From NCBI GenBank assembly GCA_028711705.1, contig JAQTRS010000008.1:1-58506 (forward strand): a DNA stretch of 58,506 nucleotides, written 5' to 3'. The notes under the pieces are model-generated. The model was not told the DNA's origin. It saw nothing but the letters and a program-made list of their open reading frames with translations, and did not search any database. This stretch comes from Candidatus Moraniibacteriota bacterium (GTDB taxonomy: Bacteria > Patescibacteriota > Minisyncoccia > Moranbacterales > UBA1568). Shown here piece by piece: positions 1 to 58,506 of the stretch; within the stretch, counting starts at the first letter, position 1; the number at the start of each line of letters is the position of its first letter. The translations under genes and the position numbers were made by a program.

Positions 1-104
1 TCAGTTCGGATCGGAGTCTGCAACTCGACTCCGTGAAGTTGGAATCACTAGTAATCGTTGATCAGCCACGCAACGGTGAATACGTTCTCGGATCTTGTAC
101 TCAC
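1..104 (+). rRNA. rrs: 16S rRNA, 5' exon (partial, 3' region of the gene)
   Basis: The sequence matches the bacterial 16S region around E. coli 1290-1399, with recognisable stretches such as GGAGTCTGCAACTCGACTCC, CTAGTAATCG and GGTGAATACGTTC. The match runs to CTTGTACTCAC at 104 and then breaks off. The continuation expected in 16S (CGCCCGTCACACC) resumes only at 973, so the gene is interrupted by an intron after the base equivalent to about E. coli C1399. The 5' part of the gene lies outside the window. Confidence 0.96.
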
Positions 105-260
105 AATAAAAGCGCCGGGCAGTTTATGTATCTAGAGAGTTTGAATCTCTCCCTTTGATTCGTCATCAAAGCGTAGTCGACAGGTAGTCGTATACCGCGA
201 GGTGTACGGTGAAGGATCTGAAGACAAAATACAGCCTTACACAACAAACAGTCGCATCGA

Positions 261-286
261 TTTCCGAACCGGGTGGTGAGCGGAAA
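261..286 (+). other. Putative EBS1 hairpin of the 16S intron
   Basis: TTTCCG (261-266) pairs perfectly with CGGAAA (281-286). The 14-nt loop ends in GTGAG (276-280), the exact complement of CTCAC at 100-104, the last bases of the 5' exon. In group II introns the first EBS1 base pairs with exon base -1, which holds here (G276 with C104). The base just before EBS1, G275, could also pair with the first base of the 3' exon, C973, as in the delta-delta' contact of subgroup IIA. Confidence 0.55.
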
Positions 287-471
287 GAAGATGCCAAGAA
301 AAACTGGTAAGGATGTATGGAACAGAGATATAAATGACCCCGGGAGATCTGGCGTTGTTCTATCGGTATGTTATAATACTGATAGATAATGAAACTTACG
401 CAGCGTCAGAAGTCAGCTGAACCATAGTAACCTCCGATTCACATCGGAATGAAGGGTTCACTCAAGCGCAT

Positions 472-906
472 ATGGAAAAGATAACCCCAGATTATATAGT
501 CGGTCTTGTGGATGGCGAAGGGAGTTTTACAGTCTATGTAAAAGATCCCGATAGCCAAAAGCAGGTCAAGCGACGGACAAAAGTTGAGCCGAGGTTTTAT
601 GTCAAATTCATCGAGAAAGATAAAAAGATTCTCTATGATTTGAAAGAATTCTTCGGTTGCGGAAACGTATACTTCCAAAAGGATACGCGACCCAATCATC
701 AGCATTGTTATCGCTATGAAGTAGCCAATCGATATGATCTCGGAACCATTATCATTCCATTCTTCAGAAAGAATTCTTTGAGGTTACAGTCAAAGAAGGG
801 TGACTTTGAAGTTTTTTGCAGAATTTTTGAAATGATTATGAAAAATGATCACCTCAAGACTTCGGGTTTGCGAAGGATATTCGCACTCAAGCAAAAAATG
901 CATTGA
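472..906 (+). CDS. LAGLIDADG homing endonuclease, intron-encoded
   Basis: A 144-aa protein with one LAGLIDADG motif near the N-terminus (IVGLVDGEGSF, residues 9-19), the helix that forms the dimer interface and supplies the catalytic acid. Single-motif enzymes of this size act as homodimers that cut a long, nearly palindromic site, normally the intronless allele, and some also act as maturases that help splicing. The fold fits LAGLIDADG_1 (FYVKFIEKDKKILYDLKEFFG is typical of the strand-helix after the motif; only the first part is quoted by family resemblance). The ORF lies wholly inside the 16S intron and stops at TGA 904-906, touching the putative domain V. No Shine-Dalgarno precedes the ATG. 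The frame is intact, so the enzyme may be functional. Confidence 0.9.
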   Translation: MEKITPDYIVGLVDGEGSFTVYVKDPDSQKQVKRRTKVEPRFYVKFIEKDKKILYDLKEFFGCGNVYFQKDTRPNHQHCYRYEVANRYDLGTIIIPFFRKNSLRLQSKKGDFEVFCRIFEMIMKNDHLKTSGLRRIFALKQKMH

Positions 907-907
907 G

Positions 908-972
908 CTCGTCGTGTGCGGGAAATCCGCAGGCACGATGGGAATATCAATTCGTAGTTTTACGAAGATAAT
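908..972 (+). other. Domain V-like and domain VI-like hairpins at the intron 3' end
   Basis: 908-916 pairs with 934-942 (9 bp, two of them G-U), followed by a 2-nt bulge GG (932-933) on the 3' side, then a 5-bp upper stem (917-921 with 927-931) and a GAAAT loop. The 9 + 2-nt bulge + 5 layout is that of group II domain V, with one extra loop base. The AGC at 906-908 sits at the base but lacks its usual GUU partners. Next comes TATC-AA-TTCGTA / TACGAA-GATA (945-970), in the place of domain VI, then the terminal AT. This hairpin has no bulged A on its 3' side, so a normal lariat branch point is not visible. Confidence 0.45.
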
Positions 973-1106
973 CGCCCGTCACACCAAGAGAGCCGGCAAT
1001 ACCAGAAGGTCCTGTGTCAAAGCGGGAACTACGGTAGGGTTGGTAATAAGGGTGAAGTCGTAACAAGGCATCCGTAGCGGAAGCTGTGGATGAATCACCT
1101 CCTTTC
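973..1106 (+). rRNA. rrs: 16S rRNA, 3' exon
   Basis: CGCCCGTCACACC opens the exon, followed by helix 44, GGTGAAGTCGTAACAAGG and the 3' tail GAATCACCTCCTTTCT. The anti-Shine-Dalgarno CACCTCCTTT is intact, so initiation by Shine-Dalgarno pairing is possible; the pilin leaders at 11119 and 12087 complement ten bases of it. The exact mature 3' end is set to about 1106 by analogy with other bacteria. No tRNA, 23S or 5S follows before the terminator at 1379. Confidence 0.95.
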
Positions 1107-1120
1107 TAGGGAGTAATGGT

Positions 1121-1156
1121 GAGCTAATGGAGTCGCAAGACTTGCATTAGCAACTC
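1121..1156 (+). other. Post-16S hairpin, possible processing site
   Basis: GAG, GCTAATG and AGTC on the left pair with GACT, CATTAGC and CTC on the right around a GCAA tetraloop. The stem starts 15 nt after the end of mature 16S and has no U-run, so an RNase processing signal or a 3' stabilising structure is more likely than a terminator. Confidence 0.5.
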
Positions 1157-1332
1157 ATACGGTCGTTCATAAAAATAAGCAATTATTCTTATGTTCATAC
1201 AAGAAAAATACTTTTGTACACAATTTCAGGACTAACCGCAATAGCGTGTGATTATGAATCATATGATGACTTGTCATTACTTGATTCAACTTTTCTTCAT
1301 ATACACAGCCTGTGGAATATGGCTCGTATATG

Positions 1333-1376
1333 ATTATAGTCAAATGCTATGGGGTCTTTTCGCCTCGCTGTAGGTT
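1333..1376 (-). pseudogene. 23S rRNA-like fragment, antisense to the 16S unit
   Basis: Read on the minus strand, the sequence contains GAAAAGACCCC, ten bases, then ACTATA. This is the order and spacing of the 23S peptidyl-transferase region around E. coli A2058 (GGAAAGACCCC, ten bases, ACTATA). The bases before it (CCTACAGCGAGGC) also align with the 23S stretch CCCGCGGCAAGAC with several mismatches. Similarity stops on both sides after about 44 nt. It may be a gene remnant or a 23S mimic. The comparison is from memory of the E. coli sequence. Confidence 0.45.
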
Positions 1377-1378
1377 AA

Positions 1379-1408
1379 TAAAAACCACTCTTAATCGGGT
1401 GGTTTTTG
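1379..1408 (+). terminator. Terminator ending the 16S transcription unit
   Basis: AAAAACCAC pairs with GTGGTTTTT around a 10-nt loop, with a T-rich end. It closes the unit 270 nt after 16S, so 23S and 5S are not co-transcribed here. Confidence 0.8.
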
Positions 1409-1448
1409 CTTATTTTAGGCATTTTAAGAAAACATCGCTGATTTGCCA

Positions 1449-1477
1449 TTGACAAATTACTCAAGAAGGTGTATACC
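1449..1477 (+). promoter_or_regulatory. Promoter of cassette copy A
   Basis: TTGACA (1449-1454), 17 nt, TATACC (1472-1477). The same arrangement stands before the second cassette at 39051. The 110-nt leader that follows is also partly conserved between the copies, including AGTCGGTTCATT just after the -10. Confidence 0.8.
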
Positions 1478-1589
1478 GCCCAGTCGGTTCATTAACAATT
1501 TGCAAGCGAACATCAAGTTCTGCAATCTGTTATGAAACCGTCTATTGTAATAATTTTTACGAACAAATAAGCCTGAGGAGGGCAAGAAA

Positions 1590-2123
1590 ATGAAAACGCT
1601 GTATATATGGCTGTTGGTCAGCTTAAAAATTTTAGCAGGAAAGATTTCTGTTGAAAAATTAAAGACATTGCTGGAAAACGATGTCTTGGTACCAGAAGTA
1701 ACGGTGCTAGAAAGCAACGAAGTTATCGCGGCCTGTCCCGATTTTGTTAAGAGTCATTTGACTCCAAATTTTGAAACGGGAAAATCAACGGGAGTTAAAC
1801 ATCCAAAACTGGTTTTGCACGACAAGCAAGTTGCCGGAGAAGCCATTGATGGCCATAAAATATATGCATGGCTGATTGACACAAATCAGTTGTCTGCATG
1901 CGTTGAATTGGCGGACCTGCAGTGGTGGGAGCAACACCCGAACGAAATCCCCGAGGAGTTTAAAGGGAAATTCATCTACGCCTGGGCTTCTGTCGTTCTG
2001 GATGACTATGGCTTTCGTTTTGTCCCGTACCTCAACTGCCATGTCGTTGAGCCGTTTGTGGATTGGTTCGACCTCGACGTTGACTGGGATGACAACGGGC
2101 CCGCTTGTCTGCGCGCAAGTTAA
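1590..2123 (+). CDS. Unknown 177-aa protein, cassette copy A
   Basis: I do not recognise the family. The start is supported by GAGGAGG 8-14 nt upstream of the ATG. The N-terminus has a short hydrophobic stretch (LYIWLLVSLKILAG), perhaps a poor signal or anchor. The middle carries LTPNFETGKSTGV and LVLHDKQVAGE, and the C-terminal half is rich in Trp and acidic residues (LQWWEQHPNEIPEEF, FVDWFDLDVDWDDNGP). A second copy at 39184-39709 keeps most of this but is frameshifted. The strongest conservation runs from GKSTGV to FIYAWASVV, so that is likely the functional part. The gene stands alone between its own promoter and terminator, which suggests a mobile or duplicated single-gene unit. No function can be assigned. 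Confidence 0.8.
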   Translation: MKTLYIWLLVSLKILAGKISVEKLKTLLENDVLVPEVTVLESNEVIAACPDFVKSHLTPNFETGKSTGVKHPKLVLHDKQVAGEAIDGHKIYAWLIDTNQLSACVELADLQWWEQHPNEIPEEFKGKFIYAWASVVLDDYGFRFVPYLNCHVVEPFVDWFDLDVDWDDNGPACLRAS

Positions 2124-2176
2124 CGCTTGGACATTAATCCCTTGTTTCTCCTTTGAACCTTTGAATTTTGTCCTTT

Positions 2177-2229
2177 GAGCCCTGTATTTTTACCCATTGC
2201 GGTACATAATGCAGGGCTCTTTATTTTCC
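2177..2229 (+). terminator. Terminator of cassette copy A
   Basis: GAGCCCTGTATT (2177-2188) pairs with AATGCAGGGCTC (2208-2219), 12 bp with one U-G, followed by TTTATTTT. In copy B the U-G pair is C-G, so the stem is under constraint. From 2230 to the next promoter at 2368 I see nothing definite. Confidence 0.85.
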
Positions 2230-2367
2230 TCAAACAATGGTACACTGAATTCTGTAGTAGGTGAATAATCGATAGATCTGACTTCTTTCTAGGGCGAAGC
2301 TAATGTGTCACTGACCTAAGCAGTCCAGTTTATGGCGAGTTCTTTGTTGATGTGTCCGTTTTTCCTA

Positions 2368-2396
2368 TTTTACTCTTCGCGCAGCGGATGTATACT
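2368..2396 (+). promoter_or_regulatory. Promoter of the cupin gene
   Basis: TTTTAC (2368-2373), 17 nt, TATACT (2391-2396), 30 nt before the start codon at 2427. Confidence 0.55.
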
Positions 2397-2426
2397 AAGG
2401 GTGTGTAATCCTTAACATGTACCCAT

Positions 2427-2822
2427 ATGAGAGGATATATAACCAACATAGAGAAGGCGACTTTGGAGAATGAGACGTATCGGAAGGTGCTCTTCACTTC
2501 GCATTATAGCCAGCTGGTGCTGATGAGTCTGCGGCCGGGGGAGGAAATCGGCGAAGAGATGCACGGACTTGATCAGTTCTTGCGTATCGAGCAGGGGATG
2601 GCGAAAGTGCTTTTGGAAGGCGAGGCCTTCGAGGTGAAGGACGATGACTGCATTGTCGTGCCGGCCGGCACGAAGCACAATGTGATCAACACGTCCGAGG
2701 ATGTCGTTTTGAAGCTCTATAGCATCTATTCGCCTCCAGAGCATCGGGATGGCACGATGCATGCCACTAAGGCGGATGAAGCTGAGGAGCATTTCGACGG
2801 CAAGACCTCGTTAGGGTCTTGA
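2427..2822 (+). CDS. Cupin-domain protein, mannose-6-phosphate isomerase C-terminal type
   Basis: A 131-aa single cupin. The two cupin motifs are visible: LRPGEEIGEEMHGLDQFLRI with the metal ligands E, H and Q/E at about residues 38-50, and a second motif DDDCIVVPAGTKHNVIN with the conserved P-G-T-H at about 80-90. Residues 55-70 (MAKVLLEGEAFEV) form the intervening strands. Small free-standing cupins of this type are common in Patescibacteria and resemble the C-terminal domain of phosphomannose isomerases, but the substrate cannot be read from sequence. The gene has its own promoter and no partner genes. The fold is sure; a sugar-isomerase role is only a possibility. Confidence 0.85.
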   Translation: MRGYITNIEKATLENETYRKVLFTSHYSQLVLMSLRPGEEIGEEMHGLDQFLRIEQGMAKVLLEGEAFEVKDDDCIVVPAGTKHNVINTSEDVVLKLYSIYSPPEHRDGTMHATKADEAEEHFDGKTSLGS

Positions 2823-3079
2823 CAATCAGGGGTAGTGCAGATTCACTTTCCGCGGGAAAGGCGTATGCAAGATCGTATGGCAGGTGCCGATCTTGCAAAT
2901 AGTTCATGCTGGCGCGAAGGGGGAGTGTCTATCTGGGGCGAGTTTGAAATTGTATTCGACCGGGGCGTCTTGGGGGAGCATACATGGTCCATACATGCCG
3001 ATCCGGCGGGCTGTGGTTTTGCGGAATACATGACAGCGGTTCTTTGGCCCGGTTTCTTTTGCTTTGCCGCGTTTTATAG
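2823..3079 (+). other. Intergenic stretch without a confident gene
   Basis: A GTG-started frame runs from 2835 to 3164 but has no recognisable domain, no ribosome site and ends inside the hairpin of the next leader, so it is not called. A 10-bp hairpin, TGCAAGATCG / CGATCTTGCA (2866-2897), stands 44 nt after the cupin stop. It has no U-run and may act as a 3' stabiliser or weak terminator. Nothing else definite is seen. Confidence 0.5.
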
Positions 3080-3162
3080 TATACTTGAGGAAAGAAAACA
3101 TATCCTTGTAGGGATAGTATATGTATGTGGTTTATGCACGCGTTTGGTGCGTGCATATTTTT
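3080..3162 (+). promoter_or_regulatory. Promoter -10 and terminator-like leader hairpin before the deacetylase gene
   Basis: TATACT at 3080-3085 predicts a transcript start near 3092. Between it and the start codon at 3178 lies TATGCACGC (3133-3141), a 7-nt loop, GCGTGCATA (3149-3157) and TTTTT (3158-3162). That is a complete intrinsic terminator shape, so transcripts would stop at about 70 nt unless they read through. It could be an attenuator or the end of a small RNA. Confidence 0.6.
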
Positions 3163-3177
3163 AATAGAGCCTCGACT

Positions 3178-3879
3178 ATGCCTTTTTTAAGAAAAAAAGT
3201 TATTGTTTCCGTGGATGATTTCGGGATACGGAAAGTCGCGGATGCTATCTTGCCGCTCGCGAAGGAAGGGAAGATCGACCGGGTTTCTGTTCTGATCAAT
3301 TACGTGACAGACCAAAATCAGGTAGCGGAGCTTTTGGCGACAGGTGTTAAGATCGATCTTCATCTGGAGCTTATCGATCTGATCAAAAGCGGTTCGGAGG
3401 CGAAGGAGAGCGCCGTGTTTCGCGGTGTGAATTTCGCCTTCCGCTACGTGTTCGGTTTGGTTAATGCGACCGATGTCGAGCGATCTTGGACGCAGCAGAT
3501 CGAACGCTTCAAAGAGGTTTTCGGCCGATATCCGGACGGATTGAATTCACACGAACATGTCCATTATTTCCCTCGATTTTTCAAGGTCGCTTTGATGCTC
3601 CGTAATCGCTACCATATCCCGTTTGTCCGCTTCGCGCGGTGTGGGATTCTGGAAGAGACCTCCTCTGTCGTGGCGCGCATCCTCGTGCTTTTATGGAAGA
3701 AGAATACTGCCGTGTATGCTGCCGACGCCGAGTCGAAAGAAACGTCGGATTTTTTTGTGAGCTATGATTGGATCGCGGATTTCGACAGCTTTATCCAAGG
3801 CATGCCCGAAGGGAGAACCGAGATCGTCTTCCATCCGGAAAGAAAGATCGAATATGATGTTATCGAAAGCCGTTTTTAG
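3178..3879 (+). CDS. YdjC/ChbG-like carbohydrate deacetylase
   Basis: A 233-aa protein starting MPFLRKKVIVSVDDFG. The YdjC/ChbG family is a polysaccharide-deacetylase-like fold in which a metal is held by an Asp and two His. The DDFG at residues 11-14, HLEL at about 62-65 and SHEHVHYFP at about 122-130 match these motifs, so the active site seems complete. Family members remove acetyl groups from chito-oligosaccharides or related sugars. An upstream in-frame ATG at 3121 is rejected because translation would start before the leader hairpin and add 19 residues unlike the family. The gene is monocistronic, 98 nt before the pil operon. Activity is likely; the substrate is unknown. Confidence 0.85.
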   Translation: MPFLRKKVIVSVDDFGIRKVADAILPLAKEGKIDRVSVLINYVTDQNQVAELLATGVKIDLHLELIDLIKSGSEAKESAVFRGVNFAFRYVFGLVNATDVERSWTQQIERFKEVFGRYPDGLNSHEHVHYFPRFFKVALMLRNRYHIPFVRFARCGILEETSSVVARILVLLWKKNTAVYAADAESKETSDFFVSYDWIADFDSFIQGMPEGRTEIVFHPERKIEYDVIESRF

Positions 3880-3902
3880 GGTTTTTTGGCGATAGATTCC
3901 GT

Positions 3903-3930
3903 TTGCGTTTTACAAGGAGTGTAGTATACT
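3903..3930 (+). promoter_or_regulatory. Promoter of the pilM-N-O-B operon
   Basis: TTGCGT (3903-3908), 16 nt, TATACT (3925-3930), 46 nt before the pilM start codon. Confidence 0.6.
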
Positions 3931-3976
3931 GTACTTATCTATTGTGCAGAGTCAAAGATAAAATAAAAATACCAGG

Positions 3977-5053
3977 ATGCTTACATTTAATAAACCGACC
4001 TTCTTGGGCATCGATTTCGGGATGTCGCACATCAAGGCTGTTGAGCTTACCCTCAAAAATGAACACCCGTACCTCTTGAATTACGGGGAGGTGTTGGTAG
4101 ATATATCCGATCTGCAATCTGGCATCGGTCGTGTGCAGACCCCGGACGAAAAAATACAATCGCTCTTGGTGGCCCTGCTTCGTAAGATGGCACCGAAATC
4201 CGAAGCTGTCCATGTGGCTATGCCCGGATTCAGCGGATTGATCACGCTTATCGAATTGCCGCAAATGAGCAAGACCGAGCTTGAGAGCGCCGTTAGGTTT
4301 GAGGCGCAACGATACATCCCGTCTCCTTTGAGCGAAGTCGTTTTGAGTTGGGATGTCGTGTCGAGCCAAACGCATAGTAAGCCAGATGTCTCCGGTAAGG
4401 CTTCGGGCAATGTTGAGATTTTGCTGGTGGCCGCCTTGCATAAGGAAGTGGAAAAATACGAGAAGTATGTCGCGTCCAGCCACCTTAAGATGCAGATGCT
4501 GGAATTGGAGACGTTTTCTTTGGCGCGATCGCTGGTCCCTGAAAGCAGCGGTACGGTTTTGATCGTCGATATCGGATCACGCTCTACCAATCTGATTTTG
4601 GTCGAGAACGGCTTCATCAAGATAAACCGCAATATCAATGCGGGCGGGCATGAGATCACCACCACGCTTTCCGAAGCTCTCAATATCTCATGGGAAAGGG
4701 CTGATATGGTGAAGTGTGGAGATAAGGATTTTTTGAACAATAAAGAATCGACTATTGTCTTCCCTTCGCTCGAGCTCGTGGTCAATGAATCGCGCCGTAT
4801 GCTTGCCGCATATGCGGAAAAACATCAGGGGGCGCATGTGGATCATCTGATCATTTCCGGCGGGACCTCGAAGATGCAGGGTATCGATGCCTATTTTTCG
4901 AAGGCGCTCGAATTGCCTGTCAGGGTGGGCGATCCATGGAGCCGCATCTCATATGACGAGCGTTTGAGGAGTGCTATTTCTAAGCTCGGCGCCGCTTATT
5001 CGGTGGCGGTCGGTTTAGCCTTGGCAGGCATCGAATCGTATGAGCGAAGCTAA
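3977..5053 (+). CDS. pilM: Type IV pilus inner-membrane platform protein PilM
   Basis: A 358-aa actin-like (ASKHA) protein. FLGIDFGMSHIKAVEL (residues 10-25) is the first phosphate-binding loop, and VLIVDIGSRSTNLILV (about 193-208) is the second; LIISGGTSKMQGI (about 294-306) fits the adenosine motif. PilM is cytoplasmic, binds ATP and grips the N-terminal tail of PilN, linking the pilus machine to the membrane. It is the first gene of pilM-pilN-pilO-pilB, the conserved order in type IV pilus loci. PilP and PilQ, which would follow in diderms, are absent, as expected for a cell without an outer membrane. Confidence 0.95.
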   Translation: MLTFNKPTFLGIDFGMSHIKAVELTLKNEHPYLLNYGEVLVDISDLQSGIGRVQTPDEKIQSLLVALLRKMAPKSEAVHVAMPGFSGLITLIELPQMSKTELESAVRFEAQRYIPSPLSEVVLSWDVVSSQTHSKPDVSGKASGNVEILLVAALHKEVEKYEKYVASSHLKMQMLELETFSLARSLVPESSGTVLIVDIGSRSTNLILVENGFIKINRNINAGGHEITTTLSEALNISWERADMVKCGDKDFLNNKESTIVFPSLELVVNESRRMLAAYAEKHQGAHVDHLIISGGTSKMQGIDAYFSKALELPVRVGDPWSRISYDERLRSAISKLGAAYSVAVGLALAGIESYERS

Positions 5054-5094
5054 CGGTATCAAAAGAGTATTTTAATCGTATAAAAAACAACGCT

Positions 5095-5622
5095 ATGTCA
5101 AGCATCAATCTTTCCCAATCGAATTTGGAAAGAAGCCGCCAGGAATCAGGTACCATTTTCGATAAGAGCCTCGTGATATCGCTGAGCCTCATCGTTCTTT
5201 CTTTCGGGTCGCTCTTCGGTTTGAATGCCTATAACTCGGTTCTTGAGAAAAATGTTGTCGCGGCGAATGATACCATCACCACACACCTCAAAGAGCTTGA
5301 GAGCGATTCCGTCAATCGCGTTGTTGACTTTCAGGAGCGCCTGACGAATATCGACGCGAAGCTTGCCGTGAAAGACATCTCTTCTCAGGACATGTTCGCC
5401 TTGGTAGAAAAATCCATGGTGAGCGGCGCTTCCTTGGGTTCGTATGTCTATAACACGGAAGCAAAGACGCTGACCGTAAAAATCGTGGCGAGTGATTTCA
5501 AGATTGTCGCGCAGCAGATCATGAATTTCAAGTCCGTAAGCGCTTTTACGAGCGTGATCGTAAGCGATGCCTTGAAAGGGAATGACGGCGTAGTAACTTC
5601 GAATGTGATAATTTCGCTTTAA
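5095..5622 (+). CDS. pilN: Type IV pilus assembly protein PilN
   Basis: A 175-aa bitopic protein. Residues 1-20 are polar (MSSINLSQSNLERSR), corresponding to the cytoplasmic PilM-binding tail with its INLL-like motif. A single membrane helix follows (LVISLSLIVLSFGSLFGLNAY, about 27-47), then a coiled-coil-like segment and a small extracytoplasmic domain. PilN pairs with PilO in the alignment complex that couples PilM to the pilus. It sits 42 nt after pilM and 18 nt before pilO, so co-transcription is likely. Identification rests on topology and position more than on residues. Confidence 0.88.
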   Translation: MSSINLSQSNLERSRQESGTIFDKSLVISLSLIVLSFGSLFGLNAYNSVLEKNVVAANDTITTHLKELESDSVNRVVDFQERLTNIDAKLAVKDISSQDMFALVEKSMVSGASLGSYVYNTEAKTLTVKIVASDFKIVAQQIMNFKSVSAFTSVIVSDALKGNDGVVTSNVIISL

Positions 5623-5639
5623 AATAAAAAAAGAATATT

Positions 5640-6449
5640 ATGAACGTCAAGATACTGTTTTTTCCACTTTCTGTTACTATCGCATTGGCGATGTCTGTTT
5701 TCTATATCAAGCCGGAGTTCGATACCGCCATGACGAATCGTGGTGCGCTTGCGGAAAAAGAATCCCTCGCGTCCGATATCGAGCAAAAAATACAGAACGT
5801 GCATGAGCTTGAAAGTAATCTGGATACCAACGGGGAAAGCGAAACCGCTGTGGATCGCTATCTTCCGAATACGCGCGATGATGATCGTATCGTGGATAGT
5901 ATAAATTTTTTGGCATCACAGGCTGGATTGGCGCTGACTTCGCTCAAGATCGAGAGGGCTATAGAGCCGCAGGCGGATCTATCTTCCGTTCCAGAGGAGG
6001 CGGCATCCGGAAGCGCAGCGTTGTTTGCGAGCAACCCGGATATTTCTGCGGTAAGACAGGCGCCGGTAGTGGCTGCGACACCGAAGGTTTTGGTGGTATC
6101 GATGGCGGCGATAGGGTCGTATGAGAGCATCCGTGATGCTGTCGGAAAGATTTCTCACATGGACCGCTTTCAGAATTTCGCTGTCGTGAGTATAGATCTG
6201 CCGACTGCTGCTGCGCAGGCGACGGATGGTGAGGGGGCCGCCGCCTCATCCGATACACTGAATGCGACGATGAGCATACGTTTCACGTATTTACCAAAGG
6301 TCAACGCTAAAGGGAATTTCAACAGCCCTATCTTAGCCGAGAGCGCATTCGATTTCGGTGCGGTGCAGAAGTTGAAGCAGTATACATCCACAACGGTCCC
6401 ATCGATAGAAGTCGGCACGGCAGGCGTAAGCAATCCTTTCCTTCGTTAA
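5640..6449 (+). CDS. pilO: Type IV pilus assembly protein PilO
   Basis: A 269-aa protein with an N-terminal membrane helix (ILFFPLSVTIALAMSVFYI, residues 4-22), a predicted coiled coil at about 35-70 (EKESLASDIEQKIQNVHEL) and a C-terminal ferredoxin-like half typical of PilO (VVSMAAIGSYESIRDAVGKI at about 148-167, then the FQNFAVVSIDL strand). PilO dimerises with PilN in the inner-membrane alignment complex. A low-complexity Ala-rich linker lies at about 115-140. It begins 17 nt after pilN stops and ends 10 nt before pilB. Confidence 0.88.
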   Translation: MNVKILFFPLSVTIALAMSVFYIKPEFDTAMTNRGALAEKESLASDIEQKIQNVHELESNLDTNGESETAVDRYLPNTRDDDRIVDSINFLASQAGLALTSLKIERAIEPQADLSSVPEEAASGSAALFASNPDISAVRQAPVVAATPKVLVVSMAAIGSYESIRDAVGKISHMDRFQNFAVVSIDLPTAAAQATDGEGAAASSDTLNATMSIRFTYLPKVNAKGNFNSPILAESAFDFGAVQKLKQYTSTTVPSIEVGTAGVSNPFLR

Positions 6450-6459
6450 GATTTACCCT

Positions 6460-8238
6460 ATGACACACATTGCTGCTGATGCATCATCCTCGGATGATGT
6501 GCAGGACACGACGGTACCCAAGGGTCGGAAAGATGCTCTTGATAAGATATTGTCGGAAAACAAGAAACTTGCCTCAGATGCGACCGAGCCGCTCGATTTG
6601 ACGGTAAAGGAGCTTTCATCCAGGGCGAAGCAGCTGGGAATAGAATACCTGACGGATCCTATTGCGGATATCGATAAGAAGACGCTCCATTTTATCAGCG
6701 AGGATATCGCGAGAAAGTACAAGATGGTGTCTTTCGGTTCCGATGGTACTACCTACAAGATCGCTATGTCGAAGCCTCAGGATGTGGAGGCTCTTAATGT
6801 ATTGCGGTTTTTGGCGCAGAAAGAACAGGTGAATATAGAGATCTATCTTACTCCTGAGGAGGTTGTCGAGAAGATGATGAGTCAGTATGCCGGAGCCGAG
6901 AGAGCTCTTAGCGAGGCCGTCCTTTCTTTGAAAAATAGCTATGTCGACGGCGAGGATGCAAGAGAACAGGAGCAGAAGTCTCGGCCCGACGATATGGAAT
7001 GGGGAGTGCTTCAGGATGCGCCTATCGCTAAGCTGGTCCAAGTTATTGTCAAGCACGGCGTCGATGGTCGGGCAAGCGATATTCATATAGAGCCGATCGA
7101 TGGTAATTATCGGGTGCGTTTTCGTGTGGATGGTATGCTGCACGCCTCGCTCGTTTTGCCGCTTGATGTCGGTCGCGCCGTGGTCGCTCGTGTGAAGATT
7201 CTGGCGAATCTCAAAATTGATGAGAAAAGAAAGCCTCAGGATGGACGGTTCCGTTTCGATGAGCGCGGTCAGGTTATCGATCTTCGCGTTTCGACGTTTC
7301 CGGTGATCGAGGGAGAGAAGGTGGTGATGCGTCTTTTGGATAAGGCGAGAGGCATGGATGATCTGAATACACTCGGGCTTTCTGGAAGGAATTATGAAGT
7401 TTTGACGAGTAAAATCCGTGAGCCGTATGGCATCATACTGATGACCGGCCCGACGGGTTCCGGAAAATCGACATCACTCTATGCATTTTTGAGTATCCTT
7501 AATCAAGAGGAGAGGAATATCGTGACGCTTGAGGATCCGGTCGAGTATTTCCTGGACGGAATTAATCAGAGCCAAGTCAAACCGGAAATCGGCTATACCT
7601 TCGCATCCGGATTGCGTTCGATCCTGCGTCAGGACCCGAATGTTATCATGGTGGGAGAAATCCGCGATAGCGAGACGGCCGAGCTTGCTATCCATGCGGC
7701 GCTCACCGGGCACCTCGTGCTTTCGACGCTCCACACCAACAATGCGCTCGGTGCCATCCCCCGGTTGGTGGATATGGGTATCGAGCCGTTCTTGTTGGCA
7801 TCCGCTCTGCAGGCGGTGGCAGCGCAGCGTTTGGTGAGAAAAATCTGTTCCCATTGTAAAGAGCCGGAGGTATTCCCGCCGGGCGTTATCAAATTGGTGA
7901 AAGAGGCGCTGAAGACCGTCTCAGTGGAAGAGGGGAAGAAATATGGTGTGGATTTGAGCAAGGAACCGGCGTTTTTCCATGGCGCCGGGTGTGATGAATG
8001 TCATAAGACCGGATATATGGGACGAGTCGCTATCCATGAGGCATTCGAAATGACCGCTCGTGCGCAGGAGATTATTACCGAGAAGAAGAATTCCGAAGCG
8101 GAAATCGCGAGCGAGGCGGTGGCTCAGGGTATGGTGACACTCAAGCAGGACGGTCTGCTCAAGGCACTGAGCGGATTGACGACGCTATCTGAGATCGAGA
8201 GAGTGACGGAGGGATCGATAATGGTGGATGAGGAGTGA
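6460..8238 (+). CDS. pilB: Type IV pilus extension ATPase PilB
   Basis: A 592-aa hexameric ATPase that drives pilin polymerisation. The N1 (MshEN-like) domain spans about residues 40-150. The N2 domain starts at the GRASDIHIEP motif (about 204-213). Walker A is GPTGSGKST (about 329-337), the Asp box and Walker B are NVIMVGEIRDSETAE (about 394-408), and the His box is LSTLHTNNA. The zinc-binding tetracysteine site is CSHC and CDEC before HKTGYMGR. All catalytic features are intact. Its start lies 10 nt after pilO. A second PilB-like gene with duplicated modules is encoded at 15514-18540. Confidence 0.97.
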   Translation: MTHIAADASSSDDVQDTTVPKGRKDALDKILSENKKLASDATEPLDLTVKELSSRAKQLGIEYLTDPIADIDKKTLHFISEDIARKYKMVSFGSDGTTYKIAMSKPQDVEALNVLRFLAQKEQVNIEIYLTPEEVVEKMMSQYAGAERALSEAVLSLKNSYVDGEDAREQEQKSRPDDMEWGVLQDAPIAKLVQVIVKHGVDGRASDIHIEPIDGNYRVRFRVDGMLHASLVLPLDVGRAVVARVKILANLKIDEKRKPQDGRFRFDERGQVIDLRVSTFPVIEGEKVVMRLLDKARGMDDLNTLGLSGRNYEVLTSKIREPYGIILMTGPTGSGKSTSLYAFLSILNQEERNIVTLEDPVEYFLDGINQSQVKPEIGYTFASGLRSILRQDPNVIMVGEIRDSETAELAIHAALTGHLVLSTLHTNNALGAIPRLVDMGIEPFLLASALQAVAAQRLVRKICSHCKEPEVFPPGVIKLVKEALKTVSVEEGKKYGVDLSKEPAFFHGAGCDECHKTGYMGRVAIHEAFEMTARAQEIITEKKNSEAEIASEAVAQGMVTLKQDGLLKALSGLTTLSEIERVTEGSIMVDEE

Positions 8239-8261
8239 TTTTAATATGTAACGACACAATT

Positions 8262-8651
8262 ATGGAGGCGACAGAAAACAAGAAGAAAGTGATGCTTGTG
8301 GAGGACGATGTTTTCGTGAGTGACATCTATCAGGTGAAAATGCATGGAGAGGGCCTTGAAGTCATCGTGGCGATGAACGGCATGGAAGCGATCAAGCATC
8401 TGGAGGAGGGATCTATTCCCGACCTTATCCTGCTCGATATCGTGATGCCGTATATGGATGGCATGGAAGTATTGAGGCGTATCAAGGCGAACGAAGTTTG
8501 GAAAAACATACCGGTCATGCTGTTGACGAATCTTTCCGAGAAGTCTCAGATCGAAGAATGCATGAATCTCGGCGCGAATGATTACCTCATCAAATCTCAC
8601 TTCACCCCATCGGAAGTCATGAAGAAAGTATATTCTTTATTGAAAGCATAA
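8262..8651 (+). CDS. Single-domain response regulator (CheY-like)
   Basis: A 129-aa receiver domain with no output domain. VMLVEDD holds the acidic pair, LILLDIVMP the phospho-acceptor Asp, LLTN the Thr switch, and the Lys of YLIKS completes the active site. Stand-alone receivers of this kind act by binding partner proteins, and in pilus systems they tune motility. The gene lies between pilB and pilT, so control of the pilus motors is a fair inference. No histidine kinase is present in the window. A GTG at 8235 overlapping the pilB stop would add nine residues; the ATG at 8262 is preferred because the family begins just before KKVMLVEDD. Confidence 0.88.
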   Translation: MEATENKKKVMLVEDDVFVSDIYQVKMHGEGLEVIVAMNGMEAIKHLEEGSIPDLILLDIVMPYMDGMEVLRRIKANEVWKNIPVMLLTNLSEKSQIEECMNLGANDYLIKSHFTPSEVMKKVYSLLKA

Positions 8652-8698
8652 GGTGTGATACACTTTCAAATATACCCTTAAAACTATACTGATTCCCT

Positions 8699-9787
8699 AT
8701 GGCAAACTTACACTACGAACAAAAAATGAAAAATCTTTTGCTGCTCGTCGGTCAGCAGGGCGCTTCGGATTTGCATTTGGCGGTAGGTCGTTATCCAACG
8801 CTCCGCATCGATGGTCGGCTTGTCCCTATGTCTCAGGAAGGATTGCTCACCCCTGCCGATACGATCGGTTTGAGCGATGTTATATTGGATGAGAAAAGCA
8901 AGCAGGAATTGCATGACGAGGAGCAGGTTGATTTTTCGTATAATTTCGAGGACAAGGCGCGCTTCCGAACGAACATCTTCTTTCAGAAGGGTTTCGTCAG
9001 CATCACGATGCGCTTCGTGAACAACCGTATCCGCGGTTTGGAGGAGTTGGATATGCCGACGGCATTGTATGGTTTCACGCAGTATACGCAGGGTTTGGTG
9101 TTGGTGACCGGGCCGGTGGGTCATGGAAAGTCCACGACGCTCGCCGCCTTGATCGACTATGTCAATCGTACCCAGGATAAGCACATCATCACCATCGAGG
9201 ATCCTATCGAATATGTGTATGCGCAGGATCGCTGTATCGTGAATCAGCGCGAGGTCGGGAAGGATGCCAAAACTTTCCCGCAAGCGCTCCATGCCGTTTT
9301 TCGTGAAGATGCCAATATCGTGCTTTTGGGGGAACTTCGCGATCTGGATACCATCAGCACGGCCATGACCGCCGCCGAGACGGGCCATTTGATTTTCGCG
9401 ACCCTGCATACTAACGATAGCGCCCAGACCGTCGATCGTATTACGGACGTGTTTCCAGCTCATCAGCAGAATCAGATCCGTTCGCAGTTGGCGAATGTTT
9501 TGCTCGGCGTCGTGTCGCAGCGACTTGTTCCGAAAATCGGTGGAGGACGCGTCCCGGCAGTGGAAATAATGATCAAAAATAATGCCGTCGAAAACCTGAT
9601 CCGCGAGAATAAATCCTATCAGATCGATTCCGTTATCGAGACGAGCCTGAAGGATGGTATGGTCTCTTTGGATAGAGCGCTGAGCGATCTGGTGCAGCGC
9701 GGATTGGTGGATGTGAATGACGCGTTTCATTATGCGAAGAATAAGGAATATATGCAGATGCTTTTGAATCATCATCAAGGCGATTAG
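8699..9787 (+). CDS. pilT: Type IV pilus retraction ATPase PilT
   Basis: A 362-aa PilT, close to the usual 340-370 aa. The PAS-like N-domain includes GASDLHLAVGRYPTLRIDG. Walker A is GPVGHGKST (about 138-146), with V and H in place of the common T and S; the G-x4-GK-S pattern is kept. Walker B is NIVLLGELRD and the His motif is ATLHTND. PilT depolymerises the pilus and powers twitching or DNA uptake. It stands 47 nt after the receiver gene and 46 nt before pilC. Having both extension and retraction motors implies dynamic pili. Confidence 0.96.
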   Translation: MANLHYEQKMKNLLLLVGQQGASDLHLAVGRYPTLRIDGRLVPMSQEGLLTPADTIGLSDVILDEKSKQELHDEEQVDFSYNFEDKARFRTNIFFQKGFVSITMRFVNNRIRGLEELDMPTALYGFTQYTQGLVLVTGPVGHGKSTTLAALIDYVNRTQDKHIITIEDPIEYVYAQDRCIVNQREVGKDAKTFPQALHAVFREDANIVLLGELRDLDTISTAMTAAETGHLIFATLHTNDSAQTVDRITDVFPAHQQNQIRSQLANVLLGVVSQRLVPKIGGGRVPAVEIMIKNNAVENLIRENKSYQIDSVIETSLKDGMVSLDRALSDLVQRGLVDVNDAFHYAKNKEYMQMLLNHHQGD

Positions 9788-9833
9788 TCTTTCTGTCGGA
9801 GATAATCGTTTAATCCTGTAAAAATAAAAAAGT

Positions 9834-11042
9834 ATGCGATTCGTTTTTAAAGCCAAGGATGCGGAAGGGAAGATGAAGGAAGGCCTCGTGGAAGCCATGA
9901 CGCAAGAGACGGCGGTGCAGGTCCTTCAGAAAAGCGGACTCACTCCCGTTTCTGTCGAAAGGGAAGATGTGGGCAATAAGTTCGTGAAAAGCTTCCGGAA
10001 AATGTGGGAGAGCGTGACGCATAAGGAACTCGTGGTGTTGTTTCGTCAGTTGGCCACGCTTATCGAGGCCAAGGTGCCGCTCGTAACCGCCATCAGTGCC
10101 ATTGAAGCGCAGACTGAAAACAAGTACCTCCGCATCATTCTTAAAGAAATGGTAGCGGATATCAATGACGGTATGGTATTTTCTGAGGCCATGATGAAGC
10201 ATCCGGACACGTTTTCGTCTTTGACCATCAATATGATCAAAGCCGGCGAGATTTCGGGCAGCCTTCGCCAATCCATCACCTATGTCGCCAACGATGTCGA
10301 AAAGAACTATCAGCTCAACGCGAAGATAAAGTCGGCGCTCTTTTACCCGGCCTTCGTGTTGGCGGTGGCGGGCGTGATCGGTTTCGTAGTGGTGTCATTT
10401 ATCCTACCGAAACTCACCGTGCTGATCCGTGATATGAACGTGGCGACACCGTGGTACACGCAGGTCGTGATGTCTTTGGGTGATTTTATGTCCGAGTATT
10501 GGTGGGCGGTTGCACTGCTTATTTTCGCTTTCATCGGTTCCGCTATCTACTATATCAAGGGAGATGTCGGAAAAAAGGAATGGCAGCGTCTTGAGCTCAA
10601 GATACCGGTAGTGGGCAAGCTGCTCCGCTATGTCTATCTGGCACGCATGACGGATACGTTCAGCACCCTTTTGACAGGAGGCATCCCTATGGTGCGGGCC
10701 TTGATCATCACAGGGGATGTGGTGGAAAATGCCGTGTTCAAGAGTATTCTTTTGCGAAGCGCGGACGAGGTGAAATCGGGCGGTTCCATTAGTACAGTGT
10801 TTGCTCGATCGGAAGATATCCCGCCGGTAGTGACGCAGATGGTACGCATCGGAGAGGAAACCGGAAAGCTCGGCGAGGTCTTGGAGGGAACGGCGCGATT
10901 TTATGACCAGGAAGTGGACTATATTACCAAAAACCTCACGTCTCTTCTGGAACCGATACTGATCGTCGGTCTCGGTATCGGAGTTTCCATTCTGGTCTTC
11001 TCCATTATCCTTCCTATTTACAATATCGCTGGACAGATTTAG
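9834..11042 (+). CDS. pilC: Type IV pilus inner-membrane core protein PilC
   Basis: A 402-aa polytopic platform protein made of two T2SSF (GspF) repeats. The first repeat carries LFRQLATLIEAKVPLVTAI (about residues 69-87) and the second LARMTDTFSTLLTGGIPMV (about 267-285), the paired motif of the family. Membrane helices are seen at about 170-195, 215-237 and 370-395. PilC sits at the base of the pilus and passes the rotation of PilB and PilT to the pilins. It is the last gene of the motor block, 94 nt before the first pilin, which has its own promoter. Confidence 0.96.
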   Translation: MRFVFKAKDAEGKMKEGLVEAMTQETAVQVLQKSGLTPVSVEREDVGNKFVKSFRKMWESVTHKELVVLFRQLATLIEAKVPLVTAISAIEAQTENKYLRIILKEMVADINDGMVFSEAMMKHPDTFSSLTINMIKAGEISGSLRQSITYVANDVEKNYQLNAKIKSALFYPAFVLAVAGVIGFVVVSFILPKLTVLIRDMNVATPWYTQVVMSLGDFMSEYWWAVALLIFAFIGSAIYYIKGDVGKKEWQRLELKIPVVGKLLRYVYLARMTDTFSTLLTGGIPMVRALIITGDVVENAVFKSILLRSADEVKSGGSISTVFARSEDIPPVVTQMVRIGEETGKLGEVLEGTARFYDQEVDYITKNLTSLLEPILIVGLGIGVSILVFSIILPIYNIAGQI

Positions 11043-11050
11043 AAAAAGTA

Positions 11051-11079
11051 TTGGAGGATGGTGCGCGATAGTGTATACT
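11051..11079 (+). promoter_or_regulatory. Promoter of pilin genes 1 and 2
   Basis: TTGGAG (11051-11056), 17 nt, TATACT (11074-11079), just after the pilC stop. The leader ends in AAAGGAGGTG (11119-11128), complementary to ten bases of the 16S tail, a strong ribosome site. Confidence 0.8.
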
Positions 11080-11135
11080 GAAAATAATACCAACAATATG
11101 CAAATAAAAAAACAATTGAAAGGAGGTGAAATAAT

Positions 11136-11531
11136 ATGAAGAAAATTCAAAAAGGTTTCACCTTGATCGAACTTCTGATCGTCATCGCCATCATCGGTAT
11201 TTTGGCCTCGATCGTATTAGTAAGTTTGAGCAATGCGAGGGTGAAGGGTCAGAAAGCAGCTTTCAAGAGTGAGGTTACCGGCGCGATAGCGGGGCTTACG
11301 AGTCAGTGTGATGATGATATAAACAACGGGACATCTACTGCAGTAGTTCCAGCAGATACAACCAATACTGCATGGTCAGCTGGCGTGGCTGATTTCAGTG
11401 GCTGTGCCGCTGGTGGAAGTGGCGTATTTAGCATAACCGGAATTACTCCGATTTCGACAGCTGTTGTTACGGATGGATGCGTTAGCGCTGATGTAACAGA
11501 GGGAGGGGCTAATTTTACAAATTGCCCGTAG
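11136..11531 (+). CDS. Type IV prepilin-like protein (pilin 1)
   Basis: A 131-aa prepilin. The short positive leader MKKIQKG is cut by prepilin peptidase before FTLIELLIV, with the conserved Glu at mature position 5, and a 25-residue hydrophobic helix follows ([17 protein letters not shown]). The globular part has four cysteines (QCDD, GCAAG, GCVS and the terminal NCP), also found in pilins 2 and 3, suggesting two disulfides. It would be assembled by the adjacent PilB/PilC machine. The prepilin peptidase is not in this window. Strong ribosome binding and its own promoter fit a major, highly made pilin. Confidence 0.93.
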   Translation: MKKIQKGFTLIELLIVIAIIGILASIVLVSLSNARVKGQKAAFKSEVTGAIAGLTSQCDDDINNGTSTAVVPADTTNTAWSAGVADFSGCAAGGSGVFSITGITPISTAVVTDGCVSADVTEGGANFTNCP

Positions 11532-11556
11532 GTATTAAAAAAATGTTAAAAATAAT

Positions 11557-11958
11557 ATGAAGAAATTTCAGAAAGGCTTTACGCTCATCGAACTCTTGAT
11601 CGTCATCGCCATCATCGGTATTTTGGCGTCGATTGTATTGGTGAGTTTGAGCAATGCAAGAACTAAGGCGAGTAGAGCAGCATTTGCTGGAGAAGTCTCG
11701 AGTTCGACAGCTGGTTTCTTGGTACAATGCGATAATGGCGCTATCACGCTTCCTGCCGCAACAAGCAATGTGACATGGGCTGCTGGTGGAGCTGATTCCT
11801 GCGGCGCTACCGGAGCAGGAACATTCGATGTGCAGGCTACTAATATAAAGGCATTCAGCATAACTCCTGCAGGATCCTGTGTGTTGCATGTCTCAGAGTC
11901 AGGTGTATTTACCGACGCTGCGCATACAACTGCTTTCGGAACTGCAACCTGCCCGTAA
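11557..11958 (+). CDS. Type IV prepilin-like protein (pilin 2)
   Basis: A 133-aa paralogue of pilin 1 with the same leader type ([14 protein letters not shown]), the same hydrophobic helix and four cysteines (QCDN, SCGAT, SCVLH and the terminal TCP). The N-terminal third is almost identical to its neighbours while the globular part has diverged, as in pilin families under surface selection. Only 25 nt separate it from pilin 1, and the upstream sequence lacks the strong AAAGGAGGTG site, so it is probably translated less well from the same transcript. A perfect terminator palindrome follows. Confidence 0.92.
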
Positions 11959-11978
11959 TCATATAGGTATCGATAGTC

Positions 11979-12024
11979 TACAAAATAAAAGGGTTTCGTC
12001 TAGACGAAACCCTTTTATTTTGTA
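11979..12024. terminator. Perfect 46-nt palindrome, bidirectional terminator shape
   Basis: Two 22-nt arms around a central TA: TACAAAATAAAAGGG at the left end, CCCTTTTATTTTGTA at the right end, TTTCGTC|TA|GACGAAA in the middle. The outer A/T tracts give a U-run on either strand. It separates pilin 2 from the pilin 3 promoter. Confidence 0.9.
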
Positions 12025-12032
12025 GGTGCTGA

Positions 12033-12061
12033 TTTGAATATGATGTGTAGTGATGTATACT
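12033..12061 (+). promoter_or_regulatory. Promoter of pilin gene 3
   Basis: TTTGAA (12033-12038), 17 nt, TATACT (12056-12061). The leader repeats the CAATTG-AAAGGAGGTG-AAATAAT sequence of pilin 1 (12081-12103), so pilins 1 and 3 share a duplicated leader. Confidence 0.75.
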
Positions 12062-12103
12062 GAATTATATGAATACACAGCAATTGAAAGGAGGTGAAAT
12101 AAT

Positions 12104-12481
12104 ATGAAGAAAATTCAGAAAGGTTTCACATTGATTGAGCTCTTGGTTGTCATCGCCATCATCGGTATTTTGGCGTCGATTGTGTTAGTGGCTTTGGGTA
12201 ATGCGAGGAGCAAGGCAAGAATAGCCGCTTACAAAGGGGAACTAGCTGGAGTCAAGGCCAGTTTGGTCAACGCATGTGACGCAGGCGTTCTGACTTCTGC
12301 AAATCTTCCGGCTACGGATAATCATACGGACGGATCGATCGTTGCCGGAGGGACTACTGCCGTATGCGGTTCGACAGGGAGTGGCATTTTTAATGTAACG
12401 ACGACTCCATTGAGTGCTGATGTTACTTGCGGTATGGCTACCATAACGCCGAGTGGCATAACATTCGCGAACCCATGCTAA
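12104..12481 (+). CDS. Type IV prepilin-like protein (pilin 3)
   Basis: A 125-aa paralogue of pilins 1 and 2. The leader MKKIQKG precedes [20 protein letters not shown], with Glu5 kept. Four cysteines occur again (ACDAG, VCGST, TCGMA and the terminal PC). It has its own promoter and a leader nearly identical to that of pilin 1, so it can be expressed independently and at a high level. Whether it is a second major pilin, a minor pilin or an alternative fibre subunit cannot be told from sequence. Transcription ends at the hairpin at 12535. Confidence 0.92.
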
Positions 12482-12534
12482 TAGCGCAAGAGGATCTCGT
12501 ATTCTTGATGTAAATAAATATTTTTGTATAAAAG

Positions 12535-12584
12535 GGTACCATATAAAAGAACGCGGCTAAAGCCGCGCTTTTTTATATGGTACC
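12535..12584. terminator. Terminator after pilin 3, shared with the convergent gene
   Basis: GGTACCATATAAAA and CGCGGC on the left pair with GCCGCG and TTTTATATGGTACC on the right around TAAA. The GC stem followed by TTTTTT works for the plus strand, and the A-tract gives a U-run for the minus-strand gene ending at 12595. Confidence 0.88.
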
Positions 12585-12594
12585 GAGTGCGTTT

Positions 12595-13134
12595 TTATGG
12601 TTGAACCTTTTCCGCCCCGCCATACATCTGCATGATGAGGCTTTTGATGGCATAGGGGTCGGGGACTTGGCGGAATTTGAAGCGCTCGGTTTCGCCGGCC
12701 GTCTGGATATAGACGTCGCCGTAGTTGAGTATGGTCGGGATGAGTCCGACAACATCGGTGGTCACGTCCTGTATCTTCGAGAACTGCAAATCGCTGGCCT
12801 GGCGCAAAAAGAGGCCCTTCTGCTCAATGTTGACGATGCGTTCATTGGTGATGATCCAGACATCGAAGTAGTAGTCGATCCAGATAAGGAAACCGTAGAA
12901 CCAGACGAAGAGGAGAGCGGTCGTTTCGATGAATGATATGGTCTGGACGCCGACTTGCTGGAGGAGTGCCGGATACATGAAGAGGATGAAAATCCAGCTG
13001 CCGAACACGCCGAGAGCTGCCACTATGACGACGAAGAACTGAATCAGGAGATTGAACCAATGGCGGTGGATGATCTGGATGATCCGCTCGCCATCATGCT
13101 GATCCTTGAAGTGGTAACCGGGAAATGAATACAT
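12595..13134 (-). CDS. PH-domain (bPH2/YdbT-like) membrane protein
   Basis: A 179-aa protein. Two membrane helices lie at about residues 28-52 (NLLIQFFVVIVAALGVFGSW) and 64-86, followed by DYYFDVWIITNERIVNIEQKG, the opening strands of the bacterial PH domain type 2, and FSKIQDVTTDVVGLIPTIL, which fits the conserved central segment. Such proteins are common, poorly understood membrane proteins of the YdbS/YdbT group. It is followed by nothing on its strand and shares the terminator at 12535 with pilin 3. The fold is well supported; no role can be stated. Confidence 0.8.
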   Translation of the reverse strand: MYSFPGYHFKDQHDGERIIQIIHRHWFNLLIQFFVVIVAALGVFGSWIFILFMYPALLQQVGVQTISFIETTALLFVWFYGFLIWIDYYFDVWIITNERIVNIEQKGLFLRQASDLQFSKIQDVTTDVVGLIPTILNYGDVYIQTAGETERFKFRQVPDPYAIKSLIMQMYGGAEKVQP

Positions 13135-13155
13135 AGGTATGGGTATTAGTTTTAT

Positions 13156-13404
13156 TTAAAAGGGGGCTTTGGGCGAGTATGTCGGCATATTGAGGGCCGG
13201 TATGAATTGATCGAAGGGGATGGAGAAGAACAAGAGCGCATTGGCAAACAAAAGACACGCCGTGCCGATGAGGAAAAACGTGACGGTGAACGCCATAACC
13301 GAGCGGTTTCCCGAGTAACGGACAAGGTGATAGATGATGAACATCGAGAGCAGGATATAGCTTAAGAAAACGATCAGGTAGATGAAGTTGAAAATGGCTT
13401 GCAT
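13156..13404 (-). CDS. Small two-helix membrane protein, unknown
   Basis: An 82-aa protein beginning MQAIFNFIYLIVFLSYILL. Two hydrophobic helices are evident, about residues 5-27 and 36-60, separated by a short polar loop (RYSGNRSV). A longer in-frame start at 13512 would overlap the end of ruvB and add a basic, family-less stretch, so the internal ATG at 13404 is preferred. It lies between ruvB and the PH-domain gene on the same strand with gaps of 73 and 21 nt, consistent with one operon. I do not recognise a family. Confidence 0.65.
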   Translation of the reverse strand: MQAIFNFIYLIVFLSYILLSMFIIYHLVRYSGNRSVMAFTVTFFLIGTACLLFANALLFFSIPFDQFIPALNMPTYSPKAPF

Positions 13405-13477
13405 AGGTTTTTGTTTGAGGATTAAGGATGAGAGGGAAAACCCCATTCTTCTCAAAAGGAGGAATGGAGCGGTGTTT

Positions 13478-14488
13478 CTAGAGAAGTTTTTGCTGATGGC
13501 CATCCGGCACATCGAAGCCGAGGTGATCGAAGGCGGCCTGCGTGACCATTCGTCCGCGGGGCGTGCGGGTCAGGAATCCGATCTGGATAAGGTAGGGTTC
13601 ATAGACGTCCTCGATGGTCTGCGGTTCCTCGCTGGTGCAGGCGGCGATGGTTTGGACGCCGACCGGACCGCCCTTGAATTTTTCGATGATGGAGGAGAGG
13701 ACGAATCGGTCGCTGGGTTCGAGCCCGAGATGGTCGATCTCGAGGATGGCGAGCGCTTCTTTGGCGATGGGCTTGGTGATGGTCGCGTGGCCGTTGATCT
13801 GGGCGAAGTCGCGGACGCGCTTCAGGAGACGATTGGCGACGCGCGGTGTTTGGCGGCTGGCATTGGCGATTTCTTTGGCGCCCTCATCATCGATGTGAAT
13901 GTTGAGGATACGGCCGGAGCGCTTGATGATGAATTCGGTTTCTTCCGGAGTATAAAATTCCAATCGGTGGATGGATCCGAAGCGGTTGCGGAGGGGGTTT
14001 GAAATGGAACCTAGGCGGGTGGTGGCGCCGATGAGGGTGAATTTCGGGAGGTCGAGCTGGAGGGTGCGGGCGGAAGGGCCTTTGCCGATGATGATATCGA
14101 GCTTGTAATCCTCCATGGCGGGATAGAGCACTTCCTCGATGAGCTTGTTGAGACGGTGGATTTCATCGATAAACAGCACATCCCCGTCCTGGAGATTGGT
14201 CAGGATGGAACCCAAATCGCCCACGCGCTCGATGGCGGGTCCGGAAGTGACCTTGATGCCGACACCCATTTCTTTGGCTATTATGTGGGAAAGGGTGGTT
14301 TTTCCGAGTCCCGGAGGGCCATACAGCAAAACATGTTCAATAGACTCGCTGCGGCCTTTGGCGGCTTCGATGAGGATATTGAGGTTCTTTTTGATTTTTT
14401 CCTGCCCGACATACTCCCCGAAGGCTTGGGGCCGGAGGGTGGTATCGAGAGGGATATCTTCTGTATAGGCGGTTGATGAGGTAATCAT
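13478..14488 (-). CDS. ruvB: Holliday junction branch migration helicase RuvB
   Basis: A 336-aa AAA+ motor, the usual RuvB size. Walker A is GPPGLGKTT (about residues 58-66), Walker B is LFIDEIH, sensor 1 is [18 protein letters not shown] with the arginine finger, and the C-terminal winged-helix DNA-binding domain includes [19 protein letters not shown]. RuvB hexamers pump DNA through a RuvA-bound Holliday junction. RuvA and RuvC are not in the window. The start [16 protein letters not shown] is chosen by homology; an upstream in-frame extension to 14599 runs through a fold-back repeat in the leader and is rejected. Confidence 0.97.
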
Positions 14489-14520
14489 ATATTGAAGGGG
14501 TTTTACTGGCAGGGAGAATC

Positions 14521-14627
14521 CCATATTTGGCGCATTTTGTCGTTGTAATCTCCGGTACTCGACATCCCGATAGCTATCGGGGATTACTCCGTTCCTCAAT
14601 TACGCCTAAAACTGCACTCAAATATGG
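14521..14627. repeat. Fold-back repeat in the ruvB leader
   Basis: CCATATTTG (14521-14529) and CAAATATGG (14619-14627) bound a 107-bp imperfect inverted repeat whose centre is the perfect palindrome CCCGATAGCTATCGGG (14566-14581). Internal blocks on the two sides also match (TTTT, GTAAT, CCG). The element lies in the 5' leader of ruvB, so it is transcribed. Similar CCCGATAGCTATCGGG-centred repeats are, from memory, scattered through several bacterial genomes. Confidence 0.6.
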
Positions 14628-14664
14628 AATTCATGGGAAAAAGGGAGGAATCTTCTCATAGATA

Positions 14665-14670
14665 AGTATA
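14665..14670 (-). promoter_or_regulatory. Probable -10 of the ruvB promoter
   Basis: TATACT on the minus strand, about 177 nt before the ruvB start. The -35 position holds only a T-run. It lies just outside the opposing TTGACA at 14678, so the two promoters are back to back. Confidence 0.5.
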
Positions 14671-14677
14671 CCACTAC

Positions 14678-14706
14678 TTGACAAAAGAAAAAAGATATGC
14701 TAGACT
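14678..14706 (+). promoter_or_regulatory. Promoter of the structured RNA
   Basis: TTGACA (14678-14683), 17 nt, TAGACT (14701-14706), giving a start near 14713. Confidence 0.7.
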
Positions 14707-14712
14707 ACCTAG

Positions 14713-14989
14713 TCAAATAAAAACGGCCCTTTAAGAATCCGCTCATCTGTAGACAGTTGGAGACTTCTATCTTTTGTCTTCAATCATGGGAACTTACCTT
14801 GCCCTCTTGTGTCGCTTTGCGTAAGAGCAGGGCAAGCGTTTTCTTGCGGACTGTTTTGCTATGGGCAAAGCGATGCAAGCGGGCGCGTCAAGATCTGGGT
14901 AGCGGGGTGCAAGCTCTTCTATGCCTCGACACTGTTCCTGCCTCGGGGATCTAATTCCTGAGAATGTCTACAGATTAGTGGATTTTTTT
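14713..14989 (+). ncRNA. Probable structured RNA of unknown family, about 277 nt
   Basis: No credible protein is encoded. AATCCGCTCATCTGTAGACA (14736-14755) pairs with 14965-14984 in 19 of 20 positions, forming a closing stem that runs into a T7 tract (14983-14989). Inside are at least three further hairpins: CTTGCCCT / AGGGCAAG (14798-14836 region), CTTGC with TTTTGC / GCAAAG and GCAAG, and CTCGGGGA / TTCCTGAG near the 3' end. A promoter with a perfect TTGACA stands at the right distance. The long end-to-end stem recalls 6S RNA, but the several branches do not fit it, and the signatures of tmRNA, RNase P RNA and SRP RNA are absent. Confidence 0.65.
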
Positions 14990-15056
14990 CACTGTTAAGA
15001 AATTTTATTATTGGATGGATAATTATATCTAACCAACAACGTCGAGGAGACAAAAA

Positions 15057-15308
15057 ATGAAAATCAATGTGGATACTTCTCAAAAAGAAGGTAGGCCTGA
15101 ATACGTGGAAGTCGAGATGGCTAGTGGTTTTGTAACAACAATTACGGATTTGCAGAAAGTTGCATCAATTATCTGGCCGGATACAGACATTGAAAGAATT
15201 TGGTTATCGCCAGCAAAGTTTTCACAAGGTGTCCGCCTGATCAATGTTGATATAGAGCAGTCCAAATTGAATGCTTCCATATCGCGGCAGGAAAGTGCTG
15301 ACCTGTAA
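15057..15308 (+). CDS. Small unknown protein, 83 aa
   Basis: It starts at the ATG preceded by GAGGAG (seven bases upstream) and is followed by a terminator-like hairpin. The sequence is soluble and mixed in charge (MKINVDTSQKEGRPEYVEVE at the N-terminus, then FVTTITDLQKVASIIWPD), with no membrane segment and no motif that I recognise. Its base use resembles the cassette proteins more than the GC-richer neighbours. It lies 68 nt after the U-run of the RNA candidate, so it may be read from the same promoter by read-through or from an unseen one. Confidence 0.65.
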   Translation: MKINVDTSQKEGRPEYVEVEMASGFVTTITDLQKVASIIWPDTDIERIWLSPAKFSQGVRLINVDIEQSKLNASISRQESADL

Positions 15309-15324
15309 ATTAAAGTAGTAGCAA

Positions 15325-15367
15325 AAGTCGTGATGAACAAGGATTTCATCACGACTTCAAACTTTTT
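15325..15367 (+). terminator. Terminator after the 83-aa gene
   Basis: AAGTCGTGATGAA (15325-15337) pairs with TTCATCACGACTT (15345-15357), followed after a few bases by TTTTT. The 13-bp stem is perfect; the U-run is slightly displaced. Confidence 0.7.
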
Positions 15368-15403
15368 CAGAGGTTGTTTTTTGTTACTCATGAATCCTTA
15401 AGA

Positions 15404-15475
15404 TTGTCATTTCGAGCTTGTCGAGAAATCTTCTTTGATTACAAACAGATCCCTCGGCTACGCTCGGGATGACAA
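15404..15475. repeat. Imperfect inverted repeat of a widespread MITE-like family
   Basis: TTGTCATTTCGAG at the left and CTCGGGATGACAA at the right end bound 72 bp with internal TCGAGAAATCT / AGATCCCTCGG. Elements with these ends are, from memory, found scattered in many unrelated bacterial genomes. It lies in the gap between convergent genes and overlaps nothing. Confidence 0.6.
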
Positions 15476-15513
15476 GCGTGAGATTTTTATTGATTGCTAA
15501 CTATTGACTGCCA

Positions 15514-18500
15514 TTATTCCTCCACCACGCGCAAGACCTCACCTAGGGAAGTATCGCCGGAAAGGACGCGAAGCATTCCATCTTGGGACATCGTGATCAT
15601 ACCCTCTTCGACCGCTTTTTCCTGTATCTGGATTGCGAGGGCGCCCGAAGCGATGAGGAGCTGGATTTCTTTGTTGAGGACCAGGATTTCGCTGAGCGTG
15701 ACGCGGCCCTTGAATCCTGTGCCGTTGCAGAGCTCGCAGCCTTTCGGATGGTAGTGGAATTCGACAGGTGGAATCGCGAGGCCGGATTTCGGTGAGAGCG
15801 ACGAAAGTACTCTTTGGATGATTTCCTTTTCCTGTCCGTCGAGCGGATGCTTTTCCTTGCAGGAGCAGAGTCTTCGCACGAGACGCTGCGCCATGAAGAG
15901 TCCGCCGGCATTGATGATGTCGTCGGCGCTGACCTGCATATTGATGAGGCGCGGGATGGCCCCGGCGGCATTGTTGGTGTGGAGCGTTGCGAGGACGAGG
16001 TGTCCGGTGAGCGATGCCTGCACGGCCGCCTTGGCGGTTTCTTCGTCGCGGATTTCACCGATCATGATGATATCAGGGTTTTGGCGCATGAGGGCGCGGA
16101 TGGAGGTGGCGAATCCGTAGTCGGAACTTTCGTCGACCTGCGTCTGGAGTATGCCCGACATCTGGTATTCGATCGGATCCTCGACGGTGATGATCTTCAC
16201 ATCGGGTTTGTTGAGCTGCTTGAGGAGACTATATAAAGTCGTAGTTTTTCCGCTGCCCGTCGGACCGGTATTGAGGATGAGACCGTTGGAGCGGCGGATA
16301 CCGTTAAGGAGAATGTCGAGGTTTTCTTTGCGGATATCGAGGTGATCCACTTCCAGCGCAAGAGCGCCCTGGTTGAGGAGTCGCATCACGACCGTTTCGC
16401 CGAAGCCGCCCAAGATGATGGAAACACGGACATCGACCTTGGTTTTGGTGTTTTCTGCATCGCCCGTTTCGGTGAGGACGCTGAAGCGGCTGTCTTTGAC
16501 GCCGGCGCGGACTTCCGTTTTGAGTCCGGAAAGGAGCTTTATTTCGCCTAAAAGTGAGGCATACTCGTTGATAGGCAATTGCACGATGGTTTGCAAGATG
16601 CCATCGATACGCAGACGGATGAAGACCTCTCCTTCGATAGGCTCGATGTGGATGTCATTGGCCTTGAGGAGAATGGCGCTCGCAAAGAGATAGCGAAGTA
16701 TCTCTTTCTGATTGGTTTGTTTAAGGAATGTCCCGAGCTGTTCGAATGATGCTGTTTGCTGTTTGGTTTTTTCTGTGGCGATGGCGGTGATAAGAAATGA
16801 TCGCGAGAGGGTTTGATCCATCAGTGTTTTGTATATTTCTTTCAGGAAATCGTTTTCACCCGTGACGCGCAAGACTTCCTCGAAAGAGGTGATGCCCTCG
16901 ATGGCCTTGAGGATGCCGTCTTGGGTCATGGTGATCATGCCGTCTTCGAGGGCGGTTTTCATGATATCGACTTCGGTCGTACCTGGAGCGAGTATGAGCT
17001 TGACGATGGCCTGGGTGACTTCCAGTACCTCGAAGATGCCGATACGTCCGTTATAACCGGTGAAGTTGCAGTGCTTGCAGCCGACCGTCTGATAGAGGGC
17101 GGTGATGTCTTTGGGGATTTCCACCTGAGCTTTGGGTGAGATGAGGGAGAGGATTTCTTTGAGCGAGTCGATGGTTTCTTCGGCGGGTTCGTATGGTGTC
17201 TTACAGTGATCGCAGAGCTTGCGGACCAGTCTTTGCCCGACGAAGATATTGGAAGCCGGCGCGAGCACGGTCGGTTTGATGCCCATCTCGATCATGCGGG
17301 GGATGGAGCCGGCAGCATTATTGGTGTGGAGCGTCGAGAGCACGAGGTGACCGGTGAGTGCCGCGTCGACGGCGATGCTGGCGGTTTCTTCATCGCGGAT
17401 TTCACCGACCAAGATGATGTCCGGGTCTTGGCGCACGATAGAGCGGAGCCCATTGGCGAAGGTATAGGCTTTGTCCTTGGAGACCTGGGTCTGCACGATG
17501 CCCTTGATCTCGTATTCGACAGGATCTTCGATAGTGATGATCTTGTTGCCGGTCCCATTGAGGGTGTTGAGTAGAGCGTAGAGCGTGGTGGTTTTTCCAC
17601 TGCCCGTCGGACCGGTATTGAGGATGAGACCGTCGGGTTTGGCGATGCTTTTCTGCACCACTTCATTGGCCAGTCCGCGAAGCCCGAGGGACTCGACAGT
17701 GAGAAGTGCACCGGATTGATCCAAGAGACGCATGTTGATGTTTTCCCCGTGATTACTAGGGATGATGTTTATACGGATGTCGATGCGTTTTTCGCTCAGG
17801 TCGATGGAGAAGTGGCCGTCTTGCGAACGATCACGCACATTGAGTTTCATTTTGCCGAGCATCTTGATACGCGAAACGATGAAGGCATAGATCGATGCCG
17901 GGAGTTGGCCGACATCCTGAAGGACGCCATCGATGCGATAGCGCAAGCGGATTTCGGCGCCTTGCGTTTCGAAGTGGATGTCGCTCGAGTTGAGCTTGAC
18001 CGCTCCGGCGAGAATGATCTGGATGACTTCAGTGGTCGGGATTTCGGTGATGCGGTGTTTGAGATTGATCAGATCGCCGAAGTCCTTCTCGAATTTTTCC
18101 AGATCGGCACCGCTGAGCGACACTTTGAAAAAATCGAGCTGGTCGATAAGGAGTTTTTTATTGTACTGCGACCAGGCACGTTCCAATGAATCCTGCGAGG
18201 CGACATAGACTTTTCCTTTCCATCCGTTCGCACTCTCGATGGACTTGATGTAGTCAAGAGTGTCGAGCGATTGCGGTGTGGTGGTGGCGGCGTGAAATTC
18301 GCGCCCTTTGCGCTGGAAGATGACCACGTTGAGCTTCCGGGAGTCGGCTTCCGGAATGGTGCGCAGATCAGCGGGCTCGATAGGGAAGATATGAAGGTCA
18401 ACATAGGGGAGTCTTACCTGCTTTGCCAGGACGGATGCGCGAGCCTCCTCGGAACCATGATGGAGCTTGGAAAGGATGTCTTGCGCTTTCTTGTCTTTTT

Positions 18501-18540
18501 CGGTGTCTCGTGGCAGGGCTTGGTGTAAGACTTTGACCAT
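15514..18540 (-). CDS. Tandem PilB/GspE ATPase, two complete modules in one chain
   Basis: A 1008-aa protein, nearly twice the normal PilB length. An N1-like domain (residues 1-150) is followed by module 1: NSSDIHFE (N2), Walker A GPTGSGKTT at about 312, Walker B DIILVGEIRDEETA, His box LSTLHTNN, and zinc-site cysteines CDHC and CKHC. Module 2 begins near 625: KANDIHIEP, Walker A GPTGSGKTT at about 760, Walker B DIIMIGEIRDEETA, His box LATLHTNN, and CSC plus CELC. Both modules look catalytically intact; only the first zinc knuckle of module 2 is shortened. Three chains could form a pseudo-hexamer. The frame is open throughout, so this is not an adjacent pair split by a missed stop. No other pilus gene adjoins it, so its substrate machine is unknown. 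Confidence 0.93.
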   Translation of the reverse strand: MVKVLHQALPRDTEKDKKAQDILSKLHHGSEEARASVLAKQVRLPYVDLHIFPIEPADLRTIPEADSRKLNVVIFQRKGREFHAATTTPQSLDTLDYIKSIESANGWKGKVYVASQDSLERAWSQYNKKLLIDQLDFFKVSLSGADLEKFEKDFGDLINLKHRITEIPTTEVIQIILAGAVKLNSSDIHFETQGAEIRLRYRIDGVLQDVGQLPASIYAFIVSRIKMLGKMKLNVRDRSQDGHFSIDLSEKRIDIRINIIPSNHGENINMRLLDQSGALLTVESLGLRGLANEVVQKSIAKPDGLILNTGPTGSGKTTTLYALLNTLNGTGNKIITIEDPVEYEIKGIVQTQVSKDKAYTFANGLRSIVRQDPDIILVGEIRDEETASIAVDAALTGHLVLSTLHTNNAAGSIPRMIEMGIKPTVLAPASNIFVGQRLVRKLCDHCKTPYEPAEETIDSLKEILSLISPKAQVEIPKDITALYQTVGCKHCNFTGYNGRIGIFEVLEVTQAIVKLILAPGTTEVDIMKTALEDGMITMTQDGILKAIEGITSFEEVLRVTGENDFLKEIYKTLMDQTLSRSFLITAIATEKTKQQTASFEQLGTFLKQTNQKEILRYLFASAILLKANDIHIEPIEGEVFIRLRIDGILQTIVQLPINEYASLLGEIKLLSGLKTEVRAGVKDSRFSVLTETGDAENTKTKVDVRVSIILGGFGETVVMRLLNQGALALEVDHLDIRKENLDILLNGIRRSNGLILNTGPTGSGKTTTLYSLLKQLNKPDVKIITVEDPIEYQMSGILQTQVDESSDYGFATSIRALMRQNPDIIMIGEIRDEETAKAAVQASLTGHLVLATLHTNNAAGAIPRLINMQVSADDIINAGGLFMAQRLVRRLCSCKEKHPLDGQEKEIIQRVLSSLSPKSGLAIPPVEFHYHPKGCELCNGTGFKGRVTLSEILVLNKEIQLLIASGALAIQIQEKAVEEGMITMSQDGMLRVLSGDTSLGEVLRVVEE

Positions 18541-18597
18541 AGTGAAGTTTTTAGTGAATGTGTTTGCTTGTATTGTAGCACATTTTCGGACGAACTC

Positions 18598-19851
18598 TTA
18601 CATGGTGAGGGCATTGTTTTTACACACCTGCGCATAATCAAGCGCGCTTTGCCGGACGGTACGTTTTTTCGTCGCGTAGTCGATTTCGACGAGTCCGAAG
18701 CGAAGATAGAATCCGCGGGCCAATTCCGAATTATCAAGAAGTGACCAATGCAGATAGCCCCGTACGTCCGCGCCGTCCGTTATGGCTTTGTGGATCGCGG
18801 TGAGCGCTCTGGGTATGAATTCCTGACGAAGCGTATCGGAGGCGTCGGCCAGGCCGTTTTCGGTGATATAAATGGGTTTTTTGTAGGGTTTAAGTTCGAT
18901 GAGTGCCTGGTATATGGACTCGGGATAAAATTCCCAGCCGAAGTCGGTGACGCGCTCATTGGGATTTTTTCCCAGGCCGTTGTCGATGACATTGCGATTG
19001 TAATGATTGAGCCCGATGAAGTCCTGATGGTTTCGGATACGATCAAGGAACCATCTATTCCAAAGGTAGTGCGCCACCGCTTTCAGTATCCTGTTGATAG
19101 AGGTGTCGCACGCCATTTCAAAAGCCACCTGATGTTTCGCGATACCGATCTGTGCATCGGGAACGAGTCTTTTGATGATGGCATACGATTTTTTGTGCGC
19201 CTCGATGAGATTTCGTATGACGCGCAGGTATGAAAATATATCTTTCTTTTGCGGAGGCCACTCACCCTTCCGATAGGCGTAGGAGGCATAGACGTCGGGT
19301 TCGTTGAGCGTGATCCAGAAGGGTATCTCTTTACCGAGCGTCTGTGCGATCTTCTCGCTGTATTGCTTGAAGCAGGAAGGGAACCGATGACTTGAAATGC
19401 CGCCCTCGTTCGCGAGCCAGACGGGAAGTGTGAAATGCCAAAGGGTGACGAACGGGGTGATGCCACGCTGCTTGAGGGCGCAGAGTACCTGTCGATAATG
19501 CTCGATTTCGGTTTCGCTGAACATGCCTTCCTGCGGTTCGATGCGGGACCATTCGATACTGAATCGATGCGCATTATGATGAAGGGATCGGGCGATATCG
19601 AAGTCTTCTTCGAAGCGGTGATAGTGATCGCAGGCGGCGTTGGAAATATAGTTTTGCGGATCGGACGCCTCCTTTTTCAATCGAGACCACTGGGGAATAT
19701 GGGAAAAACGCGCGGCGGATTCTTGCGCTCGCTCTTGTGCGGTTTGCTTTTCCCAGCTCGTCCAATCGTTACGGGTGTATCCCTCAACCTGATGCGACGA
19801 GGTTCCGGCGCCCCAGAAAAATCCTTTCGGGAATCGGCGATCGGTAGACAT
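18598..19851 (-). CDS. Glycoside hydrolase family 1 beta-glycosidase
   Basis: A 417-aa GH1 enzyme, slightly shorter than the common 440-480. The N-terminal signature FPKGFFWGAGTSSHQVEG is present; the acid/base Glu lies in TLNEPDV (about residue 185) and the nucleophile Glu in YITENGLAD (about residue 330). Conserved HRFSIEWSRIEP and GYLHWSLLDN complete the sugar pocket. There is no signal peptide, so it is cytoplasmic and would act on imported beta-glucosides or galactosides. It is the only clear catabolic sugar enzyme in the window. It is read from a promoter that faces the gene at 19972. Confidence 0.95.
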   Translation of the reverse strand: MSTDRRFPKGFFWGAGTSSHQVEGYTRNDWTSWEKQTAQERAQESAARFSHIPQWSRLKKEASDPQNYISNAACDHYHRFEEDFDIARSLHHNAHRFSIEWSRIEPQEGMFSETEIEHYRQVLCALKQRGITPFVTLWHFTLPVWLANEGGISSHRFPSCFKQYSEKIAQTLGKEIPFWITLNEPDVYASYAYRKGEWPPQKKDIFSYLRVIRNLIEAHKKSYAIIKRLVPDAQIGIAKHQVAFEMACDTSINRILKAVAHYLWNRWFLDRIRNHQDFIGLNHYNRNVIDNGLGKNPNERVTDFGWEFYPESIYQALIELKPYKKPIYITENGLADASDTLRQEFIPRALTAIHKAITDGADVRGYLHWSLLDNSELARGFYLRFGLVEIDYATKKRTVRQSALDYAQVCKNNALTM

Positions 19852-19884
19852 AAAGATTTTTTTGACAGCGTATTATACAGCTGT

Positions 19885-19913
19885 AGTATAGCCCTCTCGT
19901 GCCGAATTGACAA
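19885..19913 (-). promoter_or_regulatory. Promoter of the GH1 gene
   Basis: On the minus strand TTGTCA (19908-19913), 17 nt, TATACT (19885-19890). Its -35 shares five bases with the -35 of the opposing promoter at 19907. Confidence 0.75.
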
Positions 19914-19935
19914 AATGGGGATAACGTCATACGAT
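19907..19935 (+). promoter_or_regulatory. Promoter of the 162-aa unknown gene
   Basis: TTGACA (19907-19912), 17 nt, TACGAT (19930-19935). The TTGACAA sequence serves both strands, so the two polymerases would compete for the same site. Confidence 0.7.
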
Positions 19936-19971
19936 ACAACTGTCTATTTCTTCAACGTAAGGAGGTATGAA

Positions 19972-20460
19972 ATGGATTACATTCTTTGGCAATTGATACG
20001 GTATCTGTTTTCGCGCAATGCGTGGAAGCGTGCGGTAAAGCGGGTGTGGTATCCGTGGCGCAAGTGGGGGGCATGGGATATCGATGAGCGATCGCTGTGG
20101 CAAGACTGTCAGAGCGACCCGGCATGCTTCAAGGGAATCGTCATCAAAGGCGATGCGGAAGCGCTTCCCACATATTATGGTCTGGAGTCTCTGATGGCCC
20201 ATTTTTTTTGGACGAAGATATGTATCGTCCAATTTGAAAGCGAATGCAAGATCGCCGTCGCCGTACTTCGGGACGGTGATCGGATGCGGTATCGCTATGT
20301 GTATCCCAAGCAGAGAAAAGTCGCTTTTCTGAGCCGGCATGAGAAGTATCCGATATACTTCACAACCCCGGGATATGTCAAACCGGTGATGAAACCAAGA
20401 ATCACCGGCGATATCAGTATCCTGCACGATCCTGATCATAGAGGCACCCCGCTCTATTGA
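19972..20460 (+). CDS. Unknown basic, Trp/Tyr-rich 162-aa protein
   Basis: The start is fixed by AAGGAGG, 8 nt before the ATG. A much longer in-frame reading back to 19435 would run through the GH1 gene and is rejected. The protein is rich in aromatic and basic residues: MDYILWQLIRYLFSRNAW is an amphipathic N-terminus, followed by RVWYPWRKWGAWDIDERSLW. The centre (CIVQFESECKIAVAVL, then MRYRYVYPKQ) looks like a beta-sheet. No family is recognised. It has its own promoter and is divergent from the glycosidase, which hints at shared regulation but proves no link. Confidence 0.65.
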   Translation: MDYILWQLIRYLFSRNAWKRAVKRVWYPWRKWGAWDIDERSLWQDCQSDPACFKGIVIKGDAEALPTYYGLESLMAHFFWTKICIVQFESECKIAVAVLRDGDRMRYRYVYPKQRKVAFLSRHEKYPIYFTTPGYVKPVMKPRITGDISILHDPDHRGTPLY

Positions 20461-20599
20461 AATGATACGTTACCGATATGAAATCATACATCTGGGTAAA
20501 ACTCAGGTGTATATTTTTTTGCCTAAATGGCTTGTTTGTGCTATGATTCCGATGCTACTCTGTGGCATTTTTCGTACACCGAGGATGCGTAAAAAGGTG

Positions 20600-20605
20600 T
20601 ATACT
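20600..20605 (+). promoter_or_regulatory. Probable -10 of the GT2 gene
   Basis: TATACT preceded by GTG, 27 nt before the start codon; no good -35 hexamer lies 16-18 nt upstream. Confidence 0.45.
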
Positions 20606-20631
20606 GAGACCATAACCCATTGTGTGTTTTT

Positions 20632-22347
20632 ATGAATCAAACCATTCCCGATCCAGAGTTCAAATTTCCTAATCCGAAGACGACCGAGCCCAAAGAGCGC
20701 CGCACGCAGCGTTTTTTTGAGATGCTTCCGGGCGTTTTGACCTGGAGCACTTTTATCTTGATGCTGGTGCTTTCTTTTTTCGTGCCCGTGTGGATGGCCA
20801 TCTTCATCATCATCTTCGATATTTATTGGATCCATCGCGCGGTGCATGTGACCCTCTTTTCGATGCTGGCGTACTGGCGGCTGGAAGATGGCAAGCTGAT
20901 CGATTGGTGGGATCGGTGTCAGAATATCGCGCACCCGGAGCAGTATAAAGAGCAGCTTGTGGATCGTATCCGGCAATTCAAGGAGAGTCTGCGAGAAATG
21001 CCGCTGTGGCATTTTCATGAGCGCAAGATCGTGCGAAAAAATATCAAGCGCACCAAAAAGATTCTGACAGAAACGGCAGAGCTCATCCCGCTTAAGGATG
21101 AGATATGGGATTGGCGCAGCATTGTGCATGTGGTGCTTCTGCCGACAGCCGGGGAGCCGGTGGATGTGATCGAACCCGCTATCGAGTCGTTGCTGCAGAG
21201 CAACTTTCCCAAAGAGCAGCTCATCGTATTGTTGGCGACCGAGGAGCGCGAGAATCCGGAAACGCGCATACCGAAAGTAGAGTACTTACAGGACAAGTTT
21301 AAGGACAAGTTCAAGGATTTCTTGGTAACGACGCATATCGTCGCGGACGGCGAGATGAAGTGCAAGGCATCCAATGCCGCCTTCGCCGCACGATACTTGA
21401 TGACCTATCTTACCCAGAAGAACATCGATTACAAACGCGTCGTGTTCTCGAATTTCGACTGCGATAGCGTCGTGCACCCGGAATACTTCGCAGCGCTGAC
21501 CTATGCCTACATCACCAATCCGAAGCGGTTGCAACGCGCCTATCAGCCGCTTCCGGTGTATCACAATAACCTTTGGGACACCAATGCCTTCGCCCGTATG
21601 GTGGTGACCGGCTCGTCATTTTGGCACCTGTATCAGAGCCTCCGGCGCGAGATGGTGACCTTCTCTTCGCATTCCGAGCCGTTCGACACCCTGGTGCGGG
21701 TCGGTTTTTGGCCGGTCAATATGATCAGCGAGGACTCGGTGATCTATTGGAAGTGTCTCACATATTTTCATGGGGACTATGAGGTGCAGCCGATTCATCT
21801 GCCGCTATCGTTGGACGCGGTGCTTGCGGAGACCTATTGGAAGACGGTGGTTAACCAGTATAAGCAGAATCGTCGCTGGGCGTATGGTATCGAGAATTTT
21901 CCGGTGACGATGCGAGCCATCTGGCCGGATAAGATCATCCCGTTCTGGAAGAAGATGCGTATCAGTTTCGAGATGCTCGAGGGGCACTATTCTTGGGCGA
22001 CGACCTCATTCCTTTTGACTTTTTTGGGATGGCTGCCGATCGCGCTCGGAGGGAGCGCTTTCCGTGAGAGCGTGCTGGCGCATAATCTGCCGTTCATTAC
22101 CAAGACGCTTCTGACGCTCGGCATGATGGGGCTGTGCGTGTCTGTGCCGCTTTCTTTGATCTCGATGCCGCCGCGCCCGAAACATTATCACTGGACCCGT
22201 TATTTCTATATGCTTTTCCAGTGGGTGCTTATCCCGGTGGTGGCGTTCCTCTCGGCCATTCCCGCCATCGATTCGCAGACGCGTATCATGACCAAGCATT
22301 ATTTCGGGGAATTCTGGGTGACGGAAAAGATGCGAAAAAGGCAGTAA
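20632..22347 (+). CDS. Membrane-bound family 2 glycosyltransferase
   Basis: A 571-aa polytopic enzyme. Two helices at about residues 32-75 precede the GT-A catalytic domain, which holds VHVVLLPTAGEP, the DxD-type FSNFDCDSV, the catalytic-base region MISEDSV and the QNRRW (QxxRW) motif of processive transferases such as cellulose and hyaluronan synthases. Four or more helices follow near the C-terminus (from about 450). It would polymerise or transfer sugar from a nucleotide donor and move the product across the membrane. A coiled, charged segment (about 95-140) separates the first helices from the GT domain. It is monocistronic, so the glycan cannot be named. Confidence 0.9.
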   Translation: MNQTIPDPEFKFPNPKTTEPKERRTQRFFEMLPGVLTWSTFILMLVLSFFVPVWMAIFIIIFDIYWIHRAVHVTLFSMLAYWRLEDGKLIDWWDRCQNIAHPEQYKEQLVDRIRQFKESLREMPLWHFHERKIVRKNIKRTKKILTETAELIPLKDEIWDWRSIVHVVLLPTAGEPVDVIEPAIESLLQSNFPKEQLIVLLATEERENPETRIPKVEYLQDKFKDKFKDFLVTTHIVADGEMKCKASNAAFAARYLMTYLTQKNIDYKRVVFSNFDCDSVVHPEYFAALTYAYITNPKRLQRAYQPLPVYHNNLWDTNAFARMVVTGSSFWHLYQSLRREMVTFSSHSEPFDTLVRVGFWPVNMISEDSVIYWKCLTYFHGDYEVQPIHLPLSLDAVLAETYWKTVVNQYKQNRRWAYGIENFPVTMRAIWPDKIIPFWKKMRISFEMLEGHYSWATTSFLLTFLGWLPIALGGSAFRESVLAHNLPFITKTLLTLGMMGLCVSVPLSLISMPPRPKHYHWTRYFYMLFQWVLIPVVAFLSAIPAIDSQTRIMTKHYFGEFWVTEKMRKRQ

Positions 22348-22364
22348 CAAATTGTGGATAGGGC

Positions 22365-22394
22365 AAACGGACGATTTCTGAATCGTCCGTTTTG
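22365..22394 (+). terminator. Terminator after the GT2 gene
   Basis: AAACGGACGATT and AATCGTCCGTTTT form a 12-bp stem with loop TCTG and a T-rich end. Confidence 0.85.
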
Positions 22395-22413
22395 TATGTG
22401 TTGTCATTATGTA

Positions 22414-22441
22414 TTGACAAAATTATCGATGGGAGTATGCT
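22414..22441 (+). promoter_or_regulatory. Promoter of the carbonic-anhydrase-like gene
   Basis: TTGACA (22414-22419), 16 nt, TATGCT (22436-22441). It leaves a leader of about 130 nt with no clear riboswitch. Confidence 0.6.
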
Positions 22442-22577
22442 GGATATTGTGCTCGAAGTGGTTTGTCTTTTGTTGAACGAAATCCGTTCGACGCGGGGCG
22501 TATTCTTTTGAGTTCCTAACATCCCTTCTGCATTGCCAGAAAGGGTATTTCAGTTCTTTTATAATGAGGATTACAGT

Positions 22578-23180
22578 ATGGCCGATTGTTGTGAACATCA
22601 CGCTGCCGATAGCGGTGTCGTGGGTATTGGAAATATATTCACACCATCTTTCTTCCGTCAGCATAGTCCCGTGGGAACGGTTCCTATGATCGAGGTGGAA
22701 CATCTGATCCGGTGCGGACTGCTTACGGAGTGCAACGTGTACCAAGTGTATCGGCATGAGGGGAGAGCTATCGGGTTCATATGTTCGGATCCTTCGATGC
22801 TCAAGCACAAAAGCCGGTTACTGAATCATAGAGGCAATATGTCTCTATGGTCAAAGCCGGCGTATGGATTGCGCTTCGATCCGGATGGGCCGTTCAAAGA
22901 CGGTGTGGAAGATGAAATCCGTGAAGTTCAAAAATTTTTGAGCGGAACGGCAGATCATTTTAATTTCGATGCCTTGATCTTCGGTGCACATTATCCCTGT
23001 GGAGCTTCCGGTGCTATGACGTTGGAGCAAGTGTGTCATTCGGTGGCGGCAGGGGCCAGGCATCTGGGTGAGAACATCGGTTTGGAAGTTATCCCGACTA
23101 TTTTCACTAACACGCTCGTGGAGATATCGACACACCTTCCTTTGCGGCAAATGCTTTTATGGTGGGATATCAATCACTGA
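22578..23180 (+). CDS. Divergent beta-carbonic-anhydrase-like protein
   Basis: A 200-aa protein starting MADCCEHHAADSG after GAGG. It has FICSDPSM (about residues 74-81) and, some 80 residues on, FGAHYPCGASGA. In beta-carbonic anhydrases the zinc ligands are the Cys of C-[SA]-D-S-R and the His and Cys of H-x2-C-G; the same C-D, H, C pattern is seen here, and RGNMSLW may stand for the R-x-x-G-N segment. The spacing between motifs is longer than usual and the Arg of the dyad is replaced, so catalysis of CO2 hydration is uncertain. It could be a non-catalytic relative. The gene is flanked by its own promoter and terminator. Confidence 0.5.
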   Translation: MADCCEHHAADSGVVGIGNIFTPSFFRQHSPVGTVPMIEVEHLIRCGLLTECNVYQVYRHEGRAIGFICSDPSMLKHKSRLLNHRGNMSLWSKPAYGLRFDPDGPFKDGVEDEIREVQKFLSGTADHFNFDALIFGAHYPCGASGAMTLEQVCHSVAAGARHLGENIGLEVIPTIFTNTLVEISTHLPLRQMLLWWDINH

Positions 23181-23260
23181 TGCATCGATAGCGGATGCGC
23201 ATTCGAATGCATGTAAAGGGGAAAGGAGCATATCTTGCAAACATGTGAGATATGCGAATC

Positions 23261-23290
23261 GCCACTGCTCAATAATAGCAGTGGCTTTTT
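23261..23290 (+). terminator. Terminator after the carbonic-anhydrase-like gene
   Basis: GCCACTGCT pairs with AGCAGTGGC around CAATAAT, then TTTTTC. A second hairpin, GCATATCT / AGATATGC (23228-23255), lies just before it. Confidence 0.88.
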
Positions 23291-23356
23291 CTTATCCTGG
23301 TTACATTTTGAAAAAGGGTGTAGTGTATGAGATGATGGTTGCAGATAGGAAGGTGC

Positions 23357-23474
23357 GTGCGGTGTGAGGAGATTCTTTTGTATGGGGGCTTGCGAGCGCG
23401 GCGGCGCGAGTACGAGGAATTTTTTAGCAAAAAAATATCCGTACCACATACAAAAGAATCTCCTCACACCGCAC
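23357..23474 (-). repeat. Capped palindrome element, copy 1
   Basis: Left arm 23357-23384 and right arm 23447-23474 are perfect 28-bp inverted repeats (outer end GTGCGGTGTGAG, inner end TTTTGTATG). Between them lies a 62-nt core, read on the minus strand as TGGTACGGAT...GCAAGCCCC. The core matches copies 2 and 3 closely while the arms match neither. A TTTTT tract follows the right arm, so this copy could also terminate plus-strand transcripts. It is intergenic, between the carbonic-anhydrase-like gene and the ferric-reductase-like gene. Confidence 0.9.
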
Positions 23475-23567
23475 TTTTTCGGATTGAAAGTTTTTAAAGA
23501 AGTTTTCGTAGTAAGAAAGAGCGGTGTTTTTTCCGGTCGGGTTTTGTTTGTTTTTAACGCATATCAT

Positions 23568-24179
23568 ATGAAAGTGATTCTCGCTCTCCAGAAGGGCATC
23601 ATCGGTATCTCGCTCCTTTTGCTCGCAGGTATCCCGGCAGCTTCTTCATTTTTCGATATGAGTTTCGAGGTGAGGGGATGGTTGTATATATTTTCTTTCG
23701 TTGCGGTCTTTTTGTTGATGCTGGTGCGGCCGTTGGCAGATATCTTTACCGAGCAGTTGTGGGTCAGGCGGTTGGTGATTCTGCGCAAGGGTTTCGGGAT
23801 CTTTTCTGCATCGATTATCGTCGGATTCATGATCGCCTCGATCATCGCTCCGCAAAGCGTATATCTTGCATCGTTTTTTACGGCACACTTCTGGTCTTTC
23901 GGCAATTATGTCGCCTTCGCGCATATCGGGGATATCACCGGACTCATTCTCCTTATCACCTCCAATACATTTTCGCAGAGAATTTTGAAGCTCAATTGGA
24001 AGCGCATCCAGCGCCTTTCGTATGTGTACTTCTATGCCGGCGGAATCTATGAGGCCTTCGCTTTGAATAGCACCTTCGCCTTGTATGCGATTCTTGTCGT
24101 GACCAATATCACCGTGCTTGCATGGGCGGTGAAGTTATGGCGCAAATCTGCCGCTACGCCCGTTACTATCGGAGTGTAA
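23568..24179 (+). CDS. Ferric-reductase-like (MsrQ/YedZ-type) heme membrane protein
   Basis: A 203-aa protein with about six membrane helices. The segment FAHIGDITGLILLITSN followed by LNWKRIQRLSYVYFYAGGIYEAF matches the ferric-reductase-like transmembrane domain, in which a TSN turn and a W-[KR]-x-[IL]-[HQ]-R-L motif precede a heme-binding helix. The second typical His in that motif is Gln here, so heme binding may be altered. The family passes electrons across the membrane with b-type hemes. No MsrP-like partner is present. The start at 23568 is chosen because the longer frame reads through the palindrome element. Confidence 0.72.
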   Translation: MKVILALQKGIIGISLLLLAGIPAASSFFDMSFEVRGWLYIFSFVAVFLLMLVRPLADIFTEQLWVRRLVILRKGFGIFSASIIVGFMIASIIAPQSVYLASFFTAHFWSFGNYVAFAHIGDITGLILLITSNTFSQRILKLNWKRIQRLSYVYFYAGGIYEAFALNSTFALYAILVVTNITVLAWAVKLWRKSAATPVTIGV

Positions 24180-24215
24180 GAGTCGGTGAGTTAGCTTTTT
24201 ATAGTAGGGATATTT

Positions 24216-24249
24216 AAAAATCGCCGGTATATTCCATCGGCGATTTTTT
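24216..24249 (+). terminator. Terminator after the ferric-reductase-like gene
   Basis: AAAAATCGCCG and CGGCGATTTTTT form an 11-bp stem around an 11-nt loop with a U-run. Confidence 0.88.
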
Positions 24250-24280
24250 ATAATGTTTCGTTATAGCGGAAATATTTTTA

Positions 24281-24661
24281 TTACATCCGAAGCTTCGCGA
24301 ATTTTTTCTTGCGGGCAGGGTGGATCAGGGTGTCAAGGTCGGCGTAGAGGGTGGATTCGACGGCATTGCGGCCGGTGTGGAAACCGCCTGCTGGGGTTTT
24401 GAAGCGGCGGTCGAAGACCTCGATGAGATGAGATATTGTTCCGGTGTCAAAGCGCATATCCATCTTTTCCGCTTTACTGTCGAAGACGACTTTCATTTCG
24501 CCGTCGGTGGGGATTTCCTTGATGCGGGCCATCACCCGTTCGATCATGTCCGGTTCGGTGATGAGGGCGGATTGCATGATCCGGGGATTGGCGATGGATT
24601 TGTATTGTTTTATCTCGATCGAGGTATAGGTATCTTTTGGGAACCAGGCGGGCGTTTTCAT
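24281..24661 (-). CDS. Unknown 126-aa protein downstream of recG
   Basis: A soluble, charged protein beginning MKTPAWFPKDTYTSIEIKQY and ending in a lysine-rich tail (ARKKKFAKLRM). The middle reads like alternating strands and helices (MKVVFDSKAEKMDMRFD). No family is recognised. It begins 18 nt after the recG stop on the same strand and is probably co-transcribed, which is the only hint of a link with DNA repair. The basic C-terminus would suit nucleic-acid contact, but that is a guess. Confidence 0.65.
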   Translation of the reverse strand: MKTPAWFPKDTYTSIEIKQYKSIANPRIMQSALITEPDMIERVMARIKEIPTDGEMKVVFDSKAEKMDMRFDTGTISHLIEVFDRRFKTPAGGFHTGRNAVESTLYADLDTLIHPARKKKFAKLRM

Positions 24662-24679
24662 GACATGATGTTTAGGGGA

Positions 24680-26767
24680 TTATTCCAAATGGATCTTCTC
24701 GTCGAAACGGGCGAGGGTTTTTTGAAGAAGGGGGTGCTTCTCGAGTTTCGGGTCCTGAGCGAGAAGGGTTGTCGCTTCGTCGCGCGCGATCTGGATGAGT
24801 TTCACATTGGCGATATTTTCCATGGCGATATCGGGGATGCCGGATTGACGTGTGCCGAAGAGTGCTCCCGGACCGCGAAGGCGCAGGTCTTTTTCCGCCA
24901 GGTCGAAACCGTTCGAGCATTCGACCATGACCTGTAGCCTTTCATTGGAAGCGCTGGCGTTTTCTCCAGGGAAGAGGAAGCAATAGGATTGTTGCTCTCC
25001 TCGCCCGACGCGCCCGCGGAATTGGTGGAGTTGCGAGAGACCGAAACGATCGGCATCCTCGATGAGCATGACGCTCGCGTTGGGGATGTCGATGCCGACT
25101 TCGACGACGGAGGTGGCGACGAGAATATCGAGTTTTTTGTTCTTGAATTCCGCCATGACCGCCTCCTTCTCTTTCGATTTGAGTTTGCCGTGCAGAAGGC
25201 CGATACGCAGTTGGGGAAAGATTTCTTCGGAGAGTCGTTTGTGTTCCGCGACCGCGGCCTTGACTTCGGTGAGCGCGGCCGAGGATTCGACGAACGGAAG
25301 GATGACGAATGCTTGGCGGCCCTTATCGATTTCCCTTTGGATGAACTGATAGACATAGCGGCGATCCGCATCGGATGTGGCGATGCGCGTGATGATCGTC
25401 TTGCGGTCTTTGGGCATCTCATCGAGCAGCGACAGATCAAGGTTGCCGAAGAAGGAAAGCGCGAGAGTGCGCGGGATGGGGGTGGCGGTCATGGTAAGGA
25501 AATGCGGGATAGCATTATCCAGTCCGTCACTAAGTTTGGCGGCTTCCTGTTGAAGATAGGCGCGCTGGGCGACGCCGAAGCGATGCTGCTCATCGATAAT
25601 GACGAGGCTGAGATTATGAAAGCGGATATTTTTTTGCAGGATCGCGTGCGTGGCGATGATGATGCGGGCGATACCCGACTGGATGGACTGCAGCAGCGTT
25701 TCGCGATTAACACTTTCGGCGCCTATGCGCTGATAGGCCTGCGTGAAGAGGGCGGTTTCGAACGGTTCGTTCCGGAAGAGCGTAAAGAGGCTTTCGAAAT
25801 GTTGCTTGGCGAGCACTTCCGTCGGGGCGAGTATGACCACCTGATAGTCGGCGCTCGCAACCGAAAGTGCGGCAAGGGCAGCGATGATGGTTTTTCCCGA
25901 TCCGACATCGCCGTTCAGGAGGCGATTCATCGGGGACGGTTTTTCAAGGTCGCGTGCGATTTCTTGCAAGGCTTTCTGTTGCGCTGCTGTCAGTTCGAAA
26001 GGAAGCTTGCTTACGAATGCTTGCACCTTTTCCGTAGCGGAAGGGAAAGCGATGGCGGTCTCGACATCCCACTGCATTTTGATCTGCAGGGCTTTGATCT
26101 GGATGAGGAACATCTCGTCGAAAGCGAACCGTTTGCGCGCGACCAATCGGTCATTCTCGGTTCGTGGCGAATGTATCGAACGAAGTGCTTGTGTGAGAGA
26201 GGGGAGATGGAGCCGAGAGAGGATGTCCTGCGGGATCAGATCAGTGAATTCGATCGGGCGATTGAGGATGGATTCTATCTGCCAGCGGAGGTATTTTGAA
26301 GTCAGACCATCCGTTTCCGGGTAGATAGGGACGAGCCTTCCGGTATGGATGGCGCTGCGGCTTGAGAATTCGAAAGCCGGACTGCTTATGCAGAAAACGC
26401 CCTTGTCCAGAACCACCTTGCCGGAGACTCTGATGGAAGCATCCTCTTTGAGTGTGGCCGCGATATGCTTCTGATTGAACCAGATGAGCTTGAGCTGACC
26501 GGTTGCGTCTCCGAGTAAGGCTTCGGTCACGAGCATGCCCTTTCGCCAGGTCTTTTTGGTCTCGATGGAAAGGACAATGCCTTCAAAGGTAGCCTTCTCG
26601 TCGGGAATGGCATTGGAAATGGCGAGGATTTCGGAATAGTCTTCGTAGCGGGTCGGGAAATGATACAGTAAATCGCCGACTGTTTCGATGTGCAGCCGCT
26701 TAAGGCGGGCCAGCATGGGCGATTTTATGGAAGGGAATGCGGTGAGTGAAGTATCGAGTGTAATCAT
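24680..26767 (-). CDS. recG: ATP-dependent DNA helicase RecG
   Basis: A 695-aa helicase of normal size that remodels stalled forks and Holliday junctions. The N-terminal wedge domain includes LYHFPTRYEDYSEI and an OB fold to about residue 190. Helicase motifs follow: motif I LNGDVGSGKT (about 284-293), motif II IIDEQHRFG (about 387-395), motif III TMTATPIPRT, motif V SVVEVGIDIP, and motif VI QFRGRVGRGEQQSYC. All are intact. Two overlapping TATACT hexamers on the minus strand (26777-26787) lie only 10-20 nt before the start, so its mRNA may have a very short leader. Confidence 0.97.
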   Translation of the reverse strand: MITLDTSLTAFPSIKSPMLARLKRLHIETVGDLLYHFPTRYEDYSEILAISNAIPDEKATFEGIVLSIETKKTWRKGMLVTEALLGDATGQLKLIWFNQKHIAATLKEDASIRVSGKVVLDKGVFCISSPAFEFSSRSAIHTGRLVPIYPETDGLTSKYLRWQIESILNRPIEFTDLIPQDILSRLHLPSLTQALRSIHSPRTENDRLVARKRFAFDEMFLIQIKALQIKMQWDVETAIAFPSATEKVQAFVSKLPFELTAAQQKALQEIARDLEKPSPMNRLLNGDVGSGKTIIAALAALSVASADYQVVILAPTEVLAKQHFESLFTLFRNEPFETALFTQAYQRIGAESVNRETLLQSIQSGIARIIIATHAILQKNIRFHNLSLVIIDEQHRFGVAQRAYLQQEAAKLSDGLDNAIPHFLTMTATPIPRTLALSFFGNLDLSLLDEMPKDRKTIITRIATSDADRRYVYQFIQREIDKGRQAFVILPFVESSAALTEVKAAVAEHKRLSEEIFPQLRIGLLHGKLKSKEKEAVMAEFKNKKLDILVATSVVEVGIDIPNASVMLIEDADRFGLSQLHQFRGRVGRGEQQSYCFLFPGENASASNERLQVMVECSNGFDLAEKDLRLRGPGALFGTRQSGIPDIAMENIANVKLIQIARDEATTLLAQDPKLEKHPLLQKTLARFDEKIHLE

Positions 26768-26833
26768 AGTACTCTTAGTATAGTATATTTGTACGGGATG
26801 TGGCTAATGAGGGACTGTTACTTGACAAAAATG

Positions 26834-26862
26834 TTGACAAGTGTTTTATGGGGGGATATACT
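26834..26862 (+). promoter_or_regulatory. Promoter of the mraZ operon
   Basis: TTGACA (26834-26839), 17 nt, TATACT (26857-26862). Another TTGACA lies 12 nt upstream (26822-26827) at an unsuitable distance. Confidence 0.88.
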
Positions 26863-26871
26863 GACAGTAAA

Positions 26872-26896
26872 GTGGCGCGAAGTGTCAGGAAGTGGG
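26872..26896 (+). promoter_or_regulatory. MraZ operator repeats
   Basis: GTGGC (26872), GTGTC (26882) and GTGGG (26892) are three GTG boxes at an exact 10-bp period, each preceded by A or AA. MraZ is known to repress its own operon by binding such repeated TGGGN-type boxes between promoter and gene. The site lies 10 bp after the -10 hexamer, overlapping the transcript start, as expected for autorepression. Confidence 0.75.
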
Positions 26897-26927
26897 GAAA
26901 ATGTTGTCAGTACTATCACGGATCGAT

Positions 26928-27362
26928 ATGTTTATAGGTGAATATCTACACAGCATTGATGCAAAGAAACGGCTGGCGCTGCCATCGAAGTTTCGCGGTG
27001 AACTTGGGAATAAGGTGGTCGTGACAAGAGGCCTTGATAATTGTCTTTTCGTATACCCGATGCGTGTGTGGGAGGCATTGGCGGAAAAATTGGGAAGCCT
27101 CCCGGTTGGGGAAGCGGGGACGAGAAGTTTCATTCGGTTGATGCTTTCGGGCGCGACCGATGTCGAAATGGATAGTCAGGGACGAGTGCTGCTGCCGGAA
27201 TACCTCAAGACCTATGCGGGACTGGAGAAAGAAGTCACGGTTTCCGGATTGTTCAATCGCTTGGAAATCTGGGACACCGAAAAATGGAGTGCCTACAAGG
27301 CGGATGCGGAAAAAAATTCTGATGAGATCGCCGAGCAGCTCGGCAAGCTTGGAATCTATTAG
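26928..27362 (+). CDS. mraZ: Transcriptional regulator MraZ
   Basis: A 144-aa protein with two SpoVT/AbrB-like halves. MFIGEYLHSIDAKKRLALPSKFR is the family N-terminus (its first part is diagnostic) and DVEMDSQGRVLLPEYL begins the second half. MraZ forms rings and represses the division and cell-wall cluster through the repeats upstream. The start at 26928 is chosen by homology; a GTG at 26892 would lie inside the operator. It opens mraZ-rsmH-ftsL-ftsI-murF, the classical order. Confidence 0.95.
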   Translation: MFIGEYLHSIDAKKRLALPSKFRGELGNKVVVTRGLDNCLFVYPMRVWEALAEKLGSLPVGEAGTRSFIRLMLSGATDVEMDSQGRVLLPEYLKTYAGLEKEVTVSGLFNRLEIWDTEKWSAYKADAEKNSDEIAEQLGKLGIY

Positions 27363-27401
27363 AATCGCGTTCGGGCTCGTAAATCCTAAGTATCGATTGT
27401 T

Positions 27402-28364
27402 ATGGTTGAAATTCGGCATGTACCGGTGTTGTTGAGGGAAACGGTTGACGGATTGCGTCTTGGGCCGGGCGATACGGTGGTGGACGGAACTCTCGGAAGC
27501 GGCGGGCACAGCCTGGAGCTCTTCGAGAAAGTCTTTCCGGGCGGACGATTGATCGCGATGGATATGGATGCGCTTGCCATAGAGCGATTCAAACGTAGGA
27601 TAGCGCCGATCGGATGGGCGAAGCAGGCTCTGGATGAGGGACAGATACAGCTCTTTCATGCTAATTTCAGTGAGATAGCGGACGTGCTGGATGAAGCGAA
27701 GGCGGAAAAAGTGTCGGGCATCATGGTTGATCTGGGATTTTCGTCTGATCAGATGGATGCAGTCGAAAGAGGCTTGAGTTTCTCTTCGGACGGGCCGCTC
27801 GATATGCGATTGAATCAGGAAAATCCGCTCACGGCACAGCGCGTTATCGCCGAGTATTCTGAAGAGCGATTGACACAGATTTTGAAAGAGTATAGCGAAG
27901 AGCGATTTGCTCGAAATATCGCGCAGGCGATAGTCAAGGAGCGGTCAAAGATATCCATCATGACAACGAAGGCATTGGCAGAAATCGTACAGAGGGCTAT
28001 TCCGAAACGGTATCACGCAAGAAATATTCACCCGGCAACAAAAGCGTTTCAGGCACTGCGAATCGAGGTCAATGAAGAACTCCTGAATTTGAAAACGTTT
28101 TTGCCGCAAGCGATCGGGCGGCTCGCGCCAGGAGGAAGGCTCGCTGTCATATCGTTTCATTCGGGTGAAGACAGGATAGTGAAACAATTTTTTCAGGAGA
28201 ATGCAAGGGGATGTATTTGTCCGAAAGAATTTCCGATCTGCCGGTGCGACACAAGACCGAATATCAAGAAAGTGACCGCAAAACCGATCGTTCCGAGCGA
28301 TGCCGAAGTTGCTTCCAATCCGCGGTCACGCAGCGCAAAGCTCCGGATAGTGGAAAAATTGTAG
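27402..28364 (+). CDS. rsmH: 16S rRNA (cytosine1402-N4)-methyltransferase RsmH (MraW)
   Basis: A 320-aa SAM-dependent methyltransferase. HVPVLLRETVDGL opens the protein, the SAM-binding motif is VVDGTLGSGGHS (about residues 26-37), and LDMRLNQENPLTA and the C-terminal VISFHSGEDRIVKQFF are family hallmarks. RsmH modifies C1402 of 16S, which lies three bases past the intron insertion site in this organism's own 16S gene. It follows mraZ by 39 nt. Confidence 0.96.
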   Translation: MVEIRHVPVLLRETVDGLRLGPGDTVVDGTLGSGGHSLELFEKVFPGGRLIAMDMDALAIERFKRRIAPIGWAKQALDEGQIQLFHANFSEIADVLDEAKAEKVSGIMVDLGFSSDQMDAVERGLSFSSDGPLDMRLNQENPLTAQRVIAEYSEERLTQILKEYSEERFARNIAQAIVKERSKISIMTTKALAEIVQRAIPKRYHARNIHPATKAFQALRIEVNEELLNLKTFLPQAIGRLAPGGRLAVISFHSGEDRIVKQFFQENARGCICPKEFPICRCDTRPNIKKVTAKPIVPSDAEVASNPRSRSAKLRIVEKL

Positions 28365-28417
28365 CGATGATGACGCAGGACCGAATAAAAAGAAAAAGAA
28401 AACATTGCGAATAAGGT

Positions 28418-28735
28418 ATGTTTATGAGCAATCAGAAAAATATACAATCAGTGGCGGCATTTTATAACAAGCTCTCCGTGGGTATCGCGGGGGTGGTTGT
28501 CATTATGGGTATGTGCTACCTCTATACTACCAATAGGGTTGCGGTGCAGGGGTATTCCATCCGTGAGGCAGAGCAGGAAATCGCTTCGTTGAAACAGGAC
28601 AATAAGCAGTTGCGTATTCAGGAAGCTGAACTCAAGTCGCTCTACCGTATCGAGGAGGCAGGCAAGCGTCTGAACATGTTCGAGCCGACCGAGGTGAGCT
28701 ATATCGAGGATACGCATCCGATCGCCCTACGGTAA
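28418..28735 (+). CDS. FtsL/DivIC-like cell-division protein
   Basis: A 105-aa bitopic protein: a short cytoplasmic N-terminus, one membrane helix (LSVGIAGVVVIMGMCYLYT, about residues 19-37), then a heptad-rich coiled coil (REAEQEIASLKQDNKQLRIQ) and a YRIEEAGKRLNMFEP segment like that near the end of FtsL. FtsL bridges FtsB and FtsQ in the divisome. Sequence alone is weak, as in all FtsL proteins; the position between rsmH and ftsI supports the call. ATGs at 28418 and 28424 are both possible. Confidence 0.78.
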   Translation: MFMSNQKNIQSVAAFYNKLSVGIAGVVVIMGMCYLYTTNRVAVQGYSIREAEQEIASLKQDNKQLRIQEAELKSLYRIEEAGKRLNMFEPTEVSYIEDTHPIALR

Positions 28736-28802
28736 GACCTTGCGCTTTTTTCGGTCCCGGCGGATGCGGTGTTCATCCGCGTAAATTTCGGATAAGAAGG
28801 AT

Positions 28803-30575
28803 ATGAAAAAAATACGAAGCCTCAAAGGAAAGAATCAGAAACCATTCGAGACAGCCGGCAATCACTGGAGAATTCATGCTCTGGTTTTTTTTGTCGTTGC
28901 TGGTGCCTGTGTTATCCTGATCCGCTTGTATGTCCTACAGGTGGTGGCTTTTCAGAAATACGGAGATATCGCTGAGAACCAGCACATGCTGTCCGAAGAG
29001 ATCAGCCCTGATCGCGGCGAAATCTATTTGAAAGACACGTCCAATCCATATCCTTTGGCGGTGAATCGACAGCTGTTTTTGGCTTATGTGGCGCCCAAGG
29101 AAGTGGGGGATGCCGATGCGGTCATCCGAGACCTTTCCGATATACTTCAGGTGGATCGGGGGATGATCGCGGAGAAGATGAATCATAAGGAGAGCATGTT
29201 CGAAGTTATCAAAAAGAAGCTTTCCGATGAGGAGGTGGAAAGGGTGAAGGGATTGACACATAAAGGTATCCATCTGATCCCAGAAACCTATCGGTATTAT
29301 CCGGGAGGCGAACTCGCCTCGCAGGTGGTCGGATTCATGGGGTTCGATAAGGACAAGGTGGTTGGACGGTACGGAATGGAAGCTTACTGGGAATCGGAAC
29401 TGCGCGGAAGCTTCGGATCGGTGGTGCAGGAAAAGGATGCGGGCGGACGATGGATTCCTATCGTCGATCGGGATGTCACGCCGGCGGAAAATGGTGACAG
29501 TCTGGTGCTGACGATGAGTCGCGAGGTCCAGTATGAGGTGGAGAAGCGGCTCAAGGATGCCGTGTCCGAATTCCAGGCAGAAAGTGGTACGGTGGTGGTG
29601 ATGGATCCCAATACTGGACGCATCCTTTCGATGGCATCGTATCCGCAATTCAATCCGAACGAGTATTCCAAAGTCGAGGATATCGGATTGTTTATGAATC
29701 CGGCTGTCAGCCAGCCCTATGAATCCGGGTCGGTGATGAAGGCGATTACTGAAGCGATCGGTTTGGAGGACGGGAAAATCCTGCCTGATTCGACCTATGT
29801 GGATACGGGGTCGGTCACGGAAGGAGGGTTTACTATCCACAACTCCGAGGACAAGGTGTATGGGTTGCAGACGATGACCAATGCACTGGAGGAATCTATC
29901 AATACCGGCATGATACATATCGAGAAATTGGTAGGGAATAAGAAGTTCCTCGATTATTTCAAACGCTTTGGTTTCGGGGAGAAAACCGGCATCGAGCTTC
30001 CGGCGGAGCTTGGGGGCAATATCCGTAATTTGAGCGACCTTCGCAATAACGTACAATTCTATACGGCGTCGTTCGGGCAGGGCGTGACCGTGACACCGAT
30101 ACAGCTCGTGAGCGCTTATTCCGTGTTGGCGAACGGTGGAAAACTGATGAAGCCCCGTATCGTCGAGAAGATTATTCATGCCGACGGAAGTGAGGAAGAG
30201 GTGCTGCCGCAGGAAGTCCGCCGTGTCGTGAGCGAGGATACTGCGAAAAAGATGGGTGTGATGCTGCGGAGTGTGGTGACCAACGGCCATGGTAAGAAGG
30301 CGGATGTTCCCGGTTATGTGGTTGGCGGCAAGACCGGAACGGCCCAGGTGGCAAAAACGGGCAGCCTCGGATATGAAGAAGGTATGAATATCGGATCATT
30401 TGTCGGTTATGCCCCTATCAATGATCCGAAATTCGTGGTATTGGTGAAGATGGTGAATCCCAAGGGCGTGCAGTGGGCGGAATCGAGCGCGGCTCCGACA
30501 TTCCAGAAAGTGATGAAGTTTTTGTTGGAGAATGCGAAGATACAGCCGACGGAGAGTGTGGAGGCGAAGCACTAA
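28803..30575 (+). CDS. ftsI: Peptidoglycan transpeptidase (class B PBP, FtsI/PBP2-like)
   Basis: A 590-aa class B penicillin-binding protein. A membrane helix at about residues 27-48 (ALVFFVVAGACVILIRLYV) is followed by the dimerisation domain (SPDRGEIYLKD) and the transpeptidase domain. The nucleophile is in SVMK (SxxK, about residue 314), the second motif is SIN (about 365), and the third is KTGT (about 505). It cross-links septal peptidoglycan. The dcw position next to ftsL makes FtsI the likely role, although PBP2 cannot be ruled out. Murein synthesis is thus retained. Confidence 0.94.
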   Translation: MKKIRSLKGKNQKPFETAGNHWRIHALVFFVVAGACVILIRLYVLQVVAFQKYGDIAENQHMLSEEISPDRGEIYLKDTSNPYPLAVNRQLFLAYVAPKEVGDADAVIRDLSDILQVDRGMIAEKMNHKESMFEVIKKKLSDEEVERVKGLTHKGIHLIPETYRYYPGGELASQVVGFMGFDKDKVVGRYGMEAYWESELRGSFGSVVQEKDAGGRWIPIVDRDVTPAENGDSLVLTMSREVQYEVEKRLKDAVSEFQAESGTVVVMDPNTGRILSMASYPQFNPNEYSKVEDIGLFMNPAVSQPYESGSVMKAITEAIGLEDGKILPDSTYVDTGSVTEGGFTIHNSEDKVYGLQTMTNALEESINTGMIHIEKLVGNKKFLDYFKRFGFGEKTGIELPAELGGNIRNLSDLRNNVQFYTASFGQGVTVTPIQLVSAYSVLANGGKLMKPRIVEKIIHADGSEEEVLPQEVRRVVSEDTAKKMGVMLRSVVTNGHGKKADVPGYVVGGKTGTAQVAKTGSLGYEEGMNIGSFVGYAPINDPKFVVLVKMVNPKGVQWAESSAAPTFQKVMKFLLENAKIQPTESVEAKH

Positions 30576-30596
30576 GTTGTTATCGAATATGCCCGT

Positions 30597-31895
30597 ATGA
30601 AAGCGAAAAAATTACAAGCGCTCGAGATGATGCTTCGGTTCATGGCCATCGCCGTTATCAAACGGCACAGGCCGGTTATTGTCGGTGTGACCGGTTCGGT
30701 AGGCAAGAGCTCCGCCAAGGAAGCGATCGCGCTCGTGTTGGGATCGAAGTTTCAGGTGCGGAAAAATGAGGAGAATTACAACAATGAAGTCGGTATCCCT
30801 CTGACGATCATCGGTGCGAAAAGCGGGAAACATTCCTTCGTTGGATGGCTCAGGGTCCTGATGAAGTGGATCGATGTCGTATTTTTTTCGGCCACGTATC
30901 CTGAGATACTGGTGCTTGAGCTCGGTATTGATCGGCCGGGAGACATGAAATACCTGCTGAGTTTCGTGCCGGTACGGGTGGGCGTTATGACCAATGTCTC
31001 GTCGAGCCATTTGGAGTTTTTTCAGACGGTCGGTGCGATTGCTCGCGAAAAAGGATTGCTCATAAAGCATCTCCCGGAATCGGGCACGGCAGTGCTGTGC
31101 GCGGATGATGAGCGCACGCTGCGCTTCGCTTCGAAAACGAAGGCGAAAGTCATTACCTTCGGCCTTAATGAATCCGCATCGATACGCGCCGACCACATCG
31201 CTTTTTCCGGTGATGCCGATCGTTTCGACGGGTGTCATTTCAAATTGAGCTTTGATGGCAAGACGATTCCCGTGCATCTGCCGCACGTTATTGCGGAGCA
31301 TCATATTCAAGCGGTGCTTTCCGGTATCGCTGTGGGCAGGGTCTTCAAACTCAATCCGATTGCCATGGCGGCGGCTGTTCAGGCATTCCGATCGCTTCCC
31401 GGACGCATGCAGATGCTCGAAGGCTACAAACAATCATGGATTATCGACGACACATACAATGCATCACCGGTGTCGCTTTTGGCCGCGCTCAAAACATTGC
31501 GGGTGTTCAGTCAAGGTCGCCGAGTGGTGGCCTTGGGCGATATGCTCGAGCTTGGCGATGAGTCCGAGGGCGCCCATACGAAAGTGGCGGGGTGGGTGAT
31601 GGAGGCGGGAGTCGATGTCGCTGTGCTGGTGGGGAAGCGTATGCTTGCCGCACATGAGGTACTGATCAGGAATGGTTTTTCGAAAGAGAACTGCCTGTGG
31701 TTCGTAAGTCCGATGGAAGCTGCGGCGGTGATGCGGCACCATATCGAAACCGGCGATGTGGTGCTGGTGAAGGGCTCTCAGGGGATGCGGATGGAAAAGG
31801 TAACCGAATCTTTGCTTGAACATTCAGAAAAGGCGACACAACTTTTGTGCCGCCAGTCCGATGACTGGAAAAGGATTCCTTTTACGATAAAGTGA
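30597..31895 (+). CDS. murF: MurF-like Mur ligase lacking the N-terminal domain
   Basis: A 432-aa ligase. The ATP loop GVTGSVGKSS lies at about residues 28-37, followed by NYNNEVGIPLTI, the ELGIDRPGDM segment and DDTYNASPVS, all typical of MurF (UDP-MurNAc-tripeptide:D-Ala-D-Ala ligase). In ordinary MurF about 80-100 residues of substrate-binding domain precede the ATP loop; here only a short basic helix does. The enzyme may bind the UDP-sugar differently or act on another Mur-like substrate. It closes the plus-strand cluster; murC, D, E, G, mraY and ftsW are not here. Its end overlaps the convergent gene by 14 bp. Confidence 0.85.
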   Translation: MKAKKLQALEMMLRFMAIAVIKRHRPVIVGVTGSVGKSSAKEAIALVLGSKFQVRKNEENYNNEVGIPLTIIGAKSGKHSFVGWLRVLMKWIDVVFFSATYPEILVLELGIDRPGDMKYLLSFVPVRVGVMTNVSSSHLEFFQTVGAIAREKGLLIKHLPESGTAVLCADDERTLRFASKTKAKVITFGLNESASIRADHIAFSGDADRFDGCHFKLSFDGKTIPVHLPHVIAEHHIQAVLSGIAVGRVFKLNPIAMAAAVQAFRSLPGRMQMLEGYKQSWIIDDTYNASPVSLLAALKTLRVFSQGRRVVALGDMLELGDESEGAHTKVAGWVMEAGVDVAVLVGKRMLAAHEVLIRNGFSKENCLWFVSPMEAAAVMRHHIETGDVVLVKGSQGMRMEKVTESLLEHSEKATQLLCRQSDDWKRIPFTIK

Positions 31896-33993
31896 TCCGA
31901 CCATCCAGGAAGCGGAAATCGTCCGCGTTCGGGAAGGCTCGGAGCGGGTTGATGTCACACTCTTCTATTTCCGGGAAATCCGTGACGAGCTGCGAAAGCC
32001 TCCCGATGCACTCGGCGAGCTTCCCGATATCGACACCAGCCTCTCCGCGGGTGCCGGAAAGCAGCGGGAAGGTTTTGGTTTCACGCATCATCTCCTCTAT
32101 GTCGGCTGATGTCATCGGCGCGAAGCGGAACGCGACGTCTTTGAAGGTTTCGACATAGATACCTCCCAAACCGAACATGAGCAAGGTGCCTAGTCCCGGC
32201 TCTTTTTTGGTACCCAAGATAATTTCCTTGCTTCCATTCGACTCCGCCATTTCGACCATCAAGGCTCCCTCAAGTTTCGCGGTCGGCACGTTCTTGGCAA
32301 CGCGCGCCAGCAGCTGCGTGTAGGCTTCTGCCGCGTTTTTCGCTTGCACATTGAGCATGACGCCGCCGGCATCGGACTTGTGGGTGATATCGGGAGAGAT
32401 AATCTTGAAAGCGATGCTTCTGTCTCCGAAAATAGCCGCTTTTTCTTGCGCATCTTCCGGACTATTGGCGGTCGTGCTCTGTAATCGCGGAAATCCGTAG
32501 GAGAACAAGATGTCCCAGACTTCCGTTTCGAAAAGATTGCTGCGTTTTTCGTCGCGAGCCTTCTTGATGATGGCGGTGACTTTGTCTTTGTCGATATCGT
32601 CGAAGGTCGTGATGGTGGAATGGTTCTCCGCATGCCATGCAGCGACGCGGGCGAGCGAGCCAAGGGTCTGTGCACCTTCTTCCGGTGTTTTCAGGGTAGC
32701 GATCTGGGCGGCATGGAGCTTGGCACGCCCCGGCCTTACGAGCGTATCACCGACGAAGACGGTGACGATCGGTTTGGTTGTTTTTTTCTTGATATCGATA
32801 ATGGCTTCAGCGACAGCTTCGATGTCGGTCATGCTTTGCGGTGTGAGCATGATAAGCATCATATCGACGCCGCGATCCTCGGCGACGATGGAAATCGCGG
32901 CCTGGTAGCGATCGGATTTCGCATCACCCAAGACATCGACTGGGTTGTGTATGCCTGCGGATGCCGGCAAGACATTTTTCAGGGCCGCTTCCGTTTCCGA
33001 TGAAAGTTTCGCTAGAATAAGGCCGGCGCTATCGCACGCATCGGTCGCGAGTACTCCGGGACCGCCGGCATTGGTGATGATGGCGATTTTGTTTCCTTGT
33101 GGCAAGGCGTTGCGGGAAAAGGTGTAGAGCAGATTGAAGAATTCACCAAGCGTTTCGGCCTGGATGATCTTTCCTTGGGTGAAGAGCGCCTGATAGGCGG
33201 CGGCTGATCCGCCGAGTGATCCGGTATGCGATGCGGAAGCGGAAGCGCCAGCTGCTGTCAGGCCCGCCTTGATGGCGATAATCGGCTTGGGCACGGAACG
33301 CGCGATGACGGCTTTTCCGGTGCTGATGATGTCCTGCGCATCAGCAAGCTCTTCGGCGTACATGGCGATCACCTGTGTGCCCTCGTCTTGCGCGAGGTAT
33401 TTCAAGAGCGCGTTTTCATTGAGGCTCGCTTTGTTTCCAGTGCTGATGAATTTCGAGAAGCCGAGATTGTTTTCGTGGACGGAATCGAGGATGGCGGTGC
33501 AGAGTGCCCCGCTTTGCGAGAGCAGGGAGATATTGCCGAGCGCCGGCATGAGCGGCGCGAAAGAGGCGTTGAAGTTTATTTCCGCATTGATGAAGCCCAG
33601 GCAGTTGGGACCAAGAAGCGTGATGTCGTAGCGCTGGCATATCTCTTGAACGGTTTTTTCAAGCACCTGTCCTTCCGGTCCCGCTTCTTTGAATCCGGCG
33701 GAGATGATGACTGCCGAATGGACTCCTTCATGACCGAGGTCTTCGAGAATCTGCGGGATGAGTTTCGCGGGGATGATGATAATAGCGATTCCGATCGGTT
33801 GCTTGATATCTTGGATCTTGGCGTAGCAGGGAAGATCGAATAGTTCGGTCGCATTCGGATTGACAGGATATATTTTTCCCTGATAGTCATGGAGGATAAG
33901 ATTTTTCACCACATCGTTGCCGACACTTCCCGATTTGGTGGACGCTCCGATGACAGCGACGGATGTCGGGTAAAAAAAGCTATTGAGATCCAT
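31882..33993 (-). CDS. ADP-forming acyl-CoA (acetate-CoA) ligase, fused alpha-beta
   Basis: A 703-aa protein joining the alpha and beta subunits of an NDP-forming acyl-CoA synthetase. Residues 1-125 are the CoA-binding domain (VAVIGASTKSGSVGNDV), 150-460 the succinyl-CoA-ligase-like region (LLSQSGALCTAIL and SHTGSLGGSAAAY, with the conserved His), and 480-700 the ATP-grasp domain (FKIISPDITHKSDAGGV and ECDINPLRAF). It converts acetyl-CoA, ADP and Pi to acetate, CoA and ATP, a key energy step in fermentative archaea and Patescibacteria. A TATACT on the minus strand at 34025-34030 is its likely -10. Confidence 0.93.
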   Translation of the reverse strand: MDLNSFFYPTSVAVIGASTKSGSVGNDVVKNLILHDYQGKIYPVNPNATELFDLPCYAKIQDIKQPIGIAIIIIPAKLIPQILEDLGHEGVHSAVIISAGFKEAGPEGQVLEKTVQEICQRYDITLLGPNCLGFINAEINFNASFAPLMPALGNISLLSQSGALCTAILDSVHENNLGFSKFISTGNKASLNENALLKYLAQDEGTQVIAMYAEELADAQDIISTGKAVIARSVPKPIIAIKAGLTAAGASASASHTGSLGGSAAAYQALFTQGKIIQAETLGEFFNLLYTFSRNALPQGNKIAIITNAGGPGVLATDACDSAGLILAKLSSETEAALKNVLPASAGIHNPVDVLGDAKSDRYQAAISIVAEDRGVDMMLIMLTPQSMTDIEAVAEAIIDIKKKTTKPIVTVFVGDTLVRPGRAKLHAAQIATLKTPEEGAQTLGSLARVAAWHAENHSTITTFDDIDKDKVTAIIKKARDEKRSNLFETEVWDILFSYGFPRLQSTTANSPEDAQEKAAIFGDRSIAFKIISPDITHKSDAGGVMLNVQAKNAAEAYTQLLARVAKNVPTAKLEGALMVEMAESNGSKEIILGTKKEPGLGTLLMFGLGGIYVETFKDVAFRFAPMTSADIEEMMRETKTFPLLSGTRGEAGVDIGKLAECIGRLSQLVTDFPEIEECDINPLRAFPNADDFRFLDGRITLS

Positions 33994-34110
33994 GACAGTG
34001 ATCCTTAAAAAATTAGGTGCCTCCAGTATAGCACACCGCGCCGATTTTTGTGTCTATAGACGCCTTGTGGGTGAAAAAATACTCAAAATAGCCGTTTTTG
34101 TTACGACACG

Positions 34111-34139
34111 TTGACAAAAAGCCGATCTTTTGCTATCGT
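34111..34139 (+). promoter_or_regulatory. Promoter of the beta-helix gene and following operon
   Basis: TTGACA (34111-34116), 17 nt, TATCGT (34134-34139), 36 nt before the start at 34176. Confidence 0.65.
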
Positions 34140-34175
34140 TGGCTGTTACTCGTTTTAATTGATAATGTACGGTAT

Positions 34176-35120
34176 ATGAGCATTTTTCGTTCGCGGATTT
34201 TTCAAGAGATAGCGGGAGGCGCCCTTGTGTTGGCGGTTTTCGTATTGCCTGTGTTTGCATGGGCGGGAGGCACCAAAAAGTTCTATGTCGATGACTCGGC
34301 ATCGGGGACGCAGAACGGTTCCATCGAGCATCCGTATAAGACGATTTCGGAAGCATTGAAACATGTGAGCGGAGATGATGAAATCCATGTCGCCAACGGG
34401 ACGTATAAGGAGAATATTAAGATTCCTTATGCCGTGAAGCTTTTCGGCGAGGATCAGGATAAGACCATTATCGATGCTGACAACGACAGCCCTGCGGTCT
34501 CTATGAGTCACAAGACGACGCTGGATAAGTTTACGATCAAGGGTGGCGAGCACGGCATCTATGTCCGAAAGGGAAGCAAGGCGTCGATCGTCAAGTGCAC
34601 CGTGCGCGATGCCGATAAGGATGGCATCCACGTGCGCGAAGCGAATACGACGAGTAAGTACTCGGTTAATATCATCGAAAGCGATATCCGAAACAGCGAT
34701 CGCGCGGGCATCTTTTCTGAGAAACGGAAGATAGTCATCATCGATACGGTGGTCCGCGATAACGATAGCGACGGAATGGATATCGCCACCGGATCCAAGG
34801 CATGGATCGATAACAATACGTTTAGAGACAATGACGGCAGCGGCCTGAAGGTATCTTTGGATAATTCGAGTATCCTCGTGGCAAGCAAGAACACCTTCCG
34901 CGATAACGGTCACGAAGGAGTCGAGGTCAATGCCTATGGCAAGACCGGTATCGTCAATATCAAAAAATCCAAGTTCGTCGGTAACAAAAATTATGGTATC
35001 GCCCGTATCGCACGGAGCGCTTCGGTATCATCGAGTGTTTGGAATGGTTTGACGCAGACGGATAATACGTTCTCGGATAACGAGCGAGGCGAATTATCCC
35101 CTGTATTGAACATCCGATAA
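34176..35120 (+). CDS. Secreted right-handed beta-helix protein
   Basis: A 314-aa protein with a signal peptide (hydrophobic GGALVLAVFVLPVFAWA, likely cut at AWA-GG). Then KFYVDDSASGTQNGSIEHPY matches the DUF1565 opening seen before parallel beta-helices. From about residue 85 to 300 repeats of the type hhxxNxfxDNxxxG recur (IRNSDRAGIF, VRDNDSDGMDI, FRDNDGSGLKV, FRDNGHEGVEV), each one turn of a pectate-lyase-like helix. No catalytic site is evident; such proteins bind or cut polysaccharide. It heads a run of glycan genes, which supports a surface-polysaccharide role. Confidence 0.85.
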   Translation: MSIFRSRIFQEIAGGALVLAVFVLPVFAWAGGTKKFYVDDSASGTQNGSIEHPYKTISEALKHVSGDDEIHVANGTYKENIKIPYAVKLFGEDQDKTIIDADNDSPAVSMSHKTTLDKFTIKGGEHGIYVRKGSKASIVKCTVRDADKDGIHVREANTTSKYSVNIIESDIRNSDRAGIFSEKRKIVIIDTVVRDNDSDGMDIATGSKAWIDNNTFRDNDGSGLKVSLDNSSILVASKNTFRDNGHEGVEVNAYGKTGIVNIKKSKFVGNKNYGIARIARSASVSSSVWNGLTQTDNTFSDNERGELSPVLNIR

Positions 35121-35139
35121 TTTTCTTGAGAGTATTGTC

Positions 35140-36258
35140 ATGCGAATAGCGTTTATCGGACAAAAAGGAATACCCGCTCTTTCCGGAGGTGTTGAAAAGC
35201 ATGTCGAGAATGTGGCGGTACGCATGGCGCAGGAAGGACATGATGTTTCTGTCTACGTGCGGTCGTATTACACCGATCCTTCCTTGAAGGAATATAAGGG
35301 CGTGAAGCTTTTGCATATGCCAAGCATCCGTACGAAGAATCTTGACGCCATCACCCATACCTTCCTTTCCACGCTGCATGCTCTGTTCGGGAGATACGAC
35401 GTGATCCACTATCAGTCGGTCGGACCGACGACATTGAGCTTTATCCCGATGCTTCTGACACGGAAGACGAAGGTGATTTCCACGTTCCATTGCCGGGATC
35501 ATTTCCATAAGAAGTGGGGATGGTTCGCTAAGATGTATTTGAAATTTGGGGAATATGTGTCATGCACTATTCCTCACAAGACGATCGTGGTGAGCAAGGG
35601 ATTGCAGGGCTACGCACTGCAGAAATACGGTTGTGAAGTCGCCCTGATCCCGAACGGCGCCGATGTTCAGACGCATGTCGGTTCGGATGTGCTGAACCGA
35701 TTCGGTTTGAAGGAAAATCGGTATATACTTTCAGTGGGGCGCTTGGTGAAGCACAAGGGCGTGCACTACTTGATCAATGCCTTCGGGCAGCTGGAGGATA
35801 CCAATAAGCTCCCGAACAATTTCAAGCTCGTGATCGTCGGGAAGAATGCCGAGACCCCGGAATATGAGGAGTATTTGAAAATGATGAGCACGGGACGTGA
35901 GAATGTCATGTTCCTCGGGGAGCGGACCGGCAGGGAACTGAGGCAATTGTTCGCGAATGCCTATCTGTTCGTGCAGCCTTCCGAATCCGAAGGGATGTCG
36001 ATAGCTCTGCTTGAGGCGATGGGGTATGGATTGGCGACCGTGGTGAGCGATATCGATCCGAATGTCGAGGTGATCGCCGATGCCGGAGTTATTTTCGAGA
36101 ATAAGAATGTCGATGATCTTCGCGATAAGCTCGCCTATCTTCTGAATCGTCCGGAAGAAGCGGCCGCGCTCGGAGCGCAGGCGCAGCAGCGTGTCGCTGA
36201 CAATTACAGTTGGGACGCCATCGCCCAGCAGACCGTCAGTCTCTATCGATCCCTCTAA
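35140..36258 (+). CDS. GT4 family glycosyltransferase
   Basis: A 372-aa GT-B enzyme. The N-terminal donor/acceptor loop is GQKGIPALSGGVEKHVENVA, close to the Gly-rich start of EpsF/RfaB-type transferases. The C-terminal domain has ILSVGRLVKHKGVHYLI and the E-x7-E nucleotide-sugar motif in SESEGMSIALLEAMGYG (about residues 284-300). It lacks membrane helices and probably acts at the inner membrane face on a lipid-linked glycan. It starts 20 nt after the beta-helix gene. Confidence 0.92.
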   Translation: MRIAFIGQKGIPALSGGVEKHVENVAVRMAQEGHDVSVYVRSYYTDPSLKEYKGVKLLHMPSIRTKNLDAITHTFLSTLHALFGRYDVIHYQSVGPTTLSFIPMLLTRKTKVISTFHCRDHFHKKWGWFAKMYLKFGEYVSCTIPHKTIVVSKGLQGYALQKYGCEVALIPNGADVQTHVGSDVLNRFGLKENRYILSVGRLVKHKGVHYLINAFGQLEDTNKLPNNFKLVIVGKNAETPEYEEYLKMMSTGRENVMFLGERTGRELRQLFANAYLFVQPSESEGMSIALLEAMGYGLATVVSDIDPNVEVIADAGVIFENKNVDDLRDKLAYLLNRPEEAAALGAQAQQRVADNYSWDAIAQQTVSLYRSL

Positions 36259-36279
36259 TATCCGTTCACGATACTCTTT

Positions 36280-37584
36280 ATGCCAGCATTGCAAAGACAG
36301 TCATCCGATTTTCTCCGACATATGCCGCGATACTTTTGGGTATTGATGGTCGTTTTCACGTTGACTGCCGGAGTGCTCTTCTTGGACCGCTTCCGAGTCT
36401 ATTCTTCCGAGGTGACCATCCTTGTCGTGCATAAGAATGAAAAGACGGCCGCTTCCGCCGATCAGGTGGTCTATACTATCGCGCAGCTGCCCCGGACGCT
36501 TGCTTTCTATGACAGGCTTTTGAAACAATTCCCGGAAGTCTCGGATCCATGGACGGGGCTTTCCGACGATGATCGCCGGGCGCTGTGGCAGGAACGCATA
36601 TCGGTGCATCAGATCGATAAGAGCGGACTGATCCGTTTGCAGGTCAATGCCAATACGGCTCTGGACGCGTCTTTGCTTGCGCAGAAATCGACCGTCAATC
36701 TGTTTCAGATCGTCGGGCAATACTATAATCTCCGTACCGAGATCGATGTCCGCACTGTCGAACCGATCATAGATAGCGTTGAAATTTCCCATCCGTGGGG
36801 GTGGTTTTTGGCAAGTATCAGCGCCGGGTTCGTCGCTTCCGGTATCATCTCTTCGCTTATTGCGCTGTTCTCAGAAGGTCTGCGAAGCGTCCGCACCCGA
36901 GGGTTTTCTACCGTGAAAAAGGAGAGGATCGCTCCGACACCGGTTACGTTCGGGGCCATTCCTTCGCCGCAGGCCCAACCCCAGGTTCAACACAAACAAC
37001 GAGAACCCCTCTATCGGGAATTCGTAAAGCATGCACCTATTCAGACGCCCACTTCGGTGACACAGGCGCTCCTTATGGCGCAGGCCAGGGCGCAGACGAA
37101 AGCCGCCGAGCAGGCAGCAACTCAAACGCAGGCTCAGACTCAGACCGAAGCTAAAACGCCTGTCCCGGTGGAAGTGCCGGCTCTGGCAGAGGCGGTGACC
37201 AAGGCTTCGGTGCAGGTGCACGCTCCAGCTCCAGCTCCAGCTCCAGCTCCAGCTCCAGCTCCAGCTCCAGCTCCAGCTCCAGCTCCAGCTCCAGCTCCAG
37301 CCCAAAACCTGCCATTCATGGAGGAAGGACTTTCTTTGGAAGAATACCTCTTCGGAACGCAGGAACTGTCCGCAGGCGAATCGGCAGAGGAAAAAACGCC
37401 GGCCGATGAAAAGACTCTCCTGTCAAAGGAAGAGGCGGATATCGCGAAAGCCGCTCCCGCCCCGGTCACACAAGCGCCAGCCAATCTGCCGATGGCCGAA
37501 GAGCTGCCACGGACCGCCACGGGCGAGCCGACACCGGAAGAGTTGAAGCGCCGCCTTAATCAACTCCTTAAAGGAGAAATGTAA
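36280..37584 (+). CDS. Wzz-like chain-length determinant with Ala-Pro repeat tail
   Basis: A 434-aa protein with two membrane helices, at about residues 19-37 (YFWVLMVVFTLTAGVLFL) and 170-195 (GWFLASISAGFVASGIISSLIALF). The extracytoplasmic loop between them has the size and strand pattern of Wzz/polysaccharide co-polymerase proteins. The C-terminal half is low-complexity and cytoplasmic: Gln/Ala-rich, then a perfect (AP)13 tract, then acidic. No tyrosine kinase domain follows, unlike BY-kinases. It lies in a run of glycan genes and probably controls polymer length or export. The Wzz assignment rests on topology and context. Confidence 0.7.
   Translation: MPALQRQSSDFLRHMPRYFWVLMVVFTLTAGVLFLDRFRVYSSEVTILVVHKNEKTAASADQVVYTIAQLPRTLAFYDRLLKQFPEVSDPWTGLSDDDRRALWQERISVHQIDKSGLIRLQVNANTALDASLLAQKSTVNLFQIVGQYYNLRTEIDVRTVEPIIDSVEISHPWGWFLASISAGFVASGIISSLIALFSEGLRSVRTRGFSTVKKERIAPTPVTFGAIPSPQAQPQVQHKQREPLYREFVKHAPIQTPTSVTQALLMAQARAQTKAAEQAATQTQAQTQTEAKTPVPVEVPALAEAVTKASVQVHAPAPAPAPAPAPAPAPAPAPAPAPAPAQNLPFMEEGLSLEEYLFGTQELSAGESAEEKTPADEKTLLSKEEADIAKAAPAPVTQAPANLPMAEELPRTATGEPTPEELKRRLNQLLKGEM
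37222..37299 (+). repeat. Tandem hexanucleotide repeat, 13 x GCTCCA
   Basis: Thirteen perfect GCTCCA units encode (Ala-Pro)13 within the Wzz-like gene. Unit gain or loss keeps the frame and changes only the length of a stiff Ala-Pro rod. The lack of synonymous variation among units points to recent expansion. Confidence 0.95.
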
Positions 37585-37589
37585 ATGAT

Positions 37590-38951
37590 ATGGCAAAGAA
37601 ACGTTCTGTAACATTTTGGGTCACGTTTTGGGTGATCTCGATCATCATGCTGGTCGCATGGTTCGTGTTCCTGCAGGTCAGGAACCGCAATCTCGCCTTT
37701 TTGAATCGCGTCGTAAGTGTCGCGCCTATTTCGCAGGAATCGCAAGATGATTTGCATGCCTTGGTTGATATGGCGGACTATGTCTTGAAAACGAATGGCG
37801 AGGAGAAGGTTTTCCTGATCCTTTTCCAGAACAATATGGAGATCCGTCCCGGCGGGGGATTTATCGGGTCATTCGGCGTTTTGAAGGTCAAGGACGGCCA
37901 GGTGACGGACTTTATATCGCATGATGTGTCGAATTTCGATGGGCGCATACCGCCGATCGTGGCGCCGCCGTACCCGATGAAAGAGACGCTGAAAATCGAT
38001 TCGCTCAAATTCCGCGATTCCAACTATGCCCCCGACTTCGCCGAAAACGCCAGGCAGGCGGAATACTTCTATCATCTCGGCGAAGGGCAGGAACAATTCG
38101 ATGGCGTGGTGGCCATCACGACCAATGTGCTCAGTTCATTCCTGAAGATGACCGGGCCGGTGACGGTGCCGGGATATCCCGGCGAATACACGGCCGATAA
38201 TGCCGTGCTCGGATTGGAGGAGCAGGTGGAGAAGAATTTTTCCGATCAAGGTGTCGATCGCGGCGATCGCAAGGCTATCATGAATCCCTTGGCGCATGAG
38301 ATCCTCAATCGCGTCAGGAATTTCAGCCTTGCTCGGAAGTACGAGCTGTTCCAAGTTATCTTAGAGGATCTGCGCCGCAAGGATATACAGCTTGCCTTCA
38401 AGGATGAAATCTTGCAGCAGCGAGTCGAGCGCGCACACTGGGATGGGAAAATGGACAGTCTTTGGAAGGATGATTATCTTATGGCGGTGGATGCCAACTT
38501 GGGCGCATGGAAGAGCGATTACTATGTGAAACGATCGATAGAGCACACGGCGGATTTCTCTTCGGCTGTGCCTCACGCCACGACCTCGATAACCTATACG
38601 CACACGGCGACGGAGAAGAGCTGGCTGACGAAAGATTATCAGACCTTCGTGCGCTTTTATGTTCCCAAAGGCAGCTGGTTGACGAGCGTCTCCGGTAATA
38701 CGACCGGGCCGGTGTTCGGCGAGGAATTCGGGAAAAAGTATATCGGCACCTTGGTGCAGGTGAAGCTTGGCGAGACGAAAACGGTGACGATAGATTATGA
38801 TCTGCCGCAATCCATCACCTCCGATGCCTATGATCTGAAGATTCAGAAGCAGCCCGGTTTGAATGATGTCCCGGTAGGGATACACCTGATCCGAAAGAAC
38901 GGGGAGCGCGAGGACAGGAATATCGTGCTGAATCAGGATTTCCTGTGGTAG
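37590..38951 (+). CDS. DUF4012 membrane-anchored protein 1
   Basis: A 453-aa protein with an N-terminal helix (FWVTFWVISIIMLVAWFVFL, residues 9-28) and a large outside domain. The DUF4012 signature FLILFQNNMEIRPGGGFIGS lies at about residues 72-91 (only part of it is diagnostic: QNN-x-E-x-R-x-x-GGFIGS). The same signature occurs in the protein at 43062. DUF4012 proteins are frequent near polysaccharide genes in Patescibacteria and Actinobacteria; their activity is not known to me. The start follows the Wzz-like stop by 5 nt. Confidence 0.88.
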   Translation: MAKKRSVTFWVTFWVISIIMLVAWFVFLQVRNRNLAFLNRVVSVAPISQESQDDLHALVDMADYVLKTNGEEKVFLILFQNNMEIRPGGGFIGSFGVLKVKDGQVTDFISHDVSNFDGRIPPIVAPPYPMKETLKIDSLKFRDSNYAPDFAENARQAEYFYHLGEGQEQFDGVVAITTNVLSSFLKMTGPVTVPGYPGEYTADNAVLGLEEQVEKNFSDQGVDRGDRKAIMNPLAHEILNRVRNFSLARKYELFQVILEDLRRKDIQLAFKDEILQQRVERAHWDGKMDSLWKDDYLMAVDANLGAWKSDYYVKRSIEHTADFSSAVPHATTSITYTHTATEKSWLTKDYQTFVRFYVPKGSWLTSVSGNTTGPVFGEEFGKKYIGTLVQVKLGETKTVTIDYDLPQSITSDAYDLKIQKQPGLNDVPVGIHLIRKNGEREDRNIVLNQDFLW

Positions 38952-38976
38952 GATGGTGCGAAGTAGCGGATTTTCA

Positions 38977-39011
38977 GAAAAGACGCCTTTTTTCAGGAGC
39001 GTCTTTTCGTA
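38977..39011 (+). terminator. Terminator after DUF4012 gene 1
   Basis: GAAAAGACGC (38977-38986) pairs with GCGTCTTTTC (38999-39008), with U-rich sequence inside and after the stem. Confidence 0.8.
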
Positions 39012-39050
39012 TCGGCGGGCGCGTATATCTGATAGGATGCGGATGTGTCA

Positions 39051-39079
39051 TTGACAGAATCCATTAAGGGGTGTATACT
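39051..39079 (+). promoter_or_regulatory. Promoter of cassette copy B
   Basis: TTGACA (39051-39056), 17 nt, TATACT (39074-39079), a consensus promoter aligned with that of cassette A at 1449. Confidence 0.85.
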
Positions 39080-39183
39080 ACTCAGTCGGTTCATTGACAA
39101 TCCATAAGCGCGAACAAGCGCTGGCCATGTTGATAAACCGTCTGTTGTAAGAATTTTTTACGAAAACAAACCTGGAGAGAGCA

Positions 39184-39709
39184 ATGAAAAAGTTTATTGT
39201 ATGGGCAATCAGTTTTGCCCTCAAACAGCAATGGGTAAGGGTTTCAGATATTGAGTCGTTATTAAAAACGGTCGTTGCTCCTTCAAAAGTGGAGCAAAAA
39301 GATGAAGTTATCGCAGTTTATCCAGATTGGGTTGAGAGTCGATTGACTCCAAACCTTGAAACAGGGAAATCAACCGGGGTTGCACATCCAAGACTGGTGT
39401 TACACGACAAACAAGTTGCCGGAGAAACCACTGATGGCCATACAATATATGCATGGCTAATTAACACAAATCAGTTGTCTGCATGCGTTGAATTGGCAGA
39501 CTTGCAGTGGTGGGAACAACATTCCGAATGAAATCCCCGAGGAGTTCAAGGGGAAATTCATCTACGCCTGGGCTTCTGTCGTTCTGGTTGGCAACGGCCA
39601 TCGGTATGCCCCGTGTCTCCGTTGCAATAGCGATGAGCCGTATGTGGATTGGTGCAGCCTCGACGGTGGTTGGGATGGCCACGAGCCTGCTGGGTTGTCC
39701 GCAAGTTAG
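39184..39709 (+). pseudogene. Cassette copy B of the 177-aa unknown protein, frameshifted
   Basis: The first frame (39184-39531) encodes 115 aa homologous to residues 1-118 of the protein at 1590, then stops at TGA after QWWEQHSE. The following residues (NEIPEEFKGKFIYAWASVV onward) continue in another frame to 39709. Alignment with copy A shows one extra T near 39521-39523 (CAACATTCCGAA against CAACACCCGAA). Promoter, leader, C-terminal region and terminator are all still recognisable. It is either a recent pseudogene, a sequencing error or a +1 frameshift product; the 115-aa form may still be made. Confidence 0.8.
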
Positions 39710-39762
39710 AACTTGGACATTAATCCCTTGGTTCTCTTTTGAACCTTTGGATTGTGTCCTTC

Positions 39763-39812
39763 GAGCCCTGCATTTTTTTTATCCATCGCGGTATATAATG
39801 CAGGGCTCTTTA
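39763..39812 (+). terminator. Terminator of cassette copy B
   Basis: GAGCCCTGCATT (39763-39774) pairs perfectly with AATGCAGGGCTC (39797-39808), then TTTATTTT. It is homologous to 2177-2229. The stretch 39813-39962 holds no gene that I can see. Confidence 0.88.
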
Positions 39813-39962
39813 TTTTGATTAAAAATCAAAGCGGTTTTTATGAAAAACGTATCAATCCTTCGATCGATTGAGTAACGGATGATTTGAGAAATCGTCCGGT
39901 GATAGGCATCCCAAATAAACCGATGGGGGATAAATTGCGCTTGCTATCGCGGAAAATAGTGG

Positions 39963-39968
39963 TATACT
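39963..39968 (+). promoter_or_regulatory. Probable -10 of the rmlA promoter
   Basis: TATACT, 33 nt before the start, with TTGCTA 16 nt upstream as a possible -35. Confidence 0.55.
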
Positions 39969-40000
39969 GGGAAGGCGAGGTTATTCGTTAACAGAACCGT

Positions 40001-40726
40001 ATGAAAGGTATCATTCTCTCCGGCGGTAGCGGGACCAGGCTTCGCCCGCTCACCAAAATCACCTCCAAACAGCTTCTCCCGATATACAATCGTCCCATGA
40101 TATTTTATCCGCTCAACACTTTGATCAAGGCGGGCATAAAGGATATCTTGATCATCGTCGGACCGGAGCGCGCTGGGGATTATCTCAATCTTTTGGGCTC
40201 GGGCAAGGAGTTTGGCGTGAAGTTCACCTATGAGATTCAGGACCAGCCCAGGGGGCTTGCGGAAGCCTTCATTATCGGCGAGTCATTCTTGGATGGCGAG
40301 GACGTGACCCTTATACTCGGCGATAATATCTTCGAGGATGATTTCACGGAAGCGATTACGAGCTTTGAGAAAGGCGGCCGTATTTTTGCCAAGGAAGTCC
40401 CAGATCCGGAGCGCTTCGGCGTGGTGGAATTCGACGATGCCATGAAGGCGATTTCCGTTGAGGAAAAGCCCAAGCAGCCCAAGAGTCATTTCGCTCTGCC
40501 GGGACTGTATATCTATGACAACCGCGTGGTGCAGTTCGCCAAGGAAGTGTTGCCGAGCGAACGGGGCGAATTGGAAATCGTGGACCTGCATCAACGCTAT
40601 CTGGAACTCGGCGAGCTGGATGTACGGACCTTTACGGGCGAGTGGATTGATGCCGGGACTTTCGAGTCGCTTTTCGCTGCCAACAGATTGGCGCAGGAGA
40701 AGTTGCATAAGAATTTGGTAATTTAA
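40001..40726 (+). CDS. Glucose-1-phosphate thymidylyltransferase (short RmlA type)
   Basis: A 241-aa nucleotidyltransferase. The N-terminal KGIILSGGSGTRLRPLTK is the nucleotide-binding signature, EEKPKQPKSHFALPGLYIYD holds the sugar-phosphate Lys and substrate loop, and GEWIDAGTFESLFAAN is the conserved end. Classical RmlA is about 290 aa; this short form lacks the C-terminal allosteric extension and resembles archaeal and Patescibacteria enzymes. It makes dTDP-glucose or a related NDP-sugar for surface glycans. RmlB, C and D are not in the window. Confidence 0.9.
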   Translation: MKGIILSGGSGTRLRPLTKITSKQLLPIYNRPMIFYPLNTLIKAGIKDILIIVGPERAGDYLNLLGSGKEFGVKFTYEIQDQPRGLAEAFIIGESFLDGEDVTLILGDNIFEDDFTEAITSFEKGGRIFAKEVPDPERFGVVEFDDAMKAISVEEKPKQPKSHFALPGLYIYDNRVVQFAKEVLPSERGELEIVDLHQRYLELGELDVRTFTGEWIDAGTFESLFAANRLAQEKLHKNLVI

Positions 40727-40747
40727 GATATGCTTCGTTGATTGTCC

Positions 40748-40864
40748 GGTTGTGGCTGTATACATTTTGTTTTGGGGTACGGATATTTTTTTGCTAAAAA
40801 ATTCCTCGTGCTCGCGCCGTCGCGACTCGCAAGCCCTCAAAACAAAATGTATACAGCCACAACC
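40748..40864 (+). repeat. Capped palindrome element, copy 2
   Basis: Arms 40748-40773 and 40839-40864 are perfect 26-bp inverted repeats (outer end GGTTGTGGCTG, inner end CATTTTGTTTT). The 65-nt core (40774-40838) begins GGGGTACGGATATTTTTTTG and ends CTCGCAAGCCCTC. It lies between rmlA and galU, 22 nt after the rmlA stop. The core is in the opposite orientation to copy 1. The core hairpin TCGCG-CCGT-CGCGA is one base pair longer than in the other copies. Confidence 0.92.
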
Positions 40865-40913
40865 TTCTTATGAAGCGAGAACGGCGAGGCCTATTATTTT
40901 TTGAGCATACACT

Positions 40914-41789
40914 ATGAACAAAATTAGAAAAGCGATACTTCCGGTAGCGGGATTCGGGACGCGGTTTTTGCCGGCGACCAAGGCGCAGCCCAAGGAAATG
41001 CTGCCGGTCGTGGACAAACCCGTGGTGCAGTATTTGGTCGAAGAGGCGGTGGCGTCGGGTATCGAGGAGATCATCTTCGTGACCGGTCGCGGCAAGCGCG
41101 CCATCGAGGATCATTTCGATGTGTCGTATGAACTGGAGGATACCTTGGTGGAGAAGAACAAGCATGATTTGCTCGAGCAGGTGCGTAAGGTCTCCAATCT
41201 CGCGAAGTTTTCGTATGTGCGCCAGCCGGTGCCGATGGGGGATGGGCATGCTCTTTTGTGCGCCAAACATCTGGTGAATGAGGGCGAGGCGGTGGCGGTG
41301 CTGTTCGGCGACGATATCGTGGACAACGATGTGCCGGCGCTCAAGCAGCTCTTGAATGTCTACGAGAAGTATCAGGATTCGGTGGTGGCCTTGACCGCCG
41401 TTCCGAGAGAAGAGGTCTCAAAATTCGGCGTGGTGGATGCGCTGCGTCTGGATGAACGGACGCATGAACTGAAAAGTTTCGTCGAGAAGCCGAAAATGGA
41501 AGAGGCTCCGTCCAATCTGGCGGCCGTAGGAAAATACGTCATCACCTGGGAGGTGTTTCAAATGCTTGAGACGATCAAATCAGGCAGCAAGGACGGCGAG
41601 GTCCGTCTTGCGGATGCCTTCATCAAGATGCTTTTAGCAAACCGTCCGATCTATGGATATGAGCTCGAGGGCGTGCGCCATGATTGCGGCGATAAATTCG
41701 GCTTTGTCCGCGCCACCATCGCGCTGGGTTTGAAGCACCCGGAAATCGGGGAGAAACTGCAGCAGTACCTGAAGGATCTGAAGGTGTAG
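40914..41789 (+). CDS. galU: UTP-glucose-1-phosphate uridylyltransferase
   Basis: A 291-aa GalU of normal size. FGTRFLPATKAQPKEMLPV (about residues 13-31) is the UTP-binding and catalytic loop, VEEAVASGIEEIIFVTGRGK follows, and FVEKPKMEEAPSNLAAVGKY holds the sugar-phosphate Lys. It makes UDP-glucose, a donor for the glycosyltransferases around it. The start lies 49 nt after the palindrome element, so if element and gene are co-transcribed the mRNA leader carries that structure. Confidence 0.95.
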   Translation: MNKIRKAILPVAGFGTRFLPATKAQPKEMLPVVDKPVVQYLVEEAVASGIEEIIFVTGRGKRAIEDHFDVSYELEDTLVEKNKHDLLEQVRKVSNLAKFSYVRQPVPMGDGHALLCAKHLVNEGEAVAVLFGDDIVDNDVPALKQLLNVYEKYQDSVVALTAVPREEVSKFGVVDALRLDERTHELKSFVEKPKMEEAPSNLAAVGKYVITWEVFQMLETIKSGSKDGEVRLADAFIKMLLANRPIYGYELEGVRHDCGDKFGFVRATIALGLKHPEIGEKLQQYLKDLKV

Positions 41790-41812
41790 TTTCGGGCGGA
41801 TAATACAACAGT

Positions 41813-42958
41813 ATGACAATCGGTATCGATGCGCGTTTCTACGGATCCTTGGGCAAGGGCCTGGGCCGGTATACGCAAAAACTTATCGAGCACCTGGAGC
41901 TGATCGATACGAAGAATCGCTACATCGTTTTTTTGCGTCGGGAAAACTTCGATGAGTATCAGCCTGCTAATAAAAACTTTACGAAGGTGTTGGCGGACTA
42001 TCAGTGGTACTCTTTTTCGGAACAGCTGCTTTTTCCGTTGCTCCTGCTGCGTTTCCGCTGCGATATGATGCATTTTCCGCATTTCAATGTGCCGGTTTTG
42101 TATCGGGGGAAGTTCATCGTGACCATACACGACCTTATTCTCATCCATTTCCCGACGCAGCGGGCGACCATGCTGCATCCTTTGTGGTATCGGGTCAAGT
42201 TCTTGGCGTATAAGGCGGCCATCTGGTGGGCGATACACAAATCCTGCCATATCATGACCGTTTCGGAATATACGAAACAGGATATTTTGGAGCATTATCG
42301 GGTGGATGGGGGCAAGATAACCGTCGCATACGAAGCGATCGATGCTTTCTGTACGTATCATGGGCCCGCGAAGTCTTTGGAAATCCTGCGTACCTATGGC
42401 TTGACAGGGTCCGATGAAAAGAAGGGGGATTGTGGTATAATAAAACCATACCTTCTCTATGTCGGCAATGCGTATCCGCATAAGAATCTTGAAGCCTTGA
42501 TAGACGTGCTGCATCAGGATAACTTGAAGGATATGACGCTGGTTTTGGTGGGGAAGGAAGATTATTTTTACCGTCGTTTGAAGGATAAGGTGCGTGAAGA
42601 GCGGGTAAAAAACGTGCTTTTCGTGGGCTTCGTTCCCGATGGCGAGCTTGATGTGCTGTACCGATTCGGAAGGGCCTACGTGTTCCCGTCCCTGTATGAG
42701 GGATTCGGACTGCCGCCGCTTGAGGCTATGGGGAGAGGGCTTCCGGTTTTGGCGACACATGCTGCATCGCTCCCTGAGATATTGGGGGGTGCCGCGCTGT
42801 ATTTTTATCCGGATCAGAAGGATTCTCTGCGTCTGTCTTTGCGACATATCTGGAACGATGTAGCGCTGAGGGATGCGCTTCGCACCAAAGGCTATGCCCA
42901 GGCGGGAAAATTCCAGTGGCTCGGTATGGCGCAAGCGACGCTTGAGCGGTATCGGTAA
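41813..42958 (+). CDS. GT4 family glycosyltransferase
   Basis: A 381-aa GT-B enzyme, starting [18 protein letters not shown], the Gly-rich acceptor loop. The C-terminal half has [16 protein letters not shown] and [20 protein letters not shown], which contains the E-x7-E motif binding the nucleotide sugar. It follows galU by 23 nt, so UDP-glucose or a product of it may be the donor; this is inferred from position only. No membrane helix is present. Confidence 0.92.
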
Positions 42959-43004
42959 AGCTTTTTCATGCGACGTATCGCAAGGCGCCCCACGAAAAAG
43001 CTTT
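42957..43004 (+). other. Hairpin after the GT4 gene
   Basis: AAAGCTTTTTC (42957-42967) and GAAAAAGCTTT (42994-43004) are perfect 11-bp inverted repeats enclosing a smaller TGCG/CGCA hairpin. The left arm overlaps the GT4 stop codon. It could terminate weakly or set the boundary before the DUF4012 gene, whose start lies just after it. Confidence 0.55.
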
Positions 43005-43061
43005 AATAAATCGTACGCGGCTGTGGATGTAAGAAAACCAAAACAAAATATCATCCGCCAG

Positions 43062-45473
43062 ATGTCTGATGTCGTACCCGCGCGCCCGAGGGTTTTTTCG
43101 CGTGAACAGGAAACTTGTCCGGTTGAGGCAGAGCCGCCTCAAAGAAAGATCGACGAGGGGAATCGGCTTATCCAGCTAGGCGCGTTGCGATCGAGCATCG
43201 ATGTCCCGTATTTCCCGCGAGCGGACAGTATCCGCTCTTATCCCCGACCGGAGGCGACGCAGCCAGAGCGCCCGACATTCCATGCGCAACCGGTTCATCA
43301 AGCGGTGCGTCCGGCATATCCGATGCCTTCCGAAGAGGTTATGTCCGATGCCTCTGATCAGTCATCCTCTCAACAGCCGACGGCGCAGCCGGCACGCAGA
43401 ACCTATATGTCCAGTGCTGCCATGGACACATCGCGCGGACCTTCTTTTTCTCAGAGGGCTGCTTCCGCGTATTTCGCCTTCGTCAGCACGCTCGCCCCGG
43501 TTTTCCGGAAAAAGTTCGCGTATGCGACGGTGGGCTTGGTGATCTTGGGCGCGGTGTCGATCGGATCGGTTTCGATCTTTTCTCAGGGCATGAAAATGAA
43601 GGGGGAGGTTTTAGGCGTGAGTCAGGAGGGGTTCGATAGCCTCAATGCCGCCGCCCAAAATATCAAGGATCGCCGTTTCGACCAGTCGGCAAGCGATTTC
43701 GAAAAAGCGGCACAATCTTTTTCGGACGCGGCGCAGTCGCTTGAGGAATGGAATGCGACGCTGGTGGACCTTTCGCAATTTTTTCCCGTGGTATCCAAGC
43801 TTTCTTCGGGGAAGAACGCGGTGGAGGCCGGAAAGCATTTTGCCCTGGCGGGCCAGTCTATGAATACGGCGCTTCAAGCATTGTCCGATGTGAAAAATCC
43901 GCTCGATGTGACGGCGAACGTATCTTTATTGGAATTATTCCAGAAGACAGAAAAAAGCGTCATTGGAGCGAAAGAAGAGCTTATTTTGGCGCAAGAATCG
44001 CTCGATGGGGTCAAGGTGGATGATTTACCCGAGGATAAGCGCGAGCGCTTTATCCAGGTCAAGACGCAACTCCCGGTTATGATCGAAATGATGCAGGGCT
44101 TTTCGGATTCGAGCCATATCCTGTCCGATCTATTGGGAGGGAATGGTCCGAGAAAGTACCTCTTCTTGTTCCAGAACAATCATGAGATGCGTGCGACCGG
44201 CGGATTCATCGGCAGCTATGGACTGCTCGATATTACCGATGGTCGGGTGAGGAATTTCTTCGTGGACGGTATCTTTAATCCGGATGGGCAGTTGAAACAG
44301 AATATCGTTCCGCCGACACCGATTCAGAAGATGAGTGCCGGATGGAGCCTGCATGACAGCAATTGGTTCCCTGATTTCCCGATGTCGGCGGAAAAGGCGA
44401 TATCGTTTTATGAGAAGACGGGCGGTCCGACCGTGGATGGCGTTATCACGTTTACCCCGACGGTGATGCAGAAGCTCCTGCGCGTGACGGGGCCGATCTA
44501 TATGGAGGGCTATGATAAGACGCTGGATGCCGACAACTTTATCGAGGAAGTGCAGCAGCAGGTGGAAGTCGATTACGATAAGACCGAAAATAAGCCCAAG
44601 CAGATTTTGGCTGATTTGGCACCGATACTCATCGACCGTCTGATGAATGTCTCGGATGCCAAGCAGGCGCTTTCGACGGCGCAGGCCTTGGAGGAGGGCT
44701 TGAGTGAAAAGCACATACTCTTGTATTCGCGCAATGCAGATGTCGAGAAGATTATCGATGATGCCGGATGGTCCGGGAAAATCCTCGATGTGGAGCGTGA
44801 TTATCTGAGCGTCATCAATACCAATATCAACGGCTATAAGACGGATGGCGTTGTCGATGAATCAATAGAGCATAAGGCGTCTATTCAAGATGACGGGTCG
44901 GTTATCGATACGGTGACGGTGGTGCGCGAGCACCGTGGCGGCCATGAGGACAAGGATTGGTGGAACAAGGTCAATGCGGATTATATGCGCGTGTATGTGC
45001 CGCAAGGATCGATGCTTATTTCCGCTGAGGGGCAGACGAGAGAGGTGGTCGAGCCCCCGCTTGATTATGATACGCTCGGATTCAGGCGGGATGCCGATGT
45101 CGAGTACATGGAGAAATCGATAACCGTCGATCCGGAAACGGGCACGCAGATCTATGATGAAGCGGGAAAGACGGTCTTCGCTAATTGGGTCTATGTGAGC
45201 CCTCAGGAAACCGTTACTGTGACGTATCGGTATTTGTTGCCGTTTAAGGTGCAGCCCGAGCTTGCGGAGAACGGGGGATTCGATTCCTATTCGCTCACTT
45301 TGGAAAAACAAGCCGGCTCAGTAGGCAGCAAACTCTCGTCCTCTCTGGAATTTCCGGCTCGCATGAAATCGGTTTGGCAATCTTCACAGAATCTGTTACC
45401 GTATGACGGTGGTCTGCGCTTTGAAGGAGATTTGAAACGTGATCGATTCATGGGCGTGGTGTTCGGGAAATAG
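43062..45473 (+). CDS. DUF4012 membrane-anchored protein 2, with disordered N-terminus
   Basis: About 803 aa from the chosen start MSDVVPARPRVFSREQ. The frame is open from 42873, inside the GT4 gene, but starting before the hairpin at 42957-43004 is unlikely; a GTG at 43023 is an alternative. Residues 1-140 are Pro/Gln/Ser-rich and probably disordered in the cytoplasm. One helix follows (YATVGLVILGAVSIGSVSIF), then a coiled region and the DUF4012 signature FQNNHEMRATGGFIGSYG (at about 370). It is nearly twice the size of its paralogue at 37590. It adjoins murJ, which fits a role in envelope glycan handling without proving one. Confidence 0.85.
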   Translation: MSDVVPARPRVFSREQETCPVEAEPPQRKIDEGNRLIQLGALRSSIDVPYFPRADSIRSYPRPEATQPERPTFHAQPVHQAVRPAYPMPSEEVMSDASDQSSSQQPTAQPARRTYMSSAAMDTSRGPSFSQRAASAYFAFVSTLAPVFRKKFAYATVGLVILGAVSIGSVSIFSQGMKMKGEVLGVSQEGFDSLNAAAQNIKDRRFDQSASDFEKAAQSFSDAAQSLEEWNATLVDLSQFFPVVSKLSSGKNAVEAGKHFALAGQSMNTALQALSDVKNPLDVTANVSLLELFQKTEKSVIGAKEELILAQESLDGVKVDDLPEDKRERFIQVKTQLPVMIEMMQGFSDSSHILSDLLGGNGPRKYLFLFQNNHEMRATGGFIGSYGLLDITDGRVRNFFVDGIFNPDGQLKQNIVPPTPIQKMSAGWSLHDSNWFPDFPMSAEKAISFYEKTGGPTVDGVITFTPTVMQKLLRVTGPIYMEGYDKTLDADNFIEEVQQQVEVDYDKTENKPKQILADLAPILIDRLMNVSDAKQALSTAQALEEGLSEKHILLYSRNADVEKIIDDAGWSGKILDVERDYLSVINTNINGYKTDGVVDESIEHKASIQDDGSVIDTVTVVREHRGGHEDKDWWNKVNADYMRVYVPQGSMLISAEGQTREVVEPPLDYDTLGFRRDADVEYMEKSITVDPETGTQIYDEAGKTVFANWVYVSPQETVTVTYRYLLPFKVQPELAENGGFDSYSLTLEKQAGSVGSKLSSSLEFPARMKSVWQSSQNLLPYDGGLRFEGDLKRDRFMGVVFGK

Positions 45474-45504
45474 GCATATAAATAGATTCTAAAGGGGGAA
45501 TGTC

Positions 45505-47148
45505 ATGAAGATACTGCGAAAAATAGGCTTGAACGGACCGATTCACAGCGTAAGCGGGGCGGCCCTGATTATCGCGGTAGCCGGTATCGGTAGCCGCTTG
45601 TTCGGATTTTTGCGGGATAGGATTTTGGCGGCGCAGTTCGGCGCCGGGGATACGCTCGATGCCTACTATGCCGCTTTCCGCATCCCGGATCTTTTGTATA
45701 GTTTCTTGGTTTTGGGTGCTTTGTCCGCGGCGTTCATACCGGTCTTCACGGAACTGTATGTGCAGAAAAAAGAGAAGGAAGCCTGGGAATTATCCTCGCA
45801 GGTATTGCATTTGCTCGTATTTTCGTTGGGTCTTGCGAGTATCGTGGCGGCCATTTTCATGCACAGCCTGATGGAAGTTTTGGTGCCTGGTTTTTCACCT
45901 GAGAAAAAGGCGCTGGCGGAGCAATTCACACGTATCATGCTTTTGTCCCCGATGCTTTTGGGTATAAGTGCTGTCTTCGGCGGGGTGTTGGTTTCGCTGA
46001 AGCGCTTCGTTTTGTATTCTTTGGCACCTATTTTTTATAATCTCGGCATCATTTTCGGTGCGGTTTTCTTGGTGAAGCTGATGGGTCAAAGCGGCTTGGC
46101 ATGGGGCGTGGTGCTCGGGGCGCTGCTGCATGTGGCGGTGCAGTATCTTGATCTGCGTATCTGCGGTTTCCGCTATCGGTTCGCACTTTCCGGTATATGG
46201 AAAAACGAGGCGGTCCGCAGGGTGATCCTTTTGATGATCCCTCGGTCGCTGGCTATGGCGATCAATCAGATCAGTTTTTTGGTGGTGACGATTTTCGCCT
46301 CGACGCTCGTATCGGGTAGTCTGTCGGTATTCACTCTGGCCAACAATATCCAAAGCGTCCCGTTGGGACTGTTCGGGGTAGCGTTTTCTTTGGCGGTTTT
46401 CCCTTCGCTGAGCGCTTTGGCTGCCAAGAAAGCGGATGGGGAGTTTTTCCACCTTTTCGCCAATACGTTCAGGAGGATCTTGTTTTTCGTATTGCCGGTG
46501 AGCGTCCTGATGATCGTGCTGCGGGCACAGATCGTGCGTGTTATTCTCGGGAGCGGGCAATTCGATTGGCATGATACTATCGCTACCTTCGGTGTCTTGG
46601 GCATCCTTTCGGTGAGTCTGTTCGCGCAGAGTCTTATCCCGCTTTTGGCGCGGGCTTTTTTTGCCTTGCAAAATACCAAGACCCCGCTGTATATCGCGCT
46701 CGTGAGCGAAGCCTTCCATGTCATCTTGATTTTCATATTCATGGGACGCTATCAGATCAACGGTTTGGCGATCGCGTTTTCCATCGCGACCACTATCAAT
46801 ATGCTCTTATTGTATGTTTTTCTGCGGCGGCAATTCGCGTCGTGGAAGGACAGTGATATCTTCTCGCCTTCGATGAAGATTATTGCGGCCTCCCTGGTCG
46901 CCGGTATCATCGCGCAGCTTACCAAGGCAGCCTTCGGCTTCAATGACAATGAACTGGATACGTTCGTGGCGATATTCATTCAGCTCTTGGTCACTTCCGC
47001 CGTCGGCATATCCGTGTTTATCGCCTTGAGTTGGTGGATGAGAATCGAGGAATTCGAACGGGTCAAAACCTTCTTCGTGCGCCGCATCTTCGGCCAACCC
47101 CAGAACCTGGTCGAAGCCGAAGAGGAAGCCGAACGCGGCAGCATATAG
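45505..47148 (+). CDS. murJ: Lipid II flippase MurJ (MviN)
   Basis: A 547-aa protein of the MOP family with about 14 helices. The N-terminal signature is IAVAGIGSRLFGFLRDRILAA (partly quoted), then AYYAAFRIPDLLYSFLVLGALSAAFIPVF, whose core FRIPDLL-x12-AFIPVF is diagnostic. MurJ flips lipid-linked peptidoglycan precursor across the membrane. The charged tail (VEAEEEAERGS) is an extension. A strong AAAGGGGG ribosome site precedes the ATG. It complements ftsI and murF at 28803-31895, so the peptidoglycan pathway is split between loci. Confidence 0.95.
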   Translation: MKILRKIGLNGPIHSVSGAALIIAVAGIGSRLFGFLRDRILAAQFGAGDTLDAYYAAFRIPDLLYSFLVLGALSAAFIPVFTELYVQKKEKEAWELSSQVLHLLVFSLGLASIVAAIFMHSLMEVLVPGFSPEKKALAEQFTRIMLLSPMLLGISAVFGGVLVSLKRFVLYSLAPIFYNLGIIFGAVFLVKLMGQSGLAWGVVLGALLHVAVQYLDLRICGFRYRFALSGIWKNEAVRRVILLMIPRSLAMAINQISFLVVTIFASTLVSGSLSVFTLANNIQSVPLGLFGVAFSLAVFPSLSALAAKKADGEFFHLFANTFRRILFFVLPVSVLMIVLRAQIVRVILGSGQFDWHDTIATFGVLGILSVSLFAQSLIPLLARAFFALQNTKTPLYIALVSEAFHVILIFIFMGRYQINGLAIAFSIATTINMLLLYVFLRRQFASWKDSDIFSPSMKIIAASLVAGIIAQLTKAAFGFNDNELDTFVAIFIQLLVTSAVGISVFIALSWWMRIEEFERVKTFFVRRIFGQPQNLVEAEEEAERGSI

Positions 47149-47149
47149 G

Positions 47150-47184
47150 AAGGATGGATATGGACTGGATTCATCCTTTTTTCT
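47150..47184 (+). terminator. Terminator after murJ
   Basis: AAGGATG (47150-47156) pairs with CATCCTT (47172-47178), followed by TTTTTC. Confidence 0.7.
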
Positions 47185-47221
47185 TGCCTTTTCGGCTCTT
47201 TTCCTATATGCTTGAGAAGCT

Positions 47222-49054
47222 ATGAATCAGAAATTTGTCCGAAACTTTTGTATTATCGCGCATATCGATCACGGAAAGTCGACTCTGGCTGACCGTTTTT
47301 TGGATGTGACCAAGACTGTGGAGCAGCGGAAAATGAAGGAGCAACTTTTGGATCAGATGGATCTTGAACGCGAGCGCGGTATCACGATCAAACTGCAGCC
47401 GGTACGCATGGACTATCTCTACAAGAGGACGGCCGGAAACGATTCGATTGTGGATGAGGGTTCGTACACACTGAACCTGATCGATACGCCGGGTCACGTG
47501 GACTTTCATTATGAAGTGTCGCGATCTTTGGCAGCGGTCGAGGGGGCGGTGCTTTTGGTCGATGCAACCAAAGGCGTGCAGGCGCAAACTTTGGCCAATC
47601 TGTATCTGGCGATCGAGCAGGGCTTGGAAATCATTCCGGTAGTGAACAAGATCGATCTTCCAGCATCGGATGTCGAGAAGACGAAAAAGGAAATCATCCA
47701 TATTCTCGGTTGCAAGGATGAGGAGATCCTGATGGCGTCCGGAAAGACCGGCATGGGTGTGGAGGAAATTCTGAAGCGGGTGATCGAACGGGTCCCGGCT
47801 CCGCAGGGCGATGCCACCAAGCCTCTCCGTGCCTTGATTTTCGATTCGGTCTACGATACCTACAAAGGCGTCGTGGCGTATGTCCGCATCGTGGATGGCA
47901 AGGTCAAGCGTGATGACGCCATTCAGATGTTTGCGGCGGATAAGGATAGCGTGACGGTCGAAGTGGGGTACTTCAAGCCGCAGTTCGCTCCGACAGCACA
48001 AATCGAGGCGGGGGATATCGGATATATCGCTACGGGACTTAAGGATGTATCGTATTGCCGCGTGGGCGATACGATCACCGTGGTCAAGAAAAAAGAGGAC
48101 GTGATGATTGAGCCACTGCACGGATACAAGGAAATCAAGCCGATGGTCTATGCGAGCCTGTATCCGACCGAAGGAGATGATTACGCTCTGATGCGTGACG
48201 CGCTCGACAAGCTCAAGCTCAATGATGCTTCGTTTTCTTTCGAACCGGAAAGCAATATCGCTCTGGGGCGCGGCTTTCGTTGCGGATTCCTCGGCCTCTT
48301 GCATCTTGAGATCATCCAGGCGCGCTTGGAGCGTGAGTTCCATCAGAACCCGACCATCACGACGCCGTCGGTGGTCTATGAATTGAAATTGCGCGGCATC
48401 GACGAAACAGTGAAGATGTTTTCGCCATCGGAAATGCCCGACCCGGCTTCTATCGAGAAGATATTCGAGCCGTACGTGACGCTTCAGATCGTCCTTCCGG
48501 CAACGTATCTGGGTTCGGTTATGGAGCTCATGAGTTCGATCCGAGCGGAGTACAAGAATACGGAGTATATCGATTCGGAACGGGTGCTCCTTTCGTTTGA
48601 GGCGCCGCTTATGGATGTGATTGTGAATTTCCATGACAATCTCAAGAGCGTCTCGTCCGGATATGCATCGATGAACTATGAATATATCGGGTATCGCGAC
48701 TCGGACGTGGTCAAGCTCGATATCTTGGTGGCCGGGGACAAGGTGGAGGCCTTTTCCCGCATGGTGCCGAAGGGGCGGGCGCATACCGAAGGCTTCGCGA
48801 CGGTCACGAAGCTCAAGCAGGTGATCCCTCGCCATAACTTTTCCGTGGCCCTCCAGGCGGCTATCGGCGGCAAGGTGATCGCGCGCGAAACCATTTCCGC
48901 CTTCCGCAAGGACGTGATCGCCAAACTCTATGGCGGCGACGTGACGCGCAAGAACAAACTCTTGGACAAACAGAAGAAGGGAAAGAAAAAACTCAAGGAC
49001 ATGGGCCGGGTAACCATCCCTTCCAAGGCCTTTTTGGATGTGTTAAGAAAATAA
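47222..49054 (+). CDS. lepA: Elongation factor 4 (LepA)
   Basis: A 610-aa translational GTPase. G1 is AHIDHGKS (residues 13-20), G2 RGITI, G3 DTPGHVD, G4 NKIDLP. The LepA-specific C-terminal domain ends DMGRVTIPSKAFLDVLRK with a lysine-rich stretch before it (KQKKGKKKLKDMG) that lies in the ribosome A-site. LepA back-translocates or remodels stalled ribosomes. The canonical length is about 600. It is preceded by the murJ terminator and is followed by a nucleotidase gene 11 nt on. Confidence 0.97.
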   Translation: MNQKFVRNFCIIAHIDHGKSTLADRFLDVTKTVEQRKMKEQLLDQMDLERERGITIKLQPVRMDYLYKRTAGNDSIVDEGSYTLNLIDTPGHVDFHYEVSRSLAAVEGAVLLVDATKGVQAQTLANLYLAIEQGLEIIPVVNKIDLPASDVEKTKKEIIHILGCKDEEILMASGKTGMGVEEILKRVIERVPAPQGDATKPLRALIFDSVYDTYKGVVAYVRIVDGKVKRDDAIQMFAADKDSVTVEVGYFKPQFAPTAQIEAGDIGYIATGLKDVSYCRVGDTITVVKKKEDVMIEPLHGYKEIKPMVYASLYPTEGDDYALMRDALDKLKLNDASFSFEPESNIALGRGFRCGFLGLLHLEIIQARLEREFHQNPTITTPSVVYELKLRGIDETVKMFSPSEMPDPASIEKIFEPYVTLQIVLPATYLGSVMELMSSIRAEYKNTEYIDSERVLLSFEAPLMDVIVNFHDNLKSVSSGYASMNYEYIGYRDSDVVKLDILVAGDKVEAFSRMVPKGRAHTEGFATVTKLKQVIPRHNFSVALQAAIGGKVIARETISAFRKDVIAKLYGGDVTRKNKLLDKQKKGKKKLKDMGRVTIPSKAFLDVLRK

Positions 49055-49065
49055 TATTTTTGGAA

Positions 49066-49647
49066 ATGAAAATCGGGATCGACCTGGATGATGTGTTGTG
49101 CGACTATGCGACGGCCTTCGTGAAGTATCATAACGATACGTACAGTACGACGCTGACCAAGGCGGATATATGGTCGTATAATTTTTGGGACGTGCTGAAT
49201 ATATCTAGGGAGGAGGCGGTGAAGAGGGTCTATGCTTTCGGGCGGTCTTCGAAGATGATGGATATAGACCCTGTGCCGGGCGCCAAACGTGCCGTGGACA
49301 GCTTGCTTGCGAGGAATCACGAGCTCTCCCTTATCACGGCGCGCGATGCCGATTTCTCGGATATCACCCATCATTGGTTGGCTAGGCACTTCCCGGGGGT
49401 GTTTTCCGATATCCATTTCGTCAATCACTACTCTACGACCACGGCGCCGAGAAGCAAGGGCGATGTCTGCAGGGAAATCGGCGCGAGCATGATGATCGAT
49501 GATTCTTTCGACAATGCGATCAGCTGTCACGGTGTCTGCGGCAGCGGTGTCTTGTTGTTCGATGCCCCGTGGAATGCGAACAAGGAACTTCCGGTCGGGG
49601 TGCACCGGGTCTTTTCGTGGTATGACGTTTTGGAGAAACTTACGTAA
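49066..49647 (+). CDS. HAD-family 5'(3')-deoxyribonucleotidase-like protein
   Basis: A 193-aa HAD phosphatase. KIGIDLDDVLCDY contains the catalytic DxDxV-type motif (nucleophile Asp 7, acid Asp 9), LSLITARD the second motif (T/S), and ASMMIDDSFDNA the acidic motif IV with DD. The layout fits the NT5C family, which removes phosphate from (deoxy)ribonucleoside monophosphates. Substrate is not certain. It follows lepA by 11 nt. A TTG at 49060 would add only two residues; the ATG is preferred. Confidence 0.85.
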   Translation: MKIGIDLDDVLCDYATAFVKYHNDTYSTTLTKADIWSYNFWDVLNISREEAVKRVYAFGRSSKMMDIDPVPGAKRAVDSLLARNHELSLITARDADFSDITHHWLARHFPGVFSDIHFVNHYSTTTAPRSKGDVCREIGASMMIDDSFDNAISCHGVCGSGVLLFDAPWNANKELPVGVHRVFSWYDVLEKLT

Positions 49648-49671
49648 GGCGATTCATGATATAATGGAGTC

Positions 49672-50679
49672 ATGCGCAAGATAGTGAATATTTTGTTGAT
49701 AGGCGTTTCCCTTGGGACTATCGTATACGCGGCAGCCCCGTTTTTGCCGGCGCTTAAAGATCAGCTCAGGCGATCAGCGACTGTCGACGGTCCTGCGGCG
49801 AAGGAATCGGTTACGGGTACGCTGAGGGAAGCGGCACAGAAGGTCGGGTCCGTCCTGCATCTGGCCGATGCCTGCTCCGTTCCGCTCCATTATGCGATCG
49901 GCGATGTCGACCCGCGGTTCGGGATCAGTAAGGAAGCATTCAAGGAGGATCTTCTGAAGGCGGAAGCAACGTGGGAGGGGGCGACTAAGAAGGATGTGCT
50001 GCAGTACGATGCGCAGGCGGCATTTAAGGTCAATCTCGTGTTCGACGAACGCCAGCAGCAGACCATCGAAGCCAAAAAATTGGATCAGAAACTCGATGTC
50101 GTGCAGACGCTCAGGAAGGGGATTTCTTTGGAGTATGACGATCTTTCGGATCAATATGAAACGAAAAAATCGAAGTATGAGGGCGACGTGAAGCGGTATA
50201 AGGCGATGGCCGATGCGTATGAGCAGCGGGTGGAGTATTGGAACGATCGGGGCGACGCACCGGATGCTGAATATGCGCAATTGCAGTCGCAACGCAAGAG
50301 TCTCAATGCGTTCGCGGACGATATAGAAAAGCAGCGGAAGGCCCTCAACAGCTTGGTCGGGCAGTTGAATGACCTGGTCGCGAAGGAACAGCGGGCGGTG
50401 GATTCCTACAACAAAGAGGTGACCACCTATGAGAGCGTGCATGGCAGCGAAAAGGAATTCGATCAGGGGGTGTATACCGGTACGGAAATCACCATCTATC
50501 AGTTCAGCGACACAAGCGATCTTGTTTTGGTATTGGCGCATGAATTGGGGCATGCTCTCGGTATGGATCACGTGGAAAACCCGAAGTCTATCATGTATTA
50601 CCTCATGTCGAAGCAGGATATCGGGAACATCACCCCGAGTGCCGAGGATATCACGGCCCTCAAGCGGCGCTGTTCATAA
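49672..50679 (+). CDS. Secreted matrixin-like zinc metalloprotease with coiled coil
   Basis: A 335-aa protein with an N-terminal signal or anchor helix (IVNILLIGVSLGTIVYAAAPFL). Residues 75-125 (PLHYAIGDVDPRFGISKEAF, then KAEATWEG) resemble the start of a matrixin domain, and HELGHALGMDH (about 290-300) is the zinc site HExxHxxGxxH, followed by the SIMYYLM Met-turn. Between them an insertion of about 130 residues is a long charged coiled coil (for example KKSKYEGDVKRYKAMADAYE). A matrixin domain split by a coiled coil is unusual. The protease would act outside the cell; its target is unknown. Confidence 0.85.
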   Translation: MRKIVNILLIGVSLGTIVYAAAPFLPALKDQLRRSATVDGPAAKESVTGTLREAAQKVGSVLHLADACSVPLHYAIGDVDPRFGISKEAFKEDLLKAEATWEGATKKDVLQYDAQAAFKVNLVFDERQQQTIEAKKLDQKLDVVQTLRKGISLEYDDLSDQYETKKSKYEGDVKRYKAMADAYEQRVEYWNDRGDAPDAEYAQLQSQRKSLNAFADDIEKQRKALNSLVGQLNDLVAKEQRAVDSYNKEVTTYESVHGSEKEFDQGVYTGTEITIYQFSDTSDLVLVLAHELGHALGMDHVENPKSIMYYLMSKQDIGNITPSAEDITALKRRCS

Positions 50680-50683
50680 TGGG

Positions 50684-50712
50684 TTGGCTGTTTTGGCTGG
50701 TAAGAGTATACT
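50684..50712 (+). promoter_or_regulatory. Promoter of trxA
   Basis: TTGGCT (50684-50689), 17 nt, TATACT (50707-50712), 29 nt before the thioredoxin start. Confidence 0.7.
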
Positions 50713-50740
50713 GAAGAAGTAACGCATTAATGTTAAATTT

Positions 50741-51055
50741 ATGGCAATGGAATTTACCGATAAGAATTTCGAACAGGAAGTGCTGCAGAGCGACAAATTG
50801 GTCGTGGTTGATTTTTGGGCGCCTTGGTGCGGACCCTGCCAGATTATGGGGCCAATTCTTGAAGAGTTATCCGGCGAGGTGAAGGATATCGCGAAGGTGG
50901 GGAAGCTCAATGTGGACGATAATCCGGAGACCGCCTCCAAATATGGCATTATGTCCATCCCGACGCTCAAGATTTTCAAGGACGGAAAGAGCGTGAAGGA
51001 TTTTGTGGGTGTCCAACAAAAAGAAGCGCTTAAGGCGGAGTTGTCGAAATTGTAA
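50741..51055 (+). CDS. trxA: Thioredoxin
   Basis: A 104-aa thioredoxin. The active site is FWAPWCGPC (about residues 25-33), with the buried Asp in VVVDFW and the cis-Pro in SIPTLKIF. Length and all marks are canonical. It reduces disulfides in the cytoplasm; no thioredoxin reductase is in this window. It has its own promoter and is followed after 5 nt by yjbQ, likely one transcript. Confidence 0.97.
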   Translation: MAMEFTDKNFEQEVLQSDKLVVVDFWAPWCGPCQIMGPILEELSGEVKDIAKVGKLNVDDNPETASKYGIMSIPTLKIFKDGKSVKDFVGVQQKEALKAELSKL

Positions 51056-51060
51056 ATCCT

Positions 51061-51501
51061 ATGAAAATACACAAACAAAAAATAATGGTGGAAAGCAAGA
51101 CCCAGATCGAATTCATCGATATCACCGATCAGGTTCAGGATGTGATCGATCAGTCCGGCATCCGCGAGGGGCAAGTGCTCGTGTATGTCCCGCATACTAC
51201 GATGAGCGTGGGCATCAACCACAATGAAGCGATGCTGGTGCAGGACTTCACACGCATTTTGTACAAGCTGGTGCCGGTGGATGACCGTTACTCGCATGAT
51301 TTGTTCGAGCTGCGCAAGGAATCGATGTCGGATGGGCGGAGCAATGGGCATTCGCACTGCAAATCGCTGCTTATGGGATCGAGCGAGACGATCCCGGTGG
51401 AAAAGGGACGACTATACCTGGGTGATCGTCAGAACATCTTCGCCATCGAATTCGATGGTTCACGAAAAAGAGAGATTTCGATCCAGGTGATAGGTATGTA
51501 A
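51061..51501 (+). CDS. YjbQ (UPF0047) family protein, thiamin-phosphate-synthase-like
   Basis: A 146-aa protein with the UPF0047 marks: YVPHTTMSVGINHNE (about residues 41-55), NGHSHCKSLLMGSSETIPV (about 100-118) and LGDRQNIFAIEFDGSRKR near the end. The His residues of the central motif cluster around a putative metal. Some members show weak thiamin-phosphate synthase activity; the true role is not settled. The gene follows trxA by 5 nt. Confidence 0.9.
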   Translation: MKIHKQKIMVESKTQIEFIDITDQVQDVIDQSGIREGQVLVYVPHTTMSVGINHNEAMLVQDFTRILYKLVPVDDRYSHDLFELRKESMSDGRSNGHSHCKSLLMGSSETIPVEKGRLYLGDRQNIFAIEFDGSRKREISIQVIGM

Positions 51502-51588
51502 TCTGCGTGTCCGAGGGTCTGAAAAAAAGGGTCTTTTGAAGGAATGTTTGAATGAGATATAACCGCTTTCATGACCTAAATTACGTCT

Positions 51589-52209
51589 ATGAGCAGATTA
51601 GTCAATAATTTGATGCACCATGGATATCTCAGGTCCGATGCTGTGATCGATGCTTTCTGGGGAATAAGTCGCATTGAGTTTATCCCAGAGTACCTTTCCT
51701 CCGAATCCGAAGCGGATGTTCCTTTGCCTATCGGTTGCGGACAGACTATTTCCCAACCTCGCACTGTCGCGCTCATGCTCGAGCTTCTGCAGCCCAAAGA
51801 GAGCCAGATAATTTTGGATGTCGGGAGCGGTTCCGGGTGGACCAGTGCACTTTTGGCCTATATCGTCGGAAAAAAAGGGAAAATAATAGCGATTGAACGC
51901 TTGCATGAGATTTTTGAATTCGGGAAAAAGAATATCGATAAGTTCGGCTATGTGAGCGATGGCACTGTGGAATGCTATGAAGGGGACGGGTACTTGGGTG
52001 ATGAGGCTCATGCTCCGTATGATCGCATCCTCGTGTCTGCCATGGTGGATGAGATTCCCGAGGCGCTCAAACGGCAATTGAAGGTGGGCGGTATCATGGT
52101 TATCCCGGTGCATAACGATATCTGGTATATCGAGAAGCGGGGCGAAGACAATTTTTATAAGGAGGAGTTTCCAGGGTTTTCCTTCGTTCCGTTGGTTCAG
52201 ACATCATAA
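51589..52209 (+). CDS. pcm: Protein-L-isoaspartate O-methyltransferase
   Basis: A 206-aa SAM-dependent methyltransferase. LPIGCGQTISQPRTVALML is the family's isoaspartate-binding segment, ILDVGSGSGWTSALLA (about residues 80-95) motif I, and YDRILVSAMVDEIPEALKRQL the post-motif region. It repairs isomerised Asp residues in ageing proteins. The family's usual TA[AG]A in motif II reads VSAM here. It is 87 nt after yjbQ and 10 nt before mltG. Confidence 0.92.
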   Translation: MSRLVNNLMHHGYLRSDAVIDAFWGISRIEFIPEYLSSESEADVPLPIGCGQTISQPRTVALMLELLQPKESQIILDVGSGSGWTSALLAYIVGKKGKIIAIERLHEIFEFGKKNIDKFGYVSDGTVECYEGDGYLGDEAHAPYDRILVSAMVDEIPEALKRQLKVGGIMVIPVHNDIWYIEKRGEDNFYKEEFPGFSFVPLVQTS

Positions 52210-52219
52210 GATTGTTTGT

Positions 52220-53233
52220 ATGAAAAATGCACTGCGCATCCTCGTGGCATTGGGAGTATTGGCCTTGATAGGTCTTTTTGCTGTAGATTACCGATCGACC
52301 TCATCGCGCGGCGCTGTGCAGTCCGCGCAGGTGATTGAAATCAAGACGGGTGAGAACGCACTCGATGTCGGGGCGAAGCTTCAGGATGTCGGAATCGTTT
52401 CTTGGCAGGGGTATTTCATATACTATATTTGGAAAAAGGATCTGCGCCATGCGATCGTGGCAGGGAAGTATCAGTTGAACGGATCGATGGCTATTCCGGA
52501 GATAACGGAAGTGATCACGCGAGGCGAGGTGGTGCCCAAGGGTGTGACCGTCACGTTCCCGGAAGGCTGGGAGAGTCGGAAGATAGCGGATCGACTGACG
52601 GCCAATGCCCTGCCCGGGGACGCATTTCTCGCATTGGTCAACGACCCGTTGCCGGAATGGCGAAGAGAGTTTTGGTTTTTGCAGGATCTCCCGGAGAATG
52701 CTTCCCTGGAAGGATTCTTGTTCCCTGATACTTATACGTTCGCTTTCGATACGCCGGCCGAAGCCATCGTGAAAAGGATGCTTTCGGATTTTGAGAATAA
52801 GTTTCCTGATACAGCGAAGGAAAGTATAGAAAACCAGGGGAAAAAGGTGTTTGATATCGTCACGATGGCGAGTATCGTCGAGACCGAGGTGAAGACCGAT
52901 GCCGATAGGCGGATGGTGGCGGATATCTTTTGGCGCCGTATAGCGATCGGACAGCCCCTGCAGAGCGATGCGACCGTCAAATATGTGCGCAAGGAAAGCA
53001 AGGTGCAGCACTCTTTCGAGGAGACGCGCGTGGATTCGCCCTACAATACCTATGTCAATAAAGGTCTTCCGCCGGGGCCGATCAGCAATCCCGGACTCAA
53101 ATCCATGATAGCGGCTATCGCTCCGATACCGAATGACTATTTCTATTTCCTGAGCGATACCGCGACCGGCGAGACCGTTTTCTCAGTCACCTTCGACGAG
53201 CATGTGCGCAATAAAACACAACACGGACTCTAA
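52220..53233 (+). CDS. mltG: Endolytic murein transglycosylase MltG
   Basis: A 337-aa YceG family protein. An N-terminal membrane helix (ILVALGVLALIGLFAVDY) precedes a LysM-like subdomain, then LEGFLFPDTYTF (about residues 163-174), ASIVETEVK with the catalytic Glu (about 217), and SPYNTYVNKGLPPGPISNPG (about 272-291). MltG cuts nascent glycan strands and so sets their length. It fits with the murein genes ftsI, murF and murJ elsewhere in the window. Confidence 0.95.
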   Translation: MKNALRILVALGVLALIGLFAVDYRSTSSRGAVQSAQVIEIKTGENALDVGAKLQDVGIVSWQGYFIYYIWKKDLRHAIVAGKYQLNGSMAIPEITEVITRGEVVPKGVTVTFPEGWESRKIADRLTANALPGDAFLALVNDPLPEWRREFWFLQDLPENASLEGFLFPDTYTFAFDTPAEAIVKRMLSDFENKFPDTAKESIENQGKKVFDIVTMASIVETEVKTDADRRMVADIFWRRIAIGQPLQSDATVKYVRKESKVQHSFEETRVDSPYNTYVNKGLPPGPISNPGLKSMIAAIAPIPNDYFYFLSDTATGETVFSVTFDEHVRNKTQHGL

Positions 53234-53238
53234 AAAAT

Positions 53239-54300
53239 ATGGAAACCCTTCATAAAAAATGGCTGTTCGGGGCGCTTTCCTCGGTGATGTTCCTATGTTT
53301 CTTCTTCGGCTGGCTTGCGGTCAATCAAAATATCACAACTCCGGAAGCGAACGGGTGGCTTTTCCCGATCCTTTTATTTTCTTTGGGCATCTCGACGCTC
53401 TGTATTATCGCGTTCGTTTCGAAGGAGAAGCCGATCGTCATTGGCGGGGCCTTGCTTGCCTTTCTTCCGAGCCTGTTTTTCGTGCAGGATGCGAAGTTTT
53501 TACCGTTTTTGTGCGTCGGTATCGTCCTGAGCATCGTGGGACTGTTTTCCATGCGGAGGGATATGGGATTGAATATGCATATCAGCATACGCAGGAGCAT
53601 ACACCATGGAATCGGGTGGCTCATTTTTTCATTCTCCCTCGTTATCGCCTCGCTTTACTACATGCAGATACAGCATGCGAGCGGTGAGGAACTTTTGCAG
53701 AAACTCTCGCTCGACCAGACCTCGCATGCTGTGCTGACGCAGGCATTGGGACTTATGAATCCGGAGTTTCGGAAAGTCAATCAGGAAAATGTGACAGTGG
53801 ATGAGTTCCTGCTGAATTTTCAGAAGGATCAATCAACAGGAGATGAGGAAGTGCCGGCGCCCTCCGATGAGGAACTTCTGCAGATGGCCGGTATCATGCC
53901 ATCCGATCCGCGTGCGCCGCAGGCTTTGACTCAGATCAAAAAAAGCCTGAAAGATAGCACCGGATCCATCAATACGAAGCGTTTGGTGCTCGAGCAGGGA
54001 CGCCGCCAGCTTTCCGGTATCGTCGGGGTGCCGCTTTCCGGAAACGAGCCTATCGCGGATATCTTATCACAGGTGATCGATCAGCGCATCCGGACCTATT
54101 TCAGGCCCGATGTAGCGAATGGTTCCGCTTCCGTGCTGCCCTTTGTGCTCTCGGTCATTTTGTTCGTGACGCTCTGGTCATTGGGCGCCTTTTTAGGTAT
54201 CTTGTGGCGCTACCTTGCTGCCGCGATTTTCTTGGCACTGTGTTCTTTCGGAGCTATCAGGATTCAGAGGGTGATGGTGGAACAGGAAGTTATAGAGTAG
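53239..54300 (+). CDS. Unknown polytopic membrane protein, 353 aa
   Basis: Four helices in the first 110 residues (for example WLFGALSSVMFLCFFFGWL and FPILLFSLGISTLCIIAFV), a fifth at about 128-148, then a soluble central domain of about 150 residues with acidic and Gln-rich parts (DEEVPAPSDEELLQMAGIM), and two helices at the C-terminus. No family is recognised. It starts 5 nt after mltG, so it is likely co-transcribed and may work in the envelope. The palindrome element copy 3 follows the stop by 7 nt. Confidence 0.8.
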   Translation: METLHKKWLFGALSSVMFLCFFFGWLAVNQNITTPEANGWLFPILLFSLGISTLCIIAFVSKEKPIVIGGALLAFLPSLFFVQDAKFLPFLCVGIVLSIVGLFSMRRDMGLNMHISIRRSIHHGIGWLIFSFSLVIASLYYMQIQHASGEELLQKLSLDQTSHAVLTQALGLMNPEFRKVNQENVTVDEFLLNFQKDQSTGDEEVPAPSDEELLQMAGIMPSDPRAPQALTQIKKSLKDSTGSINTKRLVLEQGRRQLSGIVGVPLSGNEPIADILSQVIDQRIRTYFRPDVANGSASVLPFVLSVILFVTLWSLGAFLGILWRYLAAAIFLALCSFGAIRIQRVMVEQEVIE

Positions 54301-54307
54301 GTGGGAC

Positions 54308-54427
54308 GTGATTTGTGAGGGTGCATTATTTTTTTTGGGTACGGGTATTTTTCTGCTGAAAAATTCCTCGTCCTCGCGCCGCCGCGCTCGCAAGCCCCAA
54401 AAAAAATAATGCACCCTCACAAATCAC
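54308..54427 (+). repeat. Capped palindrome element, copy 3
   Basis: Arms 54308-54336 and 54399-54427 are perfect 29-bp inverted repeats (outer end GTGATTTGTGAGGG, inner end CATTATTTTTTTT). The 62-nt core (54337-54398) begins GGGTACGGGTATTTTTCTGC and ends CTCGCAAGCCCC. Its first hairpin reads ATTTTTC-TGCT-GAAAAAT where copies 1 and 2 have ATTTTTT-TGCT-AAAAAAT, a compensatory change. It lies between the 353-aa gene and the dnaJ control region. Confidence 0.92.
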
Positions 54428-54456
54428 TGATATCCACGGAATATGAGGAATTGACA

Positions 54457-54483
54457 TTAGCACTCACTTTGCGTGATTGCTAA
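54457..54483 (+). promoter_or_regulatory. CIRCE operator (HrcA site) of dnaJ
   Basis: TTAGCACTC (54457-54465), 9 nt, GATTGCTAA (54475-54483), against the consensus TTAGCACTC-N9-GAGTGCTAA with one mismatch. HrcA repressor binds CIRCE and releases it on heat shock. The hrcA gene itself is not in the window. Confidence 0.88.
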
Positions 54484-54505
54484 TTTTTGTATTTTTGGGT
54501 ATACT
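54477..54505 (+). promoter_or_regulatory. Promoter of dnaJ
   Basis: TTGCTA (54477-54482), 17 nt, TATACT (54500-54505). The -35 hexamer lies inside the right half of CIRCE, so bound HrcA would block polymerase. A TTGACA at 54451 also touches the operator but has no good -10 at the right distance. Confidence 0.7.
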
Positions 54506-54539
54506 TTTCTGTATGGATTGATGAATTAATATAGTGACT

Positions 54540-55637
54540 ATGGCAAAAGATTATTATGACATTTTAGGCGTATCCAAAGGCGCATCCGAGGACGAGATCA
54601 AGAAGGCCTATCGGAAATTGGCGCATAAATACCATCCGGATAAGAGCGGCGGGGACGAGGCGAAGTTTAAGGAGGCTTCGGCGGCATATAGCGTGCTTTC
54701 GGATAAGGATAAGCGCAAGCAATATGATCAGTTCGGTCAGACCTTCGATGGCGCGGGCGGCGGCGGTCAGGGATTCGGCGGTTTCGATTTCGGCGGTTTC
54801 AGCGGCCGGGGAAGCCAATCGGGTTTCGATTTCAGCGGCAGCGGATTCGAGGATATCTTTTCGGAAATGTTCGGCGGTGCGACCCGGGGCGGCGGGCGCT
54901 CCCGTGCGCAGTCGGGATCGGATATCCAGGTGGATGTCGAAATCACCTTCGACGAGATGGCTAGGGGTGTCAAGAAAGATATCCGTCTTCAGAAATTTTC
55001 TCAGTGCGCGACGTGCAAGGGATCGGGCGGCGAGCCCGGATCTTCCGAAGAAACCTGCGGCACCTGCCATGGCAAGGGGCAGATTCAGCGGACGGTCAGA
55101 AGCTTTTTGGGCGTCTTCAGTCAGACGGAAACCTGCCCGACTTGTCAGGGCAAGGGCAAGACTTTTTCGAAAAAATGCCACACTTGTCACGGGGATGGGC
55201 GGACGCGAACCGAGCAGACGATCACCGTGGATATCCCGGCGGGCATCCAAAGCGGGCAGGCCATCTCGCTTTCGGGGCAGGGCGAGGCCGGCGAGCACGG
55301 CGGTCATCCGGGGGATCTGTATGTCGTGGTGCGCGTGAAGCTACATCAGTATTTCGAGCGTAAAGGGGATGATGTCTTTTCGACGGCCGAAATCACCTAT
55401 GCGCAGGCGGTATTGGGCGATAAGATTGAAGTCGAGACGCTGGAGGGCGATGTGATGATGAAGATTCCGGCAGGGACGCAGTCGGGCGAGATCTTCCGCA
55501 TCAAGGAAAAAGGCATCCCGCATCTTCAGAAGTGGGGCAAGGGCGATCATATGGTGAAGATTGTCGTGGATGTTCCAAAGAAGCTCTCCAAGGAACAAAA
55601 GAAGCTTATTGAGGCCCTGCGGAAGCTGGAAGAATAG
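54540..55637 (+). CDS. dnaJ: Chaperone DnaJ
   Basis: A 365-aa type I DnaJ. The J domain starts [20 protein letters not shown] and has the HPD triad at about residues 33-35. A Gly/Phe-rich region spans about 75-120. Four zinc-finger repeats follow: [24 protein letters not shown] and CHTCHGDG, then the two substrate-binding barrels. DnaJ delivers clients to DnaK and stimulates its ATPase; dnaK and grpE are not adjacent. The ATG at 54540 is used; a GTG at 54534 precedes it by two codons. It is controlled by CIRCE. Confidence 0.97.
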
Positions 55638-55648
55638 AAATGCAGCAG

Positions 55649-55677
55649 ACGGCGTTCGTGACGGAAGCGCCGTTTTG
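55649..55677 (+). terminator. Terminator after dnaJ
   Basis: ACGGCG (55649-55654) pairs with CGCCGT (55668-55673), followed by TTT. The U-run is short. Confidence 0.65.
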
Positions 55678-55760
55678 CGGTAAAATAAGGGTGTTAACCC
55701 TTCGGTGTTCGCAGCCGGTCGCACCTTGTCTGATAACAAAGAAAAATTAAGGAAAATATT

Positions 55761-55766
55761 TATACT
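55761..55766 (+). promoter_or_regulatory. Possible -10 of secA, implying a leaderless mRNA
   Basis: TATACT ends 6 nt before the secA ATG, so transcription would start at or next to the A of the start codon. No convincing -35 is seen, and a promoter farther upstream is possible. Confidence 0.35.
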
Positions 55767-55772
55767 ACTCTT

Positions 55773-58400
55773 ATGGGGATTTTCAGCACACTTTTCGGTT
55801 CCAATGAACGGGAAGTAAAGAAGTTTCGGGTATTTATGGAAAAGGTGAATGCGCAGGAGGCTGCCGTGGCCGAGCTTTCGGATGGGCACCTGAAGATGAA
55901 GACGCAGGAATTCCGTGATCGTCTCGCGAAAGGCGAAACGGTGGATGATTTGTTGCCGGAAGCGTTCGCTGTGGTGCGGGAGGCTGCCAAGCGCGTTATC
56001 GGTGAGCGCCACTACGATGTGCAGATTATCGGCGGCATCGCCTTGCATCAGGGGCGCATCGCGGAAATGAAGACCGGTGAGGGAAAGACCCTGACGTCTA
56101 CCTTGCCGATCTATTTGAATGCCTTGGAGGGGAAGGGCGTGCATGTCGTGACGGTGAACGACTATTTGGCCAAGCGCGACTGCAATTGGATGGGAAGCGT
56201 CTACGCATCCTTGGGACTTCGTACCACGTGTATCGTTGGGCAGGGCGTGTCGTATCAGTACGAGCCGCGCGTGATCGATGACAATGAGGTGAGCGTCGAT
56301 ATGGAAAATCTGATTCCCGTGACGCGAAAGGAAGCCTATGCAGCGGACATTACCTATGGAACCAATAACGAATTCGGTTTCGACTACCTGCGCGACAACA
56401 TGGTGCAGAGCATCGAGCAGATGACGCAGCGCGAACTGCATTATGCGATCGTGGACGAAGTCGATTCTATCTTGATCGATGAGGCCCGCACCCCGCTTAT
56501 CATCTCGGCACCGGATTCCGAATCGACGAAACTGTATCAGCAGTTCGCGCATATCGTTCCCCGATTGAAGGAGGAGCAAGATTTCGTGGTGGACGAGAAG
56601 ATGAAAGCGGTGACACTGACGGAAGAGGGCGTGAACAGGGTGGAGCAGATGCTCGGTATCGGCAATATCTATGAGAGCGGCAAAGTGCAGTATGTACATC
56701 ATTTGGAGCAGTCTTTGAAAGCCGAGTTCATTTTCAAGCGCGATCGGGACTATGTGGTCAAGGAAGATCAGGTGATCATCGTGGATGACTTCACGGGACG
56801 GCTGATGGAAGGCCGCCGTTATAGCGATGGTCTGCATCAGGCGATCGAGGCCAAGGAAAACGTGTCGGTGCAGAAAGAATCCCGCACGCTTGCGACCATC
56901 ACGTTCCAGAATTATTTCCGCCTCTACAAGAAGATGGGCGGTATGACCGGAACGGCGATGACCTCGGCCGAGGAATTCCAGAAGGTGTATGAGCTTGAGC
57001 CGATCGAGATTCCGACCAATAAGCAGATGACGCGCAAGGACTTGCCGGATGTGGTGTATAAGACGGAAGAGGCGAAGTTCCGCGCGATCGTGCAACGCAT
57101 TCGCGAGTTGCATATGACCGGACAGCCGGTCTTGGTGGGAACGGTGGCGATCGAGAAATCGGAATACTTAAGCGCGCTCCTCGGCAAGGACGGCATTGTG
57201 CACGAGGTTTTGAATGCGAAGAATCATGAACGGGAAGCGTCTATCATCGCGGAGGCGGGGCATTTCGGTGCAGTGACCATCGCGACCAATATGGCCGGAC
57301 GCGGTACGGACATCAAGCTTGGCGAAGGCGTCCGGGAAGTGGGCGGTTTGTGTGTGATCGGAACCGAACGTCATGAAGCGAGGCGTATCGACAATCAGCT
57401 CCGCGGTCGTGCCGGACGTCAGGGGGACCCAGGAGTTTCGCAGTTCTATGTGTCGCTCGAGGATGAATTGATGCGACGCTTCGGCGGTGAGAAGCTCAAG
57501 AACATGATGACCACGCTCGGGCTTCCGGAAGATGAACCGATTCAGAATGTCCTGATTTCGCGCACTATCGAAAGCGCTCAGACGAAGATCGAGGGCTTCA
57601 ATTTCGATATCCGCAAGCACGTTTTGGAATATGATGATGTGATGAACAAGCAGCGCGAGGTGGTCTATCGACGCCGCAAGGCCATTTTGACGACCGAGGA
57701 TATGCGAGAGGAAACGACCCAGATGCTCGAGGATGAATTCGAGCGCATGATCGGATTCCACACGGCGACGGAAGAGGGCACATGGAATGTCGGGGACATC
57801 GTTGCCGATGCGAGGAATATTTTCGCGGTCAATGAGGCGCAGGCGACCAAGAAGATCGAGAGCATCAGTGAAGATACCTCCAAGGACGATACCGAAAAAG
57901 TCGCATTGATACTCGCGTACTTCATGGATGAGGCGAAAAAATCATACGCTGAAAAAGAGGCCGGCATCGGGACTGATATCTGGAAAGGCGCCCAGCGCAT
58001 GCTGTACCTCCAGACCCTTGACACATTGTGGATGAATCACCTCGACGAAATCGACTACTTAAGGCATGGCATCGGCTTGCGCGGTTACGGTCAGCGCGAT
58101 CCGCTTATCGAATACAAGCACGAGGCGTACAATCTTTTCGTCGGCCTTTTGGACAATGTCCGCAACACGTTTTTGTCGACGGTTTTCAAGCTGGTGCCGG
58201 CCGTGCAGCAGGTCGTAGCACCGCCCGTGCAGCAGCTAGTGTATCAGGGTGCAATCGAGGGCGCATCCTCATTCGATTCAGAGGGTGGCAAGGGCGAGGC
58301 GCCGAAGCAGCAGCCGATCGTTAACAGCGAGGAAGTCGGACGCAATGATTTGTGTCCGTGCGGATCGGGCAAAAAATTCAAGAAGTGCCATGGAAAATAA
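55773..58400 (+). CDS. secA: Preprotein translocase ATPase SecA
   Basis: An 875-aa SecA. Walker A is AEMKTGEGKT (about residues 98-107), Walker B is VDEVDSILIDEARTP (about 227-241), the second nucleotide fold holds NMAGRGTDIKLGEG, and RGRAGRQGDPG follows. The C-terminus ends in the SEC-C zinc motif CPCGSGKKFKKCH, which binds phospholipid and ribosomes. SecA drives proteins through SecYEG, which would export the signal-peptide proteins and possibly pilins seen here. The reading frame is intact. Confidence 0.97.
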   Translation: MGIFSTLFGSNEREVKKFRVFMEKVNAQEAAVAELSDGHLKMKTQEFRDRLAKGETVDDLLPEAFAVVREAAKRVIGERHYDVQIIGGIALHQGRIAEMKTGEGKTLTSTLPIYLNALEGKGVHVVTVNDYLAKRDCNWMGSVYASLGLRTTCIVGQGVSYQYEPRVIDDNEVSVDMENLIPVTRKEAYAADITYGTNNEFGFDYLRDNMVQSIEQMTQRELHYAIVDEVDSILIDEARTPLIISAPDSESTKLYQQFAHIVPRLKEEQDFVVDEKMKAVTLTEEGVNRVEQMLGIGNIYESGKVQYVHHLEQSLKAEFIFKRDRDYVVKEDQVIIVDDFTGRLMEGRRYSDGLHQAIEAKENVSVQKESRTLATITFQNYFRLYKKMGGMTGTAMTSAEEFQKVYELEPIEIPTNKQMTRKDLPDVVYKTEEAKFRAIVQRIRELHMTGQPVLVGTVAIEKSEYLSALLGKDGIVHEVLNAKNHEREASIIAEAGHFGAVTIATNMAGRGTDIKLGEGVREVGGLCVIGTERHEARRIDNQLRGRAGRQGDPGVSQFYVSLEDELMRRFGGEKLKNMMTTLGLPEDEPIQNVLISRTIESAQTKIEGFNFDIRKHVLEYDDVMNKQREVVYRRRKAILTTEDMREETTQMLEDEFERMIGFHTATEEGTWNVGDIVADARNIFAVNEAQATKKIESISEDTSKDDTEKVALILAYFMDEAKKSYAEKEAGIGTDIWKGAQRMLYLQTLDTLWMNHLDEIDYLRHGIGLRGYGQRDPLIEYKHEAYNLFVGLLDNVRNTFLSTVFKLVPAVQQVVAPPVQQLVYQGAIEGASSFDSEGGKGEAPKQQPIVNSEEVGRNDLCPCGSGKKFKKCHGK

Positions 58401-58506
58401 AGGAATTCAATCGAATAAGAAGATGATGGCGGAAGCTTTGTTCAAGATAAAGCCATCGCCGAAGTACAAGGGCATCGGCGTTTTCGCGTTGCGGGATATA
58501 CCGAAA
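58390..58506 (+). CDS. SET-domain protein (partial, runs off the window)
   Basis: An ATG at 58390 overlaps the secA stop by 11 nt and is open to the window end (39 codons); a second ATG at 58423 is possible. The residues PSPKYKGIGVFALRDIPK match the SPIHGKGVFA-x-RDI opening of SET-domain protein lysine methyltransferases. Only this start is visible, so neither the catalytic NHS-type motif nor length can be checked. Coupling to secA by overlap suggests translation from the same mRNA. Confidence 0.55.
   Translation, partial: MENKGIQSNKKMMAEALFKIKPSPKYKGIGVFALRDIPK

What the first reader, a model, noticed from the sequence alone, without database searches (positions are those of the whole stretch)
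105..972. 16S rRNA intron that looks like a group II ribozyme but encodes a LAGLIDADG endonuclease
The insert follows about C1399 of 16S, at the decoding centre. It shows an EBS1 hairpin whose loop GTGAG matches the exon end CTCAC, a 9+5-bp hairpin with a 2-nt 3' bulge like domain V, and an AT end, yet its only ORF is a LAGLIDADG protein normally found in group I introns. LAGLIDADG ORFs in group II introns are known chiefly from fungal mitochondrial rRNA genes. A bacterial example would suggest that the combination arose more than once or moved between domains.
Basis: partly seen in the sequence, partly recalled or inferred. Interest (0 to 1): 0.82.

Follow-up and report, generated by a model that had tools for sequence, protein, structure and literature searches.

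The report
Group II intron with LAGLIDADG endonuclease
The only detected 16S ribosomal RNA gene of this tiny uncultured bacterium is interrupted at the decoding centre by a probably self-removing group II RNA that carries a DNA-cutting gene normally found in group I introns; the combination was already reported in these bacteria in 2024, but this copy belongs to a sub-lineage with an altered catalytic core.

Summary
Window 105-972 is an 868-nt insertion between C1399 and C1400 (E. coli numbering) of the genome's only detected 16S gene. Thirteen relatives of the same family carry exactly the joined sequence. The insert is a group II intron: a family alignment gives 61 of 88 domain I-III pairs with compensatory changes and a fully paired, covarying domain V. 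The base 5' of EBS1 covaries perfectly with exon nucleotide 1400 in 54 introns (A-U 9/9, G-C 45/45; one origin rejected, p=0.0008). Its ORF, in domain IV, is a single-motif LAGLIDADG endonuclease under purifying selection. No group I hit was found. New here: the family occurs in 56 of 384 sampled class genomes, in at least three subtypes offset by 1-2 nt; the window's sub-lineage has catalytic triad CGU with an AG bulge instead of AGC/CGC with AY, a concerted change at the third catalytic base triple; the 5' end is AAUAAAAGCG and the branch-point A is missing; ten relatives carry insertions inside domain V. Splicing itself is untested.

The parts
1..104 (+). 3' part of the 16S rRNA 5' exon (window starts inside the gene)
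   Evidence: Rfam RF00177; upstream part lies on contig C1, whose last 127 nt equal window 1-127
100..104 (+). IBS1, CUCAC (16S nt 1395-1399)
   Evidence: pairs with GUGAG 276-280; conserved in relatives
105..972 (+). group II intron, 868 nt
   Evidence: empty site in 13 relatives; covariation
105..114 (+). non-canonical 5' end AAUAAAAGCG (5' linker; GCG kept from GUGYG, inferred)
   Evidence: nearly invariant across the close family
105..343 (+). domain I; closing helix 115-119/339-343
   Evidence: RNAalifold, compensatory changes; weak Rfam group-II-D1D4-3 hit 191-333
261..286 (+). domain ID hairpin bearing the exon-binding loop
   Evidence: conserved stem with double changes
275..280 (+). 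G275 next to EBS1 (pairs with exon nt C973 = C1400) and EBS1 GUGAG 276-280
   Evidence: nt 275 covaries with nt 1400 in 54 of 54 typed introns; single origin rejected
344..414 (+). domain II (approximate limits)
   Evidence: RNAalifold helix
415..462 (+). domain III, with the conserved GUCAGAAGUCAGC...CAUAGUA...GAAGG motif running from the end of DII
   Evidence: Rfam group-II-D1D4-1 380-457, 30.8 bits, cut-off 35; sister introns 36-52 bits
472..906 (+). LAGLIDADG homing endonuclease ORF, 144 aa, in domain IV; its stop codon ends just before domain V
   Evidence: PF00961 65.1 bits; PDB I-SmaMI 2.5e-28; dN/dS 0.09-0.20 against relatives
908..942 (+). domain V; triad C910-G911-U912, partner A938, bulge A931-G932
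   Evidence: 100% of cells paired in 14 relatives; register fixed by the RF00029 alignment of relative L088
946..969 (+). domain VI hairpin without a bulged A on its 3' strand
   Evidence: covarying helix
973..1110 (+). 16S rRNA 3' exon, from C1400; end approximate (anti-Shine-Dalgarno CACCTCCTTTCT near 1097-1108)
   Evidence: sequence; joined site in relatives

Best explanation
The insertion is a group II intron (ribozyme scaffold closest to bacterial group IIC, derived) that must be removed from the 16S precursor. EBS1 (276-280) pairs with the last five bases of the 5' exon, and the base next to it pairs with the first base of the 3' exon, which fixes both splice sites. Domain V supplies the catalytic core. 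Because GUGYG is replaced by AAUAAAAGCG and domain VI lacks its bulged A, the first step is probably hydrolysis or branching at an unusual place (inferred). The intron spreads as DNA: its endonuclease, probably a homodimer, cuts intronless 16S genes at the insertion site and repair copies the intron in (inferred from the family). In the window's sub-lineage the third catalytic base triple has changed from C-G plus bulge pyrimidine to U-A plus bulge G.
For: Exact empty sites in 13 relatives. 61 of 88 DI-DIII pairs have compensatory changes. DV 100% paired with double changes; DV-DVI covariation score 0.418 against 0.135 in shuffles. nt 275: exon 1400 covariation 54 of 54, single origin rejected p=0.0008. 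Rfam group II hits in the window below cut-off, in sisters above cut-off, and the DV-DVI model on L088. LHE hits and purifying selection. Only one 16S copy detected and it carries the intron. Patchy distribution: 10 of 131 order genomes, 56 of 384 class genomes. A related CPR rRNA-intron LHE, I-ShaI, was shown by others to cut its insertion-site DNA and to form dimers (PMC11270868). The LHE tree places group II LHEs in clades apart from the sampled 23S LHEs.
Against: No transcript or splicing data. The window's own DV is not recognised by Rfam even at E of 10. Triad CGU and bulge AG depart from the AGC/CGC and AY rules (PMC4424553). DVI lacks the bulged A. The triple switch may be a single historical event (AU p=0.215), so its compensatory nature rests on few independent changes. 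The sequence comes from a draft assembly whose contigs meet inside the intron.
Confidence: 0.86

Rival explanations
1. It is a degenerate group II intron that no longer self-splices and depends on a protein in trans (its own LHE acting as maturase, a host helicase or another factor).
For: Below Rfam cut-off; altered triad, bulge, 5' end and branch site; relatives have domain V insertions.
Against: No recognised maturase domain in the genome's two reverse transcriptase loci (one beside a bAvd gene, DGR-like); ORF-less members keep the same RNA structure; DV is strongly conserved; according to PMC4424553 the Leptographium LHE did not promote splicing of its intron.
Confidence: 0.3
2. It is an intervening sequence that is cut out by RNases without ligation, or stays in the rRNA.
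For: CPR 23S genes probably contain short IVS of that kind (PMC11270868); no splicing data exist here.
Against: Insertion between nt 1399 and 1400 lies in the decoding centre, where retention or a break should be lethal; intron-exon covariation at nt 1400 has no reason to exist without exon recognition; group II covariation.
Confidence: 0.06
3. It is a group I intron with a LAGLIDADG gene, the usual combination.
For: The LHE family is common in group I introns (PMC11270868).
Against: No group I family hit up to E of 5; the conserved structure is group II in domain order and motifs; the 5' exon ends in C and the intron in U, against the group I rule of U before the 5' site and G at the intron end.
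Confidence: 0.02

Closest known systems
CPR 16IS9 group II-like insertion sequences with LHE (Tsurumaki et al. 2024, PMC11270868)
   Same: Same gene, same site (reported as position 1400), same clade of bacteria, group II-like RNA without RT, LAGLIDADG_1 ORF in most.
   Different: That study identified them with Rfam models and gave no detailed structure in the sections read; the window's copy falls below the Rfam cut-off, so it may have been counted as unclassified there (inferred). Triad switch, registers, nt-1400 covariation and DV insertions are not in the main-text sections read.
rns-1396 IIC-LHE family of Thiotrichaceae (Salman 2012; Liu 2026, PMC13190283)
   Same: 16S decoding-site insertion within a few nt, single-motif LHE in domain IV, 5' terminal linker, no EBS2 reported.
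   Different: Site differs by about 1-3 nt; described as exclusive to four Thiotrichaceae genera; word searches for CPR and Patescibacteria found nothing in that paper. Its sequences could not be compared here.
Fungal and green-algal mitochondrial IIB1/IIB2/IIA1 group II-LHE introns (Toor and Zimmerly 2002; Li 2011; Liu 2026)
   Same: LHE replaces RT; 5'-terminal extra nucleotides with loss of the branch point in several.
   Different: Other insertion sites and RNA subclasses; mostly double-motif LHEs.
I-SmaMI and the LAGLIDADG_1 family of fungal mitochondria
   Same: Same fold family, PDB best hit 2.5e-28.
   Different: Two-domain monomer; the window protein has a single motif and should act as a homodimer.

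Membership tests
Group II intron | Six-domain secondary structure with domain V hairpin and 2-nt bulge | tested here: met
   covarying DI-DIII and DV-DVI; DIV holds the ORF. DV has a 4-bp upper helix with a 5-nt loop.
Group II intron | Catalytic triad AGC or CGC and AY bulge | tested here: not met
   Window: CGU and AG. Most relatives: CGC with C or U at the second bulge position. The pair is kept (U-A) and changes together with the bulge. Hence filed as a variant.
Group II intron | 5' end GUGYG | tested here: not met
   AAUAAAAGCG, conserved in the close family; 5' linkers are known in LHE group II introns (PMC13190283).
Group II intron | 3' end AY and bulged branch A in DVI | tested here: inconclusive
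   Ends AAU (AY met); no bulged A on the 3' strand of DVI in window or close relatives, as in other group II-LHE introns (PMC13190283).
Group II intron | EBS1-IBS1 and 3' exon pairing | tested here: met
   GUGAG/CUCAC; neighbouring base covaries with nt 1400, 54 of 54.
Group II intron | Rfam group II model above cut-off | tested here: not met
   30.8 bits against 35 for RF01998; no RF00029 hit. Sister type C introns reach 36-52 bits.
Group II intron | Splicing by two transesterifications | not testable with these tools
   Needs RNA.
Group IIC subclass | IIC domain ID, linkers and EBS3-IBS3 | tested here: inconclusive
   Resemblance to bacterial IIC is from memory; the nt-1400 contact looks like delta-delta' (base next to EBS1). 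No subclass phylogeny was run.
LAGLIDADG_1 homing endonuclease | Pfam PF00961 domain and LAGLIDADG motif with catalytic acid | tested here: met
   65.1 bits, cut-off 23.1; motif YIVGLVDGEGS in the sequence.
LAGLIDADG_1 homing endonuclease | Cuts the intronless site | not testable with these tools
   Shown elsewhere for I-ShaI of another CPR rRNA insertion (PMC11270868).
Group I intron | P3-P7 core, Rfam group I hit | tested here: not met
   No hit to E of 5. No positive control: the two 23S LHE loci checked gave no group I hit at cut-off either.

The most novel reading that the evidence does not exclude
A bacterial lineage of group II introns works with a catalytic core in which the third base triple (bulge nt with the third triad pair) has been exchanged as a unit, from pyrimidine plus C-G to G plus U-A, and whose relatives repeatedly tolerate hairpin insertions inside domain V next to the catalytic wobble pair. 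This would show that the domain V core, thought nearly invariant from group II introns to U6 snRNA, can be rewired in nature.
Probability: 0.5. Interest if true: 0.75.

Novelty: new variant of a known kind. Interest (0 to 1): 0.52.

Why it matters
[quoted passage not shown] It gives a natural series for testing how an intron keeps exon recognition while shifting its splice sites by one nucleotide. It also offers natural variants of the catalytic triad, bulge and domain V architecture, which are usually treated as invariant and are compared with the spliceosome.

Tried and rejected
Group I intron: no Rfam hit and a wrong end signature. Archaeal bulge-helix-bulge intron: not tested with a dedicated model; set aside because covariation supports group II throughout. 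That A1396U comes from the intron: rejected, intronless relatives also have U1396. Viral carriers: no relative in viral contigs. A maturase in trans: two RT loci found, neither with a maturase domain in Pfam. Independent origins of the triad switch: single origin not rejected (p=0.215). A first multi-locus Rfam run failed. RF00029 on the window's DV alone: no hit. The planned group I positive control on 23S LHE loci L018 and L020 gave no intron hit at cut-off.

Full report
What is there. The window begins inside a 16S rRNA gene of a bacterium whose relatives are Patescibacteria/CPR of the Parcubacteria kind; a same-family genome, G016, matches a Ca. Moraniibacteriota record, L021. The gene is interrupted at 105-972. 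The joined sequence TTGTACTCACCGCCCGTC is present uninterrupted in 13 of 28 genomes of the same family and absent from the window's own genome. The boundary is therefore C1399|C1400 in E. coli numbering, and U1396 is a trait of the hosts, not of the intron. One 16S copy was found. Its upstream part lies on contig C1, which ends with the same 127 nt that open the window and so runs into the intron as well. The intron is thus in the only 16S gene detected.

RNA evidence. Rfam gives two weak group II hits in the right order, group-II-D1D4-3 at 191-333 (18.6 bits) and group-II-D1D4-1 at 380-457 (30.8 bits, cut-off 35), and no group I hit. Relatives were collected by protein, pattern and covariance-model searches. 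A 15-sequence alignment of the 5' half folds into a group II-like DI-DIII arrangement with 61 of 88 pairs showing compensatory changes. For the 3' half, a named DV-DVI structure has 94.7% of cells paired (79.8% in shuffles) and 12 pairs changed on both sides; DV alone is 100% paired. The register of DV is fixed by the Rfam RF00029 alignment of a relative, L088 (29.2 bits, below its cut-off of 40).

Exon recognition. EBS1 GUGAG (276-280) pairs with exon CUCAC (100-104). The base 5' of EBS1 is G in 45 of 45 introns whose hosts have C1400 and A in 9 of 9 whose hosts have U1400 (Fisher 1.9e-10, ignoring relatedness; one further type B intron, L076, could not be typed). The tree needs three changes, and a single origin is rejected (AU p=0.0008). 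This repeated intron-exon covariation is the strongest sign that the RNA recognises and rejoins its exons.

Subtypes. At least three insertion registers exist: type A, CUCAC|AAUAAAAGCGC...GAUAAU|CGCCC (window); type B, CUCA|AAAUUAAAGCGC...GCAAU|CCGCCC; type C, CUC|GGGUCGC...CUCAAU|ACCGCCC. Type C introns pass the Rfam cut-off (36-52 bits) and look canonical, with a domain V of the ACCGC type. Types A and B have a longer, altered 5' end, and close relatives of the window lack a bulged A on the 3' strand of domain VI. The same combination of 5' extra nucleotides and branch-point loss is described for mitochondrial group II-LHE introns (PMC4424553, PMC13190283).

Catalytic core. Known group II introns have triad AGC or CGC and an AY bulge (PMC4424553). 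Among 27 distinct domain V sequences extracted here, 25 have the third triad pair C-G with C (22) or U (3) at the second bulge position; two, shared by the window's clade, the f15 clade and L072, have U-A with G. From general knowledge of the O. iheyensis structure, these bases form the third catalytic triple, so the change looks concerted. A single origin is not rejected (p=0.215), so the number of independent switches may be one.

Domain V insertions. Ten relatives (L023, L031, L086, L087, L089, L090, L091, L099, L102, L105) carry about 45 to 110 extra nt, usually foldable as two adjacent hairpins, in the 3' strand of domain V at or next to the partner of the triad G. At least five changes are needed on the tree for the eight included. 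The window's intron does not have it.

Protein. ORF 472-906 is LAGLIDADG_1 (65.1 bits), nearest in PDB to I-SmaMI (2.5e-28), with one motif, so it should act as a homodimer. dN/dS against relatives is 0.09-0.20 (dS is high, so values are rough). In the LHE tree, type C proteins form one clade, most A and B proteins another, and three B proteins group with C; the sampled 23S rRNA LHEs lie outside these clades. Two LHE lineages therefore ride this RNA. Fungal I-SmaMI domains are long branches and do not settle any transfer between domains.

Mobility and distribution. The intron is patchy: 10 of 131 genomes of the order by domain V pattern and 56 of 384 sampled genomes of the class by covariance model (weaker hits include types B and C). 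Some introns lack a detectable LHE. Together with empty sites in sister genomes, this fits DNA-level homing. No maturase gene was found; the genome has two RT loci, one beside a bAvd gene as in diversity-generating retroelements.

Against the literature. Tsurumaki et al. 2024 (PMC11270868) found 53 group II-like insertions in CPR 16S genes, concentrated at position 1400, 39 with LHE and none with RT. That is this kind of element. Liu et al. 2026 (PMC13190283) list only the Thiotrichaceae rns-1396 family for bacteria; CPR and Patescibacteria were not found in its text by word search. The present data, like the 2024 paper, contradict the claim that bacterial representatives are exclusive to Thiotrichaceae. 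The 2024 paper was read in part only; supplements were not available.

Verdict. Real, correctly read as group II plus LAGLIDADG, not the first bacterial example. What is new is the detail: the concerted change at triad and bulge, nt-1400 covariation, shifting registers and domain V insertions. Splicing and homing of this copy are inferred, not shown.

Noticed in passing
L023, L031, L086, L087, L089, L090, L091, L099, L102, L105 (domain V regions): Ten relatives have 45-110 nt, mostly two adjacent hairpins, inserted in the 3' strand of domain V at the triad; recurrent on the tree (at least five changes).
   Followed up: partly
L092-L103 type C loci and L009: A second, more canonical group II-LHE lineage sits 2 nt upstream (C1397|A1398), with a separate LHE clade; possibly the CPR counterpart of Thiotrichaceae rns-1396.
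   Followed up: partly
Exon nt 1400 in L026, L062, L064-L066, L069, L072, L089, L091, L098: Several hosts (families f15 and f201 among them) have U at 16S position 1400, a decoding-centre base that is nearly always C; introns of several lineages adapt to it.
   Followed up: partly
L110, end of contig C1 (16S, around E. coli nt 1130): Helix 39 region of the same 16S gene is enlarged by roughly 170 nt.
   Followed up: no
window 1-127 and end of contig C1: Two contigs overlap by exactly 127 nt and break 23 nt into the intron, suggesting an assembly branch, perhaps strain variation in the intron.
   Followed up: no
L033 (Actinomycetota, high G+C contig): A related LAGLIDADG ORF (38% identical) interrupts what looks like a 23S rRNA gene in an actinobacterial bin.
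   Followed up: no
L108, L109 (G000 contig C21): A reverse transcriptase frame with one stop codon beside a bAvd gene, as in a diversity-generating retroelement.
   Followed up: no

Follow-up and report, generated by a model that had tools for sequence, protein, structure and literature searches.

The closest known kind of element to the repeat described here is the Rickettsia palindromic element (RPE). The palindromic elements of Rickettsia and Wolbachia are described as 100-150 bp long, with several families per genome, lying both in frame in unrelated genes and between genes; their orthologs are reported to carry insertions at the same locus, with hot spots not excluded (PMC10969869, PMC3767692). 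The REP families of small hairpins are reported to carry GTAG or CGTC tags (PMC3733652). As to how inverted repeats change with time, concerted evolution of coding inverted repeats has been reported from nematomorph mitochondria (PMC6649704), template switching is described as homogenising arms and flipping spacers in yeast genes (PMC8604942), and it has been proposed for RNA stems (PMC8794818). Among the titles and abstract beginnings of the open-licence literature that we searched, none described the design reported here, a conserved core enclosed by arms that differ from site to site.

The window, that is, the whole stretch of 58,506 nucleotides analysed (contig JAQTRS010000008.1 of a Candidatus Moraniibacteriota bacterium), carries three such palindromes with a shared core, at all three positions given in the original prediction (Table 1). 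The arm length proposed for copy 1 was right, while the arms of copies 2 and 3 extend to 27 and 32 bp instead of the 26 and 29 bp claimed. The core of copy 1 lies on the minus strand, a point on which the prediction was silent. All three copies had also been placed between same-strand genes, which is the case for copy 2 (between an RfbA-like gene, its match below the model's cut-off, and GalU) and copy 3 (between an unnamed ORF and DnaJ) but only partly for copy 1: its neighbouring ORFs lie on one strand, NCBIfam gave no match for the upstream one, and a mechanically called ORF passes straight through the element. A bare 24-bp palindrome, without a core, was seen at 11978-12025. The Rfam 15 scan of the window returned the end of a 16S rRNA as the sole match above the gathering score.

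Table 1. Arms, cores and core hairpins of the three copies, in window coordinates.
Feature	Position	Strand	Remark
Copy 1, first arm	23357..23384	+	28 bp, perfect
Copy 1, conserved core	23385..23446	-	
Copy 1, P2 hairpin of core, TGCT loop	23416..23440	-	
Copy 1, P3 hairpin of core	23389..23414	-	
Copy 1, second arm	23447..23474	+	28 bp, perfect
Copy 2, first arm	40748..40774	+	27 bp, perfect
Copy 2, conserved core	40775..40837	+	
Copy 2, P2 hairpin of core	40781..40805	+	
Copy 2, P3 hairpin of core	40807..40833	+	
Copy 2, second arm	40838..40864	+	27 bp, perfect
Copy 3, first arm	54308..54339	+	32 bp, perfect
Copy 3, conserved core	54340..54395	+	
Copy 3, P2 hairpin of core	54343..54367	+	
Copy 3, P3 hairpin of core	54369..54394	+	
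Copy 3, second arm	54396..54427	+	32 bp, perfect

The genome from which the window comes contains 15 copies of the core, including these three, and where intact the element measures ~115-125 bp with its arms. In 10 of the 15 the left flank pairs exactly with the right flank of the same copy over 27-33 bp, and in the remaining five the exact pairing spans 20, 20, 19, 10 and 9 bp; 210 control pairings between different copies reached at most 11 bp (mean 6.0). The arms are thus largely private to each copy, as had been claimed, though not down to the core: the 8 nt adjoining it are conserved in 15/15 copies (0/1000 rotated controls were as high), and related arms (GAATTAT..) are recognisable in five copies (L005, L011, L013, L014 and L015). 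These five form a subfamily, the kind of sharing that was to count against private arms, yet their arms are not identical, and without them the outer 22 nt gave no clear positional signal (62/1000 controls). Since the outer arms differ between most copies of this genome, the element lacks the conserved terminal inverted repeats that the copies of a MITE have in common. Across many genomes the arm score was at least 14 in 89 of 178 distinct copies and below 14 in the other 89; when left and right flanks were re-paired between copies, 0.1% reached 14, the highest score being 15.

The core folds as a covarying three-way junction made of P2 (TGCT loop, one bulged base), P3 and the arms, which form the closing helix P1. 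In a count over 42 cores, taken from 62 diverse ones selected among 173 candidates, the 24 pairs of this fold were paired in 90.9% of cells compared with 73.0% after shuffling and 37.8-57.7% in slid versions of the fold, and double changes numbered 185 compared with 51.8 in the shuffled sets. The cores had been gathered with a filter requiring P2 pairing (G.T allowed), so that the 100% of P2 is partly by construction, while pairing in P1 and P3 is free of it. Two P2 pairs left free in the search pattern, and hence unfiltered, gave 333 Watson-Crick, 2 G.T, 4 A.C and 1 other combination over 170 copies, with T-A (185) and C-G (144) both common and intermediates few. Across the 42 aligned cores, the P2 foot is CAC or TAC in most cases.

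A covariance-model search, limited to 13 scored candidates per genome and including several genomes that had also supplied model sequences, found the family in 74 of the 383 genomes sampled from the class and in 54 of 294 genera. The insert belongs to a Patescibacteria lineage including Parcubacteria/Paceibacteria. Some copies are intergenic or adjoin tRNAs, others interrupt housekeeping genes in frame, and both orientations occur. The in-frame copies, seen in other genera than that of the window, occupy mnmA, rsmE, tsaD, pheT and an iscS-type gene; NCBIfam named MnmA, the RsmE family, TsaD and PheT above cut-off and the NifS/IscS-type desulfurase below cut-offs, and further host genes were named by eye only. 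Among the 27 proteins listed with the insert, three reading frames of the core are used on one strand and two on the other, and the variable length of the affected stretches suggests that these copies sit at tolerant protein loops. The number of copies and sites, the patchy distribution, both orientations and the in-frame occurrence inside genes all argue that the insert is or was mobile, in agreement with the guess of a mobile element in the original prediction. The exact core motif had 0 matches in viral contigs, which therefore give no sign of a phage origin. Regions L325 to L331 contributed to pattern scans alone. At a tRNA-linked variant the tail of the tRNA recurs in both direct and inverted orientation; an integration site was our first reading of this variant, but the tail copies fit fold-back copying too.

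The origin of the arms can be followed in genes that carry the insert and orthologs that lack it. In rsmE, the stretch from F-D-x-S-G-E to IGPEGGW measures 48-50 aa in five filled genes and 28-29 aa in six empty ones, the closest of 25 orthologs without this insert; core and arms together span ~100 nt, yet the net gain is ~20 aa (60 nt). In mnmA the stretch is 43 aa in nine distinct filled genomes and 17-25 aa in ten orthologs without a recognised insert (exactly 21 aa in 6/10), a net gain of ~66 nt, with rows bearing other recognisable inserts (eight by pattern, L247 by eye) excluded from the empty set. In these length comparisons some loci were unmatched to the anchors, and repeat loci of one genome were counted once. 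Model R2 found the core at the site in 5/5 filled rsmE and 9/9 filled mnmA genes, and its only two matches in 16 empty loci fell outside the gene site (L251, L255). At both genes most of the left arm consists of host coding sequence that is also seen at empty sites, and the right arm is the reverse complement of the left. The left rsmE arm encodes S-G-E (four genes) or G-G-E (one), SGE or SGD being present in 5/6 empty orthologs, and the right arm mirrors the species' own codons (GGCGAAG/CTTCGCC in L268, GGTGGAGAATC/GATTCTCCACC in L269). These comparisons indicate that at rsmE and mnmA the new DNA comprises the core and a few adjoining bases at either end, ~60-66 nt, and that the arms beyond it occupy host positions, one side host-like and the other its reverse complement, with no further length change. 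The proposal that the arms are flanking DNA copied in inverted orientation fits this picture, except that the copy overwrites host sequence and is not added to it.

This evidence for native arms comes from orthologs in other genera than that of the window's copies. For the latter, dnaN, which lies between two copies of the window's own genome, was compared over 54 genomes including that one (30 loci taken, gaps read where the frame was found). The relatives belong to other genera, with a DnaN identity of 46-56% within the family, and were too diverged for nucleotide-level empty sites of the own-genome copies.

Once present, the two arms change in step. Over 20 arm positions in 22 ortholog pairs, 123 positions differ in both arms, compared with 52 in one arm only (23 left, 29 right), and 265 in neither. 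The pairs were chosen from loci already seen as orthologous and filled (L263, with no match, L079 and L047 were left out), and because they share species the Fisher test overstates the certainty of this result. The signal is weak for pheT, for L218/L210 and for pairs with L332. Almost the entire ortholog comparison, of which these pairs are a part, draws on one genus of another family. The core itself is flipped at a single site in rsmE (plus in L265 and L266, minus in L267, L268 and L269) and in iscS (plus in four, minus in two). Among 2294 arm pairs the mismatches were 12 G.T, 18 A.C and 20 others; older copies are imperfect, the middle of the arms being unpaired in L186/L198. A second, unrelated core (GGTCTGG..CCGAGGACC) had an arm score of at least 14 in 5/10 distinct copies and in none of fewer than 600 re-pairings, which suggests that the pattern is general beyond one core.

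We put at roughly two in three the probability that this is a small, mobile, palindromic insert and that template switching during replication makes its flanks complementary and maintains that complementarity. A core insert of ~60-66 bp would enter a site, and its flanks would then be rewritten during replication: the folded core would bring both flanks together, with the arms as closing helix P1, and the nascent strand would fold back and copy itself over ~15-30 nt instead of its true template (quasipalindrome template switching), returning in register so that length is kept. Through repeated switching the drifting arms would stay complementary, and the core would be flipped by a switch across the loop or by a new insertion. 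The pattern is explained in this way without need for cargo or host function, and comparison between species gave what template switching predicts, arms that are complementary by copying and homogenised over time. Continual correction of the arms by this route, one of the options offered originally, is borne out in part by the excess of two-arm over one-arm differences; together with inverted copying of the flank it is partly right, and the two look like one process.

Some observations go against this explanation. At groES-groEL (L203) and at L197 the ortholog shows no recognisable trace of either arm, and the ortholog of L188 lacks the whole region including the arms, two inserts lying side by side there. 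The rather uniform arm length in the window's own genome (27-33 bp in 10 copies) and the five copies with related arms fit arms that travel with the insert at least sometimes. The 19 more distant of the 25 insert-free rsmE orthologs lack the S-G-E stretch, so that the case for its being native comes from the close group. The imperfect arms of older copies weigh on the same side, as do the loci with weak in-step change. Finally, in-step change could stem from repeated hot-spot insertions, each copying the conserved left flank.

Such insertions are central to an alternative that we consider unlikely, in which the arms are made once: transposition would itself produce an inverted copy of one flank, ~20-30 nt long, with no later correction, and orthologs with differing arms would be separate insertions at hot spots. 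The native-like left and reverse-complement right arms of rsmE and mnmA would follow from it, and in one genus the iscS loop is such a hot spot: among 28 loops read and sorted by eye, six hold this core, six the second core type, five a CCTCACCC..GAGAGG type, and others further palindromes. Against it, the net gain at the two genes implies that an arm was written over and not added, several same-site pairs share orientation and frame (L337/L338 also right-flank sequence beyond the arm, by eye), and double substitutions also occur in P2, which lies inside the insert and is not derived from the flank.

Selection for an RNA or single-stranded DNA hairpin, the folded element being functional and the substitutions in arms and P2 compensatory, appears improbable. 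It would account for the strong covariation, the conserved loops and bulge and the long perfect stems, and diverged arms lean mildly to wobble on the opposite strand: read on the core strand they hold 71 A.C against 42 G.T mismatches, plus 175 others (P 0.008), a possible sign of some selection acting on the hairpin of the opposite strand. However, G.T intermediates are nearly absent both from the free P2 pairs (2/340) and from the arms, copies stand in both orientations relative to genes with coding-strand copies in several frames, and such selection does not predict that one arm is native coding sequence.

We give less credence still to insertion of the core into the loops of long palindromes already present in the host, which the original prediction had also entertained. 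Orthologs of the L206 locus in two genomes (G114, G156) lack the core and carry a short-loop palindrome (by eye), L342 has a bare 16-bp palindrome in iscS, and the window has the bare palindrome mentioned above. Yet in the six closest empty rsmE orthologs no inverted repeat exceeded the maximum of shuffled controls, which leaves the proposal unsupported at that gene, and in G114 the tiny loop is flanked by the inner arm sequence of that genome's L196 element, making loss of the core as likely as a pre-existing palindrome. Assembly or amplification chimeras, although the named genomes concerned are largely metagenome assemblies, are very unlikely to explain one core and design at the same gene position and in open frame in several genomes (5 rsmE, 9 mnmA), and the motif read backwards was not found in control counts.

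This family offers a natural repeated experiment on the origin and persistence of long perfect inverted repeats, in which related cores at many sites and empty and filled protein-coding orthologs render insertion, overwriting, homogenisation and loop flipping separable. In Patescibacteria, small palindromic inserts lengthen housekeeping proteins and rewrite part of them, and a covariance model is now offered for this family, which Rfam did not recognise in the window. We also advance, tentatively, the idea that arm building belongs to the life cycle of the insert. The three-way-junction core would be under selection for folding on single-stranded DNA at the fork and for priming fold-back synthesis, by which adjacent host sequence, even codons in essential genes, would be turned into the long hairpin needed for recognition and movement. 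Were this so, the mobile element would not carry most of its structure but recruit it from the host.

Integron attC sites, which lie just after genes, conserve structure more than arm sequence, their outer boxes being conserved and their centre variable. The present element conserves its centre and varies its outer ends, and integron-like cassette sites were dropped for that reason. With REP/REPIN-RAYT systems it shares a small hairpin in many copies, often just 3' of genes, and the best-sampled genus is rich in Y1_Tnp genes (55/80 genomes). It differs in that no GTAG or CGTC tag stands at the P2 foot in the 42-core alignment. In the genus just named as best sampled, Y1 genes showed no association with the exact core motif (16/24 vs 39/56 genomes, P 0.80). 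Quasipalindrome template switching, as described from yeast, offers the same homogenisation of arms and inversion of spacers, also in coding genes; the cases reported there start from short existing inverted repeats and change few bases (PMC8604942), whereas here an inserted core appears to seed long new arms from host DNA, repeatedly and in many genomes. Each RPE is described as encoding a conserved peptide, unlike this core, which is read in several frames and on both strands; compared by description, the two also differ in lineage and in the combination found here of a conserved ~60-bp core with locus-specific arms. The likeness lies in palindromic elements of ~100-150 bp repeated through a genome, as are the 15 copies of the window's own, and in in-frame inserts in unrelated housekeeping genes, which the present family makes in other genera than the window's.

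The original prediction had described three palindromes in the window with a conserved centre (the core) and differing perfect inverted repeats (the arms), and this description was borne out at all three positions listed below.

Palindromes and other features located in the window
Feature	Position	Strand of core	Remarks
Palindrome copy 1	23357-23474	minus	perfect arms
Palindrome copy 2	40748-40864		perfect arms
Palindrome copy 3	54308-54427		perfect arms
Core-less palindrome	11978-12025		24 bp, perfect; loop absent or 2 nt
Core-less palindrome	12535-12584		24 bp at 92%; loop absent or 2 nt
16S rRNA gene, 3' end	1-156		at contig edge

The genome to which the window belongs (1.16 Mb in 21 contigs) holds 15 copies of the core, ten of them with exact arms of 27-33 bp and the remaining five with arms of 20, 20, 19, 10 and 9 bp. 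When left and right flanks were paired across different copies, none of the 210 pairings exceeded 11 bp. Five of the 15 copies have related arms. Among the ten without such related arms, conservation is found in the 8 nt adjoining the core (a level reached by 0 of 1000 controls), and the outer 22 nt show no clear conservation (62 of 1000 controls as high). These results indicated that short inner arms, and sometimes longer ones, travel with the core. Two copies (L003 and L010, in C12 of the own genome) were also seen on either side of dnaN, in the order dnaA - copy - dnaN - copy and in the same orientation (genes named by eye).

Next, we studied the fold of the core. Base covariation in an alignment of 42 cores supports a three-way junction, in which the arms form stem P1, hairpin P2 has one bulged base and ends in a TGCT loop, and hairpin P3 has a variable outer stem. 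In this alignment 90.9% of 993 cells pair versus 73.0% after shuffling, double changes number 185 versus 51.8, and pairing falls to 50.8 or 57.7% when the partners are slid by one base. P2 is paired in 42/42 cores, which had been pre-filtered for P2 pairing with G.T counted as paired; in the same filtered set, six of its ten pairs show changes in both partners, and no pair shows a change in one partner alone. A cleaner test was provided by two P2 pairs left free by the search pattern in 170 copies taken with no pairing filter, where we counted T-A 185, C-G 144, G-C 2, A-T 2, T.G 2, C.A 4 and one other.

Searched exactly, the hairpin motif GGATATTTTNNTGCTNNAAAATTCC gave matches in the GTDB collection, in at least 114 stretches, whereas the viral contigs gave none. 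By title its other holders are Parcubacteria, Paceibacterota, Nomura-, Zambryski-, Taylor-, Wildermuth-, Yonathbacteria and similar groups, and many more are titled merely uncultured bacterium or bacterium. The motif occurs in 12 of 383 genomes evenly sampled from the class (a control with the motif read backwards gave 0) and in 24 of 80 genomes of the best-sampled genus. A covariance-model search of the core, which the original prediction had called for, was run on the class sample with a model built from 42 diverse cores, scoring no more than 13 candidates in each genome, and it placed the family in 74/383 genomes and 54/294 genera. Among 29 of its 30 best-match loci that were inspected, ten, some already known, had an arm score (a measure of left/right flank complementarity) of 14 or more.

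Mechanically called ORFs of at least 80 codons overlap 38 of the 134 copies examined, and 62 of the 96 copies off such ORFs lie between same-strand ORFs. Some overlaps are real genes, in which long open proteins read through the core with the insert in frame. Of five insert-bearing genes compared with NCBIfam, four scored above curated cut-offs (MnmA, RsmE by a subfamily model, TsaD and PheT); the fifth, a NifS/IscS-type cysteine desulfurase, scored strongly, below the single-model cut-offs. Others, named by eye, include uvrB, argS, tgt and pyrD. Since either strand of the core can be the one that is read, and in several frames, it is conserved as nucleic acid and not as a peptide. Each of these genic copies belongs to a genus other than that of the window.

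Genes carrying the insert were compared with orthologs lacking it. In rsmE it occupies the same place in five genomes of one genus (L265-L269), where the stretch from F-D-x-S-G-E to IGPEGGW measures 48-50 residues versus 28-29 in L270-L274 and L278, the six closest of the 25 orthologs that lack it. The conserved S-G-E region forms the outer left arm. The right arm repeats that arm as a reverse complement, matching the codons which each species itself uses; it encodes S-P, a pair present there in 0/6 of the closest empty genes. In mnmA the distance between anchors is 43 residues in nine filled genomes versus 17-25 in ten with no recognised insert (six have 21), a net gain of ~66 nt, and the left arm spans the codons of S-Q-D-K-N or a similar stretch; close versions of it are present in several empty orthologs (S-Q-D-V, S-Q-D-R-N, S-Q-D-K-K, S-Q-N-K-N). 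The covariance model found the core at the insertion site in 14/14 filled genes and gave only two matches in 16 empty loci, both outside the gene site. Counting those two (L251 and L255), an extra, weaker match away from the insertion site occurs in mnmA loci L223, L230, L240, L251 and L255. The proposal that the arms are an inverted copy of flanking host DNA thus held in part: the right arm mirrors a host-like left arm in both genes, but it overwrites sequence instead of being added to it, the net gain in rsmE being ~60 nt against a palindrome span of ~100 nt. Taken together, lengths, codons and model matches indicate that most of each arm consists of host positions and that one side was rewritten. 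No near relative turned up for the window copies, and a native origin for one of their arms is inferred from another genus.

When filled orthologs were compared in 22 pairs, with 20 arm positions per pair, both arms differed at 123 positions, the left alone at 23, the right alone at 29 and neither at 265; the pairs overlap in species, so a significance test on this in-step change overstates certainty. Some comparisons showed it only weakly: pheT, with 2 positions differing on both sides and 6 on one; L218/L210, with 3 and 5; and the three iscS pairs that include L332, with 11 and 11. Arms scoring at least 14 contain 2294 base pairs, of which 12 are G.T, 18 are A.C and 20 are other mismatches; the corresponding numbers in 88 more diverged arms are 42, 71 and 175.

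The orientation of the core also varies at a single site: two species have the rsmE core in plus orientation and three have it in minus, and iscS shows four plus and two minus. Template switching between arms is known to invert spacers (PMC8604942); separate insertions are a possible alternative source of the flips. Among 28 iscS loops sorted by eye, six hold the main core, six an unrelated second core, GGTCTGG..CCGAGGACC, and others hold further palindromes, one of them bare. Half of the 10 distinct copies of the second core also have private arms, so this behaviour is not tied to one core sequence. In genus g77 (L332-L360), the iscS loop of this housekeeping enzyme is a striking insertion hot spot, with several unrelated kinds of palindromic insert across species. 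A variant core, GGTCAC.., adjoins tRNA genes (L059, L061, L073, L088, L107, L114, L115, L122), and in several cases the tRNA 3' tail is duplicated at its flanks, directly on one side (by eye, over 20 nt in L061 and 21 nt in L122) and in inverted orientation on the opposite side.

That the core targets loops of existing palindromes, as had also been proposed, is not supported by the six closest empty rsmE orthologs, in which no inverted repeat exceeded the shuffled maximum; two orthologs of L206 carry a core-less palindrome with a short loop. The core-less palindromes of the window are possibly ordinary terminators, or scars after core loss, as may apply at L206. At L188 arms and core are both absent from the ortholog, and the orthologs of L203 and L197 were uninformative. 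At L319 (genome G135), the insert-less ortholog has CCCTAA tandem repeats, resembling a telomere motif, between groES and groEL (genes by eye).

These results are most simply read as a small mobile insert combined with replication template switching, which the fold of the insert would seed as the DNA is replicated; we give this reading roughly two chances in three, a figure slightly lowered because the evidence for a native rsmE arm comes from six orthologs, the closest among 25. The main genus is rich in Y1 transposases, but they showed no association with the core motif there. In genus g77 a single genome of 0.4-1 Mb can have as many as 13 Y1_Tnp matches, many for such reduced genomes. Searches of an open-licence library gave no description of a conserved core with locus-specific arms. 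The insert was not classed as a Rickettsia palindromic element because it lacks the conserved-peptide feature, the comparison being one of described features; what it has in common with those elements is its choice of sites.

Follow-up and report, generated by a model that had tools for sequence, protein, structure and literature searches.

Among described repeat families, the Rickettsia palindromic elements (RPE) are the nearest known kind in behaviour to the element reported here: they too are small palindromic mobile DNAs that lie in frame at tolerant places of conserved genes, and no dedicated transposase is known for them. Passages of PMC3733652 describe R. conorii RPEs as ending in CGTC, CGTC repeats as being without a dedicated transposase and REPs as occurring in coding regions, and according to a passage of PMC6649704 the identity of RPE repeats fades over time. 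The REP/REPIN-RAYT (Y1) system likewise comprises small folded palindromic repeats, some within genes and some forming adjacent inverted doublets. The coding palindromes of Nematomorpha mitochondria, as described in part of PMC6649704, are perfect coding inverted repeats that are kept paired and whose midpoints are shared between species, with template switching named there as a possible mechanism. MITEs, finally, are short non-autonomous inverted-repeat elements. In the open-licence literature we found no description of such a palindromic element in Patescibacteria.

Three copies of the element lie in the window, by which we mean the whole 58,506-nt stretch of a Candidatus Moraniibacteriota contig analysed here, at 23357-23474 (minus strand), 40748-40864 and 54308-54427. 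Each consists of a core of 56-57 nt within an inverted repeat of 30-32-nt arms, which has at most one mismatch and whose sequence is not the same among the three. In copy 3, the element singled out by the initial annotation, a 32-nt left arm (54308-54339) is complementary at 32 of 32 positions to the right arm (54396-54427), and the 56-nt conserved core occupies 54340-54395, all on the plus strand. Copy 2, also on the plus strand, pairs at 29 of 30 positions between its left (40748-40777) and right (40835-40864) arms around a 57-nt core (40778-40834), and copy 1, read in core orientation on the minus strand, pairs at 30 of 31 between 23444-23474 (left) and 23357-23387 (right) around a 56-nt core (23388-23443). 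The motif TTTTY-TGCT-RAAAA, with up to one mismatch, is found three times in the window, where 0.13 occurrences would be expected, and the strands of the copies fold 10 to 13 SD better than shuffles. All three copies are intergenic: copy 2 is flanked by two nucleotidyltransferase-like genes, and copy 3 by a 353-aa ORF, for which Pfam gave no match, and a dnaJ-like gene (gene names by eye).

The source genome (1.16 Mb, 99.5% complete) contains 15 copies that depart by at most one base from an 18-nt core pattern, of which 11 match it exactly, and a longer pattern with up to three mismatches allowed also gave 15 matches there, against 0 in the control. An exact-pattern scan of a wider genome collection returned at least 112 stretches, and 148 distinct copies (118 and 30 further) were collected and read; two variable core pair positions were left free in the pattern used to collect them. 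The initial annotation had proposed selection on a folded single strand from a change in the core hairpin, reading ATTTTTT-TGCT-AAAAAAT in copies 1 and 2 and ATTTTTC-TGCT-GAAAAAT in copy 3. Those letters are correct on re-reading, as is the replacement of a U-A by a C-G pair in copy 3 (C54353/G54358), which keeps the stem of this hairpin (P2, 54347-54364, plus strand). Three copies with one compensated pair would not in themselves be evidence; with more copies in hand and covariation tested against shuffle and slide controls, the core hairpin covaries. We used an alignment (A3) of 75 of the 118 copies, kept if the arms abut the core, the arm score is at least 14 and the core is 47-60 nt long; the 94% arm pairing seen in it depends on this choice of rows, and the core columns do not. 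Over the whole structure, 93.5% of A3 cells were paired (66.3% in shuffles), 594 cells were double-changed (163 in shuffles) and the covariation score was 0.668 (0.163 in shuffles), as compared with 0.10-0.15 when partners were slid by 1-3 columns. In P2, 99.6% of cells were paired, with 50 double changes across the 75 copies. Among 118 copies, the first core pair was TA in 86, CG in 29, AT in 1 and other in 2, and the second CG in 63, TA in 52, AT in 1, TG in 1 and other in 1. Independent variation of the two stem sides, which would have spoken against the fold, was not seen in the core, where each of the two variable positions is paired in 74 of 75 copies. Of the 75 cells at each variable core pair, G-U fills none at one and a single one at the other; this near-absence is odd under RNA selection on the strand shown, and fits either one side being recopied from the other or the other strand folding as DNA. 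The covariation is thus real and the proposed fold strongly supported, but selection is not its sole possible cause, since folding selection and palindrome-correcting copying are inseparable in these data.

In A3, covariation is seen at six of the seven pairs of the second hairpin (P3), one of which, T/A (columns 48/72), becomes A/T in 8 copies. Here the initial reading of the CGCG letters, of the additional A in copy 2 and of the loop change CCGC/CCGT was correct, but the register was one base off: with more copies, the pairing is GCGC/GCGC (A3 columns 54-57 with 63-67), not CGCG/CGCG. In copy 3, the register supported by covariation gives GCGC-CGCC-GCGC at 54376-54387 (plus strand). An ACG/CGT helix from RNAfold was rejected, as the pair counts give it no support from covariation. 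A lower P2 helix, absent from the covariance model that we built from A3, was paired in 94.2% of cells in a further alignment of 27 model matches from diverged relatives (A4), with 15 double changes versus 4.1 in shuffles; because A4 was fitted to the model, its whole-structure covariation leans toward the structure, and the test of these particular pairs is free of that lean. A single strand would fold into a three-way junction made of the arm stem, P2 with its TGCT loop and P3. An extra hairpin precedes P3 in three copies of one Wildermuthbacteria genome (L099, L145, L177) and in L094.

Searching the class (383 genomes) with the covariance model turned up relatives in 55 genomes (E 1e-3 or better), many with other stem sequences in an unchanged layout; a 32-nt pattern was present in 13 of the 383, and in none of the other 11 genomes of the family or of 25 genomes of the order. 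The distribution is patchy, with model matches in 3 of 12 genomes of the source family, the source genome included. Across a phylum sample, 24 of 379 genomes matched, 11 of them outside the class, of which 10 were weak (E 3.6e-6 to 8.3e-4). Where a lineage was stated among the matches listed, the hosts were Patescibacteria (Nomura-, Taylor-, Zambryski-, Yonath-, Wildermuth-, Kaiser-, Vogel-, Nealson-, Giovannonibacteria and others), with a bin labelled Chitinivibrionales (L186), perhaps a mis-binned contig, as the lone exception. The exact pattern was absent from IMG/VR viral contigs.

Judging from a census made with a simple ORF caller, the neighbours of the 148 copies are codirectional at 57, convergent at 18 and divergent at 12; 31 copies have no near gene, 8 lie at ends and 22 lie inside ORFs, 10 sense and 12 antisense. 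The reading frame runs through these 22 copies (spanning ORFs of at least 150 aa, a few of which may be spurious). The clearest cases are in mnmA (L046, L047, L165) and iscS (L050, L052, L124, L184, L189), followed by tsaD (L094, L138, L141), MPG (L061, L063), an RNA methyltransferase gene (L180) and pheT (L181); the names at L061, L180 and L181 come from Pfam, and those at L046, L189 and L141 are backed by PDB homologues, while the remaining iscS, tsaD, mnmA and MPG names come from resemblance to these. At the insert, MnmA L046 has 37 residues versus 14 in PDB homologues, IscS L189 has 37 versus 5 and TsaD L141 has 38 versus 6. ORFs make use of two sense and three antisense core frames (with peptides such as TDIFLLKNSS and HGYFSAEKF), and stops are scarcer in the core than in shuffles, with 4.05 of 6 frames open on average versus 3.01. 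Both senses occur among the iscS copies, and the MPG gene carries the core antisense in four genomes (G064, G086, G108, G128) and sense in a fifth (G041). A replication-strand bias was weak and uncorrected for gene orientation (44 versus 26 copies on the G-rich strand at |skew| >0.03, of 95; p 0.04). At several loops, relatives have other palindromes or none, so that palindromic inserts in general appear to land in these loops; in-frame families there include GAAGTCCGACTTC and CCCCTCC types (mnmA L071, L072, L077, L078; holA-like/MPG L236-L238, L241, L245, L247).

Two copies in one genome (L132 and L157) are an identical ~117-nt unit, core and arms together, between unrelated flanks. The whole palindrome therefore moves, arms with core, and a rule that the arms are always target sequence was rejected on this pair. 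At L132/L157, the one pair looked at, there was no target-site duplication. In another genome, three copies (L111, L153, L179) combine the same 31-nt arms with three different cores, and L154 and L128 have common arms around two cores, which means that either cores have been swapped or units have recombined. The 77 matches examined include eight pairs lying close together, seven inverted and one direct.

We regard it as probable, at roughly 60%, that the family is a non-autonomous mobile palindromic DNA element of ~110-125 nt that spreads among Paceibacteria, acts as folded DNA and has its arms recopied by fold-back. The folded DNA would probably be exposed at the replication fork and recognised by a putative trans-acting nuclease or transposase; one arm may be repeatedly recopied from the other via fold-back template switching, and loss of poorly paired copies would help to keep the arms complementary. 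A mobile folded-DNA palindrome would explain the mixed orientation, the presence in genes, the scattered hosts and the covariation, and recopying by fold-back would explain concerted arms and the scarcity of G-U intermediates. As mobiliser, RAYT/Y1 was rejected: PF01797 (Y1_Tnp) occurs in 36 of 55 element genomes and 195 of 328 others (p 0.46), and the source genome has none. Reverse transcriptase and IS110 were likewise set aside, judged by presence only (two RVT_1 loci and one partial Transposase_20 match in the source genome). The reverse transcriptase loci of the source genome are L295 and L296, the latter broken over two frames.

In 87 of 118 copies the arms directly abut the core with a score of at least 11, and in 30 of the 87 they are perfect; arm statistics rest on these 87 or on 107 of 148 copies, depending on the analysis. 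Over 190 positions in nine orthologue pairs, three of which share an mnmA trio, 34 positions were compensated, 22 one-sided, 11 double unpaired and 123 unchanged. In several orthologues the arms change in concert: mnmA L046 versus L047 had 6 compensated, 1 one-sided and 19 unchanged of 26 positions, copies at the end of a spoU-like gene (L058 versus L059) had 9 compensated, 1 one-sided and 2 double unpaired, and tsaD L138 versus L141 had 3, 1 and 1, respectively. In others one-sided changes prevail, with 0 compensated and 4 one-sided in iscS (L050 versus L052), 2 and 5 in L119 versus L168, and 3 and 5 in L057 versus L103. Depending on the site, then, arms are either maintained or renewed, or they decay. 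In the first 20 arm bp of 107 copies, which are not independent of one another, G-T was found 35 times and A-C 58 times (p 0.02); this argues against RNA selection on the strand shown, which predicts the reverse, and folding of, or damage to, the other strand would give an A-C excess. Tentatively, and with less than even confidence, one could go further and regard the family as a self-correcting mobile palindrome, in which the core would be a recognition and fold-back module, the arms would rewrite each other, and cores would be exchanged or flipped within existing arms; if this were true, paired amino-acid changes would be forced on both sides of the insert in genes.

It is doubtful that the core alone is mobile and inserts in the middle of palindromes, such as terminators or other palindromic repeats, with the arms being target. 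Relatives do have core-less palindromes at the same loops (mnmA, holA-like, MPG), different cores are found within the shared arms of L111/L153/L179 and L154/L128, and the MPG core points antisense in four genomes and sense in the fifth, as would fit such insertion. However, the long loop-free palindromes that would serve as targets are rare (2 with arms of at least 25 bp in 826 kb of loci), the arms of L132 and L157 are identical at different sites, and IscS and TsaD homologues have just 5-6 residues where the insert lies. A search of the source genome for a vacant GAATTATG palindrome gave 80 matches with up to three mismatches versus 26 for the reversed pattern; 5 matches had at most one mismatch, 4 of them element arms. 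A point against the mobile folded-DNA reading is that host palindromes entered by the unit could account for several of the outer arms.

We consider it improbable that the element is a structured RNA of the flanking transcript, be it a terminator, a 3' UTR element, a riboswitch or a ribozyme. The stable fold and its covariation would be expected of such an RNA, and many copies do lie a few bases past a stop codon (median 13 nt). Yet copies occur in both orientations, in divergent regions and in frame within genes in both senses, and this neutrality of orientation and location makes an RNA role within the flanking transcript unlikely; nor does the strand shown favour G-T over A-C. The Rfam scan of the window returned SSU rRNA only, leaving the element without a family match, and at copy 3 all Rfam matches were below threshold and no family fits. 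An intrinsic terminator was rejected on the census of location and orientation, that is, on orientation and position criteria only. An inverted target duplication made at insertion, by fold-back priming from the 3' end of the core, is also unlikely as the origin of the arms: the mnmA outer left arm CAAGACAAAAA is found in a relative without the core and outer arms differ among copies with common inner arms, but L132 and L157 carry identical arms at different sites and the native loop of MPG relatives is ~3 residues, which makes both arms extra there.

The element shares with RPEs an in-frame palindromic insert (22 of 148 copies, with three sets of homologues lacking the insert) and differs from them in that the conserved part is the centre, whereas the arms vary between copies and yet mostly stay paired. 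The CGTC end tag of RPEs is absent in A3, in which the ends are variable arms and CGTC appears nowhere but in the P3 loop, where many copies have it, and the GTAG tag that lies beside REP hairpins is absent from the A3 alignment and arm composition; since these end tags are absent, we have not filed the element as RPE or REP. It further departs from REP/REPIN in its lack of Y1_Tnp association, its three-way-junction core and its long variable arms. Nematomorpha palindromes, in the part of PMC6649704 cited above, have no conserved core, are mitochondrial and are without demonstrated mobility. From MITEs the element appears to differ in that its arms are complementary but have no common terminal repeat, and in the lack of a target duplication at the one pair L132/L157. 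Patescibacteria genomes are small, yet this palindromic element lies in frame within conserved enzymes of theirs, such as MnmA, IscS, TsaD and PheT. Its family provides many natural replicates of how long bacterial palindromes arise, persist and stay perfect, informs how proteins accept such inserts, and offers a clear test of folding selection versus fold-back copying.

The window holds other repeats as well. A loop-free perfect 24-bp palindrome without the element core lies at 11978-12025, and a 188-nt segment occurs three times, spaced and 70-73% identical, over ORFs of ~130 aa at 11129-12284. Two ~500-nt segments (1719-2234 and 39304-39823), 37.6 kb apart, are 82-88% identical, the first not far downstream of a 16S rRNA end (1-156). 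At 37210-37319, a 12-nt repeat, GCTCCAGCTCCA, encodes an Ala-Pro run in ORF 36280-37584.
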